DNA of 64,000 nt, taken from positions 620,001 through 684,000 of the forward strand of contig NZ_JAIVMG010000001.1 of the NCBI RefSeq assembly GCF_020177335.1. The letters are read 5' to 3'. This DNA is from Stappia indica. GTDB taxonomy: Bacteria; Pseudomonadota; Alphaproteobacteria; Rhizobiales; Stappiaceae. Shown in pieces: positions 1 through 64,000 of this stretch. The notes beneath the pieces are model-generated. The model was not told the origin of the DNA, made no database searches, and saw only the letters and a program-made list of their open reading frames with translations. Positions within the stretch are counted from its first letter, which is position 1. The number at the start of each line of letters is the position of its first letter. Position numbers and translations under genes: made by a program.

Positions 1-3000
1 CGGCATCGACACCATCGAGCCCGGCCTTGGTCACGTAGGTCAGGACACCGGCGGCATCGCGCAAGGCGGTGCCATAGTCCTCACGATAGCCGGTGCCATC
101 CCCGGCGGGGATCGACGCCAGCGCCGACTGGAACGCCTGCCGCGCGCGCTGCTTCTCGCCATAGCCAGCAAGAGCACCGCCCAACTGGGCCCGCGCCAGC
201 GCCGAACCGAAGTCGTTCAGCTTCACATCGGCGTAGTAGCGCAGGTCCCCGACCGAGGCACGGCCGGCCCGGGCCAGCACATTCAGCGCATAGGCAATGC
301 CCTCACCGCCATCGCGGAAGTCGGAGGCATAGGCGACCCGGTTCTCCAGATTGTCGAGCGCGCCGCTCAGGGCCTGCGCCGGGACGATGTGTCCCGTCTC
401 GCCGGCACGGATCAGGAAGTCGGTCACATAAGCGTCGAGCCAAGGATCCTGCGACCCATAGCTCGACCACAGGCCGAAGGCGCCGTTGGAGCTCTGATTG
501 GCGAGCACGGCGGCAATCGCCTTGTCGACACGGGCGGCGATCTCGTCGTCGCTCTTCAGACCGGCAGCGCTGGCCATCTCGTTGAGATAGAGCAGCGGCA
601 AGGCCCGGCTGGTGGTCTGCTCGGTGCAGCCGTAGGGGTAGCGATCGAGCGCGGCGAGAAGGCCGGGGATGTCGATCCGCGCAGCTCCCCCAGCCGCCAG
701 CGTCAGCGATGCGGTTTCCGGCTTCAGCCCGGACAGGCTGCCGCCATCGAGCGTCAGCGCCCCGCCCGGGGCCAGCGTGACGAAGGAGCGGCGGGTCACC
801 AGCGGCGTGTTGTCCCGGACGCCGAGCGCCAGGCGCTTTTCTGCTATTTCGCCCCCCGGTCCGCTGATCGTCAGGTGGAGCGAGGCATCGCCCGGGGTCC
901 CCCCGGCGCGCAGCGGCAGGCGCAGCGATTGCCGCTCGCCCTTGGCCAGCGTCAGGCCGCGCCCGCTGTCCGGCAGGTCCACCGACACCGGCCCGTCCAC
1001 ATCGACATGGATGCGGTAATCACCCGCGCCGCCATCCACATTGTCGATCTCGACGAGAAGGCGCGAAGCATCTCCCGGTGCGAGGAAGCGCGGCAGGGTC
1101 GCGGTCATCACCACCGGATCGCGCACGGTGACATCCCGTTCGCTGTGGCCAACGCCGCCGGCGCTCCAGGCCACCGCCATCAGCCGTAGCGTGCCGTTGA
1201 AGTCAGGCACGTCGAAGGACACGGTCGCCCGTCCCTCCGCATCCGTCTCGACGACACCGGAGAACAGCGCCACCGGCGCTTCCTGCGGCGGCGGTGCGGC
1301 AAGGGAAAGCCCCATGCCATCGCCGCCCGAGCGCACCCGGCCGAGCTCGCCGGCGGTGCGGTCGATCAACTGGCCGTAGTAGTCGCGAATTTCCGTCGCC
1401 AGACGCCGCTGGCCGAAATACCAGCCATCCGGGTCCGGCGTTTCGAAGCGGGTCAGGTTGAGAATGCCGACATCGACGGCGGCAAGGGTCAGATAGGCGG
1501 TCTCGCCCGCGCCCTGCCCGGCGATCCGGACATCCACATCAAGGGTGGTGCGCGGCAGCATCTGCTCCGGCGCCTCCAGCGAGACGGTGTGCACCCGCGC
1601 GCCCGGATCGACCTTCAGCCACTGCAGGCCAAGGGCCCGCGCCGGCATCCGCTTGGCGGCAATGTCCATCGGTCGCAACAAGGTCGCGGTGACATAGGCG
1701 CCAACGCCCCAGTCATCGGTCACGGTCAGCTCCACGTCGGCCTCACCGGCCTTGACCGGCAGCGCCCGCGTTTCGATCAGCTTCTCGTTGACCACATGGA
1801 CAAGGGCGACGCCATCGAAGCGCGGTTTCATCCGCAGCCGTGCGGTCTCACCCACCCGATAGGCCGGCTTGTCGAGACCGACGTCCAGCACATCCGGGGT
1901 TTCCGACGAGGCGGAGGACACATACCAGCCGGCGTTGAACTCGGTGCTGGTTGCCGCCGGCTCGGTGCCATCGCGCACCACCTCCAGACGATAGCGCCCC
2001 CAGTCCACCGGCAGCGACACCCGCTGCGGCCCATCGGCGCCAATGTCCAGCGTGCCGCTGGCAACCCGGCGCGAGGTGGTCACCGGCTCGTAGGACCAGC
2101 GCCCATCCGAGCGGTACCACTGATAGCGGGTGTCCAGCTTGGCCAGCGTCCAGGTGACCTCGCTCATGGCCACCCGCGCGCCCTCGCGGTCGATGGCGAT
2201 GACGTCGAATTCCGCCGGGCCGCCTTCCTCGACACCGCCATCGAAGGCCGGCTTGACGCCGATCCGCGCGCCATCGGGCAGAAGCGGCAACTCCAGCCCG
2301 CGCTCCACGTAGCGGCCACCGGCCTCGACAAGGCGGGTGACGATGCGGGCGGTGTATCCGGCCGTGGTCGGCTCCAGATCCGGCAGCGGCGGAACGAAGC
2401 TGCCCCGGCCCGCCTCATCGGTCACGCCGGCATCGGAAAGGATCGCCTGGTTGGGGAAGATCTGCTCGTCGGCCAGGCCAAAGACATAGCCCGGCCATGC
2501 TGCATTCTCCCGCGTCGGCGAGACAATCACCTCCCCTTCGATCCGCTGGCCGGAGGCCGGGGTGCCATAGAGAAACTTGGCGGTGAAGGAGACTTCCGGC
2601 GGATCGAGCGGATCAATCGCTTTCGCATCCGCTTCCAGCGTGAAATCGACGCGCTCCGGCTGGAAGTCCTCCACCAGGAAAGAGGTTTCCGAAAGGGCCG
2701 GTGCCTTCGGATCGGCATAGACGCGCAAGGTCCAGGTGCCCTGCTGCGCGCTGGCCGGCAGGGCCAGAGAATAGGCCCGGCCGCCTGCGCCCGCATCCTC
2801 GGTGACCGCGCGGCTGTGCTCGACGCCATCGGGCCGGGCAAAGACGAGCGTCAGCGGCAGATCGGCCCGCGCTCGCGCCCCCGGATCCCGGGCCATCGCA
2901 CCCACATGCACGCTTTCGCCGGGGCGATAGACACCGCGATCGGTCCAGGCGAAGACATCGACAGGACCGGGCGAGGCCCGTCCTTCCACGCCGCGATCGC

Positions 3001-4777
3001 TCAGATCGAAGGCCGGTTTGGTGAGATCGAGGAACGCATAATCCCCCGTCTTGGTTTCCACCGCGACAAGCGCCGGCGCCCGTCCACCCTTGCCGCGCGA
3101 CAAGCCGGCCGGGAAGCGGGCAATGCCTTCGCCGTCGCTGGTCGCCTCGCCCAGCACATCGTTGTTGACCGCAACGAGGCGCACGGTGGCCCCGGCGACC
3201 GCCTGCGCACTCGACAGGGCGCGCACCGACACCATGGTGCCGTCGCCGCCGGAATAGGCGCTGAGGCCGAGATCGGAGACGATGAACCACTGGGTCGCCC
3301 AGGGGCCCCAGCGGTTCGCCTGGTCGGTGGCGGCTCGTGCCACCATGGCGTAGATGCCGGGCTTCATGTCGAGGCCAATTTCCTCCAGCGGGACCGCCGT
3401 CGTCACGTCCTGATTGAGCCGCTGCGCCGTCTCCACGGTGCCGGACCAGACCTGCTCGCCGTATTCGTCGCGGATCTGATCGGCCTTGTAGCTGTCGAGT
3501 TGGGACAGCACGCGCCGGTCGCGCAGCGCCGAGGCCAGGCCGCGCTCGCCGATCCGGTAGATTTCCGTTTCCACCTCGCCGGTGTTGACCGACACGAGCG
3601 GGATGGTCGCCCCATCGCCCGCCGGCAGCACATAGGCCCGGCCAAGAAACCGCACCGCCGGGCTGCGGTCGCGCACGTAGACGGAGAGGTCGGCGGATTT
3701 CTCCAGCACCTCGCCGCTGGCGGAGGGCAGCCCCTGGCGCACGAGAATGCCGTAACGCTGACCGTGACGCACCCCGTCGACGCAGACCTGGGCGCCATCG
3801 CTTTCAACGGAGAACGGCCCCTCCCCGGTCGCCTTGACGAACGGTCCCATGTCGCGCGTGCGCGGCAACTCCTCGGAAAAGACCACGCAAACGCGCGGGC
3901 TCACCGCATCGGAATCGACCTGATGATCGAGGATGCGGAAGCCATGTTCCGCCACGAGCTGCTCATACCGGGAGCGCAGGTCGGCGCGGTCATCGAGAGC
4001 GAGCGCGGCACGCAGGGCCTTGATCGCCGGCTTGTAGAGCTGGCGCCGTTCCAGCGCCGAGGCGAGAAGATCATAGGCCTCGACCCGGTCCATGTCGGTG
4101 GCCGCCGCAAGATAGGCGTTGACCGCCGCCGCGCCACCATCCTGCATCACCTTGTTGCGCCGCCGCCAGTCATCCGGCTTCTGTCGCAACAACGACCGGG
4201 TCATGCCGGCCCACAGGCCGTAGTTTGTCGGCTCCAGCGCCAGCGACCGGCCAAAGGCCCGCTCTGCGGCTTCCGACTGCCCCTGCGCCAGAAGGCCGAA
4301 GGCGGAGGTGCCATCGCTCGCCGGGGTGAAGGCACGCGGGAGCTGGCGCGCATAGCGGCCGGCCTCGTCCATCAGGTTGCCCGGCAGGAAGGACAGATCG
4401 GCGCGGCGGGCATCCACCGTCGCCTCGTCCATCGCCTTGACCATCACGATACGCCCGGCAATCGCGCCCTTGAAGGCGTGCAATTCGCCGACGCTGGACT
4501 TGAGGAAGCACCAGCCGGCAGAGGTGTTGTAGGTCAGCGCCTGACAGCTCTTCTCGGCAACGCAGGCCGCCTTGCAGGCATCGAGATCGACATCCTTCAG
4601 CGTGCGCAGGTCCGAGCCGAAGTAATCCGCATTGTCGATGGTGACGATGCGCCGTTCCTCCGCCTGCCCAGCGCCCTGAAGAACGGCGAGCGACAAAAGC
4701 CCGGCACCGAACAGCACCCGGGAGATCCGGCCAATCCCCTTCGGCGCATGCGCCTTCGTCAGATTGTCTGCGCCCAT
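1..4777 (-). CDS. Alpha-2-macroglobulin family protein with N-terminal PAN/Apple domain (3' end off window)
   Basis: This is a bacterial alpha-2-macroglobulin, a large periplasmic protease-trapping protein, read for about 1592 codons before the left edge. Residues 1-39 look like a signal sequence. Residues 45-110 carry a PAN-like cysteine pattern (Cys68, Cys72, Cys78, Cys90). A long run of beta-rich macroglobulin repeats follows. The thioester motif CTEQ sits at about residues 1384-1387 (bases 617-628) in the context YPYGCTEQ, followed by helical thioester-domain sequence. The start at 4777 is preceded by GGGAG at suitable spacing; an ATG nine bases upstream is an alternative. In many proteobacteria the next gene is a PBP1C-type transglycosylase, which would lie off the window. 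The long open frames on the opposite strand here are shadows. Confidence 0.93.
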   Translation of the reverse strand, partial: MGADNLTKAHAPKGIGRISRVLFGAGLLSLAVLQGAGQAEERRIVTIDNADYFGSDLRTLKDVDLDACKAACVAEKSCQALTYNTSAGWCFLKSSVGELHAFKGAIAGRIVMVKAMDEATVDARRADLSFLPGNLMDEAGRYARQLPRAFTPASDGTSAFGLLAQGQSEAAERAFGRSLALEPTNYGLWAGMTRSLLRQKPDDWRRRNKVMQDGGAAAVNAYLAAATDMDRVEAYDLLASALERRQLYKPAIKALRAALALDDRADLRSRYEQLVAEHGFRILDHQVDSDAVSPRVCVVFSEELPRTRDMGPFVKATGEGPFSVESDGAQVCVDGVRHGQRYGILVRQGLPSASGEVLEKSADLSVYVRDRSPAVRFLGRAYVLPAGDGATIPLVSVNTGEVETEIYRIGERGLASALRDRRVLSQLDSYKADQIRDEYGEQVWSGTVETAQRLNQDVTTAVPLEEIGLDMKPGIYAMVARAATDQANRWGPWATQWFIVSDLGLSAYSGGDGTMVSVRALSSAQAVAGATVRLVAVNNDVLGEATSDGEGIARFPAGLSRGKGGRAPALVAVETKTGDYAFLDLTKPAFDLSDRGVEGRASPGPVDVFAWTDRGVYRPGESVHVGAMARDPGARARADLPLTLVFARPDGVEHSRAVTEDAGAGGRAYSLALPASAQQGTWTLRVYADPKAPALSETSFLVEDFQPERVDFTLEADAKAIDPLDPPEVSFTAKFLYGTPASGQRIEGEVIVSPTRENAAWPGYVFGLADEQIFPNQAILSDAGVTDEAGRGSFVPPLPDLEPTTAGYTARIVTRLVEAGGRYVERGLELPLLPDGARIGVKPAFDGGVEEGGPAEFDVIAIDREGARVAMSEVTWTLAKLDTRYQWYRSDGRWSYEPVTTSRRVASGTLDIGADGPQRVSLPVDWGRYRLEVVRDGTEPAATSTEFNAGWYVSSASSETPDVLDVGLDKPAYRVGETARLRMKPRFDGVALVHVVNEKLIETRALPVKAGEADVELTVTDDWGVGAYVTATLLRPMDIAAKRMPARALGLQWLKVDPGARVHTVSLEAPEQMLPRTTLDVDVRIAGQGAGETAYLTLAAVDVGILNLTRFETPDPDGWYFGQRRLATEIRDYYGQLIDRTAGELGRVRSGGDGMGLSLAAPPPQEAPVALFSGVVETDAEGRATVSFDVPDFNGTLRLMAVAWSAGGVGHSERDVTVRDPVVMTATLPRFLAPGDASRLLVEIDNVDGGAGDYRIHVDVDGPVSVDLPDSGRGLTLAKGERQSLRLPLRAGGTPGDASLHLTISGPGGEIAEKRLALGVRDNTPLVTRRSFVTLAPGGALTLDGGSLSGLKPETASLTLAAGGAARIDIPGLLAALDRYPYGCTEQTTSRALPLLYLNEMASAAGLKSDDEIAARVDKAIAAVLANQSSNGAFGLWSSYGSQDPWLDAYVTDFLIRAGETGHIVPAQALSGALDNLENRVAYASDFRDGGEGIAYALNVLARAGRASVGDLRYYADVKLNDFGSALARAQLGGALAGYGEKQRARQAFQSALASIPAGDGTGYREDYGTALRDAAGVLTYVTKAGLDGVDA

Positions 4778-4974
4778 GGCTCTCATCTCCCGTTCCCGTT
4801 TTTCGGCGCGTTCGGCTTTGCGCGCAACCGCCAATCGATATCCTGCCCCGAGGCAGGAGGAAAGAGGGCAAAGGCCTTGCCCCCTGTTTCCAACCGCGTC
4901 CGACACGCCCTGCGTTCGTCAAAGGGGACCACGCAATCGTGACAAGTCCAAGACCGGAACGGCCTTTCCCGCGA

Positions 4975-7900
4975 TCAGGCGCTCACCATGAGCCGTTCCC
5001 GCCGCCGGCGCTCCAGATCCCGGGCAACGGCCCGGGCGCGGATCGCCAGTTCCGGCGCACGGGCACGCGCTGCGTCACTGCCGCTGAGGGCCAGCCGCTC
5101 CACCTCTTCGGCCATTTCCGCCAGCGACAGCGCGCCAAAGGTCGCGGCGAGCGAGACCAGAACATGACTTGAAGCGCGAATACGGTCGAGATCCTGTTGC
5201 CCCTTGTCCAGCGCCTCCGCCTCCGCATCGAGATCGAGCACGCAGCGATGCACCACCGCATCGCGCACCTCTTCCGGCAGATCGGCAATCAGCTCGGCGA
5301 ACCGGTCGGCGTCGATCAACACGGGCGGCGAAGCCTCGGGCGGCGCGCTATCCGGCGCCCGGCCCACGGCCCGCCCCGCCAGCACCGCGCCCAGCGCGCG
5401 CCGGAGAACGGCCGAATCGACGGGTTTGGTCACAAAGGCATTCATGCCGGCGGCCATTGCCCGGTCGCGCTCCTCCACCAGGGCATGAGCGGTCAAGGCC
5501 ACCACCGGAATATCGGCAAAGGCGGCGCCACTGGCCCGCAGGCGCCTCGTGGCCTCGATCCCGTCCACCACCGGCATGGAAACATCCATCAGCACCGCGT
5601 CATAGGGAGCCTGCGCCAGCATCTCCAGGACCTCGGCCCCATTCGTGGCGGTCTCGAACCGACAGCCCCAGCGTTGCAGGAAAGCACCCGTCATCATCCG
5701 GTTGGTGGCATTGTCCTCCGCGAGCAGGATCCTCGCCCCGTCCAGCTCGCAAGGTCCTTCCGCATCCGCGTTCTGTTCGGTCCGGGGCAAGACATCGACC
5801 GTCCCACGGGCAAGGCCCAGGTCGAACCAGAAGCGCGTACCTTCACCGCTGCGCGAGGCAAAATCGATGCTCCCGCCCATCCCCTCGACCAGTTCCCGAC
5901 TGATGGCGAGACCCAGACCAACTCCCTCGCTGCGCGTCTCCCCTTGCGCCGGCAAGGTGGTAAAGCGTGCGAAGACGTTTTTCCTGTTCTTTTCAGCGAT
6001 CCCCGCGCCTGTATCGGCAACGGAGAACCGCAAGGCCACATGCTCCGTTTCTGTTGCCAGCGTCGGGATCGGGGCAAGCGCCAGCTCGATCCGGATCCTG
6101 CCCCGCGCCGTGTGCCGGACCGCATTGGCAACCAGATTGATCAGCACCTGGCGAATACGCCCCGCATCCCCCACAAGAACGGTTGGCACCTTGGTATCGA
6201 CCTGGGTCTCCAGGGTCAGACCCTTTTCTCCCACCCGAGCTGAAAACAGATCGCGAACATTTCCAATCAGGGCACGGGGGTCGAAGGGTGCATCGACAAA
6301 CTCCAGGCGTCGAGCCTCCAGGCGGGAAAAGTCGAGAATGTCATTGAGGATCTGCAACAGGGCAAGCGCCGATTCCCGCGCCGTTTCGATGTATTTCTTC
6401 TGCTCACCGTTGAGCCGTGTGTGCAGCAGGAGATCAAGCAGCCCAAGCACCGCATTGAGCGGGGTTCTGATCTCATGGCTCATCATGGTCAGGAAGTTGG
6501 CCTTCGCCTGGCTGGCCGCCTCGGCGCGCTGCCGCGCCTCGTCGAGCGCCAGGGTCTTGGCCCTCTCCTCGGTGATATCGCGCATGAAGCCGATGATCAC
6601 CCGCCCGCTGGCGCCGGTGACGTGGTTGAACGCCACCTCCATCAGGATTTCCGACCCGTCCTTGCGCAGCGCGATGACCTCGACCCGGTCGCCGATGAGC
6701 GTCGTCGGTTCCGCGTCTTGCAGGACCCGCATCTTGGTATCGAAGGCGGAGCGAAACCGTTCTGGCACCATAAGCTCCCGGACACGAAGCCCCATGACTT
6801 CGTCTTTCGCATATCCGAAGACCCGCTCCGCCGCCGGGTTGAACTCCCGGATCCGGCCGAACTCATCGATCACGATGATGGCGTCGAGCGCTGCCATGAC
6901 AACGGCGCCGAGCCGGCTTTCGCTCAGCCTCAGCGCCTCTTCCCGCCGTTTCAGCTCGGTGATGTCAATACGCAGGCCCACCGTCTGACCATCCGGGGTC
7001 TGGCGCTCATACACCCTCAGCCAGCGTCCATCACCCAGCCGCTGTTCGATCGGCTCCGCCGGCGGTTCCCGATGCAGGCGCACCTGTTCGGCGATCCATT
7101 TTTCCGGGTTGGAATCGAGATCCGCGTCGGCATATTGGCCCGCTTCCACGCCAACCTTTACGATATCCTCGAACCGGACGCCGGGCCGGATCGCATGGGC
7201 ACTGCGGGCATAGACGTCCCTGAACCGCTGATTGCACAGCAGCAGCCGATCTTCCGCGTCATAGACAACGAAGGCATCGGGCAGGAACTCAATAGCCTCG
7301 CGCAGGCGTGTCTGCGCCTCGCGAACCTTCGTTTCTGCAAGTTTGCTGGCGGACAGATCGCGTACAATGGCGACAAAACGGCAGCGGTCTCCCGTGCCTG
7401 CCTCCGAGAGCATCAGCTCCATCGGAAAGCGCTCGCCATTCTTGCGCACCCCGCGCACCTCGACCGGAACCTGCTCCTTCCGGGCGGCAAATTCGTGTAA
7501 CCGGGGCACCTCGGCCGCTCCGGCCCGCGCTCCCACGCCAGGGACCAGCCGCGCGAAGGGCTCGCCGACAATTTCCTCCACGCTATAGCCAAACATGCCG
7601 CGGGCCGCCGGATTGACGCTCTCCACCACCCCCATCTCGGAAATGGTCACAAGCGCCTCGCCCATGTTGTCGACGATGGCACGCAATCGAACATCGCGGT
7701 CATGCATCTCGGCCATTTCCTGAAGCCGATGCACCTCTTTCTCTGCCAGATGCTGGGATAAGCGCGCCTCATGCTGGCGCCGATAGTACACCCAGAACAG
7801 CAGGAAGAGCGCCGACAGAAGGACCATCGAAACAAGGACGCCGCCGATCTCCAGGACGAATTCCGGTTTACCCAATGACCCCGACAGCGGGGCCCGGGCC

Positions 7901-8385
7901 GCAATCAGACCGGCGACGCCCTCAGCCGACAGAACGGGAACGGCCTGTGTGCCTCCCACCGCCTCGGCGCGATCATGACACCCCCTGCAAGTGGCACCGG
8001 CCTCGAACGGCACCGCCGCGAACAGCACGGTCTCGCCGTTCAGGTCCACAGCGGTCCGGAAATCGCGCGCGCCCCCGTCAATGACCTCCCGCAGCGCATC
8101 CCCGACCGGCAAGCCTGCGTGCATCCCATCGCGCGCGCCCCCGGGGGGCACGAACAGGAACTCGGGGCGATCCGGGGCAGCGCTGGGCCCGGTGGAACGC
8201 ACCTGATGATAGGTGCCACTTTCCGCCACCAACGACAGCTGACCGGCAAGGACCTGCAGCGCTTCAGTTGTCCGGTCGTCGCCGACGTGCCGCGTCGCGA
8301 CGAACAGGATGACGACATCAAGGGCAAGAAGCGTGACGATCGGAACGAGCAACGACCGCAGCATTCCCGAAACGCGACCTTGCAT
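4975..8385 (-). CDS. Hybrid sensor histidine kinase with periplasmic haem-c motif, three PAS domains, receiver and Hpt-like tail
   Basis: An inner-membrane sensor kinase of 1136 aa. Transmembrane segments lie at about 9-30 and 176-200. The periplasmic loop between them contains CRGCH (Cys133, Cys136, His137), a c-type haem attachment motif, in a region resembling DUF3365/Tll0287-type sensors. Three PAS domains follow (about 232-350, 360-478 and 490-608). Then come HisKA with MSHEIRTPLNA (His637), HATPase_c with NLVANAVRH, DTGAGI and GVGLGLA, a receiver domain (LMDVSMPVVDG, TKPVD) and a C-terminal Hpt-like helical domain with SSHVLVSLAATFGAL. In that Hpt motif the usual lysine after the histidine is replaced. 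The ATG has GAGGG just upstream. It is divergent from the GST at 8605. The signal is unknown; redox, NO or another haem ligand is inferred. Confidence 0.93.
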   Translation of the reverse strand: MQGRVSGMLRSLLVPIVTLLALDVVILFVATRHVGDDRTTEALQVLAGQLSLVAESGTYHQVRSTGPSAAPDRPEFLFVPPGGARDGMHAGLPVGDALREVIDGGARDFRTAVDLNGETVLFAAVPFEAGATCRGCHDRAEAVGGTQAVPVLSAEGVAGLIAARAPLSGSLGKPEFVLEIGGVLVSMVLLSALFLLFWVYYRRQHEARLSQHLAEKEVHRLQEMAEMHDRDVRLRAIVDNMGEALVTISEMGVVESVNPAARGMFGYSVEEIVGEPFARLVPGVGARAGAAEVPRLHEFAARKEQVPVEVRGVRKNGERFPMELMLSEAGTGDRCRFVAIVRDLSASKLAETKVREAQTRLREAIEFLPDAFVVYDAEDRLLLCNQRFRDVYARSAHAIRPGVRFEDIVKVGVEAGQYADADLDSNPEKWIAEQVRLHREPPAEPIEQRLGDGRWLRVYERQTPDGQTVGLRIDITELKRREEALRLSESRLGAVVMAALDAIIVIDEFGRIREFNPAAERVFGYAKDEVMGLRVRELMVPERFRSAFDTKMRVLQDAEPTTLIGDRVEVIALRKDGSEILMEVAFNHVTGASGRVIIGFMRDITEERAKTLALDEARQRAEAASQAKANFLTMMSHEIRTPLNAVLGLLDLLLHTRLNGEQKKYIETARESALALLQILNDILDFSRLEARRLEFVDAPFDPRALIGNVRDLFSARVGEKGLTLETQVDTKVPTVLVGDAGRIRQVLINLVANAVRHTARGRIRIELALAPIPTLATETEHVALRFSVADTGAGIAEKNRKNVFARFTTLPAQGETRSEGVGLGLAISRELVEGMGGSIDFASRSGEGTRFWFDLGLARGTVDVLPRTEQNADAEGPCELDGARILLAEDNATNRMMTGAFLQRWGCRFETATNGAEVLEMLAQAPYDAVLMDVSMPVVDGIEATRRLRASGAAFADIPVVALTAHALVEERDRAMAAGMNAFVTKPVDSAVLRRALGAVLAGRAVGRAPDSAPPEASPPVLIDADRFAELIADLPEEVRDAVVHRCVLDLDAEAEALDKGQQDLDRIRASSHVLVSLAATFGALSLAEMAEEVERLALSGSDAARARAPELAIRARAVARDLERRRRERLMVSA

Positions 8386-8604
8386 GAAACCCTCTTGAAA
8401 ACGGATCGGCAGCGACTAGGTTGCAATCCCAACCATGAAACTGACACGGCATGGGTGCCCCCAGCTTATCGCAGTTTCGTCTTCCTGACACGCAAGGCGC
8501 GAACCTCCTCGTCCTTGCGTCCTTCCTCCTCTTGTCGCATGGCGCATGCCGGCCGGATGGGTCGCCAGTTCCCCATGCGAACAATCAGCCCAACCGAGGC
8601 CGCC

Positions 8605-9303
8605 ATGACCGCTCTTGCCCAGTTCCCGATCACCCAACGCTGGCCCGCCCGCCATCCGGATCGGATCCAGCTCTACACGCTCGGCACCCCGAACGGCCGG
8701 AAGGTGTCGGTGGCGCTCGAAGAGCTCGGTCTGGCCTATGAGGCGCACAAGGTGTCGTTCGAGACCAACGACCAGTTCACCGCCGAGTTCCTTTCGCTCA
8801 ACCCGAACAACAAGATCCCGGCGATCCTCGACCCGAACGGCCCCGAAGGCACGCCGCTGGCGCTGTTCGAAAGCGGGGCGATCCTCATCTATCTGGCGGA
8901 GAAGACCGGCAAGCTGCTGCCGGAGGCGCCCAATGCCCGCTACGAATGCCTGCAATGGCTGATGTGGCAGATGGGCGGGCTCGGCCCGATGTTCGGCCAG
9001 CTCGGGCATTTCCACAAATACGCGGCCGACAAGGTCTCCGATCCCTATCCCCGCGACCGATATCTCGGCGAGGCCAAGCGCCTGCTCGGTGTGCTCGAAC
9101 AGCGGCTTGACGGCCGGGCGCATATCATGGGCGATGCCTATACAATCGCCGATATCGCGATCTTCCCCTGGGTACAGACCTTGCGCGAGTCCTATGAGGC
9201 CGGCGAAATCACCGGGCTCGACGCCTTGCCGAACATCAATCGCTGGCTGAGTGCCTGCATGGCCCGTCCGGCGTCCGTGCGTGGCATGGCCCAGCCCGGA
9301 TAA
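8605..9303 (+). CDS. Glutathione S-transferase, Ure2p/YghU-like
   Basis: Cytosolic glutathione transferase of 232 aa. The N-terminal thioredoxin fold (about 20-105) has LYTLGTPNGRKVSVALEE and the SNAIL-type glutathione-contacting stretch ESGAILIYLAEKTGKLLP. The all-helical C-terminal domain follows, with YTIADIAIFPWV. The T-P-N-G signature and the FxxLNPNNKIPAI segment fit the Ure2p-like/nu class (YghU, YfcG), whose members often act as glutathione-dependent disulfide-bond reductases; the exact substrate cannot be told. The start at 8605 is chosen because the alignable domain begins soon after it; an in-frame ATG at 8575 is possible. It converges with another family member on the minus strand. 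Confidence 0.9.
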   Translation: MTALAQFPITQRWPARHPDRIQLYTLGTPNGRKVSVALEELGLAYEAHKVSFETNDQFTAEFLSLNPNNKIPAILDPNGPEGTPLALFESGAILIYLAEKTGKLLPEAPNARYECLQWLMWQMGGLGPMFGQLGHFHKYAADKVSDPYPRDRYLGEAKRLLGVLEQRLDGRAHIMGDAYTIADIAIFPWVQTLRESYEAGEITGLDALPNINRWLSACMARPASVRGMAQPG

Positions 9304-9369
9304 TCCGCGACACGCGCCCCCCCAGGCCAGGCCGCACGACGACACGTTGCATTGCGCGTTTCGTGCGGC

Positions 9370-10062
9370 CTATTCCGCACCGATCTCCGGGCCACTTTCC
9401 GGCTCGGTTTCCCGTGACAGGCCGCCCCGCTCACCAGGCATCGGCACCGGATTGGTCTTTTCCGGTACATCATAGCCCTTCTGCACGGCCGGACGGGCGG
9501 CCAGCGCCTCGTACCAGCGCCGCACATTCGGAAAGTCGTCCAGATCGATCCGCTGCCACTCGAAGCGGCTGACCCACGGCCAGATCGACACGTCGGCGAC
9601 TGAATACTCCCCCGCCACGAATTCGTGGTCGCGCAACTGACCGTCGAGTACCCGATACAGTCGCGCGGCCTCGCTGTGGTAGCGCTCTTCCGCGTAAGCC
9701 GCCTTGCCCGGGTTGAAATGCAGGAAGTGATGCGCCTGCCCCAGCATCGGGCCGAGCCCGCCCATCTGCCACATCAGCCACTCGATCACCCTCAGCCGCG
9801 CCGGACCGGACGGCGGCAAGAGCTTGCCGGTCTTCTCCGCCAGGTAAAGCAGGATCGCGCCGGACTCCATCAGGCTGACACCCGCTTCGCGATCGACAAT
9901 CGCCGGGATCTTGCTGTTGGGCGAGATCTGCACGAAGGCGGGACGGTGCTGCTCGCGGTTGCGAATGTCCACGGGGTAGACCGTGTAGTCCAGCCCGCAT
10001 TCTTCCAGCATGATGGACACCTTGCGCCCGTTCGGCGTGGACCAGGTGTACAGATCAATCAT
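9370..10062 (-). CDS. Glutathione S-transferase, YfcG/Ure2p-like
   Basis: A 230-aa glutathione transferase, clearly related to the one at 8605 but on the opposite strand. MIDLYTWSTPNGRKVSIML opens the thioredoxin fold, followed by SPNSKIPAIVD and MESGAILLYLAEKTGKLLP. The C-terminal domain has EWLMWQMGGLGPMLGQ and YSVADVSIWPWVSRF. It ends with a proline- and glutamate-rich tail (last ~25 residues) that the neighbour lacks. The two genes converge with 66 bp between stops. Its 5' side carries the 8-bp GC repeat at 10113-10157. The function is probably disulfide reductase or peroxidase-like glutathione chemistry, as for YfcG; this is family knowledge, not shown by the sequence. Confidence 0.9.
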   Translation of the reverse strand: MIDLYTWSTPNGRKVSIMLEECGLDYTVYPVDIRNREQHRPAFVQISPNSKIPAIVDREAGVSLMESGAILLYLAEKTGKLLPPSGPARLRVIEWLMWQMGGLGPMLGQAHHFLHFNPGKAAYAEERYHSEAARLYRVLDGQLRDHEFVAGEYSVADVSIWPWVSRFEWQRIDLDDFPNVRRWYEALAARPAVQKGYDVPEKTNPVPMPGERGGLSRETEPESGPEIGAE

Positions 10063-10112
10063 TCCGAACTCCCCGATTGTGTGTCGCCGTCGCGTTCTGC
10101 CGTCCGCCGGCC

Positions 10113-10157
10113 CCGGGCGGCCGGGCGGCCGGGCGGCCGGGCGGCCGGGCGGCCGGG
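10113..10157. repeat. Perfect 8-bp tandem repeat (CCGGGCGG, about 5.6 copies)
   Basis: Five perfect units of CCGGGCGG start at 10113, 10121, 10129, 10137 and 10145, followed by a partial unit to 10157. It lies in the divergent region between the GST start at 10062 and the YceI start at 10354. A repeat this regular is prone to slippage, so copy number may vary between isolates. Confidence 0.97.
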
Positions 10158-10353
10158 ACCGCAGCCTGCCTCAGCGTAAGCGCACGCGCAAGAGCACGAA
10201 TGACGCGCAGGGGGCACAGCACTGTTCACCCACCGCGAACAGTGAATTCAAAGCCACGCAGTTGATGCTGCCGCCTCCCGGGGCGATTTGTAGCGGGCGA
10301 GCGCCGGACCGGCGTTTTCAGCCCATCGCACGTTTCACCTGAGGAGATACCCC

Positions 10354-10929
10354 ATGATCCGCACCGCCGCCGCGGCCCTTGCCACCGTTCTCGTCGCCGC
10401 TCCGGCCCTCGCCGAGCCGGTTGCCTATGCTTTCGACAAGTCCCATGCCAACCTGAGCTTTTCCTACAATCACCTCGGTTACTCGACCACCGATGGCCGC
10501 TTCGGCGACTGGACCGGCGATCTGGTCATCGACCTCGACGCCCCGGAAAACTCGAAGATCGCCATGAAGGTCGATGTGGCCACCCTGGACACGTTCTGGG
10601 AAGAGCGCGACAACCACCTGAAGAGCGCCGACTTCTTCGGGGTCGAAACCCATCCGCAGGCCAGCTTCTCCTCCACCGAGGTGCGCAAGACCGGCGACAA
10701 CACGCTGGAAGTGAGCGGCGATATGACCATCAAGGGCGTCACCAAGCCGGTGACCTTTGATGTTACCGTCAACACCGTCGGTGAGCATCCGATGGCCAAG
10801 GTGCCGGCGGTGGGGCTCGACGCGACGGCGGTGGTCAAGCGCTCGGACTATGGCATGACCATGTTCCTGCCCTATGTCGGCGACGAGATCACGATTTCGT
10901 TCAGCGCCGAAGCCTTGCAGGCGAAGTAA
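10354..10929 (+). CDS. YceI family periplasmic lipid-binding-like protein
   Basis: A 191-aa secreted protein with a clear signal peptide (first ~21 residues, cleavage after ALA). The mature part reads as a YceI-like lipocalin barrel: YAFDKSHANLSFSYNHLGYS, KSADFFGVETHPQASF, DMTIKGVTKPVTFDV and RSDYGMTMFLPYVGDEITI. YceI proteins bind isoprenoid or amphipathic molecules in the periplasm. GAGGAG lies upstream of the ATG. It is the first gene of a YceI / cytochrome b561 / YceI set, which suggests that the barrel carries a quinone-like or isoprenoid ligand used with the cytochrome; that link is inference. Confidence 0.93.
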   Translation: MIRTAAAALATVLVAAPALAEPVAYAFDKSHANLSFSYNHLGYSTTDGRFGDWTGDLVIDLDAPENSKIAMKVDVATLDTFWEERDNHLKSADFFGVETHPQASFSSTEVRKTGDNTLEVSGDMTIKGVTKPVTFDVTVNTVGEHPMAKVPAVGLDATAVVKRSDYGMTMFLPYVGDEITISFSAEALQAK

Positions 10930-11027
10930 GCACGAGAACACATCTCGGCGGAGCGGGCGCGGCAGACGGATCGGGGACTTTCCCGCCGTCGCCGCGCTCC
11001 GGTCCGATCCGGGCAAAGGAGAGCTCG

Positions 11028-11627
11028 ATGCAGCTGCGCAACACACAGACCGGCTACGGAACCGTTGCCATCGCGTTTCACTGGACCATGGCCGTTCTCG
11101 TCGCGGGCCTGTTCGTCCTGGGCAAGTACATGTCGGGGCTGGAGCCAACGGACCCGCAGACCTTCGCGCTCTATCAGTGGCACAAGTCCTTCGGCTTCGT
11201 CGTGCTCGCGCTCGCAGGTCTTCGCCTTGTGTGGAAGGCGGTCAATCCGGCGCCGAAGCTGCCGGAAGGAACGCCTGTGCCGCTGCGTCTTGCCGCCGCT
11301 CTTGGCCATGCCGGCCTCTATGCGGTGCTGCTCGCCCTGCCGCTGTCCGGCTGGCTGATGGTCTCCAGTTCGCCCTGGGGCATCCCCACCGTCCTGTTCA
11401 ACACCCTGCCGGTGCCGCATCTGCCGGTTCCCGCGGAGCTCGGCACCCTGGCGCAGGCGGAAGCCACCTTGAAGCAAGTGCATGAGGCGCTCGGCCTGTT
11501 CCTTCTTCTGCTGCTGGTGGTGCATGTCGCCGCCGCGCTCAAGCATCACTTCTACGACCGCGATACCGTGCTGACCCGGATGCTCTCGACCCGGCCGGCC
11601 CGGCAAGACGCCGAGACGGCGGAGTGA
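11028..11627 (+). CDS. Cytochrome b561 family protein (YceJ-like)
   Basis: A 199-aa integral membrane dihaem cytochrome b of the prokaryotic b561 family. The N terminus has TGYGTVAIAFHWTMAVLVAGLF with the first haem-ligand histidine, YQWHKSFGFVVLALAGLRL supplies another, and further histidines occur in ALGHAGLYAVLLALPLSGW and LKQVHEALGLFLLLLLVVHVAAALKHH. Four hydrophobic helices are visible. It sits between two YceI genes, as in the yceJ-yceI pairing of enterics. It probably passes electrons between the quinone pool and a periplasmic partner. The ATG follows AAAGGAGAGCTCG. Confidence 0.92.
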   Translation: MQLRNTQTGYGTVAIAFHWTMAVLVAGLFVLGKYMSGLEPTDPQTFALYQWHKSFGFVVLALAGLRLVWKAVNPAPKLPEGTPVPLRLAAALGHAGLYAVLLALPLSGWLMVSSSPWGIPTVLFNTLPVPHLPVPAELGTLAQAEATLKQVHEALGLFLLLLLVVHVAAALKHHFYDRDTVLTRMLSTRPARQDAETAE

Positions 11628-11664
11628 TCGGCCCCTTGTTCTCAATCTTGTTCCGGAGTTCCCC

Positions 11665-12228
11665 ATGCGCGCCCCTTCGGCCCTGACACGCCTTCTTGTC
11701 GCCGGCACGGCTCTCGTCCTCGCCGCGCTGCCCGCCGCCGCCTCCGACTGGAGCGTCGACCCTGCCGCAAGTTCCCTGAGCTTTACGGCCCAGCAGGGCG
11801 AAAGCCCGGTGGACGGCAGTTTCGCCACCTGGTCGGCAGAGATCCGGCTTGATCCGGCCGATCTTGCCAATGCCGCAATCCGGGCGGAGATCGAAACGGG
11901 TTCGGCCACCACCGGGCAGATGCAGATCGACCAGACCCTGCCGAGTGAAGCCTGGTTCAATGTGGCGGCCTTTCCCAAGGCGGTGTTCGTGTCCGACAGC
12001 ATCACCGCAACGGGCGGCGACAGCTACACCGCCGCAGGACGGTTGACGATCAAGGACCATGAACAGCCGCTGACCCTGCCCTTCACGCTGACCATCGACG
12101 GCGACACCGCGCATGCCACGGCCGAGGTCTCGGTGATGCGCATGCTGTTCGGCATCGGCGCGGACATTCCGGCCGCAACCGTCGCCGATGAGGTCACCAT
12201 CCGGCTCGACATCACCGCGACCCGCTGA
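11665..12228 (+). CDS. YceI family protein, second copy
   Basis: A 187-aa secreted protein, signal peptide ending near PAAAS at about residue 28. The YceI features are [54 protein letters not shown] and a C-terminal [13 protein letters not shown]. It is only distantly like the YceI at 10354 (a full H-to-P shift in the opening D-x-(S/A)-H segment), so this is not a recent duplication. It lies 37 bp after the b561 gene and is very likely co-transcribed with it. Its ligand is unknown. Confidence 0.9.
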
Positions 12229-12352
12229 GCGGAGCGCGGGCGGTCAGCCTTGTGCCGGCAAAATCTCCCACCGCTCTCTTGGCGGGCGGTGGCTGGATGG
12301 CGTACAAGGCGGCGACCCCATTCCTCCTTTTTCGAAAAGCCAAGGTCATCCG

Positions 12353-13987
12353 ATGTCCGAGCCACAGACCCCCGACTACCGGCATTCGCCGCTGTTCCCG
12401 CTTGCCAAGGACACCACCCCTTATCGCAAGCTGACGTCCGACCACGTCTCCACCGCCACCTTCAACGGTGAAGAGGTGCTGATGGTCGAGCCGGAGGCAC
12501 TGCGGCTCCTGGCCGAGAAAGCCTTCGCCGACATCAACCATTTCCTGCGTCCGGGGCATCTGGCCCAATTGCGGAAGATCCTCGATGACCCCGAGGCGAC
12601 GGAGAACGACAAGTTCGTCGCCTTCGACCTTCTGAAGAACGCCAATATCGCCGCTCATGGGGTCCTGCCCATGTGCCAGGACACCGGCACCGCCATCATC
12701 ATGGGCAAGAAGGGTCGCCGGATCTGGACCGACGGCAGCGACGAGGCCAAGCTCGGCGAAGGCGCGCGCGACGCCTATTTCAAGAAGAACCTGCGCTACT
12801 CGCAGCTCGCTCCGCTGTCCATGTTCGAGGAGAAGAACACCTCCAACAACATGCCGGCCCAGGTCGACCTCTATGCGGAGGGCGAGGACGAATACAAGTT
12901 CCTGTTCATGGCCAAGGGTGGCGGATCGGCCAACAAGACCTTCCTGTTCCAGGGGACCCCGGCGCTGCTGACGCCGGAGCGGCTGGTGGAGTTCCTGAAG
13001 GAGAAGATCCTCACCCTCGGCACCGCCGCCTGCCCACCCTATCACCTGGCCATCGTCATCGGCGGCACCAGCGCCGAGAGCAACCTGAAGACGGTGAAGC
13101 TCGCCTCCGCCCGCTACCTCGACGGCTTGCCGACCGAAGGCTCCGAGCTGGGCAATGCCTTCCGCGATACGGAGATGGAAGAGCAGATCCACAAGCTGAC
13201 CCAGGCGACCGGTGTCGGCGCCCAGTTCGGCGGCAAGTATTTCTGCCATGACGTGCGGGTGATCCGGCTGCCGCGCCACGGCGCGTCGCTGCCGATCGGC
13301 ATCGGCGTCTCCTGTTCCGCGGACCGTCAGGCCGTCGGCAAGATCACCCGCGAGGGCGTCTTCCTGGAGGAGCTGGAGCGCGAGCCGCACAAGTACATGC
13401 CGGAAGTGGGCGAAGAGAACCTTTCCGATCATGTGGTGCGCATCGACCTGACCCGGCCGATGCCGGAAATCCTCGCCGAGCTGTCGAAGCATCCGATCAA
13501 GACCCGGCTGTCGCTCACCGGTCCGGTGATCGTCGCCCGCGACCTTGCCCATGCCAAGCTGCGAGCCATGCTTGAAGCCGGCGAGCCGCTGCCCGACTAC
13601 TTCAAGAACCATCCGATCTATTACGCCGGCCCGGCGAAGACACCGGAAGGCTATGCCTCCGGTTCCTTCGGCCCGACCACGGCCGGGCGCATGGATGCCT
13701 TCGTCGACCAGTTCCAGGCGGCAGGCGGCTCCATGGTGATGCTGGCCAAGGGCAACCGTTCGGCCCAGGTGCGGCGCGCCTGTCAGGCCCATGGCGGCTT
13801 TTACCTCGGTTCGATCGGCGGCCCGGCCGCACGCCTTGCCCAGGACTGTATCAAGAAGGTCGAAGTGGTCGAGTTCGAGGAACTCGGCATGGAAGCCATT
13901 TGGCGCATCGAGGTCGAAGACTTCCCGGCCTTCATCGTCATTGACGACAAGGGCAATGATTTCTTCAAGGAATTGAACCTCGGATGA
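12353..13987 (+). CDS. fumA: Fumarate hydratase class I (iron-sulfur fumarase)
   Basis: A 544-aa oxygen-sensitive class I fumarase that interconverts fumarate and malate in the TCA cycle. N-terminal alpha-type and C-terminal beta-type domains are fused as in enteric FumA/FumB. The three probable 4Fe-4S cysteines are in [17 protein letters not shown] and GVSCSADR. The C-terminal domain has [37 protein letters not shown] and KGNRS. The start at 12353 (MSEPQTPDY) is preferred to the longer open frame, which begins inside the preceding YceI gene. A GC-rich hairpin follows the stop. Single-gene neighbourhood; no operon partner is visible. Confidence 0.95.
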
Positions 13988-13993
13988 TCTGCG

Positions 13994-14016
13994 GAGGCGG
14001 CGCCTGGCGCCGCCTC
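13994..14016 (+). terminator. GC-rich hairpin after fumarase
   Basis: GAGGCGGCG pairs with CGCCGCCTC around a 5-base loop seven bases after the fumarase stop. There is no T-run, so it may act as a weak terminator or as a 3' stabilising hairpin. Confidence 0.55.
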
Positions 14017-14205
14017 ACCTCGCCATCTGACAAGACCTCACGCGGATGTGATTCCCGTCACTGCCCACAGGGCGGGCTACACTATGTTTGCGCATGGTCT
14101 TTCCCGGGCGCCATTAACAGGATCGCAAGGGATATACGGACCATATAAACCCACAATTTCCCTGCCGCTGGGGGCAGTGTCAAATCGACCGGATGGGGAT
14201 AAAAA

Positions 14206-14796
14206 ATGCGTATCTTCCGTTTCACAGCCATCGCCATAACCGCCGCACTCGTGGCAACGCCCGCCTTGTCGGCGCGTGTCTTCGACCCGGCCACCCGCCA
14301 GTGGGTCGAGTACAACGCCTACGGCATCACGAGCGGCAAATCGCCGATCCCGCGCGAGCGGGTCAGCTACAAGGGGCCATACGCCCCCGGCACCATCATC
14401 GTCGATACCGGCGAGCGCCGCCTCTATCACGTCCTGCCTGGCGGCAAGGCGATGAAGTACGGCATCGGCGTCGGCCGCGAGGGTTTCCAGTGGGCCGGCA
14501 CACACCGCGTCACCCGCAAGGCTGAATGGCCGGGCTGGACGCCGCCGCCGCAGATGCGTGCCCGCGCCCGCGCCAAGGGACAGAAGCTGCCGGCCCATAT
14601 GAAAGGCGGGCCAAACAATCCGCTCGGCGCCCGTGCCATGTACATCGGCTCCACGCTCTACCGCATTCACGGCTCGAACGAGCCCTGGACCATCGGCACC
14701 GCAGTCTCCTCCGGCTGCATCCGCATGGCCAATGACGATGTGGTCCACCTCTACGACAACGTGGATCTCGGTGCGAAGGTCGTGGTCCGGCGCTGA
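14206..14796 (+). CDS. L,D-transpeptidase (YkuD domain), secreted
   Basis: A 196-aa periplasmic L,D-transpeptidase. A signal peptide covers residues 1-22. The YkuD catalytic domain starts at GTIIVDTGERRLYHVLPGG and contains the active-site His155 (YRIHGSNEP) and Cys171 (SSGCIRM). The family makes 3-3 peptidoglycan crosslinks or attaches proteins to peptidoglycan. It shares the same architecture with the protein encoded at 15807-16457 on the other strand. The gene is followed by an intrinsic terminator at 14841-14866. Confidence 0.95.
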   Translation: MRIFRFTAIAITAALVATPALSARVFDPATRQWVEYNAYGITSGKSPIPRERVSYKGPYAPGTIIVDTGERRLYHVLPGGKAMKYGIGVGREGFQWAGTHRVTRKAEWPGWTPPPQMRARARAKGQKLPAHMKGGPNNPLGARAMYIGSTLYRIHGSNEPWTIGTAVSSGCIRMANDDVVHLYDNVDLGAKVVVRR

Positions 14797-14840
14797 GCCG
14801 CTTGGGTTCACGAGGCTTTCGTGAGAGTCCCATGCAAGAA

Positions 14841-14866
14841 AGGCCGTGCGCTAGCCCGGCCTTTTT
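14841..14866 (+). terminator. Intrinsic terminator after L,D-transpeptidase
   Basis: AGGCCG and CGGCCT form a stem around a 10-base loop, followed directly by a run of T. It lies 45 bp past the stop of the L,D-transpeptidase. Confidence 0.8.
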
Positions 14867-14890
14867 CGTGAGGATCAAGCCCCTGAGGGG

Positions 14891-15018
14891 CGTCCTCCCG
14901 GGCAAGCGCCAACATAACCGGGATCAGGGAGGCACCATCTACTGGCTCCGATCGATCAGAAATGGATGTTCTTGGCTCTCCGATCCCGGGTCGCGCAAAA
15001 GCTTGCCCGGGAGGACGC
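14891..15018 (+). repeat. Dispersed ~125-bp intergenic element, copy 1
   Basis: The unit begins CGTCCTCCCGGGCAAGC and ends with its exact inverse GCTTGCCCGGGAGGACG, so the ends can pair. Internally it reads CCGGGATC, then a GGCAC box, then TGGCTCTCCGATCCCGGG. The same order of blocks is found in copies 2, 3 and 4 (15091, 47891, 48064). Copies 1 and 2 fill most of the 506-bp gap between the L,D-transpeptidase and the cytochrome; no gene is seen in that gap. Confidence 0.8.
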
Positions 15019-15090
15019 AGGAGCTACCTTTGCCCCGAACGACGCCACTTCATGGGCAACGGCGGCGTTCCTCCCGCCCCCCACACTCCG

Positions 15091-15213
15091 CGTCCTCCCG
15101 GACGCAGCGAAGCGAAGATCCGGGACCTGGGAGCCACGACCTCTCGGCTCCAGCCTCTTAAAAACACTTGCCCTTCTGCCCACGGGGGCCCGGGTCGGGA
15201 GCCGGGATGACGC
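15091..15213 (+). repeat. Dispersed ~125-bp intergenic element, copy 2
   Basis: It starts CGTCCTCCCGGACGCAGCG, continues with ATCCGGGA, CTCTCGGCTCCAGCC and AAAAACAC, and ends GAGCCGGGATGACGC. It is in the same orientation as copy 1 (start-to-start distance 200 bp) and is closest in its middle part to copy 3 at 47891. Confidence 0.8.
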
Positions 15214-15302
15214 AGAGAGGGAGCCTTGCCCTTTTCTCGCCTTTCGCACGAGCGTACCCTTGGTCAGGTGACGTCCCTGAACGAAGGACGGGAAGACCAA
15301 CG

Positions 15303-15764
15303 ATGCGACAGGGCAAACGACCACGAACCTCGCAGCTCTACCTCACCTTCCGACGCCGCGCGCTTGCGAGCGGTTCGGGCCGTCTTGCCAGCGGCCTCGC
15401 CCTTCTCGCCGCGCTCGCCCTGACCGGCACCACGGCAATCGCCGAAGAAAGCGCGCTGGCGCGGCGCGGCGAGGAACTGTCACAGCAACACTGCGCCCGC
15501 TGCCATGTGATCAGCCCGGACAACCGGATGGGCGGCATTGCCTCGACCCCATCCTTCATGATCCTGATCAAGGCGCTGGACGACTGGCACGACCGGTTCC
15601 AGACCTTTCATGCGCGCCGGCCTCATCCGGCGCATGTACGCTTCGTCGGCGATGCCGCCCGCGCGCCGGATCACCCGGCCACCATCACCGAGGTCATTCT
15701 CGTTCATGACGATATCGCTGCAATCGTCGCCTATGCGGAACAGCTGGCGCGACAGATCAAGTGA
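15303..15764 (+). CDS. Small monohaem c-type cytochrome
   Basis: A 153-aa exported protein with one haem c motif CARCH (Cys64, Cys67, His68). A hydrophobic stretch at about 28-47 ending in TTAIAEE is the likely signal peptide or membrane anchor; the basic N terminus is long. After the haem motif come PDNRMGGIASTPSFMILIKAL and a C-terminal helix DDIAAIVAYAEQLARQIK typical of cytochrome c family ends. The candidate sixth ligand is one of the methionines at PSFM or NRMGG. The start at 15303 is chosen over an upstream frame that runs into the repeat. The electron partner is unknown; it stands alone between the repeats and a convergent L,D-transpeptidase. Confidence 0.85.
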   Translation: MRQGKRPRTSQLYLTFRRRALASGSGRLASGLALLAALALTGTTAIAEESALARRGEELSQQHCARCHVISPDNRMGGIASTPSFMILIKALDDWHDRFQTFHARRPHPAHVRFVGDAARAPDHPATITEVILVHDDIAAIVAYAEQLARQIK

Positions 15765-15806
15765 CCGAAAGGGGCCGAGCCACTTTTTCGCTGCTCTGGA
15801 AACGGG

Positions 15807-16457
15807 TCAGCTCAACACCACCACCTTCGCCCCCACATTGACGCGGTTGTAGAGATCGATGATGTCCTGCTGCCACATGCGGATGCAGCCGCTGGAGGCG
15901 TTGGTGCCAATGCTGCGCGGCTGATTGGTGCCGTGAATCCGGTAGAGCGTATCGACGTTGCCCTGCCAGAGGTAAAGGCCGCGGGCGCCGATGGGGTTTC
16001 GCGGGCCGCCGTCCTGACCATTGCGGTATTTCTCCAGCTTCGGATCGCGGGCGATCATCTCATCGGGCGGGAACCACTTGGGCCATTCGCGCTTGAAGCG
16101 GATGGTCGCATCGCCCGACCAGGCAAAGCCGGCCCGGCCAACGCCGATGCCATAGCGGATCGCCTGGCCGCCCGGCTGGACCAGATAGAGAAACTTCGAC
16201 CTCGGATCGACGATGATCGTGCCAGGTTCCTCAGCCGAGTAGTAGCGCACCGTCTGACGCAGATACTGCGGGTCGAACTCCTGATAGGGAATGGCCGGCA
16301 GGTTGAAGCCGCCATCGCGCACCGGCGCGTAGGCCGAGGCGTAATTAGGCGTCGCGCTGGCATAGGAGCCGAGCCCCGCAACCCGCACCCGGCTTGACTG
16401 GCTCTGACAGGCTGCAAGCAGCAGCGGCAGTCCAAGCAGCAGCGAGCGGCGGCTCAT
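15807..16457 (-). CDS. L,D-transpeptidase (YkuD domain), probable lipoprotein
   Basis: A 216-aa L,D-transpeptidase. With the start at 16457 (AGGA upstream), the N terminus MSRRSLLLGLPLLLAAC places a lipobox cysteine at residue 17, so the protein is probably lipid-anchored. The YkuD part has GTIIVDPRSKFLYLVQPGG, YRIHGTNQPRSIG (catalytic His) and ASSGCIRM (catalytic Cys). It is close to the family member at 14206 (GTIIVD, YGIGVGR.GF.W and PNPIGARG-type segments in the same order). The frame can be extended 14 codons upstream, but that would bury the lipobox. Confidence 0.92.
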   Translation of the reverse strand: MSRRSLLLGLPLLLAACQSQSSRVRVAGLGSYASATPNYASAYAPVRDGGFNLPAIPYQEFDPQYLRQTVRYYSAEEPGTIIVDPRSKFLYLVQPGGQAIRYGIGVGRAGFAWSGDATIRFKREWPKWFPPDEMIARDPKLEKYRNGQDGGPRNPIGARGLYLWQGNVDTLYRIHGTNQPRSIGTNASSGCIRMWQQDIIDLYNRVNVGAKVVVLS

Positions 16458-16617
16458 CTGTCCTGTCTTCGTGGCGCGGCGACTGGTTCCAAGATGCACG
16501 GCGATGATCTCCGTCGATTCCCTTGCGGATCTATGAAGATACTATGCCCGTGATTCCCGCACCGGTCACAGCCAAAATCTCGCCCCCCGCCGCACCGCGT
16601 GCGGCGGATGCTTGCGG

Positions 16618-16989
16618 TCAAACCGCCGGATCGCGGCTCATGCCCTTTTCTTCCAGCTCGGCAAGATAGCCGCCCCACAGGCTTTCGCGCTCATGGGCAA
16701 GCTTCTGGAAGTAGTCCCAGGAGAAGATCCCGGTGTTGTGCAGATCATCGAAATGCAGCCGCACAGCATAATTGCCGACCGGTTCGATCTGGATGATCGT
16801 CACATTGCGCTTGCCCGGCACGGTCTTGCGCTGAGCGGCGGAATGCCCCTGCACCTCGGCGGAGGGCGAGCAAACCCGCAGGTACTCCGCCGCATAGGCG
16901 TGGCTCTCGCCATTGTCGAAGACCACCGTCAATGTGCGGCGGTCCTTGCTAAGGCGCAGCTCGGTCGGCCAGGGCTTGCTCTCGGGCAT
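16618..16989 (-). CDS. DUF971 (gamma-butyrobetaine hydroxylase-like N-terminal domain) protein
   Basis: A 123-aa cytosolic protein consisting of one DUF971/GBBH-like N-terminal domain. Typical features are WPTELRLSKDRRTLTVVFDNGE, AEYLRVCSPSAEVQGH and NYAVRLHFDDLHNTGIFSWDYF. Such domains are found alone next to Fe-S or molybdenum cofactor genes and at the N terminus of carnitine-synthesis dioxygenases. The ATG at 16989 has AAGGA at good spacing; a TTG two codons upstream is less likely. It is divergent from moaA, and some Mrp-type proteins carry the same domain, so a role in Fe-S or cofactor metabolism is plausible but unproven. Confidence 0.88.
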   Translation of the reverse strand: MPESKPWPTELRLSKDRRTLTVVFDNGESHAYAAEYLRVCSPSAEVQGHSAAQRKTVPGKRNVTIIQIEPVGNYAVRLHFDDLHNTGIFSWDYFQKLAHERESLWGGYLAELEEKGMSRDPAV

Positions 16990-17240
16990 GGTCAAATTCC
17001 TTTAGGTGAGGACGGCCGTGCCCGATGACAGGCACCGTCCGGAAAATCGTGATGTGCTCGCACGATAGGCATCGCCAGAGAGCGGGCAAGGCCTTTGTCG
17101 CGATTTCACCGGCGACCGGTCGCCGCGCCTCCCTGTTCGCATGAGCGCGGCGATTGACGCGCATGCGGATTACGCTACCTTGCCTAGAAAGAGAAAACAC
17201 GCTGGCGGCGCTGCCATGCCGGGCGAGACGAGGAAACAGA

Positions 17241-18242
17241 ATGTCCCAGCCGATGATCGACCCTTTCGGCCGTACCGTCAGCTACTTGCGTGTCTCGGTG
17301 ACGGACAGGTGCGATTTCCGCTGTGTCTATTGCATGGCCGAGGACATGACCTTCCTGCCCAAGCGCGATGTTCTCACGCTTGAAGAGCTGGACCGGCTGT
17401 GCACCGCCTTCATCGACAAGGGCGTGCGCAAGCTGCGGTTGACCGGCGGCGAACCGCTGGTGCGCAAGAACATCATGGGGCTGATCCGCTCGCTGTCGCG
17501 GCATCTGGACAGTGGCCGGCTGGAAGAACTGACGCTGACCACCAACGGCTCGCAGCTCGCCCGCTTCGCGCCCGAGCTTTACGACTGCGGCCTGCGCCGG
17601 ATCAACGTCTCGCTCGACACGCTGGACAAGCAGAAGTTCCATGCCATCACCCGCTGGGGCGATCTTGGCAAGGTGATGGACGGCATTCAGGCGGCCACCG
17701 ATGCCGGCCTGAAGATCAAGATCAACATGGTTGCGCTGAAGGGCGTCAACGAGCATGAGATCCTGCCCATGCTGACCTGGTGTCATGAACATGGCTACGA
17801 TCTGACGCTGATCGAAACCATGCCGCTGGGCGAGATCAACGAGGACCGTACCGATCAATATCTGCCGTTGTCCCAGGTACGGGCGCAACTTGCCGAAACG
17901 CTGACGCTTGACGACATTCCCTACAAGACCGGCGGCCCGGCCCGCTATGTGTCGGTCCGCGAGACCGGCGGACGCCTCGGCTTCATCACGCCGATGACCC
18001 ATAATTTCTGCGAAAGCTGCAACCGGGTGCGGGTGACCTGCACCGGCATGCTCTACATGTGCCTCGGCCAGGACGACAGCGCGGACCTGCGCGCCGCCTT
18101 GCGGGCCTCCGAAAGCGACGACTTGCTGGCTCAGGCGATTGACGAGGCCATCGGCCGCAAGCCCAAGGGGCATGATTTCGTCATCGACCGCAAGACCCGC
18201 CAGCCCGCCGTTTCCCGTCACATGAGCATGACCGGGGGCTGA
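17241..18242 (+). CDS. moaA: GTP 3',8-cyclase MoaA
   Basis: A 333-aa radical SAM enzyme that starts molybdenum cofactor synthesis by cyclising GTP. The N-terminal SAM cluster is Cys24-x3-Cys28-x2-Cys31 (CDFRCVYC). TGGEPL is the SAM-binding GGE motif. The C-terminal cluster is [11 protein letters not shown] with a further Cys in YMCLGQ. The protein ends in the conserved Gly-Gly tail needed for activity. GAGGAAACAG upstream supports the start. It serves the Mo-dependent formate dehydrogenase encoded downstream, with mobA, mobB and moeA at 39-42 kb; moaC, moaD, moaE and mogA are not in the window. Confidence 0.96.
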
Positions 18243-18244
18243 TA

Positions 18245-18577
18245 ATGCCCGGCGGCACGGGTCGGTTCACGCGCCGTTCCGGCCTCGATGGTGTCGCTGC
18301 GCGCCTGGCTGCGCTGCTTGTCGCCCTTGCCGCTGGCGCCGCGATTGTCTGGGTGGGAAAGATCGGCTTTGCCGGCATGCCGCTGACGCCCTTCGCCGAA
18401 GCCCCCGGCGCGGCGGATACCGCCCCGTCGGCCTCCCCCGAACTGGCCGCCTGCCTTACCGAACGGCTTGGCGCGGTGGAGCAGATGCGCCGCGACGGCG
18501 TGGTCAGCGACGGGCAATACGACACCTTCCGCGCCCGGGCGATCAGCTACTGCCAGACGCAATTTCCGCCGCAATAG
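18245..18577 (+). CDS. Small membrane protein, function unknown
   Basis: A 110-aa protein starting 3 bases after the moaA stop and so probably co-transcribed. One transmembrane helix lies at about 17-42 (ARLAALLVALAAGAAIVWVG). The C-terminal 45 residues hold two cysteines (AACLTERL and SYCQTQF) and a helix LGAVEQMRRDGVVSDGQYDTFRARA, likely periplasmic. No family was recognised. The two cysteines 50 residues apart could form a disulfide. Confidence 0.7.
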   Translation: MPGGTGRFTRRSGLDGVAARLAALLVALAAGAAIVWVGKIGFAGMPLTPFAEAPGAADTAPSASPELAACLTERLGAVEQMRRDGVVSDGQYDTFRARAISYCQTQFPPQ

Positions 18578-18601
18578 CCGCGCGATCTTTCAACGGTTTT
18601 C

Positions 18602-19246
18602 TCAGGTGAAGGTCATGCGCCGGCGCGGCCGCTTCGCCGGACGTTCGACCGGTTGGGCGCGCGGCGCCTCCGCTGCGGGGATGGGCGCTTCGGGCTCCGC
18701 CACGGCTTGGGCCAGCTTCTCGTCCGGTTCATCGGCCGGCGCCCCTTCCTGCGCGGCAACCGCCTCCGCCGGTTGAGGCGCGGCATCCGGGGCGTCGCTT
18801 GCGGCCGCCTTGCGGGCGGCGTCCAGCTCCTCACCCTTGCGCCGATACCCCTTGCCCACCTCCCAGGCGGTCTTCAGGCCTTCGCCGAGGGATTTCACAT
18901 CGCGGAAATCCCCGTCGTAATCGTTCAGCCCGTCGACACAGGCAAGCACGGGATTGGACCGCCACAGCCGGCGCAACGCGGCATTCTTCAAGGAGGCCGG
19001 CACCCCCTTCTTGAGGAAGACCGAATAGTCGGAGTCAAAGGTCAGCGTTTCCAGATCGACAGCCTCCGCCGCCGCCCGGTTTTCCGCTTCAAGCCGCGCC
19101 TCTTCCGCGTCAGCCGGCACAGTCTCGTCGGCATCATCCGGTTCCAGCGCCGCAGCCTCTTCCGGTCGTTCGGCGTCCTCCGCCCGCGCCGCCTGCTTGC
19201 GCCGGGACCAGCGGGTCAGGAATCCAGAGGTATCCTCGCCGCTCAT
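18602..19246 (-). CDS. DUF3306 family protein, formate dehydrogenase-associated
   Basis: A 214-aa soluble protein with the DUF3306 signature: FLTRWSRRKQAAR at the N terminus, an acidic linker, then YSVFLKKGVPASLKNAALRRLWRSNPVLACVDGLNDYDGDF. The C-terminal half is alanine- and proline-rich low-complexity sequence ending in a basic cluster (PAKRPRRR). DUF3306 genes occur with FDH clusters in alpha- and betaproteobacteria. Its ATG overlaps the stop of the DUF3305 gene by 4 bp, so the two are translationally coupled. The molecular function is unknown. Confidence 0.9.
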   Translation of the reverse strand: MSGEDTSGFLTRWSRRKQAARAEDAERPEEAAALEPDDADETVPADAEEARLEAENRAAAEAVDLETLTFDSDYSVFLKKGVPASLKNAALRRLWRSNPVLACVDGLNDYDGDFRDVKSLGEGLKTAWEVGKGYRRKGEELDAARKAAASDAPDAAPQPAEAVAAQEGAPADEPDEKLAQAVAEPEAPIPAAEAPRAQPVERPAKRPRRRMTFT

Positions 19247-19794
19247 GTCGGCTCCTCTCCTTCTTGCCCGGCCCCGCCCCTCGCCGGCGCCTTGAAGATC
19301 GGCGTCTTACCGAACAGCTGCACCTCGTCCGGCATCCGGTCGCGCCGCCGTTTGCGAAAGGCCGGCGCCTCCGGCAGGCACTTCAGATACTCCGCCATCC
19401 AGGCGATTACCGCCCGCGGCATCGGCACCCGCTCCACCAGCCCCTCGCCGCTGTCGAGGAAGCCGATGGCCTGATGCGGATCGGCGGTGATGGCCGCCAC
19501 CCGCCAGCCGGGATCCTCCGGCCCGTCCGCCTCGTTCAGCAGCACCCAGAGACAAGGCTCGCCCGTCTCGATGTTGCTGTCATAGGCCTCGACCATCTTG
19601 TGATGCAGGGTCAGGCGATGGGGCGCGGACAGGTAGCGGCGCATCTCGCCGCGTGCCTCGATCTCGCGCCAGCCATCCGTTGCCGGCGCCTCGACGATCA
19701 CCTCCGGGACGGACCAGACCCAATCCGACCAGCGCGAGGTGGCCGGCCGGCGCTCCAGCACGATCCCGAATGAGAGCGACACTTCCCGTTGCAC
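19243..19794 (-). CDS. DUF3305 family protein, formate dehydrogenase-associated
   Basis: A 183-aa soluble protein matching DUF3305: a start like VSLSFGIVLERRPATSRWSDWVWSV, then APHRLTLHHKMVEAYDSNIE, PCLWVLLNE and VERVPMPRAVIAWMAEYL. It is coupled to DUF3306 (4-bp overlap) and divergent from the ferredoxin protein at 20013, sharing a 218-bp intergenic region. The start is a GTG without a strong ribosome-binding site, so the first residues are uncertain. No catalytic motif is visible; an FDH maturation or assembly role is inferred from conserved co-occurrence. Confidence 0.88.
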   Translation of the reverse strand: MQREVSLSFGIVLERRPATSRWSDWVWSVPEVIVEAPATDGWREIEARGEMRRYLSAPHRLTLHHKMVEAYDSNIETGEPCLWVLLNEADGPEDPGWRVAAITADPHQAIGFLDSGEGLVERVPMPRAVIAWMAEYLKCLPEAPAFRKRRRDRMPDEVQLFGKTPIFKAPARGGAGQEGEEPT

Positions 19795-20012
19795 GATCCG
19801 GCTCCAGATACTGTGGTACGGCCCTACAGGCGCAAACTGATGCGGCCCGTGGTTCTTCTGATTGTGGGGCGCTCAAGAGCATTTGACAATGGCGTGCGAA
19901 CATCGCCGGACAGCGGCACGGTTCTGCGTTATTGTTCTGGCAAATCAGCTTTTCGCGGCGCAGCGCCCGTCTCAGCAGCCGGGCCGTGGCGTCGCCGACG
20001 GAGACCCCGCGC

Positions 20013-22049
20013 ATGACCACGCCCCGGCCTCGGATCCTTCTGTGCAACTGCCAGCGAACGATGCGCCTCGATGCAAAACGCATCGCCGGGATCGACGACG
20101 ACACGCCGGTCCACAGCCACCTGTGCCGCAGCCAGCTTGCCGCCTTCGAGACCGCGCTTGCCGGCGATGCGCCGCTGCTGGTCGCCTGCACCCAAGAAGC
20201 GCCGCTCTTTTCGGAAATCGCCGAGGACGCCGACAGGCACGACGACGTCGGCTTCGTCAACATTCGCGAGCGCGCCGGCTGGTGCGACAGCGGTACCGAC
20301 CCGCATCCGAAGATCGCCGCGCTTCTGGCCGAGGCGCAGCTTGCCAGCGAACCGGCACCGCTGCATTCGGTGGACTCGGACGGGGTCTGCCTCGTCTATG
20401 GCGCCGGCCAGCAGGCGCTGGACACCGCCCGCGCCCTGGAAGGCCGGCTGGCGGTCTCGCTGCTTCTCACCGACGCGGACGATCTTCTGTTGCCGCCTGT
20501 GCTCGACGTGCCGATCCATCGGGGCCGGATCCGCACGGTGACCGGTTCGCTCGGCGGGTTTTCGGTGACCGTCGACGACTATGCGCAGATGCTGCCCTCC
20601 TCGCGGCAGGCACCGGAGTTCGATCTGCCCCGCGATGGCGCCCGCTCCACTTGCGCGCTGATCCTCGACCTGTCCGGCGACACCCCGCTGGTCACCGCCC
20701 CGGACAAGCGCGACGGCTATCTGCGGGCCGACCCGAAAGACCCGGCGGCGGTCGCACGGGCGATGTTCGACATCTCCGACATGGTCGGCAGCTTCGAGAA
20801 GCCCCGCTATGTCGGCTACGCGCCGGAGATCTGTGCCCATGGCCGCAGCGGCAAGACCGGTTGCCACAAATGTCTCGACGCCTGCCCGGCCGGGGCCATC
20901 GAGAGTGCCGGCGATACCATCGCCATCGATCCGGGCATCTGCGGCGGCTGCGGCTCCTGCGCCGCCCACTGCCCCACCGGCGCCATCGCCTATCAATACC
21001 CCAAGCGGTCGGACCTGATCGGCCGCATCCAGACCCTGCTCCTGACCTATACCGGCGCCGGCGGGCAGGATCCGGTGCTGCTCTTGCATGACCAGACCCA
21101 TGGGCTTGACCTGATTTCGGCGCTCAGCCGGCAGGGGGCCGGTCTTCCCGGCAACGTCCTGCCGCTCGGCGTTCATGCGGTCAGCGGCTTCGGTCATGAC
21201 GCCTTGCTGGCGGCGGTTCTGGCCGGTGCCCGGCGGCTGGTGGTGCTGGCTTCGCCAAAGCTTTCCGGGGAACTTGATCCCTTGCGCGCCGAGATCGACC
21301 TGGCCACCGCGCTTCTTTCCGGCATGGGCTATCCGGCGGATCATCTTTTTGACATTGCACTTGAAACAGACCCGGACGCACTGCCGGCCCATCTCAGCCT
21401 CACTGGCCCGGCGCCGGCGCTTCCCGGCAGCCTGTTCGCCCCGGTCGGCGGCAAGCGGGATGTCGCCCGTAGCGCCATTGCCCGGCTGCTCGATCAGGCC
21501 CCCGCCCCGGCGGAGATCATCGTCCTGCCGGACAGCGCGCCCTATGGCCGGATCCGGATCGATGCCGAGGGCTGCACCCTCTGTCTTGCCTGTGTCTCGT
21601 CCTGTCCCGCCAATGCGCTGGCCGACAATCCGGAGAAGCCGCAGGTGAGCCTGACGGAAGCGGCCTGCGTGCAATGCGGCCTGTGCGCGGCCACCTGTCC
21701 GGAACACGTGATCACGCTGGAGCCTCGTTACAACAGCGCGCCAAGTGCCATGCGTCCGGTGGTGCTACATGAGGAGGAGCCGGCGCTCTGCGCCTCCTGC
21801 GGCAAGCCGTTCGGCACCAAATCCTCGATTGCCCGGATCCGGGAGAAGCTGTCCGGCAAGCACTGGATGTTCCAGCGCGCGGATCAGATCGCCCTCATCG
21901 ACATGTGCGACGATTGCCGGATCAGCGCCCAATGGACCATGCCGGACACACCGCTGCGCGGCGGCGCCCGACCGCGCCCGGTCACCACCGACGACTATCT
22001 CGCCGCCCGGGAGGAACTCTCTGCCGACGATTTCCTCAAGGACGACTGA
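20013..22049 (+). CDS. Multi-cluster 4Fe-4S ferredoxin protein of the formate dehydrogenase region
   Basis: A 678-aa cytosolic iron-sulfur protein. Two ferredoxin cassettes are each built from two clusters: CHKCLDACPAGAI with CGGCGSCAAHCPTGAI near the middle, and CTLCLACVSSCPANAL with CVQCGLCAATCPEHVI near the C terminus. Additional cysteines occur at the N terminus (LLCNCQRTM, HLCRSQL, VACTQE) and C terminus (CASCGKPFG, MCDDC), the last pair looking like a zinc or rubredoxin-like knuckle. Proteins of this layout sit next to DUF3305/DUF3306 and FDH genes. It may deliver electrons or sulfur during FDH maturation, or link FDH to a cytosolic pool; neither is shown. The ATG at 20013 begins the conserved region. 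Confidence 0.88.
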   Translation: MTTPRPRILLCNCQRTMRLDAKRIAGIDDDTPVHSHLCRSQLAAFETALAGDAPLLVACTQEAPLFSEIAEDADRHDDVGFVNIRERAGWCDSGTDPHPKIAALLAEAQLASEPAPLHSVDSDGVCLVYGAGQQALDTARALEGRLAVSLLLTDADDLLLPPVLDVPIHRGRIRTVTGSLGGFSVTVDDYAQMLPSSRQAPEFDLPRDGARSTCALILDLSGDTPLVTAPDKRDGYLRADPKDPAAVARAMFDISDMVGSFEKPRYVGYAPEICAHGRSGKTGCHKCLDACPAGAIESAGDTIAIDPGICGGCGSCAAHCPTGAIAYQYPKRSDLIGRIQTLLLTYTGAGGQDPVLLLHDQTHGLDLISALSRQGAGLPGNVLPLGVHAVSGFGHDALLAAVLAGARRLVVLASPKLSGELDPLRAEIDLATALLSGMGYPADHLFDIALETDPDALPAHLSLTGPAPALPGSLFAPVGGKRDVARSAIARLLDQAPAPAEIIVLPDSAPYGRIRIDAEGCTLCLACVSSCPANALADNPEKPQVSLTEAACVQCGLCAATCPEHVITLEPRYNSAPSAMRPVVLHEEEPALCASCGKPFGTKSSIARIREKLSGKHWMFQRADQIALIDMCDDCRISAQWTMPDTPLRGGARPRPVTTDDYLAAREELSADDFLKDD

Positions 22050-22072
22050 CGGACGAAAATACTGGACCGCGC

Positions 22073-22375
22073 TCAGCCATTGCCGGCGGGCGGGTCCAGC
22101 TCCGGGTCGGCAAGGTTCTGACGCAGCATTTCCCGGTAGCGTTCGACCATATCGGTGACGAAGGCTTCGTGCTCGTCGACCTCCAGCACCGCCTTGGCCA
22201 CATGGGCGTTGTAGCGTGCCGCCGCCCAGAGGAAAGCCAGATGCAGGTCGGTCGCCTGGATCTTGCGGTTTTCCCGATTGGCAAGGTCGATGAACCGTGC
22301 CGCCGTCTGCAGAAAGCTTGCAGTGTCGAGCGTCCCCTCCGCCCGCGCCGCGCGCCGTTCCCGTCTGTTGGTCAT
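22073..22375 (-). CDS. DUF3144-like small protein
   Basis: A 100-aa soluble, helical protein. After a basic N terminus (TNRRERRAARAEG) comes FLQTAARFIDLANRENRKI, AFLWAAARYNAHVAKAV and YREMLRQNLADPE, which I take for the DUF3144 pattern (FIxLAN, AAARxNAxV, YRxMLxxNL). The ATG at 22375 has AGGGGGA upstream; the longer frame lies inside the next gene. It starts 64 bp downstream of the MFS transporter stop on the same strand. Function unknown. Confidence 0.75.
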   Translation of the reverse strand: MTNRRERRAARAEGTLDTASFLQTAARFIDLANRENRKIQATDLHLAFLWAAARYNAHVAKAVLEVDEHEAFVTDMVERYREMLRQNLADPELDPPAGNG

Positions 22376-22439
22376 CTGCGTCCCCCTGGTCTTTCTGGTC
22401 GAAGGGTTCCTTGCGCTTGGCTGGCCCTGCAGGCCACGC

Positions 22440-23663
22440 TCAGTATTGCTCGGCCTCCAGAACCCGTGCGGCGATGCTGGCGACAACAGACAGGGCGCAG
22501 GCCGTCGCCATGACCAGCACCAGCGGCCAGATCGTGCCCGGCCACAAGATGCCCGACAGCAGCCACCCGGCCACCGCCGAGGCAATGGCGCCGGCACCGA
22601 TCTGCAGGCTGCCGGTCAGGCCGGAAGCCGCACCGGCAAGGTCCGGACGCACGCTCACCGCGCCGGCGATGGCATTAGGCAGGCACATGCCGTTGCCAAC
22701 GCCCACCACGAACATCGGCCCGAACAGCGAAAGTGGGTGGACCAGACCCAGTGCGAAGAACAGGGCGATGACTGATACCGCCAGCACCAGAACCACATTG
22801 CCGGCACCAATCATCCGCACCATGCCGATGGACCCGGAATAGCGGCCGGAAATCCAGTTACCCATAACATAGCCGCCGGCCACCAGGATGAAATAAAGAC
22901 CATAGACCGCAGGTGTCATGCCGAGCAGGTCCGCAGCCACGAAGGGCGCACCGCCGAGAAAGCCGAAGAACACGGCGGAGGTGAAGGCGGAGGTCAGTGC
23001 ATAAGCCCAGAACAACCCGGATCGCGACAGCGCCCCATAGCTGCGCACAAGGCCGGCGATGCCGCCGCCGGAAACCCGGTTGTGATTGGTCTCGTGTAGG
23101 TCGAACCAGGCGGCAACAAGCACCAAGACACCCAGCACCACCATCAGGTAAGAGCTGCTGCGCCAGCCGAAACTCTGATCGACCACGCCGCCGATGGCTG
23201 GCCCGATCATCGGCGCCACCGCCAGACCCATGGTCACATAGCCGATCATGCTGGCCGCCTGGCTGCGATCATAAAGATCTCGGACAATGGCCCGGCCAAG
23301 CACGATCCCGGCGCACCCACCGGTTGCCTGAAGCATCCGCCCCGTCAGCAAGACCTCGATGGAGGGTGCCACCGCGCAGACCACCGATCCGACGACGAAG
23401 ATCGCCAGCCCCCAAAGCAGCACCGGACGCCGGCCATAGCGGTCCGACAGCGGGCCGATGCCAATCTGGGCGACCGCCACCGCCGCCAGATAGAGCGACA
23501 GCGACATCTGGACCATGCCAGTGGTCGTGCCGAAAACATCGACCAGAAGCGGCAAGGACGGCAGGGAGATATTGAGCGCCAACGGATTGACGGCGGACAC
23601 GGCAACGAGGATCGCCAGGGTCGGACGGCGCCCCTCGAAGGTGGTTGAGATGCTATTTGTCAT
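22440..23663 (-). CDS. MFS drug/metabolite exporter, Bcr/CflA type
   Basis: A 407-aa inner-membrane transporter with 12 predicted helices. The N-terminal half has IGPLSDRYGRRPVLLWGL (MFS motif A) and RMLQATGGCAGIVLGRAIVRDLY, which matches the DHA1/Bcr-CflA subfamily. These are proton-driven exporters of drugs, cysteine or other metabolites. The ATG at 23663 with AGGTAA upstream is preferred to a TTG ten codons earlier. It interrupts the run of FDH-associated genes, and nothing ties it to formate metabolism. Confidence 0.9.
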   Translation of the reverse strand: MTNSISTTFEGRRPTLAILVAVSAVNPLALNISLPSLPLLVDVFGTTTGMVQMSLSLYLAAVAVAQIGIGPLSDRYGRRPVLLWGLAIFVVGSVVCAVAPSIEVLLTGRMLQATGGCAGIVLGRAIVRDLYDRSQAASMIGYVTMGLAVAPMIGPAIGGVVDQSFGWRSSSYLMVVLGVLVLVAAWFDLHETNHNRVSGGGIAGLVRSYGALSRSGLFWAYALTSAFTSAVFFGFLGGAPFVAADLLGMTPAVYGLYFILVAGGYVMGNWISGRYSGSIGMVRMIGAGNVVLVLAVSVIALFFALGLVHPLSLFGPMFVVGVGNGMCLPNAIAGAVSVRPDLAGAASGLTGSLQIGAGAIASAVAGWLLSGILWPGTIWPLVLVMATACALSVVASIAARVLEAEQY

Positions 23664-23756
23664 ACCCGTTACCTGAAACGGTTCGCCGGACAAGGCAAGC
23701 TCTTTGCGCCTGTCGGCCCGATGAGCGCCGGCGCCAAGGCACGCCGGACCGAAAAA

Positions 23757-24659
23757 TCACGGCAGCGGCGGGCTGGAGGCCGCCGGCCCGGCCTCCTTCA
23801 TCAGCTTGCGCTCACGCATCAAGGTGTAGATGCCGGTCGCCACCAGGATCGCCACACCGACCAGGGTGTAGAGGTCGGGAATATCGCCCCAGACCAGATA
23901 GCCGATCAGGATTGCCCAGAGGATGATCGAGTAGCGGAACGGCGCCACGACGGCGATGTCACCGGTGCGCATGGCGTGGATCAGGGTGATGTACCCCACC
24001 AAGATGAAACTCGCGGCAGCGGCCAGGAAAACGATATCCAGCAGGCTGGGCATCACCCAGGTTTCGCCCACCGCCATGGCCAGACCGGTCACCGCCACCC
24101 CGGCCAGCGCCGCGAAGGTCACCCCGAGTGTCGGGATGGTCTTGGGCAACAGCGAGGTGCCAAGATCGCGCACCGCCATGCAGACGACCCCGACCAGTGC
24201 CATCAGTGACCAGGCATCGAAGCCGGCAAGTCCGGGCCGGACGATCACCAGAACGCCGAAGAAGCCGACGCCAATCGCGCTCCAGCGGCGCCACCCGACC
24301 GGCGCGCCAAGGAAGACTGCCGCACCGGCGGTGATCATCAGCGGCAGCGCCTGGAGAATGGAGGTGACATTGGCGATCGGCAGGTGGAACAGCGCGGTCA
24401 GGTAGAACACGGTGGCCAGCGCCTCGGTGACCACGCGCAGCACCACGAGCGGGTGCTGCAGGCGGCCGAAATGATAGATCGAGCCATTGGCGAGACAGAT
24501 CCCCAGCAACAGCGCCATGGCGAGCAGCGAGCGCAGGAACATGATCTGACCAAGCGGCAGATGGCTGGAGACGAGCTTGACGAAGCTGTCGTTGAAAATG
24601 AAGCACGCCATGGCGAGCATCATGATGACGACGGCACGGCCGTTGCCTTGAAGGGTCAT
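23757..24659 (-). CDS. DMT superfamily (EamA) transporter
   Basis: A 300-aa membrane protein with ten hydrophobic helices arranged as two EamA repeats (roughly 8-140 and 152-285). Features include FIFNDSFVKLVSS, QIMFLRSLLAMAL and the second-repeat AIRTGD-like segment HAMRTGDIAVVAPFRYS. The family exports metabolites. The ATG at 24659 has AAGG at good spacing; a GTG 12 codons upstream is less likely. It is in the same direction as the MFS gene and DUF6352, probably in one transcript. Substrate unknown. Confidence 0.9.
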   Translation of the reverse strand: MTLQGNGRAVVIMMLAMACFIFNDSFVKLVSSHLPLGQIMFLRSLLAMALLLGICLANGSIYHFGRLQHPLVVLRVVTEALATVFYLTALFHLPIANVTSILQALPLMITAGAAVFLGAPVGWRRWSAIGVGFFGVLVIVRPGLAGFDAWSLMALVGVVCMAVRDLGTSLLPKTIPTLGVTFAALAGVAVTGLAMAVGETWVMPSLLDIVFLAAAASFILVGYITLIHAMRTGDIAVVAPFRYSIILWAILIGYLVWGDIPDLYTLVGVAILVATGIYTLMRERKLMKEAGPAASSPPLP

Positions 24660-24701
24660 ATTCTGCCTTGCGGATAGCGTGGAGCCGGGCCCCACCTGCG
24701 A

Positions 24702-25718
24702 TCAATTGCCCCGCCGCAGCGGGAGGTTGGTCAAAAGGTTTTGCGGTTTCATGCGGATCTTGTCGTCGGCGCCCATCGCCAGCGCCAGCCACACGGGTTT
24801 GCCGCGCATCGTATCGATGACATCGCCGCGCCGCTCGAAATCCAGCCGGAACAGCGCAACGATGCGGGTCAGCTCGGCGTCGCCGACGGTCGCCCCCTCA
24901 TAGAGGCGGTTGAGAATACGGGTGGCCTCGGCGTCCAACCCCACATGCCACGACCACTTCGCATCCCGGATCGACTGTTGCGGCTGAATGCGCACGTCGA
25001 CGCCATGAAAATGCCGAACCCAGCTTTCCAGAACCCGGGCAAAGGCATCGAGCGCCGGTTCGGTGAAACGGAAGTCGATGGCCGTGTCGTAGCGGTCGGA
25101 CCTGTCCCAGTAGATGGCGGCATTTTCCTCGCCGATCACGTCGAGCGAGACGGCACGGGCCGGCGTTCCGGCCTCCGCCAGCAGCGCGCCAAGGCCGCCG
25201 AGCCCGCCGGTTCTTGCGTAGGTCTCGACGATCTCCGCATCGGCCAGCATCAACTGCCCCTCGCCGGTGGTCACCGCCTGTTCCCGGAAGAACAGTTCGC
25301 CCGCGCGCAGCCGCAAGGGATCCGTCACCGAGCGCAGCATGTTGTGGCAGATCAGATGGACCATCTGGTCGATGAACATCGGCGGGATCGCGATTGCCGC
25401 CCCCTTGCCGAACAGGGCCGCATAGGCGCCCTCGATGGTGCCATGCGCGGCCAGATGATCGCGAAAGCCCAGCAGCACCCGGTAATTGTCGGCGGCATCC
25501 GGATCGACGATGGCCGCAAGGTCGGCCTCGCTCACCCCGGCGAAGGGATCGGCCATCAGCTTTTCGAACAGGGCATGTTCGGCTGGGCAAGACTCCTCCA
25601 CCGGATGGATTTCCGGCCGGGTGACATAGGCCCGCAGCAGGTCCGGCGTCACCGTCAGCCAGCCGTTGCCATCGCGGGACACCAGATGCGCGCCGGAGGA
25701 TTTCCAGAACGCCCGCAT
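24702..25718 (-). CDS. DUF6352 family protein, formate dehydrogenase-associated
   Basis: A 338-aa soluble protein. Conserved-looking stretches are FWKSSGAHLVSRDGNGWLTVTPDLLRAY with a break after the N terminus, RPEIHPVEESCPAEHALFE, NYRVLLGFRDHL, HNMLRSVTDPLRLRAGELFFREQ and SWHVGLDAEATRILNRLYEG. I recognise this as the DUF6352 family found in alphaproteobacterial FDH loci. Its ATG overlaps the DUF6505 stop (TGATG), so the two are translationally coupled. No catalytic residues or cofactor motifs stand out. A GTG one codon earlier could also be used. Confidence 0.82.
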   Translation of the reverse strand: MRAFWKSSGAHLVSRDGNGWLTVTPDLLRAYVTRPEIHPVEESCPAEHALFEKLMADPFAGVSEADLAAIVDPDAADNYRVLLGFRDHLAAHGTIEGAYAALFGKGAAIAIPPMFIDQMVHLICHNMLRSVTDPLRLRAGELFFREQAVTTGEGQLMLADAEIVETYARTGGLGGLGALLAEAGTPARAVSLDVIGEENAAIYWDRSDRYDTAIDFRFTEPALDAFARVLESWVRHFHGVDVRIQPQQSIRDAKWSWHVGLDAEATRILNRLYEGATVGDAELTRIVALFRLDFERRGDVIDTMRGKPVWLALAMGADDKIRMKPQNLLTNLPLRRGN

Positions 25719-26203
25719 CACTCGGTCTCGTCCACATCCCAGATGCGGGCATGGGGCGCGTCTTCGGGCGGGGTCACCACCTCGAAGCGCTCATGCACCG
25801 CGCCATCGTCATCGATCTCGCGCAGGATGGTCAGAAGGTCGTTGTCCTCCAGCCCACTGGCGATGTCCATGGCATCGGCGATCTCCGCCTCGGCAACCGG
25901 CAAGGCCGCCTCGCGGCTGGGCGCGCCGTGTTCGGCGACGAAGTGATCGGCCAGCAGCCCGACCAGCCGGTCCCGTTCCTCGTCGGAAATCTCCGCCGGG
26001 GTGGCGAGCGTGGTCCAGCCGAAGGTTCCCAGCGACAGGAAGCCGAAGGCGAACGCCTGCCGGACCTGGCCCGTCAGCCCTTCCGGTGTGTAATTGCGAA
26101 AGGCGAAGGTGCCGGGAATGACCCAGTCGCCCGGCTCGGCGACCTCGGGGAAAATCTGCGTATCGGACTCATCCAGACGGATGGCTTTCAGAAGTCGTGC
26201 CAT
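25718..26203 (-). CDS. DUF6505 family protein, formate dehydrogenase-associated
   Basis: A 161-aa soluble protein: LLKAIRLDESDTQIFPEVAEPGDWVIPGTFAF with a pause, then QAFAFGFLSLGTFGWTTLATPAEISDEERDRL and HFVAEHGAPSREAALPVAEAEI. This matches the DUF6505 pattern from FDH regions. It begins 2 bp after the stop of the ligase-like gene and overlaps DUF6352, so the three are one transcription unit. It is acidic (many D/E) and contains no cysteine, making a scaffolding or regulatory role more likely than metal binding; function unknown. Confidence 0.82.
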   Translation of the reverse strand: MARLLKAIRLDESDTQIFPEVAEPGDWVIPGTFAFRNYTPEGLTGQVRQAFAFGFLSLGTFGWTTLATPAEISDEERDRLVGLLADHFVAEHGAPSREAALPVAEAEIADAMDIASGLEDNDLLTILREIDDDGAVHERFEVVTPPEDAPHARIWDVDETE

Positions 26204-26205
26204 GG

Positions 26206-26991
26206 TCAGCGCGCCGCGGCCTCCGTCTCTTCAGGTGACAATTTCTCTTCGGGTGACAGATTCGCAAGCAGAGACAAGGACAACGTCTCTCCTCCTTCGC
26301 CCTCTTCCTGCTTCAACAGCATGTTGCCCTGTTCATCAAGCCCAAGGAAGGTGCCGCGAACGCGGCCCTGTGCCGTCTCCACCGCATGGCTGCGGCGATA
26401 GCCGTCGGCCCGGAAGAGCCAGTTCTCCAGAACCGGCGCGAAACCGTCCACATCCCAGGTATGGATCCAGCTCAGGAGATGCCGCGACAGGGCTTCCAGC
26501 GCGCGGCTGCGGTCGATATCCACCGCCCCCTCGTCCACAAGGCTGGTCCGATCCGGTGTCTCTCCCGGCTCCCGCGGGCCGGCAAGAGGCGCCAGCGCCA
26601 GGTCCAGACCGATCACCAGCCAGAGCGGCGCCTGGCTCTCGTCGTCCAGATCGCTCACGGCAAGGCGGGCGCGGCCCACCCTGGCGCCATTTGCCCGGAC
26701 ACCCGCCGGCCACTCGAAGGTCAGCGCGAATTCCGGCGGGGTCAACGCGCCAAGCGCATCGCCGGTGGCCACCATCGCCAGGAACAGCATCTCAGACGCC
26801 CGGGAACGGGGCACCTCCGGCTCCAGCACCAGCGCCAGCGAAATCCGCTCGCGGGACCGCGACCACACCAGATCGCCGGCGGAAAACAGCCCTTCCGCCG
26901 CCCCCCGGATCGCGACCCGCATCGGGTCTTCCGCCTCGCCGGTCGCATGGCCAGTGAACAGCGGCGGGAATATCGGATCGGCAAGATCCAC
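26206..26991 (-). CDS. Biotin/lipoate protein ligase-fold protein, formate dehydrogenase-associated
   Basis: A 261-aa protein with an N-terminal biotin/lipoate ligase-like fold (about 1-180) and a C-terminal extension (DUF4444-like). WSRSRERISLALVLEPEVPRS, GDALGALTPPEFALTFEWP and NGARVGRARLAVSDLDDE line up with the BirA segments around WPNDI and GRKLAGIL. The lysine that is catalytic in BirA is arginine here (GARVGRARL), and the lipoate ligase RRxxGGG motif is absent. Thus ligase activity is doubtful. The start is a GTG with GGAGG upstream. It heads the ligase-like/DUF6505/DUF6352 unit. Confidence 0.82.
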   Translation of the reverse strand: MDLADPIFPPLFTGHATGEAEDPMRVAIRGAAEGLFSAGDLVWSRSRERISLALVLEPEVPRSRASEMLFLAMVATGDALGALTPPEFALTFEWPAGVRANGARVGRARLAVSDLDDESQAPLWLVIGLDLALAPLAGPREPGETPDRTSLVDEGAVDIDRSRALEALSRHLLSWIHTWDVDGFAPVLENWLFRADGYRRSHAVETAQGRVRGTFLGLDEQGNMLLKQEEGEGGETLSLSLLANLSPEEKLSPEETEAAAR

Positions 26992-27125
26992 GCGCGAGGC
27001 CCTCCATGGCCAACCTGACGAGATGCCGGCGACGGCATCGCCACCGACGACGTCAGACGTTGAGATTTTGAATCAATTGCGCTTCGGAAAGGGATTCAAC
27101 GAACACGTTTTGCTGAATCCCGTCA

Positions 27126-27144
27126 GCAATTTGCGGCAATTTGC
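27126..27144. promoter_or_regulatory. Direct repeat GCAATTTGC x2, one helical turn apart
   Basis: GCAATTTGC occurs at 27126-27134 and again at 27136-27144 in the AT-rich 192-bp gap upstream of the ligase-like gene and downstream of DUF6494. The 10-bp spacing puts both on the same face of the helix, which suits a regulator-binding site. No clear -35/-10 pair was identified beside it. Confidence 0.4.
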
Positions 27145-27183
27145 AAAACTGTCGAGTCATCCTGCCCGAACCGCCTGCACCGA

Positions 27184-27375
27184 TCAATCCAGGTCGATCT
27201 TGCCGGTGACCACATGCTCGAACTCCTGACCGTCGAGGGTGAACACCACCTTCGCCGACAGGCTGCCGCTGGTCAGCCCGGCATCTCGCACATGGGCTTC
27301 GAGCGCCTGCTGCGAGGTCACGCCGACCTGTTTCAGGAACTTGCGCATGGACATGTTGAAGGTGTCGCTGGTCAT
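27184..27375 (-). CDS. DUF6494 family small protein
   Basis: A 63-aa soluble protein: TFNMSMRKFLKQVGVTSQQALE, then KVVFTLDGQEFEHVVTGKIDLD. This is the DUF6494 pattern (FNMSxRKFLKxVGVxSQ and a C-terminal beta hairpin). The ATG at 27375 is preceded by GAGGAG; the longer frame is less likely. It lies 180 bp downstream of the small membrane protein of the FDH operon. The members are common in alphaproteobacteria, and the function is unknown. Confidence 0.82.
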   Translation of the reverse strand: MTSDTFNMSMRKFLKQVGVTSQQALEAHVRDAGLTSGSLSAKVVFTLDGQEFEHVVTGKIDLD

Positions 27376-27555
27376 GGGGTCTGGCTCCTCATCTGTCGTT
27401 CTGGCGGACTTCCTGCGTTCAGGGTGCGGCGCGCGTTTTTCTCGGCGCTGTGGCCTGCCTGACAAACCGATTCATCTGCTTCGCGCAGTGAATCGCAAAA
27501 TCGCTGCAAGCTTATGACTGTTTTGACATTTTTCGGGTTTCCTCACGCATTCCCT

Positions 27556-27732
27556 TCACCTGTCCGATTGGTTCGCAGGCCGCGTGCCATCGCCCGGCGA
27601 CAGGCGGACCGCGCCGGGGGTCTGGGTGGTGTAGACCGCCGAGGAGGAGTAATCGAAGCCCTTGTTCAGCACCGCCCAGGCGCCGATGCCGATGGCGGCC
27701 ATCACCACCACTGCGCTCAAGAATGCCTTCAT
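27556..27732 (-). CDS. Small single-pass membrane protein at the end of the FDH operon
   Basis: A 58-aa protein. Residues 4-22 (FLSAVVVMAAIGIGAWAVL) form a transmembrane or uncleaved signal helix. The short periplasmic tail is SSSAVYTTQTPGAVRLSPG and ends in polar residues. The ATG overlaps the stop of the WD40-cytochrome c gene by 4 bp (ATGA), so the two are translationally coupled. I see no family match. Size and position suggest a small subunit or anchor for the cytochrome or the dehydrogenase. Confidence 0.75.
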   Translation of the reverse strand: MKAFLSAVVVMAAIGIGAWAVLNKGFDYSSSAVYTTQTPGAVRLSPGDGTRPANQSDR

Positions 27733-29150
27733 CGTCTCTCGTCCTCTGCTTGGCCGGCCGGTGGCTGGCCCGGCGCCGGCATCCCCTTTGGGGCCGTCGC
27801 GCGTTTGAGATAGGCCACCAGAGCCCTGCGCTCTTCCTGGTCGGTCAGGCGCTGTAGCGGCATCTTCGACCCCGGCGTCACCAGATCCGGACCGCGAGCG
27901 AAGAGATCCGACACGGTCTCTTCCGTCCAGATGAACCCGGCCTCTCGCAAGGCCTTCGAATAGGGATACCCGGGCAGGCTGCCCGCCCGCCGTCCGAACA
28001 GGCCATGGAGGGTCGGCCCGGCGCGGTTGCCATCCGCCGGCGTCAGCGTATGGCAAACCGAGCATTTGCGCGCGAACTGCCGCGCGCCCGGATCCCCGGT
28101 CTCGCCCACCTGAAACCGCCGGGGCGCGCTCTGCCCGCTGTCATCGAAGGCGACGCGCGGGTTCACCTGCCAGACGCTGACATGATCATCGAGCCCGACA
28201 TGTAAGGCCCGGCGGCCATCCCTGTTCAACGCCAAACCCCAGACCGGCCCATGCGGGTTGTCATAGGCCTCCAGCAGATGCCAGTCGTCGGTGGCATAGA
28301 CCCGGATCGCCCCGTCGCCACCGCCACCGGCAAGCCGGCGCCCATCGGCGGACAAGGCCAGCGCCAGCACCGGCCGCGTATGGCTGGCGAGCTGTTTGAC
28401 GATTTCGCCGCTCAAAGGATCGAGCACCGCCAGCGTGCCATCGGCCGCGCCAAACACCAGCCGCCGGCCATCCCCGGTCAGCGCCAGCACGTTGACACCC
28501 CAGCCATGGCGGTACACCTCGCGCAGCAAGCCGCCGGTGGCCCGGTCGAACAAGCGGATGCCGCCATCATAGGCAGCGGTGTAGACCCCTGCCCCGTCCG
28601 GCGTGATCGCCACCGCGTTGACCGGGCCGCGATGCCCCTCAAGCCGGGGGGCTTCGACAAGCCTGTCACCGGCAAGGGCGAAGACCCGCGCGGTGTGGTC
28701 CCAGGAGGCGGCCACGACGAAGTTGCCATCGGGTGCGGCCCGCACCTGGATCAGCTTTTCCTCGCCGGTGTCGACCCGGTCCAGCACCTGCCCCGTCCCC
28801 AACCCCCAGAGCAGGATGGCGCCATCGTCGCCAACGGACACCGCCCGGTCTGCGGGGAGGAAACGGACATCGTTCACCGGTGCGTCATGACCGATCAGGC
28901 GATGGACCACGCCCGCGCCCTGATCCTGCCGCTGCCAGAGGATGACCGAATAATCGAAGGAGGCGGACAAGGCCCGGGTCTCGTCCCGCGACAGGACGAT
29001 GGACTTGACCGGTCCGCCATGACCCTCAAGCCGGCCGGACCACTCCGCCGCCACCACCGCGGTCGGCGCCTGCGACACGACGAGTGCGGCGGCAGCCGAG
29101 GCAAAGGCCGCCCGGGCAAACCGTCCAGCCAGGGGCGCGGCCCGCCACAT
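27729..29150 (-). CDS. WD40 beta-propeller fused to cytochrome c
   Basis: A 473-aa exported protein. The signal peptide covers about 1-35 (AVVAA). Residues 40-330 form about seven WD40-like blades (for example GHGGPVKSIVLSRDETRALS, GHDAPVNDVRFLPADRAVS, GHRGPVNAVAITPDG, HTRPVLALALSADGRRLAG). The C-terminal 345-460 is a class I cytochrome c with CSVCH (Cys363, Cys366, His367) and the sixth ligand Met430 in TPGSKMPLQRL. It begins 5 bp after the fdh gamma stop. The likely role is a periplasmic electron carrier docked by a propeller, either an alternative outlet from FDH or a partner in assembly; this is inferred from position. Confidence 0.92.
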   Translation of the reverse strand: MWRAAPLAGRFARAAFASAAAALVVSQAPTAVVAAEWSGRLEGHGGPVKSIVLSRDETRALSASFDYSVILWQRQDQGAGVVHRLIGHDAPVNDVRFLPADRAVSVGDDGAILLWGLGTGQVLDRVDTGEEKLIQVRAAPDGNFVVAASWDHTARVFALAGDRLVEAPRLEGHRGPVNAVAITPDGAGVYTAAYDGGIRLFDRATGGLLREVYRHGWGVNVLALTGDGRRLVFGAADGTLAVLDPLSGEIVKQLASHTRPVLALALSADGRRLAGGGGDGAIRVYATDDWHLLEAYDNPHGPVWGLALNRDGRRALHVGLDDHVSVWQVNPRVAFDDSGQSAPRRFQVGETGDPGARQFARKCSVCHTLTPADGNRAGPTLHGLFGRRAGSLPGYPYSKALREAGFIWTEETVSDLFARGPDLVTPGSKMPLQRLTDQEERRALVAYLKRATAPKGMPAPGQPPAGQAEDERR

Positions 29151-29155
29151 GCGCG

Positions 29156-30313
29156 CTACTCCGCCGCCTGTGTCGCGCCCGTGCCGGCGCCCTTCTGACG
29201 TGCCAGCACCTCTTCCACCCAGAGCGAATGGTGCTCCCTCGCCCAGTTGAGATCGACCTCACCGGACCCCATCGCATCAAACGCGCCCTCCATACCGAGG
29301 GAGCCGATGTAGATGTGGCCGATGATCACACAGATCAGCACGACGCTCATGATCGAGTGCCAGAGGCTGGCGAGCTGCTGCTCCTGCACCACGGTCAGCG
29401 GCACCGGCAGGCTGGCGCCGAACAGGCTGTTGATCACCTCGAACGTCCCGCCGAAGAAATGAGTGGTGTAAGGGAACAGCAACGACCAGCCGGACAGGGA
29501 AATGGAGAGGCCGACCAGGACCGTCGCCCAGAAGATCAGCTTCTGTCCGGCGTTGAACTTCTTCGCCGGCGGATGAAGGCGCTTGGAAAAGAGACCGCCG
29601 GCCTGCAGGATCCACTTTATGTCGGTCCGGTCCGGCAGGTTATGGCGCACCCACATCAGGAAGATGAGAGCCAGACCGGCCATGAAGGCAAAGGCCAGAT
29701 AGTTGTGCAGATACTTGCCCAAGGCGGTGACGGCGCCAAAGGCATCCGCGCCGATGACCGGTAGCAGGACATAGCGCCCGTACATCACGTTGAGCCCGGT
29801 CAGCGCCAGAATGATGAAGGAGGTGGCCAGCAGCCAGTGCCCGAAACGCTCGACCGCCAGAAAGCGGGTGATGGTCCGCTCGCTGCGGCCATGCTCGATG
29901 CGGATACGGCCGCGAATGGCGAAGAACAGCGCCAGGATCACGATCATCGCCAGCAAGGCCCAGCTGGCATAAAGCGCCAGCGGACCATTGCGCACCGCCC
30001 GCCACAGCTCGCCCTCGGACTGCACCAGCGTCGCGGCCTTCTTGTCCGGGATCGATACCTTGCCATCCGCCCCCTGGCGCACCGCCCGCCAGAAATCGGA
30101 ATCCGACGTGGTCCCGAGGGTGTTGCCCGGCACCATGCCGCCGGTGGGGGACGCTGCCGCCGGCACCTCTTTGGTGCCCTGCTGGGCCAGCGCCGACCCG
30201 CCCTGCCCAATGGCAAACACCATCGCCGACAGCACCAGAACCAGGGCCGCAATCCCACGCCACGCCCAACGCCCTTTGCTGGCTCCGGTACATCCGTTCC
30301 GCATTCTCAGCAT
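29156..30313 (-). CDS. fdhC: Formate dehydrogenase gamma subunit (cytochrome b556)
   Basis: A 385-aa membrane subunit that anchors FDH and passes electrons to quinone. It has an N-terminal signal-like helix (about 16-36), a periplasmic stretch of ~75 residues with FWRAVRQGADGKVS and a related LWRAVRNG, and four further helices (about 115-136, 155-177, 198-222, 262-286, with a last one near 318-340). Haem-ligand histidines occur in ERFGHWLLATSF, KYLHNYLAFAFMAG and HSIMSVVLICVIIGHIYIG. The extended periplasmic N terminus is usual for the FDH3/FdoI-like gamma of this clade. The operon order is beta, lipoprotein, gamma, WD40-cytochrome c. Confidence 0.95.
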   Translation of the reverse strand: MLRMRNGCTGASKGRWAWRGIAALVLVLSAMVFAIGQGGSALAQQGTKEVPAAASPTGGMVPGNTLGTTSDSDFWRAVRQGADGKVSIPDKKAATLVQSEGELWRAVRNGPLALYASWALLAMIVILALFFAIRGRIRIEHGRSERTITRFLAVERFGHWLLATSFIILALTGLNVMYGRYVLLPVIGADAFGAVTALGKYLHNYLAFAFMAGLALIFLMWVRHNLPDRTDIKWILQAGGLFSKRLHPPAKKFNAGQKLIFWATVLVGLSISLSGWSLLFPYTTHFFGGTFEVINSLFGASLPVPLTVVQEQQLASLWHSIMSVVLICVIIGHIYIGSLGMEGAFDAMGSGEVDLNWAREHHSLWVEEVLARQKGAGTGATQAAE

Positions 30314-30431
30314 TCCTTACCTTCCGCCGCACCCGACAGGACCACCGCCAAATGGCCACGCCTTGCATCGGCTGACGTCGACAGCGCTGCCTCCCGGGCC
30401 GGCGTGTCCGGCGCAAATGGGGCGCAAATGG

Positions 30432-30629
30432 CTAGAACCGCTGGCGCTCGCCGCGCTGGCGCAACTCCCGGCGTTGTTCCTCGGTCAGTTCGGTATCGCT
30501 GGCCCCGGCGTAGACGCCCTTTTCCAGTCCGAGAACACGGTTCTGCTCATCTTCGCGGCAGCCCGGCACGGCTGCCAGAAGCACGCCGGCCAGCGCAAGC
30601 ACCGGCCACGGTCCCAAACCCGATCTCAC
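30432..30629 (-). CDS. Small lipoprotein of the formate dehydrogenase operon
   Basis: A 65-aa protein starting at a GTG preceded by AAAGGAG. The N terminus SGLGPWPVLALAGVLLAAVPGC ends in a lipobox cysteine (VPGC); cut here to its key residues, the acceptor is Cys24. The mature 42 residues are charged, with LTEEQRRELRQRGERQRF at the end. It lies between the beta and gamma genes, separated by 118 and 156 bp. No family name is known to me. A lipid-anchored helix beside a periplasmic dehydrogenase suggests a stabilising or assembly part. Confidence 0.7.
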   Translation of the reverse strand: MRSGLGPWPVLALAGVLLAAVPGCREDEQNRVLGLEKGVYAGASDTELTEEQRRELRQRGERQRF

Positions 30630-30785
30630 CCGGATCGCTCCTTTTGCCAAATCCGCTTTCCGGTGGGCACCTGTGATGGCGCCCGCCCGAGGACAGGCAG
30701 GGGCAACCCGACAGGCCGCCCCGGCATCTGGCCTCACGGCTGCCGGACCAAGCATCCCCAAGCCTTTTCAGGGATCGCCCGCCCC

Positions 30786-31385
30786 CTAGATGTTACCGGC
30801 CTTCTGTTCGTAGGCGGTGCCCCAGCCCCAGGCGCCGGAGCCAAACCCACGGGCAACGATGCGCTCGCGGTAGATCGCCGAAACCACATCGCCATCGCCG
30901 GCCAGAAGCGCCTTGGTCGAACACATCTCGGCACAGAGCGGCAGTTTGCCCTCGGCCAGACGGTTGCGGCCGTATTTGGCGTATTCGGCCGAGGAATTGT
31001 CCGCCTCCGGCCCGCCGGCGCAGAAGGTGCATTTGTCCATCTTGCCGCGCGAGCCGAAATTGCCGGCCTGCGGATACTGAGGCGCGCCGAAGGGACAGGC
31101 GTAGAAGCAGTAGCCGCAGCCGATACACAGATCCTTGGAGTGCAGCACCACCCCTTCATCGGTCTGATAGAAGCAATCGACCGGACAGACCGCCATGCAG
31201 GGCGCGTCCGAGCAATGCATGCAGGCCACCGAGATGGAGCGCTCACCCGGCTTGCCGTCCTGGATGGTAACCACCCGGCGCCGGTTGATGCCCCAGGGCA
31301 CCTCATGCTCGTTCTTGCAGGCAGTGACGCAGGCGTTGCACTCGATGCAGCGCTCGGCGTCGCAGAGGAATTTCATCCGTGCCAT
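30786..31385 (-). CDS. fdhB: Formate dehydrogenase beta subunit (4Fe-4S protein)
   Basis: A 199-aa electron-transfer subunit with four [4Fe-4S] clusters. The cysteine groups are CIECNACVTACKNEH, CMHCSDAPCMAVCPVDC, CIGCGYCFYACPFGAP and the split set CTFCAGG with CAEMC. The order and the short length match the FDH3 type of beta subunit. It lacks an export signal and must cross the membrane with the Tat-exported alpha subunit. It starts 12 bp after the alpha stop. The C terminus GSGAWGWGTAYEQKAGNI has no membrane helix, so anchoring is by gamma. Confidence 0.96.
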   Translation of the reverse strand: MARMKFLCDAERCIECNACVTACKNEHEVPWGINRRRVVTIQDGKPGERSISVACMHCSDAPCMAVCPVDCFYQTDEGVVLHSKDLCIGCGYCFYACPFGAPQYPQAGNFGSRGKMDKCTFCAGGPEADNSSAEYAKYGRNRLAEGKLPLCAEMCSTKALLAGDGDVVSAIYRERIVARGFGSGAWGWGTAYEQKAGNI

Positions 31386-31397
31386 GATCTGCTCCCC

Positions 31398-34271
31398 TTA
31401 CGCCGCGCGCTCGATACGGCACAGCGTGGCCTTGGTTTCCTGCATCTGGGTGACGGAATCGTAGCCGTAGGTCTGCGCCGTGTTCGACGCCTCGCCCAAC
31501 ACATAAGGGTCCGCCCCCTTCGGGTATTTCGACCTGCGGTCCTCGCCCTGGAAATGACCGCCGAAGTGGAACGGCATGAAGGCAACGCCCTCGCCGACCC
31601 GCTCGGTCACCATCGCCATCACCTTGACCTTGCCGCCTTCCGGCCCATGCACCCAGACCATCTCGCCATCGCGAATGCCCAGGTTGTTGGCATCGCGCGG
31701 ATTGATCTCGACAAACATGTCCTGCTGCAGCTCGGCCAGCCACGGGTTGGACCGGGTTTCGTCGCCGCCGCCCTCGTATTCGACCAGCCGCCCCGACGTC
31801 AGGATCATCGGGAACTCGCCCGAGAAGTCCTTTTCCTGGATCGACTTGTAGGCGGTCGGCAGACGCCAGAACACCTTGTCGTCATAGGTGGCATATTTGT
31901 CGAGCAGGTCGCGCCGGTTGGTGTAGAGCGGCTCCCGGTGCAGCGGCACCGGGTCGGGGAAAGTCCAGACCACCACACGCGCCTTGGCATTGCCGAAGGG
32001 CGCGCAGCCGTGCTTGATCGCGACCCGTTGGATACCGCCGGACAGGTCGGTCTTCCAGTTGGTCTTCTCCCCGGCCACCGCGTCGATGGCGGCCCGCTCC
32101 TCGTCGGTCAAGTCACCGTCCCAGCCAAGCTTCTGCAGCATGGCCATGGTGAACTCCGGATAGCCATCCTCGATTTCCGAGCCGGCCGACCAGGAGCCTT
32201 CGGCCAGAAGGTTGTCGCCATCGCGTTCGGTACCGAAGCGGGCGCGGAAGGTCAGACCGCCCTCGGCCACCGACTTGGACGGATCGTAGAGGATCGGCGT
32301 GCCCGGATGCTTCATCTCCGCCGTCCCCCAGCAGGGCCAGGGCATGCCGTAATAATCGCCGTCGCACGGCCCGCCGCGCGCCTCCAGCGTGGTGCGGTCG
32401 AATGTGTGCTGATTGGCCATGTGCAGTTTCAGCCGCTCCGGCGACTGGCCGGTGTAGCCGATGGTCCACATGCCGCGATTGAACTCGCGGGTCAGGTCCT
32501 CGATCAGCGGCTCCTCGCCATTCACCTCGATGTTCTTGAACATCTCGTCGGCAAAGCCGAACTTCACCGCGAACTTGTGGGCGATGGTGTGATCGGGCAG
32601 GGATTCGAACAGCGGATCGAAGATCGCCTCGCGCCACTGCAACGAACGGTTGGAAGCGGTGACCGATCCGTAGGTCTCGAACTGGGTGGCCGCCGGCAGC
32701 AGGTAGACATTGTCGGTACGGTCCGACAGCACCGCCGACATGGTCGGATAGGGATCGATCACGACCATCAGGTCGAGCTTCTCCATCGCCACCTTCATGT
32801 CCGGGAGCCGGGTCTGCGAATTCGGGGCATGACCCCACAGCACCATCGCCCGCACATTGTCCGGCTGCTGGATGTTCTCCTTGTCCTCAAGCACGCCGTC
32901 GATCCAGCGTGACACCGGAATGCCGGAGCTTTCCATCAGCTCCTTGGAGCCGAACCGGCTGAGCAGGAAGTCGTAGTCGACATCCCAAACCCGGGACCAG
33001 TGCTTCCAGGAGCCTTCCGACAGCCCGTAATAGCCCGGCAGCGTATCGGCCAGCACGCCGAGATCGGTGGCCCCTTGCACATTGTCATGACCGCGGAAGA
33101 TGTTGGTACCGCCACCCGCCTTGCCCATGTTGCCGAGCGCCAGCTGCAGCACACAATAGGCCCGGGTGTTGTTGTTGCCGTTCGAGTGCTGGGTGCCGCC
33201 CATGCACCAGATCACGGTGCCGGGCCGGTTGTTCACCAGCGTGCGCGCCACGCGCCGAAGCTGCGAGCCGGGAACGCCGGTCACCCGCTCGGTCTCTTCC
33301 GGCGTCCATTTCGCCACCTCCGCACGGATCTGCTCCATGCCCCATACGCGCTGGCGGATGAATTCCCGGTCTTCCCAGCTGTTTTCGAAAATGTGCCAGA
33401 GAATGCCCCAGACCAGCGCCACGTCCGTTCCCGGCCGCATCCGCACATACTCCGACGCATGGGCCGCGGTGCGGGTGAAGCGCGGATCGCAGACGATCAG
33501 CGGCGCGTTGTTCTCTTCCTTCGCCTTCAACAGATGCAGCAGCGAGACCGGATGGGCCTCGGCCGGATTTCCGCCGATCAGGAAGATCGCTCGGCTGTTG
33601 TGAATGTCATTGTAGGAATTGGTCATCGCCCCGTAGCCCCAGGTGTTGGCAACACCTGCGACCGTGGTGGAGTGACAGATCCGGGCCTGATGGTCGACGT
33701 TGTTCGTACCCCAGAAGGCGGCGAACTTGCGCACCAGATAGGCCTGCTCGTTGCTGTGCTTGGCCGAGCCGAGCCAGTAGACGCTGTCCGGACCGCTTTC
33801 CTCGCGGATCTTCATCATCTGGTCGCCGATCTCGTCGATCGCCTGATCCCAGGAGATCCGCTCCCATTTGCCGTTGACCAGCTTGGTCGGGTATTTCAGC
33901 CGCCGCTCGCCATGGGCGTGCTCGCGTACCGAGGCGCCCTTGGCGCAATGGGAACCGAGGTTGAACGGGCTGTCGAAGCCGGGCTCCTGTCCGGTCCAGA
34001 CCCCGTCCTGCACCTCGGCCAGCACCGTGCAGCCGACCGAACAATGGGTGCAGACCGATTTCTTGATCTCGACCTTCGCCGATGTCGGCCCGGCGGCCTC
34101 CGCCTTGCGCACCATGCCGCCCGTCAGGGCGCCGGCGGCGGCAAGACCGCCCGCCGCGAGACCGGAACGGCGCAGAAAGGCACGGCGGTCCATCGCACTC
34201 GTGCCGATGGCCTCGATTGCCGATGACAACCGGGTCCGACGGGCCGTCGCGCTCGTCTTCTTCCTCAGCAT
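31398..34271 (-). CDS. fdhA: Formate dehydrogenase alpha subunit, molybdopterin, Cys-type
   Basis: A 957-aa catalytic subunit that oxidises formate to CO2 in the periplasm. The Tat signal is DRRAFLRRSGLAAGGLA (about 28-44) after an unusually long cytoplasmic lead of 27 residues. One [4Fe-4S] cluster is bound by Cys74, Cys77, Cys81 (CTHCSVGC) and Cys109 (GSHCAKG). The metal ligand is Cys199 with His200 in ARICHSTT, in place of the selenocysteine used by enteric FdhF/FdnG. Molybdopterin regions include AIFLIGGNPAEAHPVSLLH and WCMGGTQHSNGNNNTRAYC. It ends in a dinucleotide-binding domain with MILTSGRLVEYEGGGDETRSN. AGGGAG precedes the ATG. It needs FdhD, the TorD-like protein and mobA/mobB/moeA products. 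Confidence 0.97.
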   Translation of the reverse strand: MLRKKTSATARRTRLSSAIEAIGTSAMDRRAFLRRSGLAAGGLAAAGALTGGMVRKAEAAGPTSAKVEIKKSVCTHCSVGCTVLAEVQDGVWTGQEPGFDSPFNLGSHCAKGASVREHAHGERRLKYPTKLVNGKWERISWDQAIDEIGDQMMKIREESGPDSVYWLGSAKHSNEQAYLVRKFAAFWGTNNVDHQARICHSTTVAGVANTWGYGAMTNSYNDIHNSRAIFLIGGNPAEAHPVSLLHLLKAKEENNAPLIVCDPRFTRTAAHASEYVRMRPGTDVALVWGILWHIFENSWEDREFIRQRVWGMEQIRAEVAKWTPEETERVTGVPGSQLRRVARTLVNNRPGTVIWCMGGTQHSNGNNNTRAYCVLQLALGNMGKAGGGTNIFRGHDNVQGATDLGVLADTLPGYYGLSEGSWKHWSRVWDVDYDFLLSRFGSKELMESSGIPVSRWIDGVLEDKENIQQPDNVRAMVLWGHAPNSQTRLPDMKVAMEKLDLMVVIDPYPTMSAVLSDRTDNVYLLPAATQFETYGSVTASNRSLQWREAIFDPLFESLPDHTIAHKFAVKFGFADEMFKNIEVNGEEPLIEDLTREFNRGMWTIGYTGQSPERLKLHMANQHTFDRTTLEARGGPCDGDYYGMPWPCWGTAEMKHPGTPILYDPSKSVAEGGLTFRARFGTERDGDNLLAEGSWSAGSEIEDGYPEFTMAMLQKLGWDGDLTDEERAAIDAVAGEKTNWKTDLSGGIQRVAIKHGCAPFGNAKARVVVWTFPDPVPLHREPLYTNRRDLLDKYATYDDKVFWRLPTAYKSIQEKDFSGEFPMILTSGRLVEYEGGGDETRSNPWLAELQQDMFVEINPRDANNLGIRDGEMVWVHGPEGGKVKVMAMVTERVGEGVAFMPFHFGGHFQGEDRRSKYPKGADPYVLGEASNTAQTYGYDSVTQMQETKATLCRIERAA

Positions 34272-34360
34272 CTCGTTTCTCCCTCAGTCGCGCGCTCAAG
34301 CGATCCAGCCGACGCGCCCCGGCGCCCCGCACAAGAACGGGCGCGCCACATGGTGTCGTT

Positions 34361-34564
34361 TCAGAAGCGGGCGCTGGCGTAGAACGCCTTCACATGCTCG
34401 GTCTCGCGATAGCCGGCCGCCGTCTCGGACGGCGTTTCGGCCGCCTGCGCGGCACCGCCAACCAGCGTCGCCGACCCGGCCACCGCGCCAAGCCCGGCAA
34501 GCTTGAGAAACCCGCGCCGATCCGCCTCGATACCGGCGTCGTGCCCGTTGTTCTTCCGCGTCAT
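34361..34564 (-). CDS. Formate dehydrogenase region Tat-target small protein
   Basis: A 67-aa protein whose N-terminal 40 residues are a Tat signal (EADRRGFLKLAGLGAVAGSA) and whose mature part is only about 25 residues (AAETPSETAAGYRETEHVKAFYASARF in outline, ending in F). This is the FDH-region Tat target family (TIGR02811-like). The ATG at 34564 has GAGGAG at 6-nt spacing; the longer frame includes MKIETIEETG and is possible. It sits between the chaperone and the alpha subunit. The tail may ride with the enzyme during export; function unknown. Confidence 0.88.
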   Translation of the reverse strand: MTRKNNGHDAGIEADRRGFLKLAGLGAVAGSATLVGGAAQAAETPSETAAGYRETEHVKAFYASARF

Positions 34565-34665
34565 GCCCGTCTCCTCGATCGTCTCGATCTTCATCCGTCG
34601 GCGTCTGACAACGCCAGGTTCATCACATTTCACGTCTCACTCCGGCTCACGCGCACCGCGCGCCG

Positions 34666-35361
34666 TCAGCCTACGGGACCTTCATCGCCCGTGGCCCGCT
34701 CCGACGCGAACAGCGCATCGGCCTGCTCTTCCAGATCCAGAAACACCTGTCCCAGCCGGCCGAGCGCCGGGTACAGCCGACCCGTGGTCGAAGCCGCCAG
34801 ATCCTTGAAGAAATAGGGAGCCCAGTTACCCAGATGCGCCCGGAAGAAATGCCCTTGCGCGGCAGGGGCGCCCGGATCGCCGAAGCTGCCGTCGATCAGG
34901 CCGGCCATGATCTGACACAGCGCGGCGATGTGATCCTCCGGCTCGCGCACGGACGGGTCGCGTTCGACGCCAAGCCGGCGCATCTCCTGGCGCAGCAACG
35001 CCAGCGGCTTTTCGTTGAGAAAACCGGTCAGGTAGTAGGAGGCGTAGGGCACAAGCTCGCCGCGCCCGACGCCGATGAACAGGTCGTGATACTCCCGCGC
35101 GGCCCGTTCCGGCGTGGTGCCGGCGGCCGCCGAGGCCAGATCGGACAGTGCCTCGCCAATCGGTCCGCCACCGCTTCCGGGCAAGGCGCTGACGACCGTC
35201 AGCCAGTCGCGCGTCACCGGCGCTTCCAGCGCGCTGGCGAGAATGCCATAAAGCGCTGCCCGGTCCCGATCTTCCGGCGCGATGCGCGCGGGATCAGGCG
35301 CAGGGACACGCTCCGGTGTCGTTATATTGGGCCCGTCGGGATTCATTGCTGCAGCCGTCAT
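34666..35361 (-). CDS. TorD/DmsD-like molecular chaperone for formate dehydrogenase
   Basis: A 231-aa cytosolic all-helical chaperone. Key stretches are DRAALYGILASALEAPVT, REYHDLFIGVGRGELVPYASYYLTGFL (the TorD E-x-x-x-LF-G...P-x-x-S-Y pattern, broken here for length) and EDHIAALCQIMAGLI (EPEDHI is the hallmark). It binds the Tat signal of the alpha subunit until the cofactor is in. It is the first gene of the FDH operon and lies right behind the promoter at 35384-35412. The ribosome-binding site is GGAGGAGGGAG; a second ATG five codons in is an alternative start. Confidence 0.92.
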   Translation of the reverse strand: MTAAAMNPDGPNITTPERVPAPDPARIAPEDRDRAALYGILASALEAPVTRDWLTVVSALPGSGGGPIGEALSDLASAAAGTTPERAAREYHDLFIGVGRGELVPYASYYLTGFLNEKPLALLRQEMRRLGVERDPSVREPEDHIAALCQIMAGLIDGSFGDPGAPAAQGHFFRAHLGNWAPYFFKDLAASTTGRLYPALGRLGQVFLDLEEQADALFASERATGDEGPVG

Positions 35362-35383
35362 TCAGACAGTCTCCCTCCTCCGT

Positions 35384-35412
35384 AGAATAGCCAAGCGGAC
35401 AAGGACCGGCAA
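35384..35412 (-). promoter_or_regulatory. Sigma70-type promoter of the formate dehydrogenase operon
   Basis: Read on the minus strand, TTGCCG (35412-35407) and TATTCT (35389-35384) are separated by exactly 17 bp. The predicted transcript would start near 35377, only about 16 bases before the chaperone ATG, with the ribosome-binding site in between. The -35 overlaps the palindrome at 35411-35424. Confidence 0.65.
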
Positions 35413-35424
35413 TTGAATTCAATT
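35411..35424. promoter_or_regulatory. 14-bp perfect palindrome, candidate operator of the FDH operon
   Basis: AATTGAATTCAATT reads the same on both strands. It overlaps the first two bases of the -35 element of the FDH promoter, the position expected for a repressor or a class II activator. It is not a match to the FNR box (TTGAT-N4-ATCAA). The adjoining 35425-35510 stretch is the most AT-rich in the neighbourhood. Confidence 0.55.
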
Positions 35425-35666
35425 TTGCGCTGCGGGCGCTAATCCCTTCATTTTCAAGATATTTTTCGGCTATTTTGGGAAATAAAGACAGACAATGACA
35501 CAGAATGCATAAGCGAAGGGGCACGCACATACTGCAACGCAACATCGCACCTGCCCTCGCACGCCGGAAGCTACGGATTCTTTCCCCTGAAAAGGCTGAC
35601 GGCCGGACCTGGGGCGGCGCCCGGTTCCGGCACGCAGGTGCCGCGACTCGCGGGCGAGACGTGAGC

Positions 35667-35695
35667 CCGGGCAGGTGCGCGATGCCCCTGCCCGG
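35667..35695 (-). terminator. GC hairpin downstream of the ApbC gene
   Basis: CCGGGCAGG pairs with CCTGCCCGG around an 11-base loop, 46 bp past the apbC stop. There is no T-run on the minus strand. The rest of 35425-35740 holds no gene I can support. Confidence 0.45.
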
Positions 35696-35740
35696 CGTCC
35701 CTATTTGATTTGTCGCCACGCCTCCTTCGCGTGGCGGGCC

Positions 35741-36943
35741 TCAGCTTTCCAGCACGATCTTCGGCGCGTCGCGCTGGCCCTCGGCGCGGTTGCGCTCCAC
35801 CTCCGCCCAGACCCGCCGGGCGATCTCCCTATAGACGGCGGCATGAGCGCCGTCGGGATCGGTCACGGTCACCGGCGTGCCGGCATCGGAGGTTTCGCGA
35901 ATGGCCATGTCCAGCGGCACTTCGCCGAGGAAGGGCACGCCCAGCTTTTCCGCCTCGTCCCGGGCTCCGCCATGACCGAAGATGTCATGCCGGCCGCCGC
36001 AATCGGGGCAGAGGAAGTAGCTCATGTTCTCGACGATGCCGAGCAGCGGCACATCGACCCGGCGGAACATGTTGAGCCCCTTGCGCGCATCGATCAGCGC
36101 CAGATCCTGCGGCGTGGAGACGATCACCGCGCCGGCGAGCGGCACGTTCTGCGCCATGGTGAGCTGGGCGTCGCCCGTTCCCGGCGGCATGTCGACCACC
36201 AGCACGTCGAGCTCGCCCCACGCGACCTCGCGCAGCATCTGGGTGATCGCCGAAATCACCATCGGCCCGCGCCAGATCATCGGCGTCTCTTCCTCAACGA
36301 GGAAACCCATGGACATCACCTTGATGCCATAGCCCTCCAGCGGCTTGAGGATCCGACCCGAGACCGGCTCCGGCCGGCCCGACACCCGGAACAGGCGCGG
36401 GATCGACGGGCCGTAGATATCCGCGTCGAGCACGCCGACACGCAGGCCGTTGGCCTGAAGCGCCAGCGCCAGATTGCAGGTGGTGGTCGATTTGCCCACG
36501 CCGCCCTTGCCCGAGGCAACGGCGATGATCGCGCCGACACCCGGCACCCCGGGCTTGGCCGCGGCCGGCTCCTTGCCCTTGGCTGCGGCACCGCCCCGCC
36601 CCTGCATTGGCGGCGGCACGCTGGCCGCATCGCCCGCGGCCGGCGCGGGCCGCACCGGCGCGCTGCCCGGCTTGCGCTCGGACGTCAGCGCGGCCAGCAC
36701 CTTCTTCACGCCCGGCAGCTTCGACACCACCTTCTCCGCCGCCTGGCGCAGCGGTTCCAGCTCCTGCGCCCGCTCCGCCGGCACGGTGATCGAGAAGATC
36801 ACCCGCCCTTCGGACAGGAACACATCCGACACCAGCCCGAGCGAGACGATATCCCCTTCAAGGTCCGGCCCCTTGACCTTGGCAAGCTCCGCCAGCACCT
36901 CTTCGCGGGTCGGCATCTCGCCGTCCTTTTTCTTCCAGAACAT
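35741..36943 (-). CDS. apbC: Mrp/ApbC/NBP35 family Fe-S carrier ATPase
   Basis: A 400-aa cytosolic P-loop protein that binds and transfers [4Fe-4S] clusters. Residues 1-100 are a DUF59/MIP18-like domain (EEVLAELAKVKGPDLEGDIV, GRVIFSITVP). A proline/alanine linker follows. The deviant Walker A is ASGKGGVGKSTTTCNLA, with VDMPPGTGDAQLT as the switch region and the C-x-x-C pair in FLCPDCGGRHDIFGHGGA. It is the gene upstream of the FDH operon in the same direction, separated by 380 bp. It probably supports the large number of Fe-S proteins nearby. Confidence 0.95.
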   Translation of the reverse strand: MFWKKKDGEMPTREEVLAELAKVKGPDLEGDIVSLGLVSDVFLSEGRVIFSITVPAERAQELEPLRQAAEKVVSKLPGVKKVLAALTSERKPGSAPVRPAPAAGDAASVPPPMQGRGGAAAKGKEPAAAKPGVPGVGAIIAVASGKGGVGKSTTTCNLALALQANGLRVGVLDADIYGPSIPRLFRVSGRPEPVSGRILKPLEGYGIKVMSMGFLVEEETPMIWRGPMVISAITQMLREVAWGELDVLVVDMPPGTGDAQLTMAQNVPLAGAVIVSTPQDLALIDARKGLNMFRRVDVPLLGIVENMSYFLCPDCGGRHDIFGHGGARDEAEKLGVPFLGEVPLDMAIRETSDAGTPVTVTDPDGAHAAVYREIARRVWAEVERNRAEGQRDAPKIVLES

Positions 36944-37237
36944 TCCGTGTCACTCCAAGTGCCGTTCGGCCAAATCCGTACAGGAACCTAGTCCGGCATG
37001 GAGGCGAAGGGAACCGTTCAAGCCCTCCGAGAAGGAAAACCCACAAGGGTGCGACAAAAAACGACAGCGCCCGCCCGGGTTAAGGTTTTGGCAAGCATGT
37101 CACCAGAGATCGCTAAAATGTGATGAAAATTACCTACAAATACGAAGGTTCGGGTGCATCCTTAACTTAACGTCAATCAGCGCCGCCCAGGCTTGGTGAC
37201 GAACAAGGAACGCAACAGAAAACGGGAGGGCGAGATC

Positions 37238-37693
37238 ATGACCCTCAATGCGATCTGCTACCGCGCCGACATCGACTGGCGCAGGGTTCATCAACCGGCG
37301 GACCGGGAAATCGAACGGGCGCTCCAGCGTGCGCGGCGCCTCAACCGGCTGAACGGCGTAACCGGCGCCTTGCTGCTGTTTTCCGATCACGTGCTGCAAT
37401 GGATCGAGGGCGAGCCCGACAGCATCGCCGACACCCTGGAGTGCGCGACCCGCGACCGGCGGCTGACCTCCCTGGAGGTGCTGGCCAGCGGCCCGCTCGC
37501 CACCCGTCTCTTCCCCCATTGCTGGCTCTATTTCGGCGACCACCGCCACGACAGCGGGCAACGGGACCATGAGTTCGCACGGCTCGCCGCCCTGGGCGGA
37601 CGCCGGTCGCTGGAAGGCGTCGGTGCGGCACTGGCACCGGTCTCCTGCGTGCTGAAATCGGCGGAAATCACCTACGCCGCCATGCTCGTGTAG
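37238..37693 (+). CDS. BLUF-domain photoreceptor, short, copy 1
   Basis: A 151-aa protein made of a BLUF (blue light using FAD) domain and a short C-terminal cap. The flavin-contacting residues are at the expected spacing: Tyr8 (ICYRAD), Asn36 (RRLNRLNG) and Gln54 (VLQWIEG), with GVTGALLLF between. The later W-x-M position reads HCWLYFG, keeping Trp but losing Met. No output domain is fused, so it must signal by protein contact. The ATG at 37238 has GGGAGGG upstream. A second BLUF gene follows 158 bp later. Confidence 0.85.
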   Translation: MTLNAICYRADIDWRRVHQPADREIERALQRARRLNRLNGVTGALLLFSDHVLQWIEGEPDSIADTLECATRDRRLTSLEVLASGPLATRLFPHCWLYFGDHRHDSGQRDHEFARLAALGGRRSLEGVGAALAPVSCVLKSAEITYAAMLV

Positions 37694-37721
37694 CGCGCCA
37701 TCCGGTGATGATTTCCGACCT

Positions 37722-37742
37722 GGAAAGGAAACCGTCCTTTCC
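37722..37742. other. Perfect hairpin between the two BLUF genes
   Basis: GGAAAGGA and TCCTTTCC form an 8-bp stem with a 5-base loop 28 bp after the first BLUF stop. No T-run follows on either strand. It could be a weak terminator or a binding site for a regulator of the second gene. Confidence 0.5.
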
Positions 37743-37851
37743 GGTAAGTTAATGACACTGTTCAACATTCACCCCGACCGCTTTACGCAACCCAAAGGTG
37801 TCGCAGCTAAGGTGCCGTCATTGAGAAACGCTCAAGGCGGGAGTGCCGGGA

Positions 37852-38310
37852 ATGGCTGTCACACGGCTTTGCTATCGGAGCAAGCTGAACTACGCACACA
37901 TGACGCTGCCACTCGATGAAGAGGTCGACCTCATCATTTCGAGTGCACGGCGCAACAACGCGCGCACCGGGATTACCGGCGCGCTCCTTCTGGCCGGCAA
38001 CAACTTCTTTCAGGTCCTGGAAGGCGCCGAAGAGACGGTCGAGGAGACCTATGCGCGCATCAGCCAGGACCCCCGGCACAGCGGCCCGGTGGTGATCGAC
38101 CGGCGGCAGGATAGCAAGCGCCTGTTCCCCGACAGCCGGCTGTTCTTCACCGACACCATGGACGCCTATGACGGCGTGCTGGCCAGCCTGTTCCTGCCCA
38201 TTGCCACCGCCCCGGAACAGGTGCGTTACGATGACCTCATCTCCGTGCTGATCTTCAGCGCCGCCCGAATCGGCCGCTCGTCGATCGACCGGGACGTGAT
38301 GACCGCCTGA
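37852..38310 (+). CDS. BLUF-domain photoreceptor, short, copy 2
   Basis: A 152-aa BLUF protein with Tyr8 (RLCYRSK), Asn36 (ARRNNARTG) and Gln54 (NFFQVLEG) at the same positions as copy 1, and the canonical GITGALLLAGN and ISQDPRHSGP. The W/M position near residue 97 reads PDSRLFF, so both Trp and Met are lost; this affects signalling, not flavin binding, in studied BLUF proteins. The C-terminal helix ends in SAARIGRSSIDRDVMTA. The ATG at 37852 is preferred to a GTG three codons earlier. The copies are clearly diverged (most residues outside the core differ). Confidence 0.9.
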   Translation: MAVTRLCYRSKLNYAHMTLPLDEEVDLIISSARRNNARTGITGALLLAGNNFFQVLEGAEETVEETYARISQDPRHSGPVVIDRRQDSKRLFPDSRLFFTDTMDAYDGVLASLFLPIATAPEQVRYDDLISVLIFSAARIGRSSIDRDVMTA

Positions 38311-38467
38311 CCCCGCCCCCCTCTCGCCGCCCGGTCCGGCCCAATGCGCGGCCGGCCGGCGGGCGAACCGTCGCAGTGGCTTCCGCCCCCTTGTCACGCT
38401 CGCATCCCTGCCCATAGTTTGAGGCCTGATCCTGCCCGGATCGACATGATGCCCCAGGGAGAAGCCC

Positions 38468-39382
38468 TTGCGCGCTAGATGCGTTTCCGACGCCCCGCTG
38501 CCTGATTTTCACATTCGCCCCGATCCGGACGATCCCCGGCTGTCGCAGCCTGTCAGCGGGCTGGACCAGGACGGCAAACCGGTCGACCTCAGGGTCGTCT
38601 CCGAGCGGGCGCTGACCCTTTTTCTCAATTCGCAGGAAGTGGTCACGATGATGACCATCGGCGACCGGCCTGACCTGCTCGCCGTCGGCTATCTGCTCAA
38701 TCAGAACATGCTGCGGCCGGACGATGTGCTCACCGGCATCGACTACGACGAGGATCTTGAGGTGGTCGTGGTGCGCACGGAGCGGGCCACCGACTACGAA
38801 GAGAAGATGAAGAAGAAGGTGCGCACCTCCGGCTGCGCGCAAGGAACGGTGTTCGGTGACGTGATGGAGCGGTTTGACGAAATCGCCCTCGACCCGGATG
38901 CGCGGCTTCACACCTCCTGGCTCTACGCGCTGACGAAGAAGATCAACACCCAGCCGTCGCTCTATCTCGCAGCCGGGGCGATTCATGGCTGCGTGCTGTG
39001 TCAGCAGGACCGCCCGCTGGCCTATATGGAAGACGTCGGCCGGCACAACGCGGTCGACAAGATCGCCGGCTGGATGTGGCTCAACAAGGTGCCGGCCGCC
39101 GACAAGATCTTCTACACCACCGGGCGCCTGACCTCCGAAATGGTGATCAAGACCGCGCTGATGGGAATTCCTGTTCTCGTATCGCGCTCCGGCTTCACCG
39201 CCTGGGGCGTGGAGCTTGCCCGCCGGGTCGGCCTGACCCTCGTCGGCCGAGCACGCGGCAAGCGCTTTGTCGTTCTGTCCGGCAGCGAACGGATCGTCTA
39301 TGACATGGCGCCCGGCGAGGCGGAGGATGAGTCTCCCCGCCACCGGCGCAAGGGCGCGCGCGCCGAGGAGACGGACACATGA
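38468..39382 (+). CDS. fdhD: Formate dehydrogenase accessory sulfurtransferase FdhD
   Basis: A 304-aa cytosolic protein that passes sulfur from IscS to the Mo centre of FDH. Family features are ALTLFLNSQEVVTMMTIGDRP, AVGYLLNQNML, LAAGAIHGCVLC, YMEDVGRHNAVDKIAGW, FYTTGRLTSEMVIKTA and SRSGFTAWGVELAR (E-D-x-G-R-H-N is diagnostic). The active loop reads RTSGCAQGT, with one cysteine where enteric FdhD has CxxC. The start is a TTG preceded by AGGGAGAAG; no ATG lies nearby in frame. mobA overlaps its stop by 4 bp, so fdhD-mobA-mobB-moeA is one operon. Confidence 0.95.
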   Translation: MRARCVSDAPLPDFHIRPDPDDPRLSQPVSGLDQDGKPVDLRVVSERALTLFLNSQEVVTMMTIGDRPDLLAVGYLLNQNMLRPDDVLTGIDYDEDLEVVVVRTERATDYEEKMKKKVRTSGCAQGTVFGDVMERFDEIALDPDARLHTSWLYALTKKINTQPSLYLAAGAIHGCVLCQQDRPLAYMEDVGRHNAVDKIAGWMWLNKVPAADKIFYTTGRLTSEMVIKTALMGIPVLVSRSGFTAWGVELARRVGLTLVGRARGKRFVVLSGSERIVYDMAPGEAEDESPRHRRKGARAEETDT

Positions 39383-40038
39383 GCGGCATGCCCCCGAGCG
39401 CGGCGAATCTTTCCCCCGGACCAGTGGTCGGCTGCATTCTCGCCGGCGGCCTGGCCCGGCGCATGGGCGGAGGCGACAAGCCGCTGATGGACCTTGGCGG
39501 GCGGCCGATGCTGGCCCATGTCATCGACCGGCTGCGCCCCCAGGTGAACCACATGCTGCTCAACGCCAACGGCGATCCGGCGCGCTTTGCCCGGTTTGAC
39601 CTTCCGGTCATCGCCGATCCGGTCGAGGGCTTTGCCGGGCCGCTTGCCGGGGTGCTGGCCGGGCTGACCCATGTGCGCGCCCACTTTCCCGAAGCCAAAG
39701 GCATCGTCACCGTGGCCGGCGACACCCCCTTCTTCCCCGCCGATCTGGTCGCCCGGCTGTTGGCCGAACGCGATCCGAAGGCGCCGACCATCGTTCTCGC
39801 CGAGGCTTCGGGCAAATACCATCCGGTGTTCGGCTATTGGCCGGTGGCGCTGACCGATCCGCTTGAACGCTTCCTTATCGAGGGCACCACCCGCAAGGTG
39901 CTGGCCTTCGTCGAGCGCCACACCAATGCCCGCGCCGATTTCACCCCGCCCCCCGGCGGGCGCGATCCCTTCTTCAACATCAACACGCCCGAGGACCTGC
40001 ATGAGGCCGCGGCTACGCTGGCGGGCAGCGCCTCATGA
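39379..40038 (+). CDS. mobA: Molybdenum cofactor guanylyltransferase MobA
   Basis: A 219-aa enzyme that adds GMP to molybdopterin to give the bis-MGD cofactor of FDH. The nucleotide-binding start is GCILAGGLARRMGGGDKPL, followed by GPLAGVLAGL, VAGDTPFFPADLV (metal-binding Asp) and FFNINTPEDL at the end. Starts with ATGA overlap on fdhD and overlaps mobB by 4 bp. Its presence confirms that the FDH here uses the MGD form. Residues 1-14 are a poorly conserved lead. Confidence 0.95.
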   Translation: MSGMPPSAANLSPGPVVGCILAGGLARRMGGGDKPLMDLGGRPMLAHVIDRLRPQVNHMLLNANGDPARFARFDLPVIADPVEGFAGPLAGVLAGLTHVRAHFPEAKGIVTVAGDTPFFPADLVARLLAERDPKAPTIVLAEASGKYHPVFGYWPVALTDPLERFLIEGTTRKVLAFVERHTNARADFTPPPGGRDPFFNINTPEDLHEAAATLAGSAS

Positions 40039-40580
40039 CCGGCGCCCTGCCCCCGGTGTTTGGCGTGACCGGCTGGAAGAACTCCGGCAAGACCACCATG
40101 GTGGAACGGCTGGTGCGGGAACTCACCGCGCGCGGCCACAAGGTCTCCACCGTCAAGCACGCCCATCATGGCTGCGATGTCGATCATCCGGGCACCGACA
40201 GCCTGCGCCACCGCGAGGCCGGTGCCAGCGAGGTGGCGCTGGTCTCCGGCCGGCGCTGGGCCTTGATGCATGAGCTGCGGGAGGAGAGCGAGCCGCCGCT
40301 TGACGAAATCCTTGCGCGACTGTCGCCCTGCGATCTGGTGCTGATCGAGGGCTACAAGCGCGAAGGGCACCCCAAGCTGGAGGTCCGCCGCCGGGAGGCG
40401 GTGCGCGGCGAACCGCTGGCGCCGCGCGACCCGCAAATCCGGGCGATTGCCAGCGATGGCACCGAGGACAGCGGCGGGTTGCCGCTTTTCGACCTCGACG
40501 ACATTCCGGCCATCGCCGATTTCATCCTTCATCACTGCGGTCTTGCTGACCCGGGAGACCTTCGCCATGACCGGCGCTAA
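40035..40580 (+). CDS. mobB: Molybdopterin-guanine dinucleotide biosynthesis adaptor MobB
   Basis: A 181-aa GTP-binding partner of MobA. The Walker A is GWKNSGKTTMVERLV, followed by HAHHGCDVDHPGTDSLRHREAGA and LIEGYKREGHPKLEVRR, all typical. The C-terminal 25 residues (ADFILHHCG and beyond) run on over the moeA start: the genes overlap by 14 bp, an unusually long coupling. It is not essential for MGD synthesis in E. coli but improves it. Confidence 0.95.
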   Translation: MTGALPPVFGVTGWKNSGKTTMVERLVRELTARGHKVSTVKHAHHGCDVDHPGTDSLRHREAGASEVALVSGRRWALMHELREESEPPLDEILARLSPCDLVLIEGYKREGHPKLEVRRREAVRGEPLAPRDPQIRAIASDGTEDSGGLPLFDLDDIPAIADFILHHCGLADPGDLRHDRR

Positions 40581-41853
40581 ACGCTTGCTCGACGACTGCT
40601 TCCTTCACGATGGCGACCGGCTGCGCCATGACGAGGCGCTGGCTATCCTGAAGGACCGGGTGCGCCCGGTGGCGCGCACGGAAACCGTACCTCTTGAGGA
40701 GGCGAGCGACCGGGTGCTGGCGCAAGGGATTGTCTCGGAGCGCAACATTCCCGACACCGATAACTCGGCGGTCGACGGCTATGCCTTTTGCGCCGCCGAT
40801 CATGCGGCAACCGGCGGGTTCTTTCCGATCTCCGCCCGGATCGCCGCTGGCCATCCGGCCACCGCGCCGCTCGTTCCGGGCAGCGCGGCGCGGATCTTCA
40901 CCGGCGCGACAATGCCGGAGGGGGCCGATACGGTGGCCATGCAGGAGGATTGCGAGACCCACGAGCAGGACGGGCGCCCCTTCGTCATCGTGCCCGCTGG
41001 CCTGAAGGCGGGAGCGAATCGCCGCCGCGCCGGCGAGGATGTCGCCGCCGGAAGCCCGATTCTGGAAGCGGGAACCCGCCTGCGCCCGCAGGAGCTTGCA
41101 GCGATCGCCTCCACCGGCACGTCAACGGTCGAGGTGTTTTCCCGGCTGCGGGTGGCGCTTGTCTCGACCGGCGACGAATTGCGCCGGCCGGGGGCGCCGC
41201 TGCCCAAGGGCGGGGTCTACGACAGCAATCACTATCTTCTGCGCGCGTTGCTCGATGGCCTTGGCGCCCGAATCACCGATGTCGGCATTCTGCCCGACGA
41301 TCCGCAGACGGTGCGCGCGGCGCTCGCCCGCACGGCAGCCGATCATGATGCGATTCTGACCACGGGCGGTGCTTCGCGCGGCGATGAGGATCACCTGGTC
41401 GAGGCGCTCGATGCCATCGGCAAGCGGCACCTTTGGCAATTGGCGATCAAGCCCGGCCGGCCGATGAATTTCGGCCAGATCGGCGACTGCCTGACCTTCG
41501 GCCTTCCTGGCAACCCGGTGGCGGCAATGGTCTGTTTCCTGCTCTATGTGCGGCCCGTGCTGTCGGTGATGGGCGGCGCAGGCTTTGCCGAGCCGCGCCG
41601 GTTTCAGGTGCCCGCCGACTTCTCCGTCGGGCAGAAAAAGCCCGGTCGGCGCGAGTTCTATCGCGGCAGTCTTGCCACCGATGCGCAAGGGCGCACGGTC
41701 GTGCGCAAGTTCGAGCGGGACGGCTCGGGCCTGATCACCAGCCTGCGCGAAGCCGATGGGCTGATCGAAATTCCCGAGGACGCGGTGTCGGTGGCGGCCG
41801 GCGAAGCGGTGGCGTTTCTCCCGTTTCCGGAACTGGGCCTGCGCGCCCGCTGA
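40567..41853 (+). CDS. moeA: Molybdopterin molybdenumtransferase MoeA
   Basis: A 428-aa enzyme that inserts molybdate into adenylated molybdopterin. Features in order: EASDRVLAQGI, PDTDNSAVDGYAF, ARIFTGATMPEGADTVAMQED, RLRPQELAAIASTG, ALVSTGDEL, GGVYDSNHYLLRALL, TTGGASRGDEDHL, PGRPMNFGQIG and FGLPGNPVAAMVCFLLYVRP. The ATG at 40567 begins inside mobB (14-bp overlap). It ends the fdhD-mobA-mobB-moeA operon; the next gene starts 181 bp later with a different function. Confidence 0.96.
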   Translation: MTGAKRLLDDCFLHDGDRLRHDEALAILKDRVRPVARTETVPLEEASDRVLAQGIVSERNIPDTDNSAVDGYAFCAADHAATGGFFPISARIAAGHPATAPLVPGSAARIFTGATMPEGADTVAMQEDCETHEQDGRPFVIVPAGLKAGANRRRAGEDVAAGSPILEAGTRLRPQELAAIASTGTSTVEVFSRLRVALVSTGDELRRPGAPLPKGGVYDSNHYLLRALLDGLGARITDVGILPDDPQTVRAALARTAADHDAILTTGGASRGDEDHLVEALDAIGKRHLWQLAIKPGRPMNFGQIGDCLTFGLPGNPVAAMVCFLLYVRPVLSVMGGAGFAEPRRFQVPADFSVGQKKPGRREFYRGSLATDAQGRTVVRKFERDGSGLITSLREADGLIEIPEDAVSVAAGEAVAFLPFPELGLRAR

Positions 41854-42034
41854 GTGCGCTGCCCCTCCCCTGCTGGTCTCCCAGCGTCCGAAGGGATCGG
41901 AAATTTGCCCCTGCCGCTGCGCAAGGTTGTTGAAATCCGGATGAAATTGGTGGGAGTATGACCGCTGATCTACGAAGCGGCGACTGAACAAGCCGCATCC
42001 GGACAAACAACCAGAACCACAGGGGACAAGCACC

Positions 42035-42811
42035 ATGAAATTGTTGAAGCTCGCGGCCGCAACCGCACTGGTCCTGGCCACGCTCGGCGGGGCGCAGGCC
42101 AAGGACTGGACAAAGGTGCGGATCGGCACCGAGGGCGCCTATCCTCCGTTCAACAACCTCACCTCCGACGGCAAGCTGGTCGGTTTCGATATCGATATCG
42201 CCAATGCGCTCTGCGCGTCGATGAAGGTCGAGTGCGAATTCGTCGTGCAGGACTGGGACGGCATGATTCCCGCGCTTCAGGCCGGCAAGTTCGATGCGGT
42301 GATCGCGTCCATGTCGATCACCGACGAACGGCGGGAAAAGGTCGATTTCACCAACAAGTATTACAGCACGCCGCCGGCCATTGCCGTGCCCAAGGACAGC
42401 GATATCACCGAAGCCAGCGACGCGGCACTTGCCGGCAAGCTGCTCGGCGCCCAGTCCTCGACCACCCACTCCAACTATGCCGAGGCCAAGCTCGGATCGG
42501 CCGAGTTGAAGCTCTATCCGACCCCGGACGAGTACAAGCTCGACCTCGATTCGGGCCGGCTCGACGCGGCGATCGACGATGTGGTCGTGCTGTCGGACTG
42601 GCTTGCCTCCAAGGATGGCGCCTGCTGCAAGCTGCTCGGCACCCTGACACCGGACCCGGAGATCTACGGCGAGGGCATCGGCATCGCCATCCGCAAGAAC
42701 GAGGATGACCTGAAGGCCATGCTGAATACCGCCATTCAGGCGATTCGCGACGACGGCACCTACGACAAGATCCAGGCGTCCTATTTCGACTTCGACGTCT
42801 ACGGCGACTGA
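42035..42811 (+). CDS. Polar amino acid ABC transporter substrate-binding protein
   Basis: A 258-aa periplasmic binding protein of SBP family 3. The signal peptide ends near residue 22 (GAQA). Typical motifs are VRIGTEGAYPPFNN, GFDIDIANALCASMKVECEFVVQDWDGMIPAL split over the two strands of lobe 1, and KFDAVIASMSITDERREKVDF. The resemblance is to ArgT/HisJ-type lysine-arginine-ornithine or opine binders. Two permease genes follow in the same direction. Confidence 0.94.
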   Translation: MKLLKLAAATALVLATLGGAQAKDWTKVRIGTEGAYPPFNNLTSDGKLVGFDIDIANALCASMKVECEFVVQDWDGMIPALQAGKFDAVIASMSITDERREKVDFTNKYYSTPPAIAVPKDSDITEASDAALAGKLLGAQSSTTHSNYAEAKLGSAELKLYPTPDEYKLDLDSGRLDAAIDDVVVLSDWLASKDGACCKLLGTLTPDPEIYGEGIGIAIRKNEDDLKAMLNTAIQAIRDDGTYDKIQASYFDFDVYGD

Positions 42812-42883
42812 TCGACCGCGACCGATGATGCCTAACGCGATGCGGCGGCCCACCGCCGCATCGCGCCTTGCAAGGCGGCCTTC

Positions 42884-43597
42884 ATGACCGATGCCCTGAT
42901 GTTGCTTTCATTCGGCGACAACGGCTGGGGCGACCAGATCGCGCGCGGTACGCTGGTCACCGTTTCCCTGGCCCTTGCCTCGCTGCCGCTCGGCCTCGTG
43001 GTCGGCTTTCTCGTTGCCCTTGCCAAGACCTCGTCGGAGGCGTCGATGCGCGCGGCGGCGAATATCTACACCACCCTCTTTCGCGGCCTGCCCGAGCTGT
43101 TGACCCTGTTCCTCGTCTATTACGGCGTGCAGATCCTGCTTAACGAGCTGGTCCGACAGTTCGACCCAACCGCCAATGTGGACGTCAATGCCTTCGTCGC
43201 CGGCATGGTGGCGCTGTCGCTGGTGTTTTCATCCTATGCGTCGGAGGCCTTCCTCTCCGCCTTTCGCGGCATCAAGCAGGGGCAATACGAGGGCGGCTAT
43301 GCGCTCGGCCTGAGCAAGGGCCAGACCATGTGGCTGGTGATCGCGCCGCAGCTCATTCGCCTTGCCCTGCCCGCGCTCGGCAATCTGTGGCTGATCCTCC
43401 TGAAGGAAACCGCGCTGGTGTCGGTGATCGGGCTTGAGGACCTCTTGCGCTGGGCCGGCGTCGCCGCCCGGGTGACCAAGGAGCCGTTCCTGTTCTTCGG
43501 CACCGCCTGCCTGATCTACCTGGCGCTGTCGATCATCTCCTCCGCCGGTCTCAGCCGGATCGATGCCTGGAGCCGGCGCGGCGAGGTGCCCAGATGA
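42884..43597 (+). CDS. Polar amino acid ABC transporter permease (HisQ-like)
   Basis: A 237-aa inner-membrane permease. It has five to six helices; the coupling helix EAA motif is GGYALGLSKGQTMWLVIAPQ. The N terminus QIARGTLVTVSLALASLPLGL and FRGLPELLTLFLVYYG match HisQ/ArtQ. The stop overlaps the start of the second permease by 4 bp (ATGA), giving a coupled heterodimer. The ATG follows a 72-bp gap from the binding protein. Confidence 0.94.
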   Translation: MTDALMLLSFGDNGWGDQIARGTLVTVSLALASLPLGLVVGFLVALAKTSSEASMRAAANIYTTLFRGLPELLTLFLVYYGVQILLNELVRQFDPTANVDVNAFVAGMVALSLVFSSYASEAFLSAFRGIKQGQYEGGYALGLSKGQTMWLVIAPQLIRLALPALGNLWLILLKETALVSVIGLEDLLRWAGVAARVTKEPFLFFGTACLIYLALSIISSAGLSRIDAWSRRGEVPR

Positions 43598-44433
43598 GCG
43601 TGAACACCCTTGCCCCCATTGCCGCGCGCAAGCCGCCCCCCGCTCCGGAACGCGGCTGGACCGGCAGCCGGATCGCCGGCCATGTGCTGATGGCGCTCTG
43701 GATTGTGTCCGGCGCCTTCCTTCTGCTGTATCTGGCCAACAACGTGATGTCGCCCTTCGTCCAGAGATACTGGAGCCAGTATCTTGAGGGCGCTGTCGTC
43801 ACCATCGAGCTGGTGGCGCTGTCCATGGTGCTTGGCGCCCTGCTGTCCTTGCCGATCGCGCTGGCGCGCAGCTCGCGCAATCCGCTGCTGTCCGGGCTGG
43901 CCTATGGCTATGTCTATCTCTTCCGGGGCACGCCGCTTCTGGCGCAGCTCTTCCTGATTTACTACGGCCTTGGCAGTTTCAGAGGCTTCTTCAGCGACAT
44001 CGGCCTCTGGTGGTTCTTCCGCGATGCCTGGTATTGCGCGATCTTCTCCTTCACGCTGAACACGGCGGCCTATCAGGCCGAGATCCTGCGCGGCGCGGTG
44101 CAGAACATCGACAAGGGACAGTGGGAGGCGGCCTCCTCGCTCGGACTTGGCAAGGGCGTCACCTTCTTCAGGATCATCCTGCCGCAGGCGTTGATCGTCG
44201 CGCTGCGCCCCTATGGCAACGAGCTGGTGCTGATGATCAAGGGCTCGGCCATCGTCTCGATCATCACCATCTTCGACCTGATGGGCCACACCCGCCGCTC
44301 CTTCTCCCGCTCCTACGACTTCCAGGCCTATATCTGGGCCGCCGTCCTCTACCTGATGATGGTCGAGGGCCTGCGGCGGATCTGGGATCGGCTGGAAGCC
44401 CGGCTGACCCGCCATCTGAAACGGTCCGCCTGA
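43594..44433 (+). CDS. Polar amino acid ABC transporter permease (HisM-like)
   Basis: A 279-aa permease, second half of the heterodimer. An N-terminal extension of about 60 residues precedes YLEGAVVTIELVALSMVLGALLS. FRGTPLLAQLFLIYYGL and the EAA-type loop EAASSLGLGKGVTFFRIILPQ are typical of HisM/ArtM. No ATP-binding gene follows; a strong terminator begins 5 bp after the stop, so the ATPase must be encoded elsewhere. Confidence 0.94.
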   Translation: MSVNTLAPIAARKPPPAPERGWTGSRIAGHVLMALWIVSGAFLLLYLANNVMSPFVQRYWSQYLEGAVVTIELVALSMVLGALLSLPIALARSSRNPLLSGLAYGYVYLFRGTPLLAQLFLIYYGLGSFRGFFSDIGLWWFFRDAWYCAIFSFTLNTAAYQAEILRGAVQNIDKGQWEAASSLGLGKGVTFFRIILPQALIVALRPYGNELVLMIKGSAIVSIITIFDLMGHTRRSFSRSYDFQAYIWAAVLYLMMVEGLRRIWDRLEARLTRHLKRSA

Positions 44434-44437
44434 TCGC

Positions 44438-44475
44438 GGCGCCGGCCAACACCCTGGCCGGCGCCCTCGTTTTTT
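44438..44475 (+). terminator. Strong intrinsic terminator after the ABC permeases
   Basis: GGCGCCGGCC pairs perfectly with GGCCGGCGCC around an 8-base loop; CTCG then TTTTTT follow. It closes the transporter operon and separates it from the PLP enzyme gene. Confidence 0.9.
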
Positions 44476-44532
44476 GATTCCGCCCGCACCGGACGTGCGT
44501 TGTTGTCCACCTGCTGCACGGACGCCGCCACC

Positions 44533-45699
44533 ATGACAGACACACCCATCGCCGCCGCCCAGCCCGACACCCTGCTTGCCCATGCCGGCGGCGGGCTCGA
44601 CCCTTCGACCGGCGGCGTGGTGCCGGCCATTCAGCCCGCCACCACCTTCGCCCGCGACGCGGAGTATCGGCTGATCAGCTCCAGCCATCTTTACGCCCGC
44701 GACGACAACGACCTCTCCCGGCAGATCGAAAACCTGGTGATGCGGCTGGAGGACGCCCGCGACACCCGGGTGTTCGGAAGCGGCATGGCGGCGATCGCGG
44801 CGATTGTCCGCGCGGTGAAGCCCGGCGACAGCATCGTCGTGCAATCGGGCATCTACTGGGGCACGACCGCCTGGATGCGCTCCCATTGCGCCCATGTCGG
44901 CATTGCACTCGTCGAGGCCGATGCCACGGAGACGGAGCGCTTCACGGAGACCATCCGCGAGAGCGGGCCGGCGCTGGTGTTTCTTGAAGTTCCGTCAAAT
45001 CCGTTCCTCGCCATCGCCGATATCCGGGCCATCGCCGAGGCCACCCATGCCGCCGGCGCGGTGCTCGCCGTCGATGCGACCACGGCAACGCCGCTGTTGA
45101 TGAAACCGCTGGCGCTGGGGGCCGATCTTGTCTGTCATTCGGGCACCAAGGCACTCAACGGCCATTCCGACGTTCTGGCCGGGCTGGTGTCGACGGCGGA
45201 TGCGGACAGCGACCTCTGGCGGTTCATCCGCGCCGAACGTCACGACGCCGGCGCAGTGCTTTCGCCCTTCGATGGCTATCTGCTGCTGCGCGGCATGCGC
45301 ACGCTGGCCCTCAGGATGGAGCGCATGTGCACGAGCGCCCAGAAAATCGCCGAACATCTCGACGCCCATCCAGCGGTTGAAAAGGTGCTCTACCCCGGTC
45401 TTGCCACCCATCCGGGGCACGCGCTTGCCAGGGCGCAGATGCACGGCGGCTTCGGCTATCTGATGTCGTTCCTCGTCAAGGGGGATGCGCCGGAAGCGCT
45501 GGCGGTGATCGGACGGCTGAAACTGATCCTGCGCGCCACCTCGCTCGGCGGCGTGGAAAGCCTTGCCGAGCATCGCCACAGCCTGGAGGGCGACAGCAGC
45601 GGTGTGCCGCGCAACCTGATCCGCCTGTCGGTCGGCATCGAGGCGGCCGAAGATCTTCTGGCCGATCTGGATACCGCGCTGTCAGGCCTGCCGGCCTGA
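44533..45699 (+). CDS. Cys/Met metabolism PLP-dependent enzyme (cystathionine gamma-synthase/beta-lyase family)
   Basis: A 388-aa PLP enzyme. N-terminal features are TLLAHAGGGLDPSTGGVVPAI and YARDDNDLSRQIENLVMRLE. FGSGMAAIAAIV binds the phosphate. The PLP lysine is in CHSGTKALNGHSDVLAG. The C-terminal domain has LRATSLGGVESLAEHRHS and GVPRNLIRLSVGIE. It could be cystathionine gamma-synthase, beta-lyase or methionine gamma-lyase; sequence alone does not decide. The ATG at 44533 lies after the domain-less lead. It converges with a LysR gene (18-bp overlap of the 3' ends). Confidence 0.93.
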   Translation: MTDTPIAAAQPDTLLAHAGGGLDPSTGGVVPAIQPATTFARDAEYRLISSSHLYARDDNDLSRQIENLVMRLEDARDTRVFGSGMAAIAAIVRAVKPGDSIVVQSGIYWGTTAWMRSHCAHVGIALVEADATETERFTETIRESGPALVFLEVPSNPFLAIADIRAIAEATHAAGAVLAVDATTATPLLMKPLALGADLVCHSGTKALNGHSDVLAGLVSTADADSDLWRFIRAERHDAGAVLSPFDGYLLLRGMRTLALRMERMCTSAQKIAEHLDAHPAVEKVLYPGLATHPGHALARAQMHGGFGYLMSFLVKGDAPEALAVIGRLKLILRATSLGGVESLAEHRHSLEGDSSGVPRNLIRLSVGIEAAEDLLADLDTALSGLPA

Positions 45700-46596
45700 C
45701 AGGACCGGCGACGCGGCGCGGACCCCATCCGCCTGGGCCCTGAGCCAACGGACAAACGCCTTCAGCGGCGGGCGCATCACACCCGGGCGGGTGACGATGT
45801 AATAGCCGGAATTCGGCCGGGGATCTTCATAGAGAACCCGCAAGGTTCCGGCGGCGATATCCTCCTCCACAAAGGCGCGGGCGGTGGCGGAAATGCCCTC
45901 GCCGCGTCGCACCCCCTCCAGCATCATGTAGCCGGGCAGATGGGTGATGTTCAGCCGCTGCGAGGGCAGCAGCCCCTGGCTCTGCTGCCATTTCGTCAAC
46001 TCATCGGTGCCGAGCTCCTGCAACCAGGGAAACGCCGCCAGGTCCTCACTGGTCAGGGTTTCGCGGTCGCCCACCAGGGTGCGGGCGGCCACCACCACGA
46101 AATTGGTGGCCAGCAGCAACTCCGCATCGAGCCCCGGCCAGCGGCCATCGCCGAAGCGGATCGCCACATCGACGCCGCCCGGCGCAAGCTCAACGATATC
46201 GGAGGTCGGATTGAGCATCAGCTCCACCTCCGGATGGCGCTGGCGAAAATCGGCGATGCGCGGCATCAACCAACTCACGGCGAACGATGGGGTCATGGTC
46301 ACCTGAAGCGGGCGGGACCGCGCGCCACCAGCCAGAAGATCGACGGCACCGCCGATAATGGCGAAGGCCTGCTCCAGGCTGCGGGCCAACTCCTCGCCTT
46401 CCGGGGTCAGCGCCATCCCCCGCCCCTCCCGCTGGACAAGCGGCGTGCCCACATGCGCTTCCAGCGCCCGCACCTGCTGGCTCACCGCAGCGTGGCTGAC
46501 ATTCAGCAGCCCCCCAGCCTTGGTGAAACTGCGGGTTTCGGCGAGGGCCGCAAACGCCCTGAGGCTCCCGAGCGAAGGCAGATTGCGCCAGTCCAT
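45682..46596 (-). CDS. LysR-family transcriptional regulator, GcvA-like
   Basis: A 304-aa regulator. The winged helix-turn-helix covers about 6-65 (LRAFAALAETRSFTKAGGLLNVSHAAVSQQVRALE in outline; the recognition helix is VSHAAVSQQVRAL). The effector domain follows with TMTPSFAVSWLMPRIADF and AIRFGDGRWPGLDAELL, typical of the GcvA/AmpR group. The ATG at 46596 is chosen over a frame extended by 45 codons. The 3' end overlaps that of the PLP enzyme; the 5' side faces a small ORF at 46695, so the regulated gene could be either of these. Confidence 0.92.
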   Translation of the reverse strand: MDWRNLPSLGSLRAFAALAETRSFTKAGGLLNVSHAAVSQQVRALEAHVGTPLVQREGRGMALTPEGEELARSLEQAFAIIGGAVDLLAGGARSRPLQVTMTPSFAVSWLMPRIADFRQRHPEVELMLNPTSDIVELAPGGVDVAIRFGDGRWPGLDAELLLATNFVVVAARTLVGDRETLTSEDLAAFPWLQELGTDELTKWQQSQGLLPSQRLNITHLPGYMMLEGVRRGEGISATARAFVEEDIAAGTLRVLYEDPRPNSGYYIVTRPGVMRPPLKAFVRWLRAQADGVRAASPVLSGRQA

Positions 46597-46694
46597 CTGT
46601 AACCTCACCTTACAAGTCGGGAAAACTCCTGCGTCGAGGCATGCACGGGTAAAGCGTATCATAAGCCAGACGCAACATGAGCGGAGGATCCGCG

Positions 46695-46841
46695 ATGTTT
46701 TCCATTCTCGCCCAGTCGATGCTGACCGCAACCCGAAGCGATGTTCCGCAGGAGCCGCGCCGGCGTGCCCCTCAAGCAGCGCCGGCGCCCTGCCCCACCC
46801 AGCCTGCGGACAAGGCCGCCGCCAAGCCTTCGGCCGCCTGA
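46695..46841 (+). CDS. Small ORF, 48 aa, function unknown
   Basis: It starts MFSILAQSMLTATRSD after GGAGG at ideal spacing and continues as a proline- and alanine-rich tail (PAPCPTQPADKAAAKPSAA). It is divergent from the LysR gene with 98 bp between starts. Strong ribosome-binding site is the main support. The low-complexity tail makes it uncertain whether a protein is made; no family recognised. Confidence 0.45.
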   Translation: MFSILAQSMLTATRSDVPQEPRRRAPQAAPAPCPTQPADKAAAKPSAA

Positions 46842-46970
46842 TCCCGGCCTCAAAGCCAAGCCGGCTCCTGACACACAGGCCGGTTTACGCTACAACCGCT
46901 CCTGAATTCAGGTCCCCGCTCGCCCCTCTGGCCGGGCAGGCGCCGTCAGAGACTCCGGGAGCAGCGCAGT

Positions 46971-47852
46971 ATGGCGAAGGTTGCATTCATTGGTCTGGGT
47001 GTCATGGGCTATCCCATGGCTGGTTTCCTGAAGACGAAGGGCGGTCACGACGTGACCGTTTACAACCGGACCGCCGCAAAAGCGGACAAATGGGCCGCGC
47101 AATACGGCGGCACGGTTGCGACCACGCCGGCCGAAGCCGCGCAAGGATGCGATTTCGTGTTCTGCTGCGTCGGCAATGACGATGATCTTCGCTCGGTCAC
47201 CATCGGCCCGGATGGGGCCTTTCACGGGCTGAAGCCCGGCGCGATCTTCATCGACAACACCACCGCCTCGGCCGAGGTGGCGCGCGAGTTGCACACCGCC
47301 GCCGCCGCACGCGATTGCGGCTTTCTCGACGCACCGGTTTCCGGCGGCCAGGCCGGCGCGGAAAATGGCGTCCTGACCGTGATGGTCGGCGGCGACGAAG
47401 ACGTCTTCGCCAAGGCGCGCCCGGTGATCGAGTGCTACGCCAGGATGATCGGGCTGATGGGGCCGTCCGGCGCCGGACAACTGGCAAAGATGGTCAACCA
47501 GATCTGCATCGCCGGTCTGGTGCAGGGACTGTCGGAAGCAATCCACTTCGCCAAGAGCGCCGATCTCGATGTCGCCAAGGTCATCGAGGTCATCTCCAAG
47601 GGGGCGGCCCAGTCCTGGCAGATGGAAAACCGCTGGGAGACCATGCGCGATGGCGAGTTCGAGCATGGCTTCGCGGTGGACTGGATGCGCAAGGATCTCG
47701 GCATCGTCCTGAAGACCGCGAACGAGACCGGCGCGCGCCTGCCGGTCACCGCGCTGGTCGACCAGTTCTACGCCGAAGTGCAGGCGATGGGCGGGCGGCG
47801 CTGGGACACCTCAAGCCTGATCGCCCGGCTGGAGAACGCCGACAAGAGCTGA
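46971..47852 (+). CDS. 3-hydroxyisobutyrate dehydrogenase-like NAD(P)-dependent enzyme
   Basis: A 293-aa beta-hydroxyacid dehydrogenase. The Rossmann fold begins VAFIGLGVMGYPMAGFL and has VTVYNRTAAKADKWA. The substrate motif is DAPVSGGQAGAENGVL. The catalytic lysine is in GPSGAGQLAKMVNQI. The C-terminal domain has GAAQSWQMENRWETM and DWMRKDLGIVL. It could be 3-hydroxyisobutyrate dehydrogenase, tartronate semialdehyde reductase or a succinic semialdehyde reductase. GGGAG precedes the ATG. It stands alone, and a repeat-filled gap follows. Confidence 0.93.
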   Translation: MAKVAFIGLGVMGYPMAGFLKTKGGHDVTVYNRTAAKADKWAAQYGGTVATTPAEAAQGCDFVFCCVGNDDDLRSVTIGPDGAFHGLKPGAIFIDNTTASAEVARELHTAAAARDCGFLDAPVSGGQAGAENGVLTVMVGGDEDVFAKARPVIECYARMIGLMGPSGAGQLAKMVNQICIAGLVQGLSEAIHFAKSADLDVAKVIEVISKGAAQSWQMENRWETMRDGEFEHGFAVDWMRKDLGIVLKTANETGARLPVTALVDQFYAEVQAMGGRRWDTSSLIARLENADKS

Positions 47853-47890
47853 TCCCTCGGGCCTCAGCCAAACGCCCGCCCGGTTCTCCG

Positions 47891-48013
47891 CGTCCTCCCG
47901 AACGGAGCGCATGCGGAGATCCCGGATCGGAGAGGCACGCCCTCTCGGCTCCAGCCGATTGAAAACGCACGTCTTCTGGCTCCCCGATCCCGGCTCGGGG
48001 GCCGGGATGACGC
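47891..48013 (+). repeat. Dispersed ~125-bp intergenic element, copy 3
   Basis: It starts CGTCCTCCCGAACGGAGCG, continues with GATCCCGGATCGGAGAGGCA, CTCTCGGCTCCAGCC, GAAAACGCACGTCTT and GGCTCCCCGATCCCGGCTCG, and ends GCCGGGATGACGC. It shares all its blocks with copy 4, 173 bp downstream. The 428-bp gap 47853-48280 contains both copies and no gene. Confidence 0.85.
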
Positions 48014-48063
48014 CCTTCCTCGTGGTGACGGCGGTCGCGCTCCCGACAGTGCGCCACACTCCG

Positions 48064-48184
48064 CGTCCTCCCGGGCAAGCGTCAGCGCGACCCGGGATCG
48101 GAGAGGCACGGACCGTTCGGCTCCAGCCTTGTGAAACGCACGTCTTTCGGCTCCCCGACCCCGGCTCGGGGGCCGGGACGACGC
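48064..48184 (+). repeat. Dispersed ~125-bp intergenic element, copy 4
   Basis: It starts CGTCCTCCCGGGCAAGCG, then GACCCGGGATCGGAGAGGCA, TTCGGCTCCAGCC, GAAACGCACGTCTTTCGGC and CCCCGGCTCGGGGGCCGGGA. The same orientation as copy 3. The first 40 bases are nearly the reverse complement of the last part of copy 1 at 15 kb. Confidence 0.85.
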
Positions 48185-48280
48185 AGAAGGTGCCTTTGCC
48201 CGTTTCCATAGCCTTGCGCCCGCCACGTACGTCCCGGAGGCGGGCGTTTTTTGTTTGTGCTGGCACACCGCACCGGAACG

Positions 48281-48814
48281 TTATTCGCCGGCCGCCTCCT
48301 GGACGATCTCCTCAAGCAGCGCGTTGACGTTGGCGAGCGCTGCCTTGGACGCATCCGATCCGGTTTCCGGCAGCTTGCGGTAGCCGACGGTCACCTGGCC
48401 CGGCGCATCCGGCGTCTCAAAGAGGAACACCGCGTAGGGACAGAAGGCGAGATTTCCGGCCCGTGCCTCCATCGCCGCCCGGGACAGGCGCGCGGAGCAG
48501 AACAGCATCGCTTCCGCCTTGGTGAAGATCTGCTTGTCCGACCCGACATCGCCGCCGGTGCGCGCCAGCATCTCGCCGATATGCGACACGTAGTCGATGA
48601 CCAGTCCCCGGTTGACGATGGCGCTTTCCAGATCGAACCGCACATCGTCATAGGCGCGCGTCACCGTCTTTCCGCTCGCGCTTTCCGGCAACTCCGACGC
48701 GGAGGCGGCCACCGCACCCGAAAGGGCCAGCACTGCTGCCAAAGCGAGCCCGATGGCAGCGCCCATCAGGGTCCGCCCCCACGCCACAATCCTTTTTCCA
48801 AATCCGCTTGTCAT
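48281..48814 (-). CDS. DUF302 family exported protein
   Basis: A 177-aa protein with an N-terminal signal or membrane helix (about 17-41, ending VAASASE). The mature part reads AYDDVRFDLESAIVNRGLVIDYVSHIG (broken here after 27 positions; key residues VNRGLVIDYVSHIG), FCSARLSRAAMEA, LAFCPYAVFLFETP and VTVGYRKLPETG, the DUF302 pattern. DUF302 proteins often sit next to sulfur-oxidation or thiol-stress genes. The ATG has GGAGGAGACAGG upstream. An inverted repeat lies 110 bp upstream at 48924-48940. Confidence 0.82.
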   Translation of the reverse strand: MTSGFGKRIVAWGRTLMGAAIGLALAAVLALSGAVAASASELPESASGKTVTRAYDDVRFDLESAIVNRGLVIDYVSHIGEMLARTGGDVGSDKQIFTKAEAMLFCSARLSRAAMEARAGNLAFCPYAVFLFETPDAPGQVTVGYRKLPETGSDASKAALANVNALLEEIVQEAAGE

Positions 48815-48923
48815 CCTGTCTCCTCCCTCGCGCCCGGCCTGCCGCGTTGGCCGCCCGGGCCCCTGTCCAGCGATTCCAATCCGCTCATCATGCGAGGGAT
48901 GGAGCGGGATGCAATGACATATC

Positions 48924-48940
48924 TCATATTTCGAATATGA
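48924..48940. promoter_or_regulatory. Inverted repeat TCATATT-N3-AATATGA
   Basis: A perfect 7-bp inverted repeat with a 3-base centre lies between the Lrp gene stop and the DUF302 start, in otherwise GC-rich DNA. Its AT-rich form is like the operators of ArsR-type regulators. It may control DUF302 or end the lrp transcript. Confidence 0.45.
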
Positions 48941-48958
48941 AATTCACGGGTCGCCCGC

Positions 48959-49453
48959 TCAACTGTCGCGGTCGGCCTTCGGTTTCTCCGTCGGCACATA
49001 GGCGAGCGGCAGGGCGCTGGTCGACTTGATCTGCTCCATGGCGAAGGATGTGGAGACGTCGGAGATATCGATCTTCGAAATCAGCCGCTTGTAGAAGGCG
49101 TCATAGGCCTCGATATCCGGCACCGCGACCCGCAGCAGATAGTCGACCTGGCCGGCCATGCGGTAGAACTCGACCACCTCGGGAAACTCGGAAATCACGT
49201 CGGCGAATTTGCGCAGCCAATCGTCATTGTGGCGGGAGGTGGTGATCGAGATGAACGCCGTCACCTTCACATTGACCTTCCTGGGATCGAGGATCGCCAC
49301 CCGGCGCTGAATGACGCCGTCCTCCTCCAGTTTCTGGATCCGGCGCCAGCACGGGGTCGTGGACAACCCGACCCGGCGACCGACCTCGGCAACGGGAATG
49401 GTGCAGTCTTCCTGCAGGATCGAGAGAATGCGTCGGTCGATGCGGTCGATCAT
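48959..49453 (-). CDS. Lrp/AsnC family transcriptional regulator
   Basis: A 164-aa regulator. The N-terminal helix-turn-helix is IDRRILSILQEDCTIPVAEV with STTPCWRRIQKLEEDGVI as recognition region. The C-terminal RAM domain runs from VKVTAFISITTSRHND to SFAMEQIKSTSALPL. PCWRRI is typical of the Bkd/PutR branch. The ATG at 49453 with GGAGG upstream is preferred to a 17-codon longer frame. It is divergent from the rhodanese gene, with candidate operators in the shared 230-bp region. Confidence 0.93.
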   Translation of the reverse strand: MIDRIDRRILSILQEDCTIPVAEVGRRVGLSTTPCWRRIQKLEEDGVIQRRVAILDPRKVNVKVTAFISITTSRHNDDWLRKFADVISEFPEVVEFYRMAGQVDYLLRVAVPDIEAYDAFYKRLISKIDISDVSTSFAMEQIKSTSALPLAYVPTEKPKADRDS

Positions 49454-49543
49454 GATGGCAAGCCTCCGTTGCCGGCCTTTCGGGCAGGATTCATTTTTCA
49501 ACACCCCCTGAGAACGCGGCGGTTACTTTCTCCTGAGAGGGCC

Positions 49544-49561
49544 ATTTTAGAGAATTTTAGA
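49544..49561. promoter_or_regulatory. Tandem ATTTTAGA repeat, candidate Lrp operator
   Basis: ATTTTAGA occurs at 49544-49551 and 49554-49561, one helical turn apart, in an AT-rich block between the divergent lrp and rhodanese genes. Lrp-type octamers bind repeated AT-rich sites with this phasing. A second element, GCGCAT-N5-ATGCGC, lies at 49646-49662. Confidence 0.5.
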
Positions 49562-49683
49562 TTTTTCTTCCAAAGAACCCCTCTTTTCCGCTTGCCGCTT
49601 TTTGTCGCCAATGTCAACTCACCACCTCACAGAGAATTTTTTTCCGCGCATTGTCGATGCGCACAAGGCTGGAGACCCGTGCC

Positions 49684-50658
49684 ATGGCACTCCTCAGACA
49701 CATCATTGGCGCCCTGGCGATTGTCTTCGTCATGGCGCAGGCGCCGGCGGCAATCGCCGCGCCGACCGTCACCCCGCTGGTTTCGACCGACTGGCTCGCC
49801 GCGAACCTTGACCGCGACGACGTGCTGGTGCTCGACATCCGTTCCAAGGGTGCGAAATCCGGCGAGGAAGACTATCTCAAGGGGCATATCCCGGGCGCAC
49901 TCCGGAGCGCGTATCCGGGCTACTGGCGCACCAATCGTGGCAGCGTCACCGGCGTTCTTCCCTCGGTCGACAAGCTGGAAGCGTCTCTCTCCGAGCTTGG
50001 CGTGTCCGAGCGCAAGGCGGTTGTGATCGTGCCCGCCGGCACGGACAGCACCGAATTCGGTGCCGCTGCCCGGATCTACTGGACGCTGAAGTATCTCGGC
50101 CATGACGCCGTCGCCATTCTCGATGGCGGCCATGCGGCCTGGGTCGCGGAAAAGCGCCCGCTTGAAACCGGCGCGGTCACCCCGCGCGGCGACATGTTCG
50201 TCGCCGACATCCAGCCGGAGTTGCTGGTCGCGACCAGCGACGTGGCCGAGCGCATGCAGTCTTCCGCCATTCTGGTCGACGGACGGCCCGAGGCCCAGTT
50301 CTCGGGCAAGGCCAAGCATCCGAACGCGACCCGTTTCGGCCGTATTCCCGGGGCGCAGAACCTCGATCAGGCCCAGTTCTTCGACGCGGACCGGGGCCGG
50401 CTGAAGGACAAGACGGTGCTTGCCAGCCTGGTGCCGCCGACTCTGGCCGACGCGAATGTGGAGATCGTCTCCTACTGCAACACCGGACACTGGGCGGCAA
50501 CCAACTGGTTCGTGCTGCGCGAGGTGCTCGGGCACAAGAACGTCACCCTGTACGACGACAGCATGGTCGGCTGGAGCCAGGACGAGGCCCTGCCGATGGC
50601 CTCCGAGCGCTCGATGCTGGACGACATCAAAGCGTTTTTCGACGGGCTTCTGGGCTGA
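49684..50658 (+). CDS. Exported tandem-rhodanese sulfurtransferase
   Basis: A 324-aa protein with a signal peptide (about 1-24, ending AAIAA). Two rhodanese domains follow. The first (VLVLDIRSKGAKSGEEDYL, HIPGALRSAYPGYW) lacks the catalytic cysteine (VPAGTDS at the loop). The second has the active loop SYCNTGHWAAT with the catalytic Cys and AILVDGRPEAQFSGK. It is therefore a periplasmic thiosulfate or 3-mercaptopyruvate sulfurtransferase. The ATG at 49684 has GGAGA upstream. Divergent Lrp and DUF302 suggest a sulfur-linked unit. Confidence 0.92.
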   Translation: MALLRHIIGALAIVFVMAQAPAAIAAPTVTPLVSTDWLAANLDRDDVLVLDIRSKGAKSGEEDYLKGHIPGALRSAYPGYWRTNRGSVTGVLPSVDKLEASLSELGVSERKAVVIVPAGTDSTEFGAAARIYWTLKYLGHDAVAILDGGHAAWVAEKRPLETGAVTPRGDMFVADIQPELLVATSDVAERMQSSAILVDGRPEAQFSGKAKHPNATRFGRIPGAQNLDQAQFFDADRGRLKDKTVLASLVPPTLADANVEIVSYCNTGHWAATNWFVLREVLGHKNVTLYDDSMVGWSQDEALPMASERSMLDDIKAFFDGLLG

Positions 50659-50715
50659 CCCGCCGGTCACGGGCCGGACAGACCTCCTCCGACCCGCTTC
50701 GGCCCTGAAGTACCT

Positions 50716-50745
50716 GACGCCCGGCCTTCCGCCGGGCGTCTTTTT
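50716..50745 (+). terminator. Strong intrinsic terminator after rhodanese gene
   Basis: GACGCCCGGC pairs perfectly with GCCGGGCGTC around a 5-base loop, followed by TTTTT. Confidence 0.92.
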
Positions 50746-50763
50746 GCGCTCCTGGCCGCCGCC

Positions 50764-51417
50764 CTACTCCGCAAGCGCCGCGGCAATCTCCGCCCGTAGC
50801 ACCGGCAGATACTCTTCTTCAAACCACGGATTTTTCTTCAGCCAGGCATTGTTGCGCCAGGACGGGTGCGGCAGGCAGAGCGCGGCAACGCCCTCCCGCC
50901 GGCTCGCCTCAAGGATCTCGCGCCAGGCGCCAACGGTCTCGCGCACCGAGCCCTTGCGCAGCTTTCCCAGATGATAGGCCTGGGCGTATTGGCCGATCAC
51001 CAGCTTCAGCCGGATCTGCGGCATCGCCGCGAACACCCGGTCATGCCAGGCAAGCCGGCATTCGCGCCGGGGCGGCAGGTCGCCCCCCTTGGCGTCGAGC
51101 CCGGGAAAGCAGAAGCCCATGGGCACGATGGCCACCTTCTTCGCGTCGTAGAACACCGCCTCGCCGATCCCCATCCAGTCCCGCAGCCGGTCGCCACTCG
51201 GATCGGTGAAGGGGCGCCCACTGGCATGCACCCGGGTGCCGGGCGCCTGGCCGCAGATGGCGATCCGGGCGGAGGACGACAGCACGCAAACCGGGCGCGG
51301 CGCATGCGGCAGCGGCTGGCGCAGCGGCGCCTCGACACAGATACGGCAGTGCCCGATGGCGGTCTGTAACCCAGCCAGCCCCTGCCCCGCTCCTTCCTCC
51401 CTCCCTGCCCGTGTCAT
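50764..51417 (-). CDS. Uracil-DNA glycosylase family protein
   Basis: A 217-aa protein of the UDG superfamily. GHCRICVEAPLRQPLP is the N-terminal cysteine segment, ARIAICGQAPGTRVHASGRPF gives the GQAPG motif (substrate-pocket loop), followed by DPSGDRLRDWMGI. LCLPHPSWRNNAWLKKNPWF is the C-terminal H-P-S loop. The Asp/Asn seen in active UDGs is not obvious in motif A, so the activity may differ from classic UDG. The start at 51417 has GGAGG at good spacing. It converges with the rhodanese gene across the terminator. Confidence 0.88.
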   Translation of the reverse strand: MTRAGREEGAGQGLAGLQTAIGHCRICVEAPLRQPLPHAPRPVCVLSSSARIAICGQAPGTRVHASGRPFTDPSGDRLRDWMGIGEAVFYDAKKVAIVPMGFCFPGLDAKGGDLPPRRECRLAWHDRVFAAMPQIRLKLVIGQYAQAYHLGKLRKGSVRETVGAWREILEASRREGVAALCLPHPSWRNNAWLKKNPWFEEEYLPVLRAEIAAALAE

Positions 51418-51559
51418 GCTCGTCCTCCGGTTCGCCCCTGAAAAGCGCAACGCTGCATTAACCATGTCCTTGAGCCGGATATTAAGGGTTGATGAGCATC
51501 ATGGGACAGAATTCAAAGTCCCGGGCAAGAGCCCGTCAACCTTTCCGTCCAGGCAGCAC

Positions 51560-53119
51560 ATGGCGGCGCAGACAACACAGAGCAGCGAGAGGAAGACCGC
51601 GCTGAACAGCGAGCGGGCGCAGCATCGCCGCGACGTGGCACGGGCGGTGCGCAATGCCCGCGACCGCCTGTCTTCCGCCGAAGGAGTTCAACCGGACTTC
51701 GATTTTGAACTGCTTCTGACATTTGCCCGCAACCGGCTCAGCGCGGCCCTCGCCCTGCCGCTGTTCGCGCTGATCGTCGCCGGCATCTCGCTGTTGTGGA
51801 TGAACCCGCCGGTCGTGGTGGCCTGGCTCGCCTTCACGCTGATCGCCCATGTGCTGCTTCTGATGACCTGCCGGCGCTTCGAGCGCGAGGAAGAGGCGGC
51901 ACGCGAACTGGGCCGCTGGCGGCGGCAGATGGTGATCGGCGATCTGCTCTACGGCCTGGCCTGGGCCAGTTTCTTCCTGCTGCAGTCGACTGCGGACGTG
52001 CAGGACGGCTCGGAAATCTTCCAGTTCGCGACCATGCTGATCGTCATCGCCATGCTGACCATGCTGTCGGCCAGCATTCCCCGGGCGCTTCTGGCCGGCA
52101 CATTGCCGATCACCGCCGCGATCGTCGTGTCGTTCTTCAACCAGCAGAGCGCCATTCACTACGCGATGATGGCCATGGCCATTGGTGCCCAGGGCTTTTT
52201 CCTGATGCTGGGCAACCAGCTCCACACCTCGACGGTGACCATGCTCGCCTACCGGGCGGAAAAGGATCACCTGATCGCCGAGCTGGAACAGGCCAACGCG
52301 ATTTCCGACGAGGCCCGCCGGCGCGCCGAGGAGGCCAATCTCGCCAAGTCCCGCTTCCTGGCGACCATGAGCCATGAGCTGCGCACCCCGCTCAACGCCA
52401 TTCTCGGCTTCTCCGAGGTGATGCACCAGCAGATCCTCGGCCCGATCGAGAACGAGACCTATCGCGACTACGCGGCCGACATCCACAATTCGGGCCAGCA
52501 CCTGCTCAATCTGATCAACGAGATCCTCGACCTGTCGCGCATCGAGGCCGGCCGCTATGAATTGAGCGAGGAAGCGGTGCCGCTTGTCTCGGTGCTTGAA
52601 GAATGCAAGCACATGATGGCGATCCGGGCACGCAAGAAGAACATCGTCATCTCGGAGAGCGTCGAACCGGACCTGCCGAAGCTCTGGGTCGATGAACGCG
52701 CCATCCGCCAGGTGATCCTCAACCTCATCTCCAACGCGGTGAAGTTCACCCCGAGCGGCGGCGAAGTGACGATCAAGGCCGGCTGGACCGCCGGCGGCGG
52801 TCAATATGTGTCGATCCGCGACAATGGCCCCGGCATTCCGGAAGAGGAAATCCCGATCGTCATGCAAGCGTTCGGCCAGGGCGCCATCGCCATCAAGAGC
52901 GCGGAGGACGGCACCGGCCTCGGTCTGCCGATCGTCCAGGCGCTGGTCGCCATGCATGACGGCAAGTTCGAGCTGAAATCGAAGCTGCGCGAAGGCACGG
53001 AGGCGGTGGTCACCTTCCCCGCCTCGCGCGTGCTGGAGGCGATGCCGGCCTTCGAAGAACCGCCCGCACCGGCCGAGCCCCGCAAGGCCCGCCCGGTTGC
53101 GCGCCGCCGGGCGTCCTGA
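51560..53119 (+). CDS. Membrane sensor histidine kinase, PleC/DivJ-like core
   Basis: A 519-aa kinase. Six hydrophobic helices lie at about 55-190 in three pairs (for example LPLFALIVAGISLLW and LLYGLAWASFFLLQ). A coiled linker (AEKDHLIAELEQANAISDEARR) leads to HisKA with SRFLATMSHELRTPLNAILGFS and the HATPase with NLISNAVKF, DNGPGI and GTGLGLPI. The H-box and the GPIENETYRDYAADIHNSGQ-type stretch resemble the PleC/DivJ/PdhS cell-cycle kinases of alphaproteobacteria. No response regulator adjoins it. The ATG at 51560 is the first in frame; upstream codons are open but lack a start with a ribosome-binding site. Confidence 0.9.
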   Translation: MAAQTTQSSERKTALNSERAQHRRDVARAVRNARDRLSSAEGVQPDFDFELLLTFARNRLSAALALPLFALIVAGISLLWMNPPVVVAWLAFTLIAHVLLLMTCRRFEREEEAARELGRWRRQMVIGDLLYGLAWASFFLLQSTADVQDGSEIFQFATMLIVIAMLTMLSASIPRALLAGTLPITAAIVVSFFNQQSAIHYAMMAMAIGAQGFFLMLGNQLHTSTVTMLAYRAEKDHLIAELEQANAISDEARRRAEEANLAKSRFLATMSHELRTPLNAILGFSEVMHQQILGPIENETYRDYAADIHNSGQHLLNLINEILDLSRIEAGRYELSEEAVPLVSVLEECKHMMAIRARKKNIVISESVEPDLPKLWVDERAIRQVILNLISNAVKFTPSGGEVTIKAGWTAGGGQYVSIRDNGPGIPEEEIPIVMQAFGQGAIAIKSAEDGTGLGLPIVQALVAMHDGKFELKSKLREGTEAVVTFPASRVLEAMPAFEEPPAPAEPRKARPVARRRAS

Positions 53120-53182
53120 CCCCTCCACCACGACCAGCGGGCGGGGCCGGCACCGCGTGAGGGCCGGCCGAAGCCCTCGTCC

Positions 53183-54208
53183 TCAGCCGTCCTTGTCGGC
53201 AACGCCGGCATCGGCGAAGGTCGCCATGCCGTCATGCACCTGCGTCGCTGCCTTGACGATGCCCGCCGCCAGCGCCGCGCCGGTGCCCTCGCCGAGCCGC
53301 ATGCCCATGTCCAGAAGCGGCGTCTTGCCCATGGTCTCCAGCGCGCGGCGATGTGCCGGCTCGGCCGAAACATGCCCGAACAGGCAATGGTCAAGCGCCG
53401 CCGGGTCCATGGCGTAAAGCACGGCAGCGGCAGCCGTCGTCACGAACCCATCGACGATCACCGGAATGCGCTGCAGGCGGGCGGCCAGCACGGCGCCGGC
53501 CATGGCGGCGATTTCCCGGCCGCCGACACGGCGCAGGATCTCCAGCGGATCGCGCTCACCGCCAATCCGGGCGACGGCTGCTTCCACCGCCGCACGCTTG
53601 CGCGCCATCCCGTCGGCATCGACGCCGGTGCCCGGGCCGACCCAATCGCCCGGCGCTCCGCCGAACAGCGCGGCAAAGACCGCAGCCGCCACGGTGGTGT
53701 TGGCGATCCCCATTTCGCCAAGGCACAGAAGATCGGTGCCACCGGCCACCGCCTCCATGCCGAAGGCCATGGTCGCGGCGCAATTCGCCTCATCGAAGGC
53801 ATCGTCCTCGGTGATATCGGGCGTCGGCATGTCGAGCGCCAGATCGAACACCTTCAGGCCAAGATCGTGGGCGATGCAAAGCTGATTGATCGCCGCCCCG
53901 CCTGCGGCGAAGTTTTCCACCATCTGCCGGGTGACCGAGGCGGGAAAGGCGGAAACGCCCTTGGCGGCGACGCCGTGATTGGCCGCGAAGATCGCCACCA
54001 GCGGGCGGGTGATCTTCGGGCGCCCCTGGCCGCTCCAGCCGGCAACCCATTCGGCCAGCTCTTCCAGGCGCCCGAGCGAGCCAGCGGGCTTGGTGAGCTG
54101 GGCATCGCGGGCGCGCGCCTCCTGCATCGCCTCTTCGTCCGGTCCGGGCATCTGCCGCACCAGGTTGCGGATATCATCGAACGGCAGGGCGGACGCGGAC
54201 AGGGACAT
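53183..54208 (-). CDS. cobT: Nicotinate-nucleotide-dimethylbenzimidazole phosphoribosyltransferase CobT
   Basis: A 341-aa enzyme that activates the lower ligand of cobalamin. Features are KPAGSLGRLEELAEWVAGW, FAANHGVAAKGVSAFP, LCLGEMGIANTTVAAAVFAALFG, GPGTGVD, and the C-terminal GMRLGEGTGAALAAGIVKAA with the catalytic Glu in GEGTGAA. It is divergent from cobS with 132 bp between starts. No cobalamin riboswitch could be recognised in that short gap. Confidence 0.96.
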   Translation of the reverse strand: MSLSASALPFDDIRNLVRQMPGPDEEAMQEARARDAQLTKPAGSLGRLEELAEWVAGWSGQGRPKITRPLVAIFAANHGVAAKGVSAFPASVTRQMVENFAAGGAAINQLCIAHDLGLKVFDLALDMPTPDITEDDAFDEANCAATMAFGMEAVAGGTDLLCLGEMGIANTTVAAAVFAALFGGAPGDWVGPGTGVDADGMARKRAAVEAAVARIGGERDPLEILRRVGGREIAAMAGAVLAARLQRIPVIVDGFVTTAAAAVLYAMDPAALDHCLFGHVSAEPAHRRALETMGKTPLLDMGMRLGEGTGAALAAGIVKAATQVHDGMATFADAGVADKDG

Positions 54209-54340
54209 TCATGCTCTCCGGGCAGGATCTGGGAACGGACGGCCGCAAACCGACTTTGCGGCATGCGGCGCGCCGATCTATAAACCGGCAGACCGGCACC
54301 GCAAAGACGAGCCGGCGAAAAAGCAGGGACAGCGCACCAA

Positions 54341-55168
54341 ATGCCGACCGATCAGTCTTGCTCCTCGGATCTTCCCCGCTGGTCGCCCGCCCTCCTCCTC
54401 GCCGACCTCGCCGGTACCGCCCGGTTCTTTTCGCGCCTGCCGATTCCCCGTCTTTCGCGCCGGGACGATCCGTCCGCACTGCCCGATTTCCGGCGCGCCG
54501 CCGCGCTCGCACCGCTTGCCGGCGGCCTGATCGCCCTGCCGGGCGTGCTTCTTTTTGCCGCGCTTTCCGCCACCGCCCTGCCCCTGCCGGCGGTGGCGCT
54601 GATCGCCCTTGGCCTCGGGATCGCCGTCACCGGCGCCCTGCATGAGGACGGCCTTGCCGATCTCTGCGACGGTTTCTTCGGTGGGGCAACGCCCGAGCGG
54701 CGTCTGGAAATCATGAAGGACAGCCGCATCGGCGCGTTCGGTACGCTGGCGCTGATCATCACCATCGGTCTCAAGGTCGTGCTTCTGGCCGGACTGGCGG
54801 CCCGATCCGGGCCGCTTGCCGCCGCACTCGGCTGGTGGATCGCCGAGGCCGGATCACGCGCGGTCATGGTGGCCCTGTGGCACCGCCTTCCGCCGGCCCG
54901 CCCCGGCGGCCTTGCAGCTCTCTGCGGCCAGCCGGACCGAACCGCGACGCTTGCCGCGCTTGGCCTTGGCGCTCTGGTCCTGTTGCCCGCAGCATACGTC
55001 TTTTCGCCGGCAGCGCTTTTCTTCGCGGCCGGGCTGGCCGGGCTGGTCGGCGTTCTGGTGGCGCGCCTTGCCCGCGCCAAGATCGGCGGACAAACTGGCG
55101 ACGTACTCGGGGCGACCCAGCAACTGGCCCTGCTCGCCGCGCTTGCCGGGTTCGGCGCGGTCGCGTGA
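54341..55168 (+). CDS. cobS: Adenosylcobinamide-GDP ribazoletransferase CobS/CobV
   Basis: A 275-aa membrane enzyme that joins alpha-ribazole to adenosylcobinamide-GDP, the last assembly step of cobalamin. FFSRLPIP near residue 30, ALHEDGLADLCDGFFGG and RLEIMKDSRIGAFGTLAL are diagnostic. Several hydrophobic helices follow, and the end has GQTGDVLGATQQL. It is divergent from cobT; together they give the lower-ligand part of the pathway. Confidence 0.95.
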   Translation: MPTDQSCSSDLPRWSPALLLADLAGTARFFSRLPIPRLSRRDDPSALPDFRRAAALAPLAGGLIALPGVLLFAALSATALPLPAVALIALGLGIAVTGALHEDGLADLCDGFFGGATPERRLEIMKDSRIGAFGTLALIITIGLKVVLLAGLAARSGPLAAALGWWIAEAGSRAVMVALWHRLPPARPGGLAALCGQPDRTATLAALGLGALVLLPAAYVFSPAALFFAAGLAGLVGVLVARLARAKIGGQTGDVLGATQQLALLAALAGFGAVA

Positions 55169-55260
55169 AAGCGCGCACCCTGTCCCGGCACCTCATCCCG
55201 TGCTAGGAAGACCCGACAACCGGCGCCTCTCCCGGCACGACGACCCAGGGCCTTTCGCAC

Positions 55261-56451
55261 ATGTCCTTGCCCCGCATTTCCTTCAGCCCGCGTCCGCGCG
55301 CCTGTCTTTCGGCGGCACTGCTGGCACTCGCACTGACGCTTGCGGCCTGTTCGGGGCGTCCGGGCGCGGGAAGCCTCGCCCTTTCCACCGCACCGGCGCC
55401 GGAGGCACAGGAACACACCATCCTGATCGCCACCACCCGCGAGCGCGACGACCGGCCCGGCACGTATTTCAACCGGGAGCGGGCCGACAAGATCGACTTC
55501 GCCCGCGCCACCGTTTCCATTCCCCCGACCCACAAGGCCGGCCAGATCGAGTGGCCGGCCAAGGCGCCGGGCAATCCGGAAACGGATTTCACCGTGCGGT
55601 CCGCCAGCTATATCGACGGGAAATCGGCCTTTCGCGCCGCGCTTGACAAGGAACTGGCCAAACGGCCGAAAGGCAAGCGGGAGGTGTTCGTCTTCATTCA
55701 CGGCTACAACACCCGCTTTCCCGAAGCGCTTTTCCGGATGGCGCAGCTGACCAGCGATTCCCGCTTGCCGCATGTGCCGGTGTTGTTCACCTGGGCCTCA
55801 GGCGGCGACGTCACCGACTATATCTATGACAACAACAGCGCCACCATCGCCCGCGACGCGCTGGAGGAGACCTTGCGCACGATTGCCGCCTCGAAGGCGG
55901 AAAAGATCAACATCCTGGCCCATTCCATGGGCAACTGGGCCTTGATGGAGACCGCCCGGCAGATCCGGATTTCCGGCAAGCCGCTGCCGCAGAGCAAGAT
56001 CGGCCTGTTCGCCATGGCCGCCCCCGATCTCGATGTCGACGTGTTCAAGGCCCAGCTTCGGCGCACCGGCAAGCCCGACCGCCCCTTCATTCTACTCGCA
56101 TCGAAGGACGACCGGGCGCTGAAGGCCTCCAGCCTCATCGCCGGCGGCAAGCAGCGGGTCGGCGCCTATGACAACGAAGAAGAGCTGGCCGAACTCGGGG
56201 TCACGGTCGTCGACCTGACGCAGATCGAATCCCTCGACGCGGCCCACCACGGCAAGTTTGCCCAGCTTGCCCAACTCGCGCCGGAGTTCCGCAAGATGCT
56301 GGCCGGACAGGGCCGCCGGGAAAGCGGTGGCGGATCCGAGTTTGGTGTCGACAGCGTCGGCGATGTGGTCGGCTCGACCGCCAAGGCGGCGGTCACCTTG
56401 CCGCTGAAGATCTTGACCGCACCGATCACCATCTTTTCCGGTGCGCAATAG
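55261..56451 (+). CDS. Alpha/beta hydrolase (DUF900), probable lipoprotein
   Basis: A 396-aa exported hydrolase. The N-terminal CLSAALLALALTLAAC gives a lipobox cysteine at residue 30. The DUF900 domain has VFVFIHGYNTRFPEALFR, VLFTWASGGDVTDY and the nucleophile elbow AHSMGNWAL with Ser as active residue; AAPDLDVDVF holds the probable Asp. The C-terminal 70 residues are glycine-rich with a hydrophobic segment (AAVTLPLKILTAPITIF). The substrate is unknown; the relatives are esterase- or lipase-like. Confidence 0.88.
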   Translation: MSLPRISFSPRPRACLSAALLALALTLAACSGRPGAGSLALSTAPAPEAQEHTILIATTRERDDRPGTYFNRERADKIDFARATVSIPPTHKAGQIEWPAKAPGNPETDFTVRSASYIDGKSAFRAALDKELAKRPKGKREVFVFIHGYNTRFPEALFRMAQLTSDSRLPHVPVLFTWASGGDVTDYIYDNNSATIARDALEETLRTIAASKAEKINILAHSMGNWALMETARQIRISGKPLPQSKIGLFAMAAPDLDVDVFKAQLRRTGKPDRPFILLASKDDRALKASSLIAGGKQRVGAYDNEEELAELGVTVVDLTQIESLDAAHHGKFAQLAQLAPEFRKMLAGQGRRESGGGSEFGVDSVGDVVGSTAKAAVTLPLKILTAPITIFSGAQ

Positions 56452-56501
56452 CGCCCCACATAACGGGCGTGCCACCAGCGAACGAGACCTGCGGAGCGTT
56501 G

Positions 56502-56684
56502 ATGAGTGAAATCCAAAGTCCTTGCGTCGATATCTGCCAGATCGACGCCACAAGCGGCTTGTGCACCGGCTGCCGGCGCACGCTTGACGAAATCGCCACC
56601 TGGGGCAGCTTGAGCGACGGCGAGCGCGCGCGCATCATGGGCGAGCTGCCCGCGCGTGCCGAACGGCTGCGGGCGGCGGGCTGA
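56502..56684 (+). CDS. DUF1289 family small Fe-S-like protein
   Basis: A 60-aa protein with the DUF1289 cysteine pattern SPCVDICQID then GLCTGCRRTLDEIATW. Four cysteines (C-x3-C, C-x2-C) are likely metal ligands. The start at 56502 follows GGAGCG. Its stop TGA shares a base with the ATG of the next gene, so the two are coupled. The role of DUF1289 is not known. Confidence 0.9.
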   Translation: MSEIQSPCVDICQIDATSGLCTGCRRTLDEIATWGSLSDGERARIMGELPARAERLRAAG

Positions 56685-57397
56685 TGTTTCGTGGCAAGCT
56701 GGCCGGGACGCTGGTCGTCGCCGTTCTGATCGTGGTGATGCTGGGCGCGCTGATCGCCTTTTTCTCCAGCGCCCCCGCGCCGGGCGGCACCATCGACCTT
56801 TCCGACAAGGGACCGCGCATGGTGGCGCTGATCGCGCTGCTGGTGGTGTTTCTCGGCTCGTTGCTGGCCGCGCCGCCGTCGATCCCCACGCTGCTGCGTT
56901 CGATCGTCGTCTGGTGCAGCCTCGCGCTCCTGCTGGTCGCCGGCTACAGCTACCGCTCCGAGTTGGAGACCATCGGCCGGCGCATGCTGGCGACCCTGAT
57001 GCCCGGCATGGCCGTCAGCGATGCCGGCGGAACCATCACCGTGGTGCGCGACCGATCGCGCCACTACCGTATCCAGGCACAGGTCAACGGTGCACCGGTC
57101 ACCTTCATGTTCGATACCGGCGCCTCCGCCCTCACCCTGACCCATGCGGACGCACAGGCCGCCGGCTTCGATACCGCACGCCTGTCCTATACCGTGCCCG
57201 TTTCCACCGCCAATGGCATGGCGCAGGTGGCTGTGGTGCGGATCGACAGCCTGTCCATCGGCACCCTGACGCTCACCGGCCTCAGGGCCTATGTGGCCCG
57301 CGACGGCGCGCTGGAGACCAGCCTGTTCGGCATGTCCGCACTCGACCGGCTGAAAAGCTGGCGGGTGGAGGGAGACCGGTTGCTGCTGGAACCGTAG
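56684..57397 (+). CDS. Membrane-anchored clan AA aspartic protease (TIGR02281-like)
   Basis: A 237-aa protein with three N-terminal membrane helices (about 6-28, 45-64 and 70-88) and a retropepsin-like domain in the periplasm. The catalytic motif is FMFDTGASALTLTHADA, followed by VSTANGMAQVAVVRIDSLSIG and LFGMSALDRLKSW near the end. One aspartate per chain means it must dimerise. It is coupled to the DUF1289 gene. Substrate unknown. Confidence 0.9.
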   Translation: MFRGKLAGTLVVAVLIVVMLGALIAFFSSAPAPGGTIDLSDKGPRMVALIALLVVFLGSLLAAPPSIPTLLRSIVVWCSLALLLVAGYSYRSELETIGRRMLATLMPGMAVSDAGGTITVVRDRSRHYRIQAQVNGAPVTFMFDTGASALTLTHADAQAAGFDTARLSYTVPVSTANGMAQVAVVRIDSLSIGTLTLTGLRAYVARDGALETSLFGMSALDRLKSWRVEGDRLLLEP

Positions 57398-57408
57398 CGA
57401 ATTTCGCG

Positions 57409-58239
57409 TCAGCCCCACAGGCTCCAGGCGAAGCGGGCGGCCACGGTCAGCAGGAACAGGCCGAAGAACACCTCAAGCTGGCGCCGGGGCAGCGCATGGG
57501 CGATCTTCACGCCGAACGGCGCGGCGAAGGTGGTGACCGGGATGATCAGCGCGACGCCGAGCAGATTGACATAGCCGAGCGAAAACGCCGGCAGGTCCGC
57601 ATGTCCCCACCCGGCCCAGACCATGCCAATGACGCCGGGGATGGAGATCAGCACACCGGTGCCGGACGAGGTTGCCACCGCCTGGTGGATCGGGCGGCCG
57701 TAAAGGGTCATGAAGGTGTTGTTCATGACGCCGCCGCCGATGCCCATCAGCGTTGAGAAGAAGCCGATAAGCGCGCCGCACACCGGCCGGATCGGATTGC
57801 CGGGAATGTCGCTGCCAAGCCGCCAGCTTTCGCGGTTGAACAGCATCCGCAGGCCGACGACCACGGCAATGCCGGCAAAGATCGCCTTGAGCCCGTCGCC
57901 GGAAACATAGGCGGCGACAAGGCTCGCCGCCACGACGCCGACCGGCACCGGGATCAGCCAGCTTTTCAGCAAAGACAGATCGACGGCGCCGCGTTTCTTG
58001 TGCGCCAGGAACGAACGGAGCGAGGTGGGCACGATGATGCCGAGCGAGGTGGCGACGGACACATGCATCCGCACCGATTCATCGACGCCAAGCCAGGTGA
58101 GGAACTGATAGAGGACCGGCACCAGCACCGCGCCGCCGCCAATGCCGAACAGCCCGGCGAGCAGACCGGCGACCGCGCCGGACGCCAGCAACGCAAGCAC
58201 GAGGCCGATCACCTCGCCATTGATCGACGACAAATCCAT
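57409..58239 (-). CDS. Sulfite exporter TauE/SafE (TSUP) family protein
   Basis: A 276-aa membrane protein with about eight helices in two repeats. The GLFGIGGGAVLVPVLY and FFSTLMGIGGGVMNN glycine signatures are diagnostic. The ATG at 58239 follows GGGGGGA; an earlier ATG lacks a ribosome-binding site. The family exports sulfoacetate, sulfite or other organosulfur anions; the substrate here is not known. It converges with the aspartic protease (11-bp gap). Confidence 0.92.
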   Translation of the reverse strand: MDLSSINGEVIGLVLALLASGAVAGLLAGLFGIGGGAVLVPVLYQFLTWLGVDESVRMHVSVATSLGIIVPTSLRSFLAHKKRGAVDLSLLKSWLIPVPVGVVAASLVAAYVSGDGLKAIFAGIAVVVGLRMLFNRESWRLGSDIPGNPIRPVCGALIGFFSTLMGIGGGVMNNTFMTLYGRPIHQAVATSSGTGVLISIPGVIGMVWAGWGHADLPAFSLGYVNLLGVALIIPVTTFAAPFGVKIAHALPRRQLEVFFGLFLLTVAARFAWSLWG

Positions 58240-58451
58240 ACGTCCCCCCAATGCCATGAAGGCAGGCTACCGGCGGAAATGCCGCGCCCGCAAAGAACCC
58301 CGTGTCGCTCCACCCCGGTGGAGACCACGCGCCCCCTAACTGGCCCAGCGCGCCGGTTTTGTCCAGCAGGCGACGGGACAGCGAATGTCTTCATGAGCAT
58401 CCGGGGCAGGAAGGAAGGGCCGATGCCCCGTGGGCGAGGACAACGCCCGCC

Positions 58452-59483
58452 TCAGGCGGAGACCGGCTCCGGCCCACGCTCCATGGCGGCGCCGGCGCGG
58501 GCGATTTCCGCCAGCGCACCATCCAGCACCTCGATCCCGGCGCCAGGAGCAACCGCATCCACCGTCATCCGCCGGCGCCAGCCGCGCGCGCCCGGCACCC
58601 CGTGGAACAGGCCGAGCATGTGGCGGGCGATCTGATTGACCCGCAGGCCCGCCGCCAACCGCTCGCGCATATACGGCCGGAATGCCTCGATGACCGCGTG
58701 TCTGTCTTCCGCCGGATCGGGCAGCCCGTGCAGCCGGCTGTCGACCCGCGCCAGTTGCCAGGGGTCGTGGTAGGCCGCCCGGCCGAGCATCACCCCGTCG
58801 ACATGGGCAAGATGCGCTTCCGCCGCCGCCAAGGTGGCAATGCCGCCGTTGATGCCGATGTAAAGATCCGGCAGGCGCTGCTTCAGCCGATAAACCCGGT
58901 CGTAGTCGAGCGGCGGGATGTCCCGGTTTTCCTTGGGCGACAGCCCCTTCAGCCATGCCTTGCGGGCATGGACCCACAGCGCGTCGACGCCAACGGCAAC
59001 CAGCCTGTCCGCCATGGCATCGAGCGCCGGTTCCGGGTCCTGGTCATCGACGCCAATGCGGCATTTCACCGTCACCGGGATATCGACCACCGCCTTCATG
59101 GCGGCAACGCACTCCGCGACCAGTTCCGGCTCGCGCATCAGACAGGCGCCGAAGCGGCCCGATTGCACCCGGTCGGACGGGCAGCCGACGTTGAGGTTGA
59201 CCTCGTCATAGCCGAAGTCGGCGACAATCCGCGCGGCCCGCGCCAGCTCATCCGGATCGGAGCCGCCAAGCTGGCAGGCAAGCGGATGCTCGATGTCGCT
59301 GAAGCCAAGAAGCCGCTCCCGGTCGCCATGCACCACCGCCGCGGCCGCCACCATCTCCGTATAGAGCAGCGCCTTGCGGCTCAGGTGACGGTGAAACACC
59401 CGGCATTCCCGATCGGTCCATTCCATCATCGGCGCAACGCTTAGCTGCACATCGTCGTATAATCTAGTTCTCATTCCAGGCAT
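58452..59483 (-). CDS. dusA: tRNA-dihydrouridine synthase DusA
   Basis: A 343-aa FMN enzyme that reduces uridines in the D-loop (U20/U20a) of tRNA. LSVAPMMEWTDRECRVFHR is the N-terminal signature. The catalytic Cys lies in GRFGACLM after NVGCPSDRVQSG. INGGIATLAAAEAHL and DGVMLGRAAYHDPW bind FMN phosphate. The start at 59483 is chosen; an ATG at 59474 is equally possible. Everything upstream (to the right) is of lower GC and catabolic content, and the 5' end of dusA is a known target of some genomic-island integrases. Confidence 0.95.
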   Translation of the reverse strand: MPGMRTRLYDDVQLSVAPMMEWTDRECRVFHRHLSRKALLYTEMVAAAAVVHGDRERLLGFSDIEHPLACQLGGSDPDELARAARIVADFGYDEVNLNVGCPSDRVQSGRFGACLMREPELVAECVAAMKAVVDIPVTVKCRIGVDDQDPEPALDAMADRLVAVGVDALWVHARKAWLKGLSPKENRDIPPLDYDRVYRLKQRLPDLYIGINGGIATLAAAEAHLAHVDGVMLGRAAYHDPWQLARVDSRLHGLPDPAEDRHAVIEAFRPYMRERLAAGLRVNQIARHMLGLFHGVPGARGWRRRMTVDAVAPGAGIEVLDGALAEIARAGAAMERGPEPVSA

Positions 59484-59553
59484 GGCACTTACAGAAACTT
59501 TCTCACGTCGGATGCGTCGCGCGAAACCGTTATATTCAGAGACGCAACATCCG

Positions 59554-59573
59554 TGCACCACAAAAGTGGTGCA
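59554..59573. promoter_or_regulatory. Perfect hairpin upstream of dusA
   Basis: TGCACCAC-AAAA-GTGGTGCA gives an 8-bp stem with a 4-base loop, 71 bp upstream of the dusA start. It could be an operator or a transcript end. The 223-bp gap 59484-59706 otherwise holds no convincing gene. Confidence 0.5.
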
Positions 59574-59670
59574 GAAATGACCTCTCGTGGTGCTGCCCGA
59601 TTGGCAAGTGCCGTTGACGTGCCCCCCGTCCCTGGATCGCCCCGAACCGGCCCCTCCGGAGGGTCTGGCT

Positions 59671-59691
59671 CATCGGCGGAAACCGCCGATG
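59671..59691. terminator. Perfect hairpin downstream of the TRAP operon
   Basis: CATCGGCGG-AAA-CCGCCGATG forms a 9-bp stem just past the TRAP large permease stop. Another short palindrome (CCCTCCGGAGGG) adjoins. There is no T-run on the minus strand, so termination by this hairpin is uncertain. Confidence 0.5.
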
Positions 59692-59706
59692 CGCCTTTCA
59701 TGCGCG

Positions 59707-61023
59707 TTAGCGGCTCATCATCGTGTCCGGCAGCCACGTCACGATCTGCGGGAAAGAAAACAGCAGAACGACGGTGACCATCTCGATGGCGACGAACCAG
59801 AGCGCGCCCCGGAACACGTCCGGCAAGGGCGTCTCCCGGTCGATCCCTGCGATCACGAAACAGTTCAGCCCCACTGGAGGCGTGATCAGTCCGATCTCAC
59901 ACATCTTGACGCAGAGAATGCCGAACCAGATCGGATCGAAGCCGAGGCCCGAAATGGTCGGAAAAACAATCGGAAGCGTAATCACCATCATCGAAAACGC
60001 ATCCAGAAACATCCCCAGAGGAATGTAGGCCAGCAGCAGAATGGCGACGATGAGGTAAGGCGAGATGCCGCTTTGCGTGATCGCACCGGCAATCATTTGC
60101 GGGATCTGAACGAGGGTGAGAAAATAGCTGAAGATGCCAGCCCCGATCATGATGAACAGGATCATCACCGTGGTCGTCGCGGTCGAACGGAAGCTTTCAG
60201 AGAGCGCGCCCCCGAGGTTTCCACGCGCGGACTTCGCCAGAAGCAGCATCACAAACGCTGCAAGCGCCCCGATTGCCCCGGCCTCGGTGGGGGTCACCAG
60301 CCCGAGGTAGATCCCGCCGAGAACAATCAGGAAGAGCACCACAACCTGCCACGCCTGCGTCGTGGCCGAAAGCCGCTCCGCCCAGGGGGCTCGGGCCGCA
60401 CGGGTGGACCTGTCCTGCACCTTGTGACCGATCAACGCCACGCCAAGCATGAAGGCGACCGTCGTGATGAGGCCGGGCACGAAACCGGCGATCAGCATCT
60501 TGCCTGCCGAAACCTCGGTCAGCGCCGCATAGAAGATCAGCAACACCGAGGGCGGGATCAGGACACCCAAAACGCCGCCCGCGGCAACCGCACCCGCCGC
60601 AAGACGGCGATCATAGCCCTTCGCCTTCATTTCAGGGATGGCAACGGCCCCCACGGTGGCCGCAGTGGCAACGGAGGAGCCAGAGGTCGCGGCAAAGCCC
60701 GCCGAGGTCAGAATGCTCGCCATGGCAAGACCGCCAGGCAAATGGCCGACCCATTTGTTGGCCACGTGAAAGAGGCGTTTCCCGACCTGTGCATGATGGG
60801 CGAAGGCGCCCATCAGGATGAACAGCGGGATCACGGTGAGCGCGTAATTCGCCGTGTGAATAAAAGAAAAGGACTTCAATCGGGCGAGCAAAAAGCCCGC
60901 ATCTTCGACCATGATGATGCCGAAAGCCCCGGACAGCGCCAAGGCGGCAAAAACCGGTGTGCCAAGCGCCAAGAGGAGAAAGATCAGCCCGACGGCGAGC
61001 ACCGTGATGGGGATCACATCCAT
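59707..61023 (-). CDS. TRAP transporter large permease (DctM family)
   Basis: A 438-aa membrane protein with about 12 helices, the ion-coupled channel part of a TRAP uptake system. ALALSGAFGIIMVEDAGFLL, HHAQVGKRLFHVANKWVGHLPGGLA (key G-x-L-A), FAATSGSSVATAATVG and GGVLGVLIPPSVLLI are typical. The C terminus has GLITPPVGLNCFVI. The ATG at 61023 is chosen over a longer frame. It lies 87 bp after the small permease in the order SBP, small, large. Confidence 0.94.
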   Translation of the reverse strand: MDVIPITVLAVGLIFLLLALGTPVFAALALSGAFGIIMVEDAGFLLARLKSFSFIHTANYALTVIPLFILMGAFAHHAQVGKRLFHVANKWVGHLPGGLAMASILTSAGFAATSGSSVATAATVGAVAIPEMKAKGYDRRLAAGAVAAGGVLGVLIPPSVLLIFYAALTEVSAGKMLIAGFVPGLITTVAFMLGVALIGHKVQDRSTRAARAPWAERLSATTQAWQVVVLFLIVLGGIYLGLVTPTEAGAIGALAAFVMLLLAKSARGNLGGALSESFRSTATTTVMILFIMIGAGIFSYFLTLVQIPQMIAGAITQSGISPYLIVAILLLAYIPLGMFLDAFSMMVITLPIVFPTISGLGFDPIWFGILCVKMCEIGLITPPVGLNCFVIAGIDRETPLPDVFRGALWFVAIEMVTVVLLFSFPQIVTWLPDTMMSR

Positions 61024-61110
61024 TGTCGATGTCCTGTTGTTGTGAGGTACATCGCCCGCCGCCATGCAATCGCGACCGCGCCGGGCGAAGCACGTGAACC
61101 TGTCTGGACC

Positions 61111-61638
61111 CTAGTGCAACTCGGACGGAACGCGGGTCGCTGTCGGTGCGGCGACCTGTTTCAACGCGATGCGCAAGGCATGGACCACGGCTTGCAGAGC
61201 GGCGAACCAAAGTCCCGCAGCGACCGCGATCTTGGCCCACCAGATCGGCACCTGGAAATAGCCCCAGCGGAACTCGCGGATCGAGAACGAATAGATCGCT
61301 TCCTGTGTCGCGGGCCATGCCAGCATGACAAACGTCAGCCCCGCGAACAGCCACGCCAGAGACGTGCAGCCACGTGACCAGGGCCTTGGCAGCGCATCGG
61401 TCATCATCGTCACCCGGATATGCCCATCGTCGAGCAAGGTGGCCCCAAGACCCATGAAGACCACCATCACCATGGACATTTCCGTCATTTCGAAAAGTCC
61501 CGGCACGGCACGTCCGAAGGTGGCGCGGGCCACCACATCCAATGTGATGGCCACCATCATGAAGGCAAGAAAGCTCAATGCCACCCATGATGTGAGCCGC
61601 GAAACCCCGTCGAGCAGGCGGTTCAGGCGCGCCAACAT
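61111..61638 (-). CDS. TRAP transporter small permease (DctQ family)
   Basis: A 175-aa membrane protein with four helices. The DctQ features are SFLAFMMVAITLDVVARATFG, TEMSMVMVVFMGLGATLLDDGHIRV in pieces, and WFAALQAVVHALRIA near the end. It joins the large permease to the binding protein. It starts 3 bp after the SBP stop. Confidence 0.92.
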   Translation of the reverse strand: MLARLNRLLDGVSRLTSWVALSFLAFMMVAITLDVVARATFGRAVPGLFEMTEMSMVMVVFMGLGATLLDDGHIRVTMMTDALPRPWSRGCTSLAWLFAGLTFVMLAWPATQEAIYSFSIREFRWGYFQVPIWWAKIAVAAGLWFAALQAVVHALRIALKQVAAPTATRVPSELH

Positions 61639-61641
61639 GGC

Positions 61642-62727
61642 TTACAGGTCTGCCGCGATTTCGACCGGACGCTTCATTGTCCCGGTGCCCGCATGGCGCG
61701 AGATGGCCTCTTCCACGACCTCCTGCATGGCCTCGCCATTGATGCCGTTCGGCCCGGCAACCGTCTCGATCCATTTATCGACCTGAGCCGGCTGAACCGT
61801 GGCTTTGGCCTTGGCCTTTTCCTCGTCAGACAGTGCGGTCAACGTGACGCCTTCGGCGAGAGCCTTTTGCACGTAGTCGGCCAATGCCTTGTTGTAGATC
61901 TCCGCGAATTTGCCCGCGTAGAGCTCATTGGCCAGATCGGTGCAGACCTGTTGATGGGCGGCCGGCAGCCCGTCCCAGACGCGCCGGCTCATGACCGTCA
62001 CCGCAGGCGCATGCGGACCATCACCGATGTCATGGAAATTCGGGGCGATCTCGTGGAGCTTGTAGGCCACGGCGGTCACGAAATCGAACCCGTAGACGCC
62101 ATCGAGCACGCCGCGCTCAAGCGCCTGATACACTTCGCCCGCCGCCATCGGCACAGCGATACCGCCAAAGCTCTCGATCACATCGGTGGCCACACCATAG
62201 GCGCGGATTTTCTTGCCCTTGAGATCGGCAAGCGAGGTGATCGGCTCACGCAGGATCAGCGGCGCGTAGTTCCAGTTGGTCCAGTAAAGCACCTTGGAGC
62301 GATGCCGATCTTCCCATTCCTGGCGCAGCGGCGCGAAGTTTTCGTACACGTCGCGGCACACCAGCTGCAATTCATCGGCGCGCTCCATGCGGAAATACCA
62401 TTCAAGCCCGCGGGTGACCGGCAGTTCGGCCTGGTAATAGCCCGGCGAAATCAGGGTTGCGTCGCTCGTCCCATCGCGCACCGCGCCAAGATGCTCGCCC
62501 ACCTTGTTGAGGCTTCCGGCCCAGTAATATTTCATACCGATTTCGCCGTTGGTGCGCTTCTCCAGTTCCTCAAAGAACCAGCGATCAATCCAGGACGGTC
62601 CGGCGGTTTCGCTCACATAGCTGTCGAATTTCAGCGATGTCGCCGCATGCGCCAAACCGGGCAGGCTCGAGAGAATTCCGGCTCCAGCCAGTGCACCCGT
62701 CGCTTTCAGAAAATCACGTCTTCTCAT
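61642..62727 (-). CDS. TRAP transporter substrate-binding protein (DctP family)
   Basis: A 361-aa periplasmic binding protein with a Tat-like signal (MRRRDFLKATGALAGAG). DctP motifs include EELEKRTNGEIGMKYYWAGSL, and the ligand-pocket arginine segment LKGKKIRAYGVATDVIE, followed by YQALERGVLDGVYGFD. The natural substrate is a carboxylate. GGAGGAG precedes the ATG. The ligase gene is 58 bp upstream, so uptake and CoA activation of the same acid are likely linked. Confidence 0.94.
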   Translation of the reverse strand: MRRRDFLKATGALAGAGILSSLPGLAHAATSLKFDSYVSETAGPSWIDRWFFEELEKRTNGEIGMKYYWAGSLNKVGEHLGAVRDGTSDATLISPGYYQAELPVTRGLEWYFRMERADELQLVCRDVYENFAPLRQEWEDRHRSKVLYWTNWNYAPLILREPITSLADLKGKKIRAYGVATDVIESFGGIAVPMAAGEVYQALERGVLDGVYGFDFVTAVAYKLHEIAPNFHDIGDGPHAPAVTVMSRRVWDGLPAAHQQVCTDLANELYAGKFAEIYNKALADYVQKALAEGVTLTALSDEEKAKAKATVQPAQVDKWIETVAGPNGINGEAMQEVVEEAISRHAGTGTMKRPVEIAADL

Positions 62728-62785
62728 GGCGTTTTCTCCTCCAGTGAGACCGAGCTCCTCCGGCCCGGTTCTCTTGTTTTCCGGT

Positions 62786-64000
62786 TCACACCGGTGTCGT
62801 CCCAGATCCAGCCTGGGTTCTGAGCTCCGTTTTCAGAATTTTGCCATAGCTGTTCTTGGGCAGATCCTTGACGAACTCGTAGTGTTTGGGCCGCTTGAAC
62901 GCCGCAATATGCTGACGGCACCAACTGTCGAGCTCCGATATGCTGACACTGCGCCCTTGTTCGAAGACGACATAGGCGACCACCTGTTCGCCCCAGTCCG
63001 GTTCCGGCACGCCGATCACGGCAGCCTCGAACACGGCCGGGTGACGCAGCAGCGTTTCCTCGACTTCCCGGGGATAGATATTCGTCCCTCCGGAGATGAT
63101 CACATCCTTCGAGCGGTCGGTGAGGTAAAGAAACCCGTCCTCGTCCAGATGCCCGAGATCTCCCGTATGCAGCCATCCGTCTTTCAGGGCGTCCGCGCTG
63201 GCCTGCGCGTTCTTCCAGTAGCCCTTCATGACGGTCGGTCCCTTGACGCAAATCTCGCCCGTGCCCCCCGGCGGCAAAGGCGCTCCGTCCGCACCGAGCA
63301 CCGCGAGCGTGACGGCCCCCTGTGCGATCCCCACCGAGGCGCGGCGCGCCTGCCAGCGTGGATGGGACTGGTCCGCGACCAGGTCCCGTCCAAGGGCGGA
63401 GATCGTCATCGGCGTTTCGCCCTGACCGTAGATCTGGACGAAGCGGGGGCCATAACACGCAAGGGCTTCGTTGATGTCGTTGGCGTACATCGGCCCCCCG
63501 CCATAGATGATCGTCCGAATGCCCTCGCCGGAATATCCTTGCGCTTTCGAGACCGCGATCAGCCGCTTGACCATTGTCGGAGCCGCAAAGAAAACGAGCT
63601 GGCCCCGTGTTCTGGCAAGGTCAATGATCTCCTCACTGTCGAACCCATGGGATGCGGGAACGAGATGGGCGCCACCGGCGCGAATTTGCGCGAACATATA
63701 AAGCCCCGCCCCATGCGACATCGGCGCGGCGTAGAGCATATGATCATCAGACTGCGCGCAATCCACGTCCAAGGCGTAGCAAAGGGTCATCTGGCGCAGG
63801 TTGTCATGGCTCAGCATCACGCCCTTCGGGGTTCCTGTCGTCCCGGAGGTGTAGAACAGCCATGCGAGATCCTGCCCCTCGACAGGCGCGGGAGCCGTGA
63901 TCTTCTCATCCCGCGCACCGGATGCACTCAGGGGTGTCTCGTTGATGTCCGGCTGATCGGCAAAGACCGTACCGCTTTGCGTGAAAACCGCCTTGGCTTG
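62786..64000 (-). CDS. AMP-dependent acyl-CoA synthetase, N terminus off window
   Basis: The last 404 residues of an acyl-CoA synthetase that activates a carboxylic acid with ATP and CoA. The P-loop-like AMP-binding motif FYTSGTTGTPKGVM lies near the right edge. GQGETPMTISALGRD is the adenine region, LHTGDLGHLDEDGFLYLTDR the hinge, KDVIISGGTNIYPREVEE the A8 loop, and the catalytic lysine is in PKNSYGKILKTEL. The frame is open to base 64000, so the true start is outside. It is upstream of and in line with the TRAP genes. Confidence 0.93.
   Translation of the reverse strand, partial: QAKAVFTQSGTVFADQPDINETPLSASGARDEKITAPAPVEGQDLAWLFYTSGTTGTPKGVMLSHDNLRQMTLCYALDVDCAQSDDHMLYAAPMSHGAGLYMFAQIRAGGAHLVPASHGFDSEEIIDLARTRGQLVFFAAPTMVKRLIAVSKAQGYSGEGIRTIIYGGGPMYANDINEALACYGPRFVQIYGQGETPMTISALGRDLVADQSHPRWQARRASVGIAQGAVTLAVLGADGAPLPPGGTGEICVKGPTVMKGYWKNAQASADALKDGWLHTGDLGHLDEDGFLYLTDRSKDVIISGGTNIYPREVEETLLRHPAVFEAAVIGVPEPDWGEQVVAYVVFEQGRSVSISELDSWCRQHIAAFKRPKHYEFVKDLPKNSYGKILKTELRTQAGSGTTPV

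Follow-up and report, generated by a model that had tools for sequence, protein, structure and literature searches.

Protein families that accompany an FDH3-type formate dehydrogenase in Stappia indica, and their probable role in its cytosolic maturation

The window, meaning the whole analysed stretch of 64,000 nucleotides from Stappia indica (contig NZ_JAIVMG010000001.1, positions 620,001 to 684,000; coordinates below are counted from its first letter), carries a formate dehydrogenase (FDH) that was confirmed as FDH3 type by its beta subunit (fdhB, 30786..31385, minus strand), which scored 343.8 bits against NF038355 (FDH3_beta) at a cut-off of 240. The catalytic subunit, of the Cys type and with the Tat motif DRRAFLRR (fdhA, 31398..34271), the cytochrome b subunit (fdhC, 29156..30313; TIGR01583, 147.4 bits, cut-off 115.85) and a 'formate dehydrogenase region TAT target' protein (fdhX, 34361..34594; TIGR02811, 50.7 bits, cut-off 48.45) are encoded in one run on the minus strand. 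Beside this Tat-motif molybdoenzyme lies torD, the gene of a TorD/NarJ-family chaperone (34666..35361, minus strand; PF02613, 104 bits). An Mrp/ApbC iron-sulfur carrier (35741..36943, minus strand; PF10609, 343.4 bits) is present in 13 of 36 FDH3 loci, and in other lineages its gene adjoins the ligase-fold gene described below. The block is flanked by moaA and by an fdhD-mobA-mobB-moeA run for molybdenum cofactor supply (38468..41853, plus strand; PF02634 at 254.6 bits, PF12804, PF03205, PF03453). An Rfam scan of the window yielded nothing at the gathering score. A sequence-only reading had proposed that the uncharacterised proteins around this enzyme form one accessory system, and profile matches and coordinates located every piece that it had named.

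The constant cytosolic core consists of DUF3305, DUF3306, a polyferredoxin and TorD. The genes of the charged protein DUF3306 (18602..19246, minus strand; PF11748, 87.1 bits) and of the alpha/beta domain protein DUF3305 (19243..19794, minus strand; PF11749, 111.7 bits) overlap by 4 bp, as had been read from the sequence. DUF3306 has one conserved stretch (approximately residues 64-131) and occurs in natural fusion with TorD in relatives (120/120 clusters among the matches listed, query included); protein P0121 carries both Pfam domains. Neither DUF3305 nor DUF3306 has a conserved Cys or His. The AF2 model of DUF3305 (mean pLDDT 90.9) found no PDB match by Foldseek at E≤0.001. Positions 222-372 of NF011058 (MobA with DUF3305) were matched by DUF3305 with 72.3 bits, below the model cut-off of 820. 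A MobA-DUF3305 gene fusion exists as this curated model, and the model name is weak support for a MobA link: none of 114 alphaproteobacterial genomes exceeded the NF011058 cut-off, no DUF3305 frame among 49 fetched stretches had a MobA match, and the sole case of both parts in one stretch (genome G288, among the 114) has a stop codon between them. No signal-like or membrane-like segment was found in the DUF3305, DUF3306, DUF6352, DUF6505, ligase-fold and TorD proteins of the window, and for the first four this does not fit the suggestion that they wire the periplasmic enzyme. No PHROGs matches were obtained for four DUF proteins.

The polyferredoxin (19932..22049, plus strand, more probably starting with the ATG at 20013) has conserved Cys sets at residues 38/40/65/86, 301-347, 548-589 and 620/623/659/662. 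Its N-terminal part gave a partial profile match to HdrA (E 3.1e-6) that reaches a GxG-like stretch near residue 151; the HdrA-like domain and the several cluster motifs are seen by sequence. The most hydrophobic 19-residue segment (hydropathy 1.61) is internal. A proposed MvhD-like middle region was dropped, as profile A8 returned only acrylyl-CoA reductase (E 0.14).

The ligase-fold protein forms an optional cytosolic module together with DUF6505 and, in many cases, DUF6352. The genes of DUF6352 (24702..25721, minus strand; PF19879, 287.8 bits; start at ATG 25718 or GTG 25721), DUF6505 (25718..26203, minus strand; PF20115, 161.6 bits) and the pseudo-biotin-ligase (26206..26991, minus strand; PF16917, 211 bits) form a coupled run, spaced by -4 and +2 bp. 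The AF2 model of DUF6352 (mean pLDDT 92.2) had no Foldseek match in the PDB at E≤0.001. Residues 7-229 of the ligase-fold protein are matched by PDB 3bfm ('biotin protein ligase-like protein of unknown function') with E 2.6e-44. Biotin protein ligase is marked by a biotin/ATP loop of GRGRxGR type, by the lysine of a KWPND motif and by a catalytic lysine. Regarding the 93 pseudo-ligase orthologues, the loop columns were empty in all, a feature for which the three BirA controls are circular because they were chosen by GRGR; the KWPND lysine was absent in 91, and the catalytic lysine was absent in 88 and kept in five (arginine in the window protein). All seven weaker PF16917 matches with a readable frame carry KWPND, and four carry a G[RK]GRxGR loop. 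Genome G016 was dropped as a carrier (leaving 18, not 19), since its PF16917 match has GRGRQGR and KWPND and is thus BirA. A link of the module to selenocysteine versus cysteine FdhA was also discarded, the active-site motif being Cys in 36/36 FDH3 loci.

The envelope part, by comparison, is inconstant. It comprises a small membrane protein (27556..27732, minus strand, 58 aa), a predicted periplasmic WD40 propeller with cytochrome c (27729..29150, minus strand; PF00400, PF00034), a small lipoprotein (30432..30629, minus strand, 65 aa) and, in relatives, a protease. In the wider sample, with its 36 FDH3 loci, the WD40-cytochrome c was present in 12, the small membrane protein in five and the lipoprotein in one. 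Among DUF6352 loci from the best 80 of 273 matches, the corresponding figures were 52/58, 26/80 and 37/80, the latter two with incomplete loci included. The trypsin-PDZ protease gene was recognised by motif in 47 of 69 testable loci of this second set, one of them confirmed by Pfam; it is absent at the corresponding place in the window, and the protease profile matched nothing in 49 wider stretches. DUF6494 (27184..27375, minus strand, 63 aa; PF20104, 88.5 bits) is a looser associate, found in 13 of 194 genomes, 11 of them with FDH3. The span also holds genes for DUF3144 (22073-22375), MFS (22440-23693) and EamA (23757-24695), left unnamed in the sequence-only reading; none of the three occurs at any of the 36 FDH3 loci, and they look like mere neighbours.

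Co-occurrence was determined as a phylogenetic profile over 194 sampled genomes of the phylum (Pseudomonadota), in which FDH3 was called from a beta subunit over the curated cut-off and the polyferredoxin at E≤1e-40. The FDH3 beta scores split cleanly, the lowest positive at 314.7 bits and the next at 99.0. FDH3 beta, DUF3305, DUF3306 and polyferredoxin showed identical presence, in 35 of the 194 genomes (for DUF3306, 35/35 FDH3 genomes and 0/159 others); the Fisher p value of 2.3e-39 is uncorrected for descent and is overstated, because the sampled genomes are related. None of the 62 genomes that lack FDH3 and have a different formate dehydrogenase contained DUF3305, DUF3306 or polyferredoxin, which are thus not general formate dehydrogenase factors. 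The FDH3 genomes span 12 families, six of which (f2, f3, f16, f30, f38, f51) mix FDH3-positive and FDH3-negative members, and in each of the six the four profiles agree. All carriers of pseudo-biotin-ligase (18), DUF6505 (19) and DUF6352 (13) were among the 35 FDH3 genomes; with nearly half of these lacking it, the optional module is not needed everywhere. The claim that the families go with formate dehydrogenase was thus borne out, and the three core families, the ligase-fold protein, DUF6505 and DUF6352 were not often found without fdhA in this sample. As to the proposal of one system, the association with FDH3 stood but uniformity did not, the block being resolved into a constant core, an optional module, an inconstant envelope part and bystanders.

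Copy number and linkage vary within this pattern. In genome G159, FDH3 beta, DUF3305 and DUF3306 are each present twice and the polyferredoxin once. Of two second FDH3 copies, one (L217) lacks TorD, DUF3305, DUF3306 and polyferredoxin within its 20 kb and the other (L215) lacks polyferredoxin and fdhX; the missing core genes are present beside the other FDH3 copy of each genome. The polyferredoxin gene of G016 lies approximately 38 kb from FDH3. DUF6352 is unlinked yet co-present in G016, G019, G160 and G179, at approximately 180 kb to 2.8 Mb from FDH3, and DUF6505 is likewise unlinked in G016. Seven proteins from three stretches around unlinked DUF6352 genes (transglycosylase, MFS, nuclease, beta-helix, diacylglycerol kinase and two without family) had no shared theme. 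Where at least 9 kb upstream was available, fdhA, fdhB, fdhC and the ligase-fold gene accompanied DUF6352 in 58/58 loci, so that the grouping is more than chance, among what are close relatives since the loci were drawn from the best 80 of 273 matches.

FdhE is known from other exported formate dehydrogenases. FdhE (PF04216) had no match in genome G000, with a positive E. coli control, and was missing in 34 of the 35 FDH3 genomes (present in G189). The most likely reading is an FDH3-specific cytosolic maturation set that replaces FdhE, together with a less constant envelope part. The proteins of this set are predicted not to be exported and were restricted to FDH3 genomes in the sample, and they probably assemble and check the cofactor-bearing subunits of the enzyme while these are still in the cytoplasm, ahead of export by Tat. 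TorD would hold the FdhA Tat signal, and DUF3306, to judge from its fusion to TorD, may be a flexible adaptor that links TorD to DUF3305. DUF3305 would stand on the molybdenum-cofactor side and recruit or receive the bis-MGD supply, and the polyferredoxin would hand electrons or clusters to immature FdhA-FdhB, giving export competence; the core set would thereby perform the role of E. coli FdhE. Roughly half of the FDH3 genomes may have a second step, non-catalytic in nature, in which the pseudo-biotin-ligase and DUF6505, often joined by DUF6352, serve as chaperone or scaffold. FdhX, the WD40-cytochrome c, the lipoprotein and the small membrane protein would act after export, in anchoring or electron exit. 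A more specific version is put forward tentatively: a hitherto undescribed machinery that works without FdhE and whose polyferredoxin, derived from HdrA, reductively activates Mo/W-bis-MGD FDH3, docked through TorD, DUF3306 and DUF3305, with the biotin ligase fold as a non-catalytic holder of cofactor or client.

Instead of a maturase, the polyferredoxin might be a partner in electron transfer. HdrA is an electron-distributing protein, and both the HdrA-like N-terminal domain and the wealth of conserved cluster-binding cysteines would suit a cytosolic electron branch, in which FDH3 is connected through the polyferredoxin and its partners with an acceptor in the cytoplasm, or in which these proteins supply electrons for CO2 reduction. 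Such a branch is nevertheless unlikely: the Tat motif of FdhA places the mature enzyme, by prediction, in the periplasm and beyond the reach of a cytoplasmic acceptor, the fusion partner of DUF3306 is a maturation chaperone, conserved Cys and His residues are lacking in both DUF3305 and DUF3306, and the MvhD-like region found no support. Less probable still is a regulatory role for the cytosolic DUF proteins, as sensors of formate or of the cofactor state that govern how FDH3 is made or turned over; the protease gene of the DUF6352 loci would agree with such quality control, but it is missing from its place in the window, its profile matched nothing in the 49 wider stretches, and no DNA-binding family was found among the scanned parts. 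Hitchhiking, in which common inheritance alone keeps functionally unrelated neighbours together, is likely true of EamA, MFS and DUF3144 and would account for the strongly conserved gene order of the 80 closest loci (best 80 of 273 matches), but as a general explanation it is very improbable and for the core it is disfavoured, given that co-occurrence extends over 12 families, of which six mix genomes with and without FDH3, and persists without linkage for DUF6352 and DUF6505.

Metal-dependent formate dehydrogenases are sought for CO2 reduction and are difficult to make in foreign hosts. If FDH3 needs the proteins described here, their co-expression would be a direct test of possible failures of heterologous FDH3. 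Were the maturation reading true, several uncharacterised families would gain one testable function, and there would be at least two distinct ways in which exported formate dehydrogenases mature, one with and one without FdhE.

No functional study of DUF3305, DUF3306, DUF6352, DUF6505 or DUF6494 was found in the open-licence literature searched; the available parts of PMC12445348, PMC4585668 and PMC13397495 contain nothing on these families, and that of PMC4585668 describes an FdhX1 as a formate dehydrogenase-specific chaperone. The DUF3305/DUF3306 pair was reported in 2015 beside dmsD-fdhGHI operons (PMC4464133, available part), and the same two families stand near fdh genes here; in that report, the pair was found in 60 % of such operons and termed putative membrane proteins, whereas here it occurs in 35/35 FDH3 genomes and the window pair has no membrane segment. 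The N-terminal part of the polyferredoxin resembles HdrA of heterodisulfide reductase over approximately 115 aligned residues plus a ferredoxin-like region, whereas the remainder is unlike it. The pseudo-biotin-ligase shares the fold family PF16917 with BirA and PDB 3bfm but, unlike in BirA, the biotin loop columns are empty in its orthologues and both lysines are mostly absent. As in E. coli FdhE maturation, non-exported factors would serve an exported enzyme; in contrast to that route, FdhE is absent from nearly all FDH3 genomes and another protein set is constant there. FdhE has four CX2C motifs (PMC10609526, available part), compared with the two conserved CX2C pairs that end the polyferredoxin. 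The same source places FdhM of C. jejuni among the NarJ/DmsD/TorD redox-enzyme chaperones. The FDH3 locus resembles those systems in having a TorD-family gene that adjoins fdhX-fdhA and a catalytic subunit with a Tat motif, and differs from them in that TorD has DUF3305, DUF3306 and the polyferredoxin as companions and, in relatives, forms a fusion protein with DUF3306.

The window (C1:620001-684000 of a 4.66-Mb genome) encodes a formate dehydrogenase of the FDH3 type: against NF038355, whose cut-off is 240 bits, the beta subunit of the enzyme reaches 343.8 bits. Downward from 35361, the minus-strand run comprises torD, fdhX, fdhA, fdhB, a lipoprotein gene, fdhC, and the genes for a WD40-cytochrome c, a small membrane protein, DUF6494, a ligase-fold protein, DUF6505 and DUF6352, followed by EamA, MFS and DUF3144; beyond DUF3144 lie the plus-strand polyferredoxin gene and then the minus-strand DUF3305-DUF3306 pair. 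Molybdenum-cofactor genes flank the block on either side (moaA, 17244-18242; fdhD-mobA-mobB-moeA, 38468 to 41853). Two BLUF blue-light sensor proteins (37193-37693 and 37843-38310, plus strand; 53.5 and 82.4 bits against PF04940) are encoded between the Mrp gene and fdhD. An L,D-transpeptidase gene (YkuD, 89.1 bits; 15807-16499, minus strand) lies outside the block, and at 15168-15764 on the plus strand the cytochrome c family PF00034 matches weakly, its 19.3 bits falling below the cut-off of 21.3.

In the sample, a core set constantly accompanies FDH3 and is specific to it over other formate dehydrogenases: FDH3 beta above cut-off, DUF3305, DUF3306 and polyferredoxin (E<=1e-40) were each found in the identical 35 of the 194 Pseudomonadota genomes searched for every family. 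DUF3305 and DUF3306 occurred in none of 14 control genomes, and neither they nor polyferredoxin occurred in any of the 62 genomes without FDH3 among the 93 with a TIGR01591 formate dehydrogenase above cut-off. The sequence-only reading, that the uncharacterised families recur with formate dehydrogenase, thus held for these three and also for DUF6505 (19 genomes), the ligase-fold protein (18) and DUF6352 (13), all confined to the FDH3 set; it was looser for DUF6494, which must have another use as well, since two of its 13 genomes (G105, G151) lack FDH3. Ligase-fold matches were counted from at least 165 bits; the next, a 95.9-bit PF16917 match in genome G016, is BirA and was rejected. The profile reading is weakened because the genomes share descent and because the ligase-fold protein, DUF6505 and DUF6352 are absent from 17, 16 and 22 of the 35 FDH3 genomes, respectively.

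Linkage is not the whole cause of the co-occurrence, as DUF6352 lies far from a retained FDH3 in G016 (~280 kb; DUF6505 ~380 kb) and, on the same contig, in G160 (~180 kb), G179 (~745 kb) and G019 (~2.8 Mb); the last three lack DUF6505 and the ligase-fold protein. Under the score thresholds chosen here, 36 FDH3 stretches of 20 kb from 34 genomes other than the window's own (G159 and G185 contributed two apiece) all contained fdhA, fdhB and fdhC. TorD and DUF3305 (35 each), DUF3306 and fdhX (34 each) and polyferredoxin (33) were nearly as frequent, followed by fdhD (18), ligase-fold protein and DUF6505 (17 each), Mrp (13), WD40-cytochrome c (12), DUF6352 (8), DUF6494 (6), small membrane protein (5) and lipoprotein (1); EamA, MFS and DUF3144 were found in none of the 36. 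One locus (L221) fell below the DUF3306 threshold, yet its genome (G177) carries DUF3306, and the polyferredoxin of G016 lies ~38 kb from FDH3. The second FDH3 copy of G185 (L217) had no TorD, DUF3305, DUF3306 or polyferredoxin within the 20 kb fetched; the first copy has all four.

Genome contigs were scanned with a DUF6352 alignment, and the best 80 of the 273 relatives obtained were retained for locus comparison, mostly Hyphomicrobiales with a few Rhodospirillales, Sneathiella, Rhodobacteraceae or higher-rank labels; a Stappia taiwanensis protein is 97 % identical to that of the window. Upstream sequence of 9 kb or more was available for 58 loci of these best 80 of 273; all 58 carried fdhA, fdhB, fdhC and the ligase-fold gene, along with fdhX (55), DUF6494 (54), torD (53), WD40-cytochrome c (52) and DUF6505 (49). 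The 63 loci of the same best 80 with at least 4.5 kb downstream carried polyferredoxin and DUF3305 (56 each), DUF3306 (55), DUF3144 (38), EamA and MFS (18 each) and, in 36 cases and often directly after DUF6352, a homologue of the small protein at 18245-18577 (plus strand), which has a single hydrophobic N-terminal segment of the membrane-anchored type. A protease-like gene precedes DUF6494 in 47 of 69 testable loci of this best 80 by motif count, the single case scanned with Pfam (L062:7516-8490) being trypsin plus PDZ; no trypsin-PDZ protease gene occupies the corresponding place in the window.

Maturation is probably the core role of these proteins: the core set would mature FDH3 in the cytoplasm, with DUF3305 handling cofactor supply. 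Judged from sequence, the window's cytosolic DUF proteins have no signal-like segment, and DUF3306 is charged and of low hydrophobicity. A chaperone fusion is apparent in a Bradyrhizobium genome, where DUF3306 and TorD share one reading frame (L215:5539-6633) immediately after DUF3305, in a second FDH3 copy. A search with the fused protein passed 5971 proteins; among the matches listed, the best 120 clusters (query included) all had both domains, a figure that favours fused matches because the query itself was fused. The models of DUF3305 and DUF6352 (mean pLDDT 90.9 and 92.2) matched no solved structure at E<=0.001.

The polyferredoxin may deliver electrons or clusters. Conserved cysteines are present for a CxC...C...C site, for ferredoxin clusters and in two terminal CX2C pairs, and HdrA is the sole significant match for its N-terminal 260 residues; in those FDH3 genomes that belong to other classes and lie outside family f42 of the sample, the alignment runs mainly across the later two thirds. 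An electron-partner role instead of maturation appears unlikely. Under maturation, the pseudo-ligase, DUF6505 and DUF6352 may scaffold a later step. The ligase-fold protein, which can be aligned to PDB 3bfm, has lost its ligase motifs: the biotin-loop columns are empty in all of 93 orthologues, of which 91 have no KWPND lysine and 88 no catalytic lysine. Three BirA controls are circular for the loop because they were picked by GRGR; in a broader control, with a readable frame at seven of 12 weaker PF16917 loci, KWPND was kept in all seven and a recognisable loop in four.

The DUF3305/DUF3306 pair beside fdh operons was already in print in 2015 (PMC4464133); the exact match of the four presence profiles, the fusion to a chaperone, the exceptional lack of FdhE, the reading of the ligase-fold protein as a pseudo-ligase and the HdrA domain appear new relative to the portions of the open-licence literature consulted. 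A recent review (PMC10609526) describes fdhE as systematically associated with periplasmic formate dehydrogenase operons. FDH3 is an exception to this rule in the present sample, because FdhE (PF04216; E. coli as positive control) is absent from 34 of the 35 FDH3 genomes searched and, in the remaining one (G189), lies ~2.2 Mb away from FDH3.
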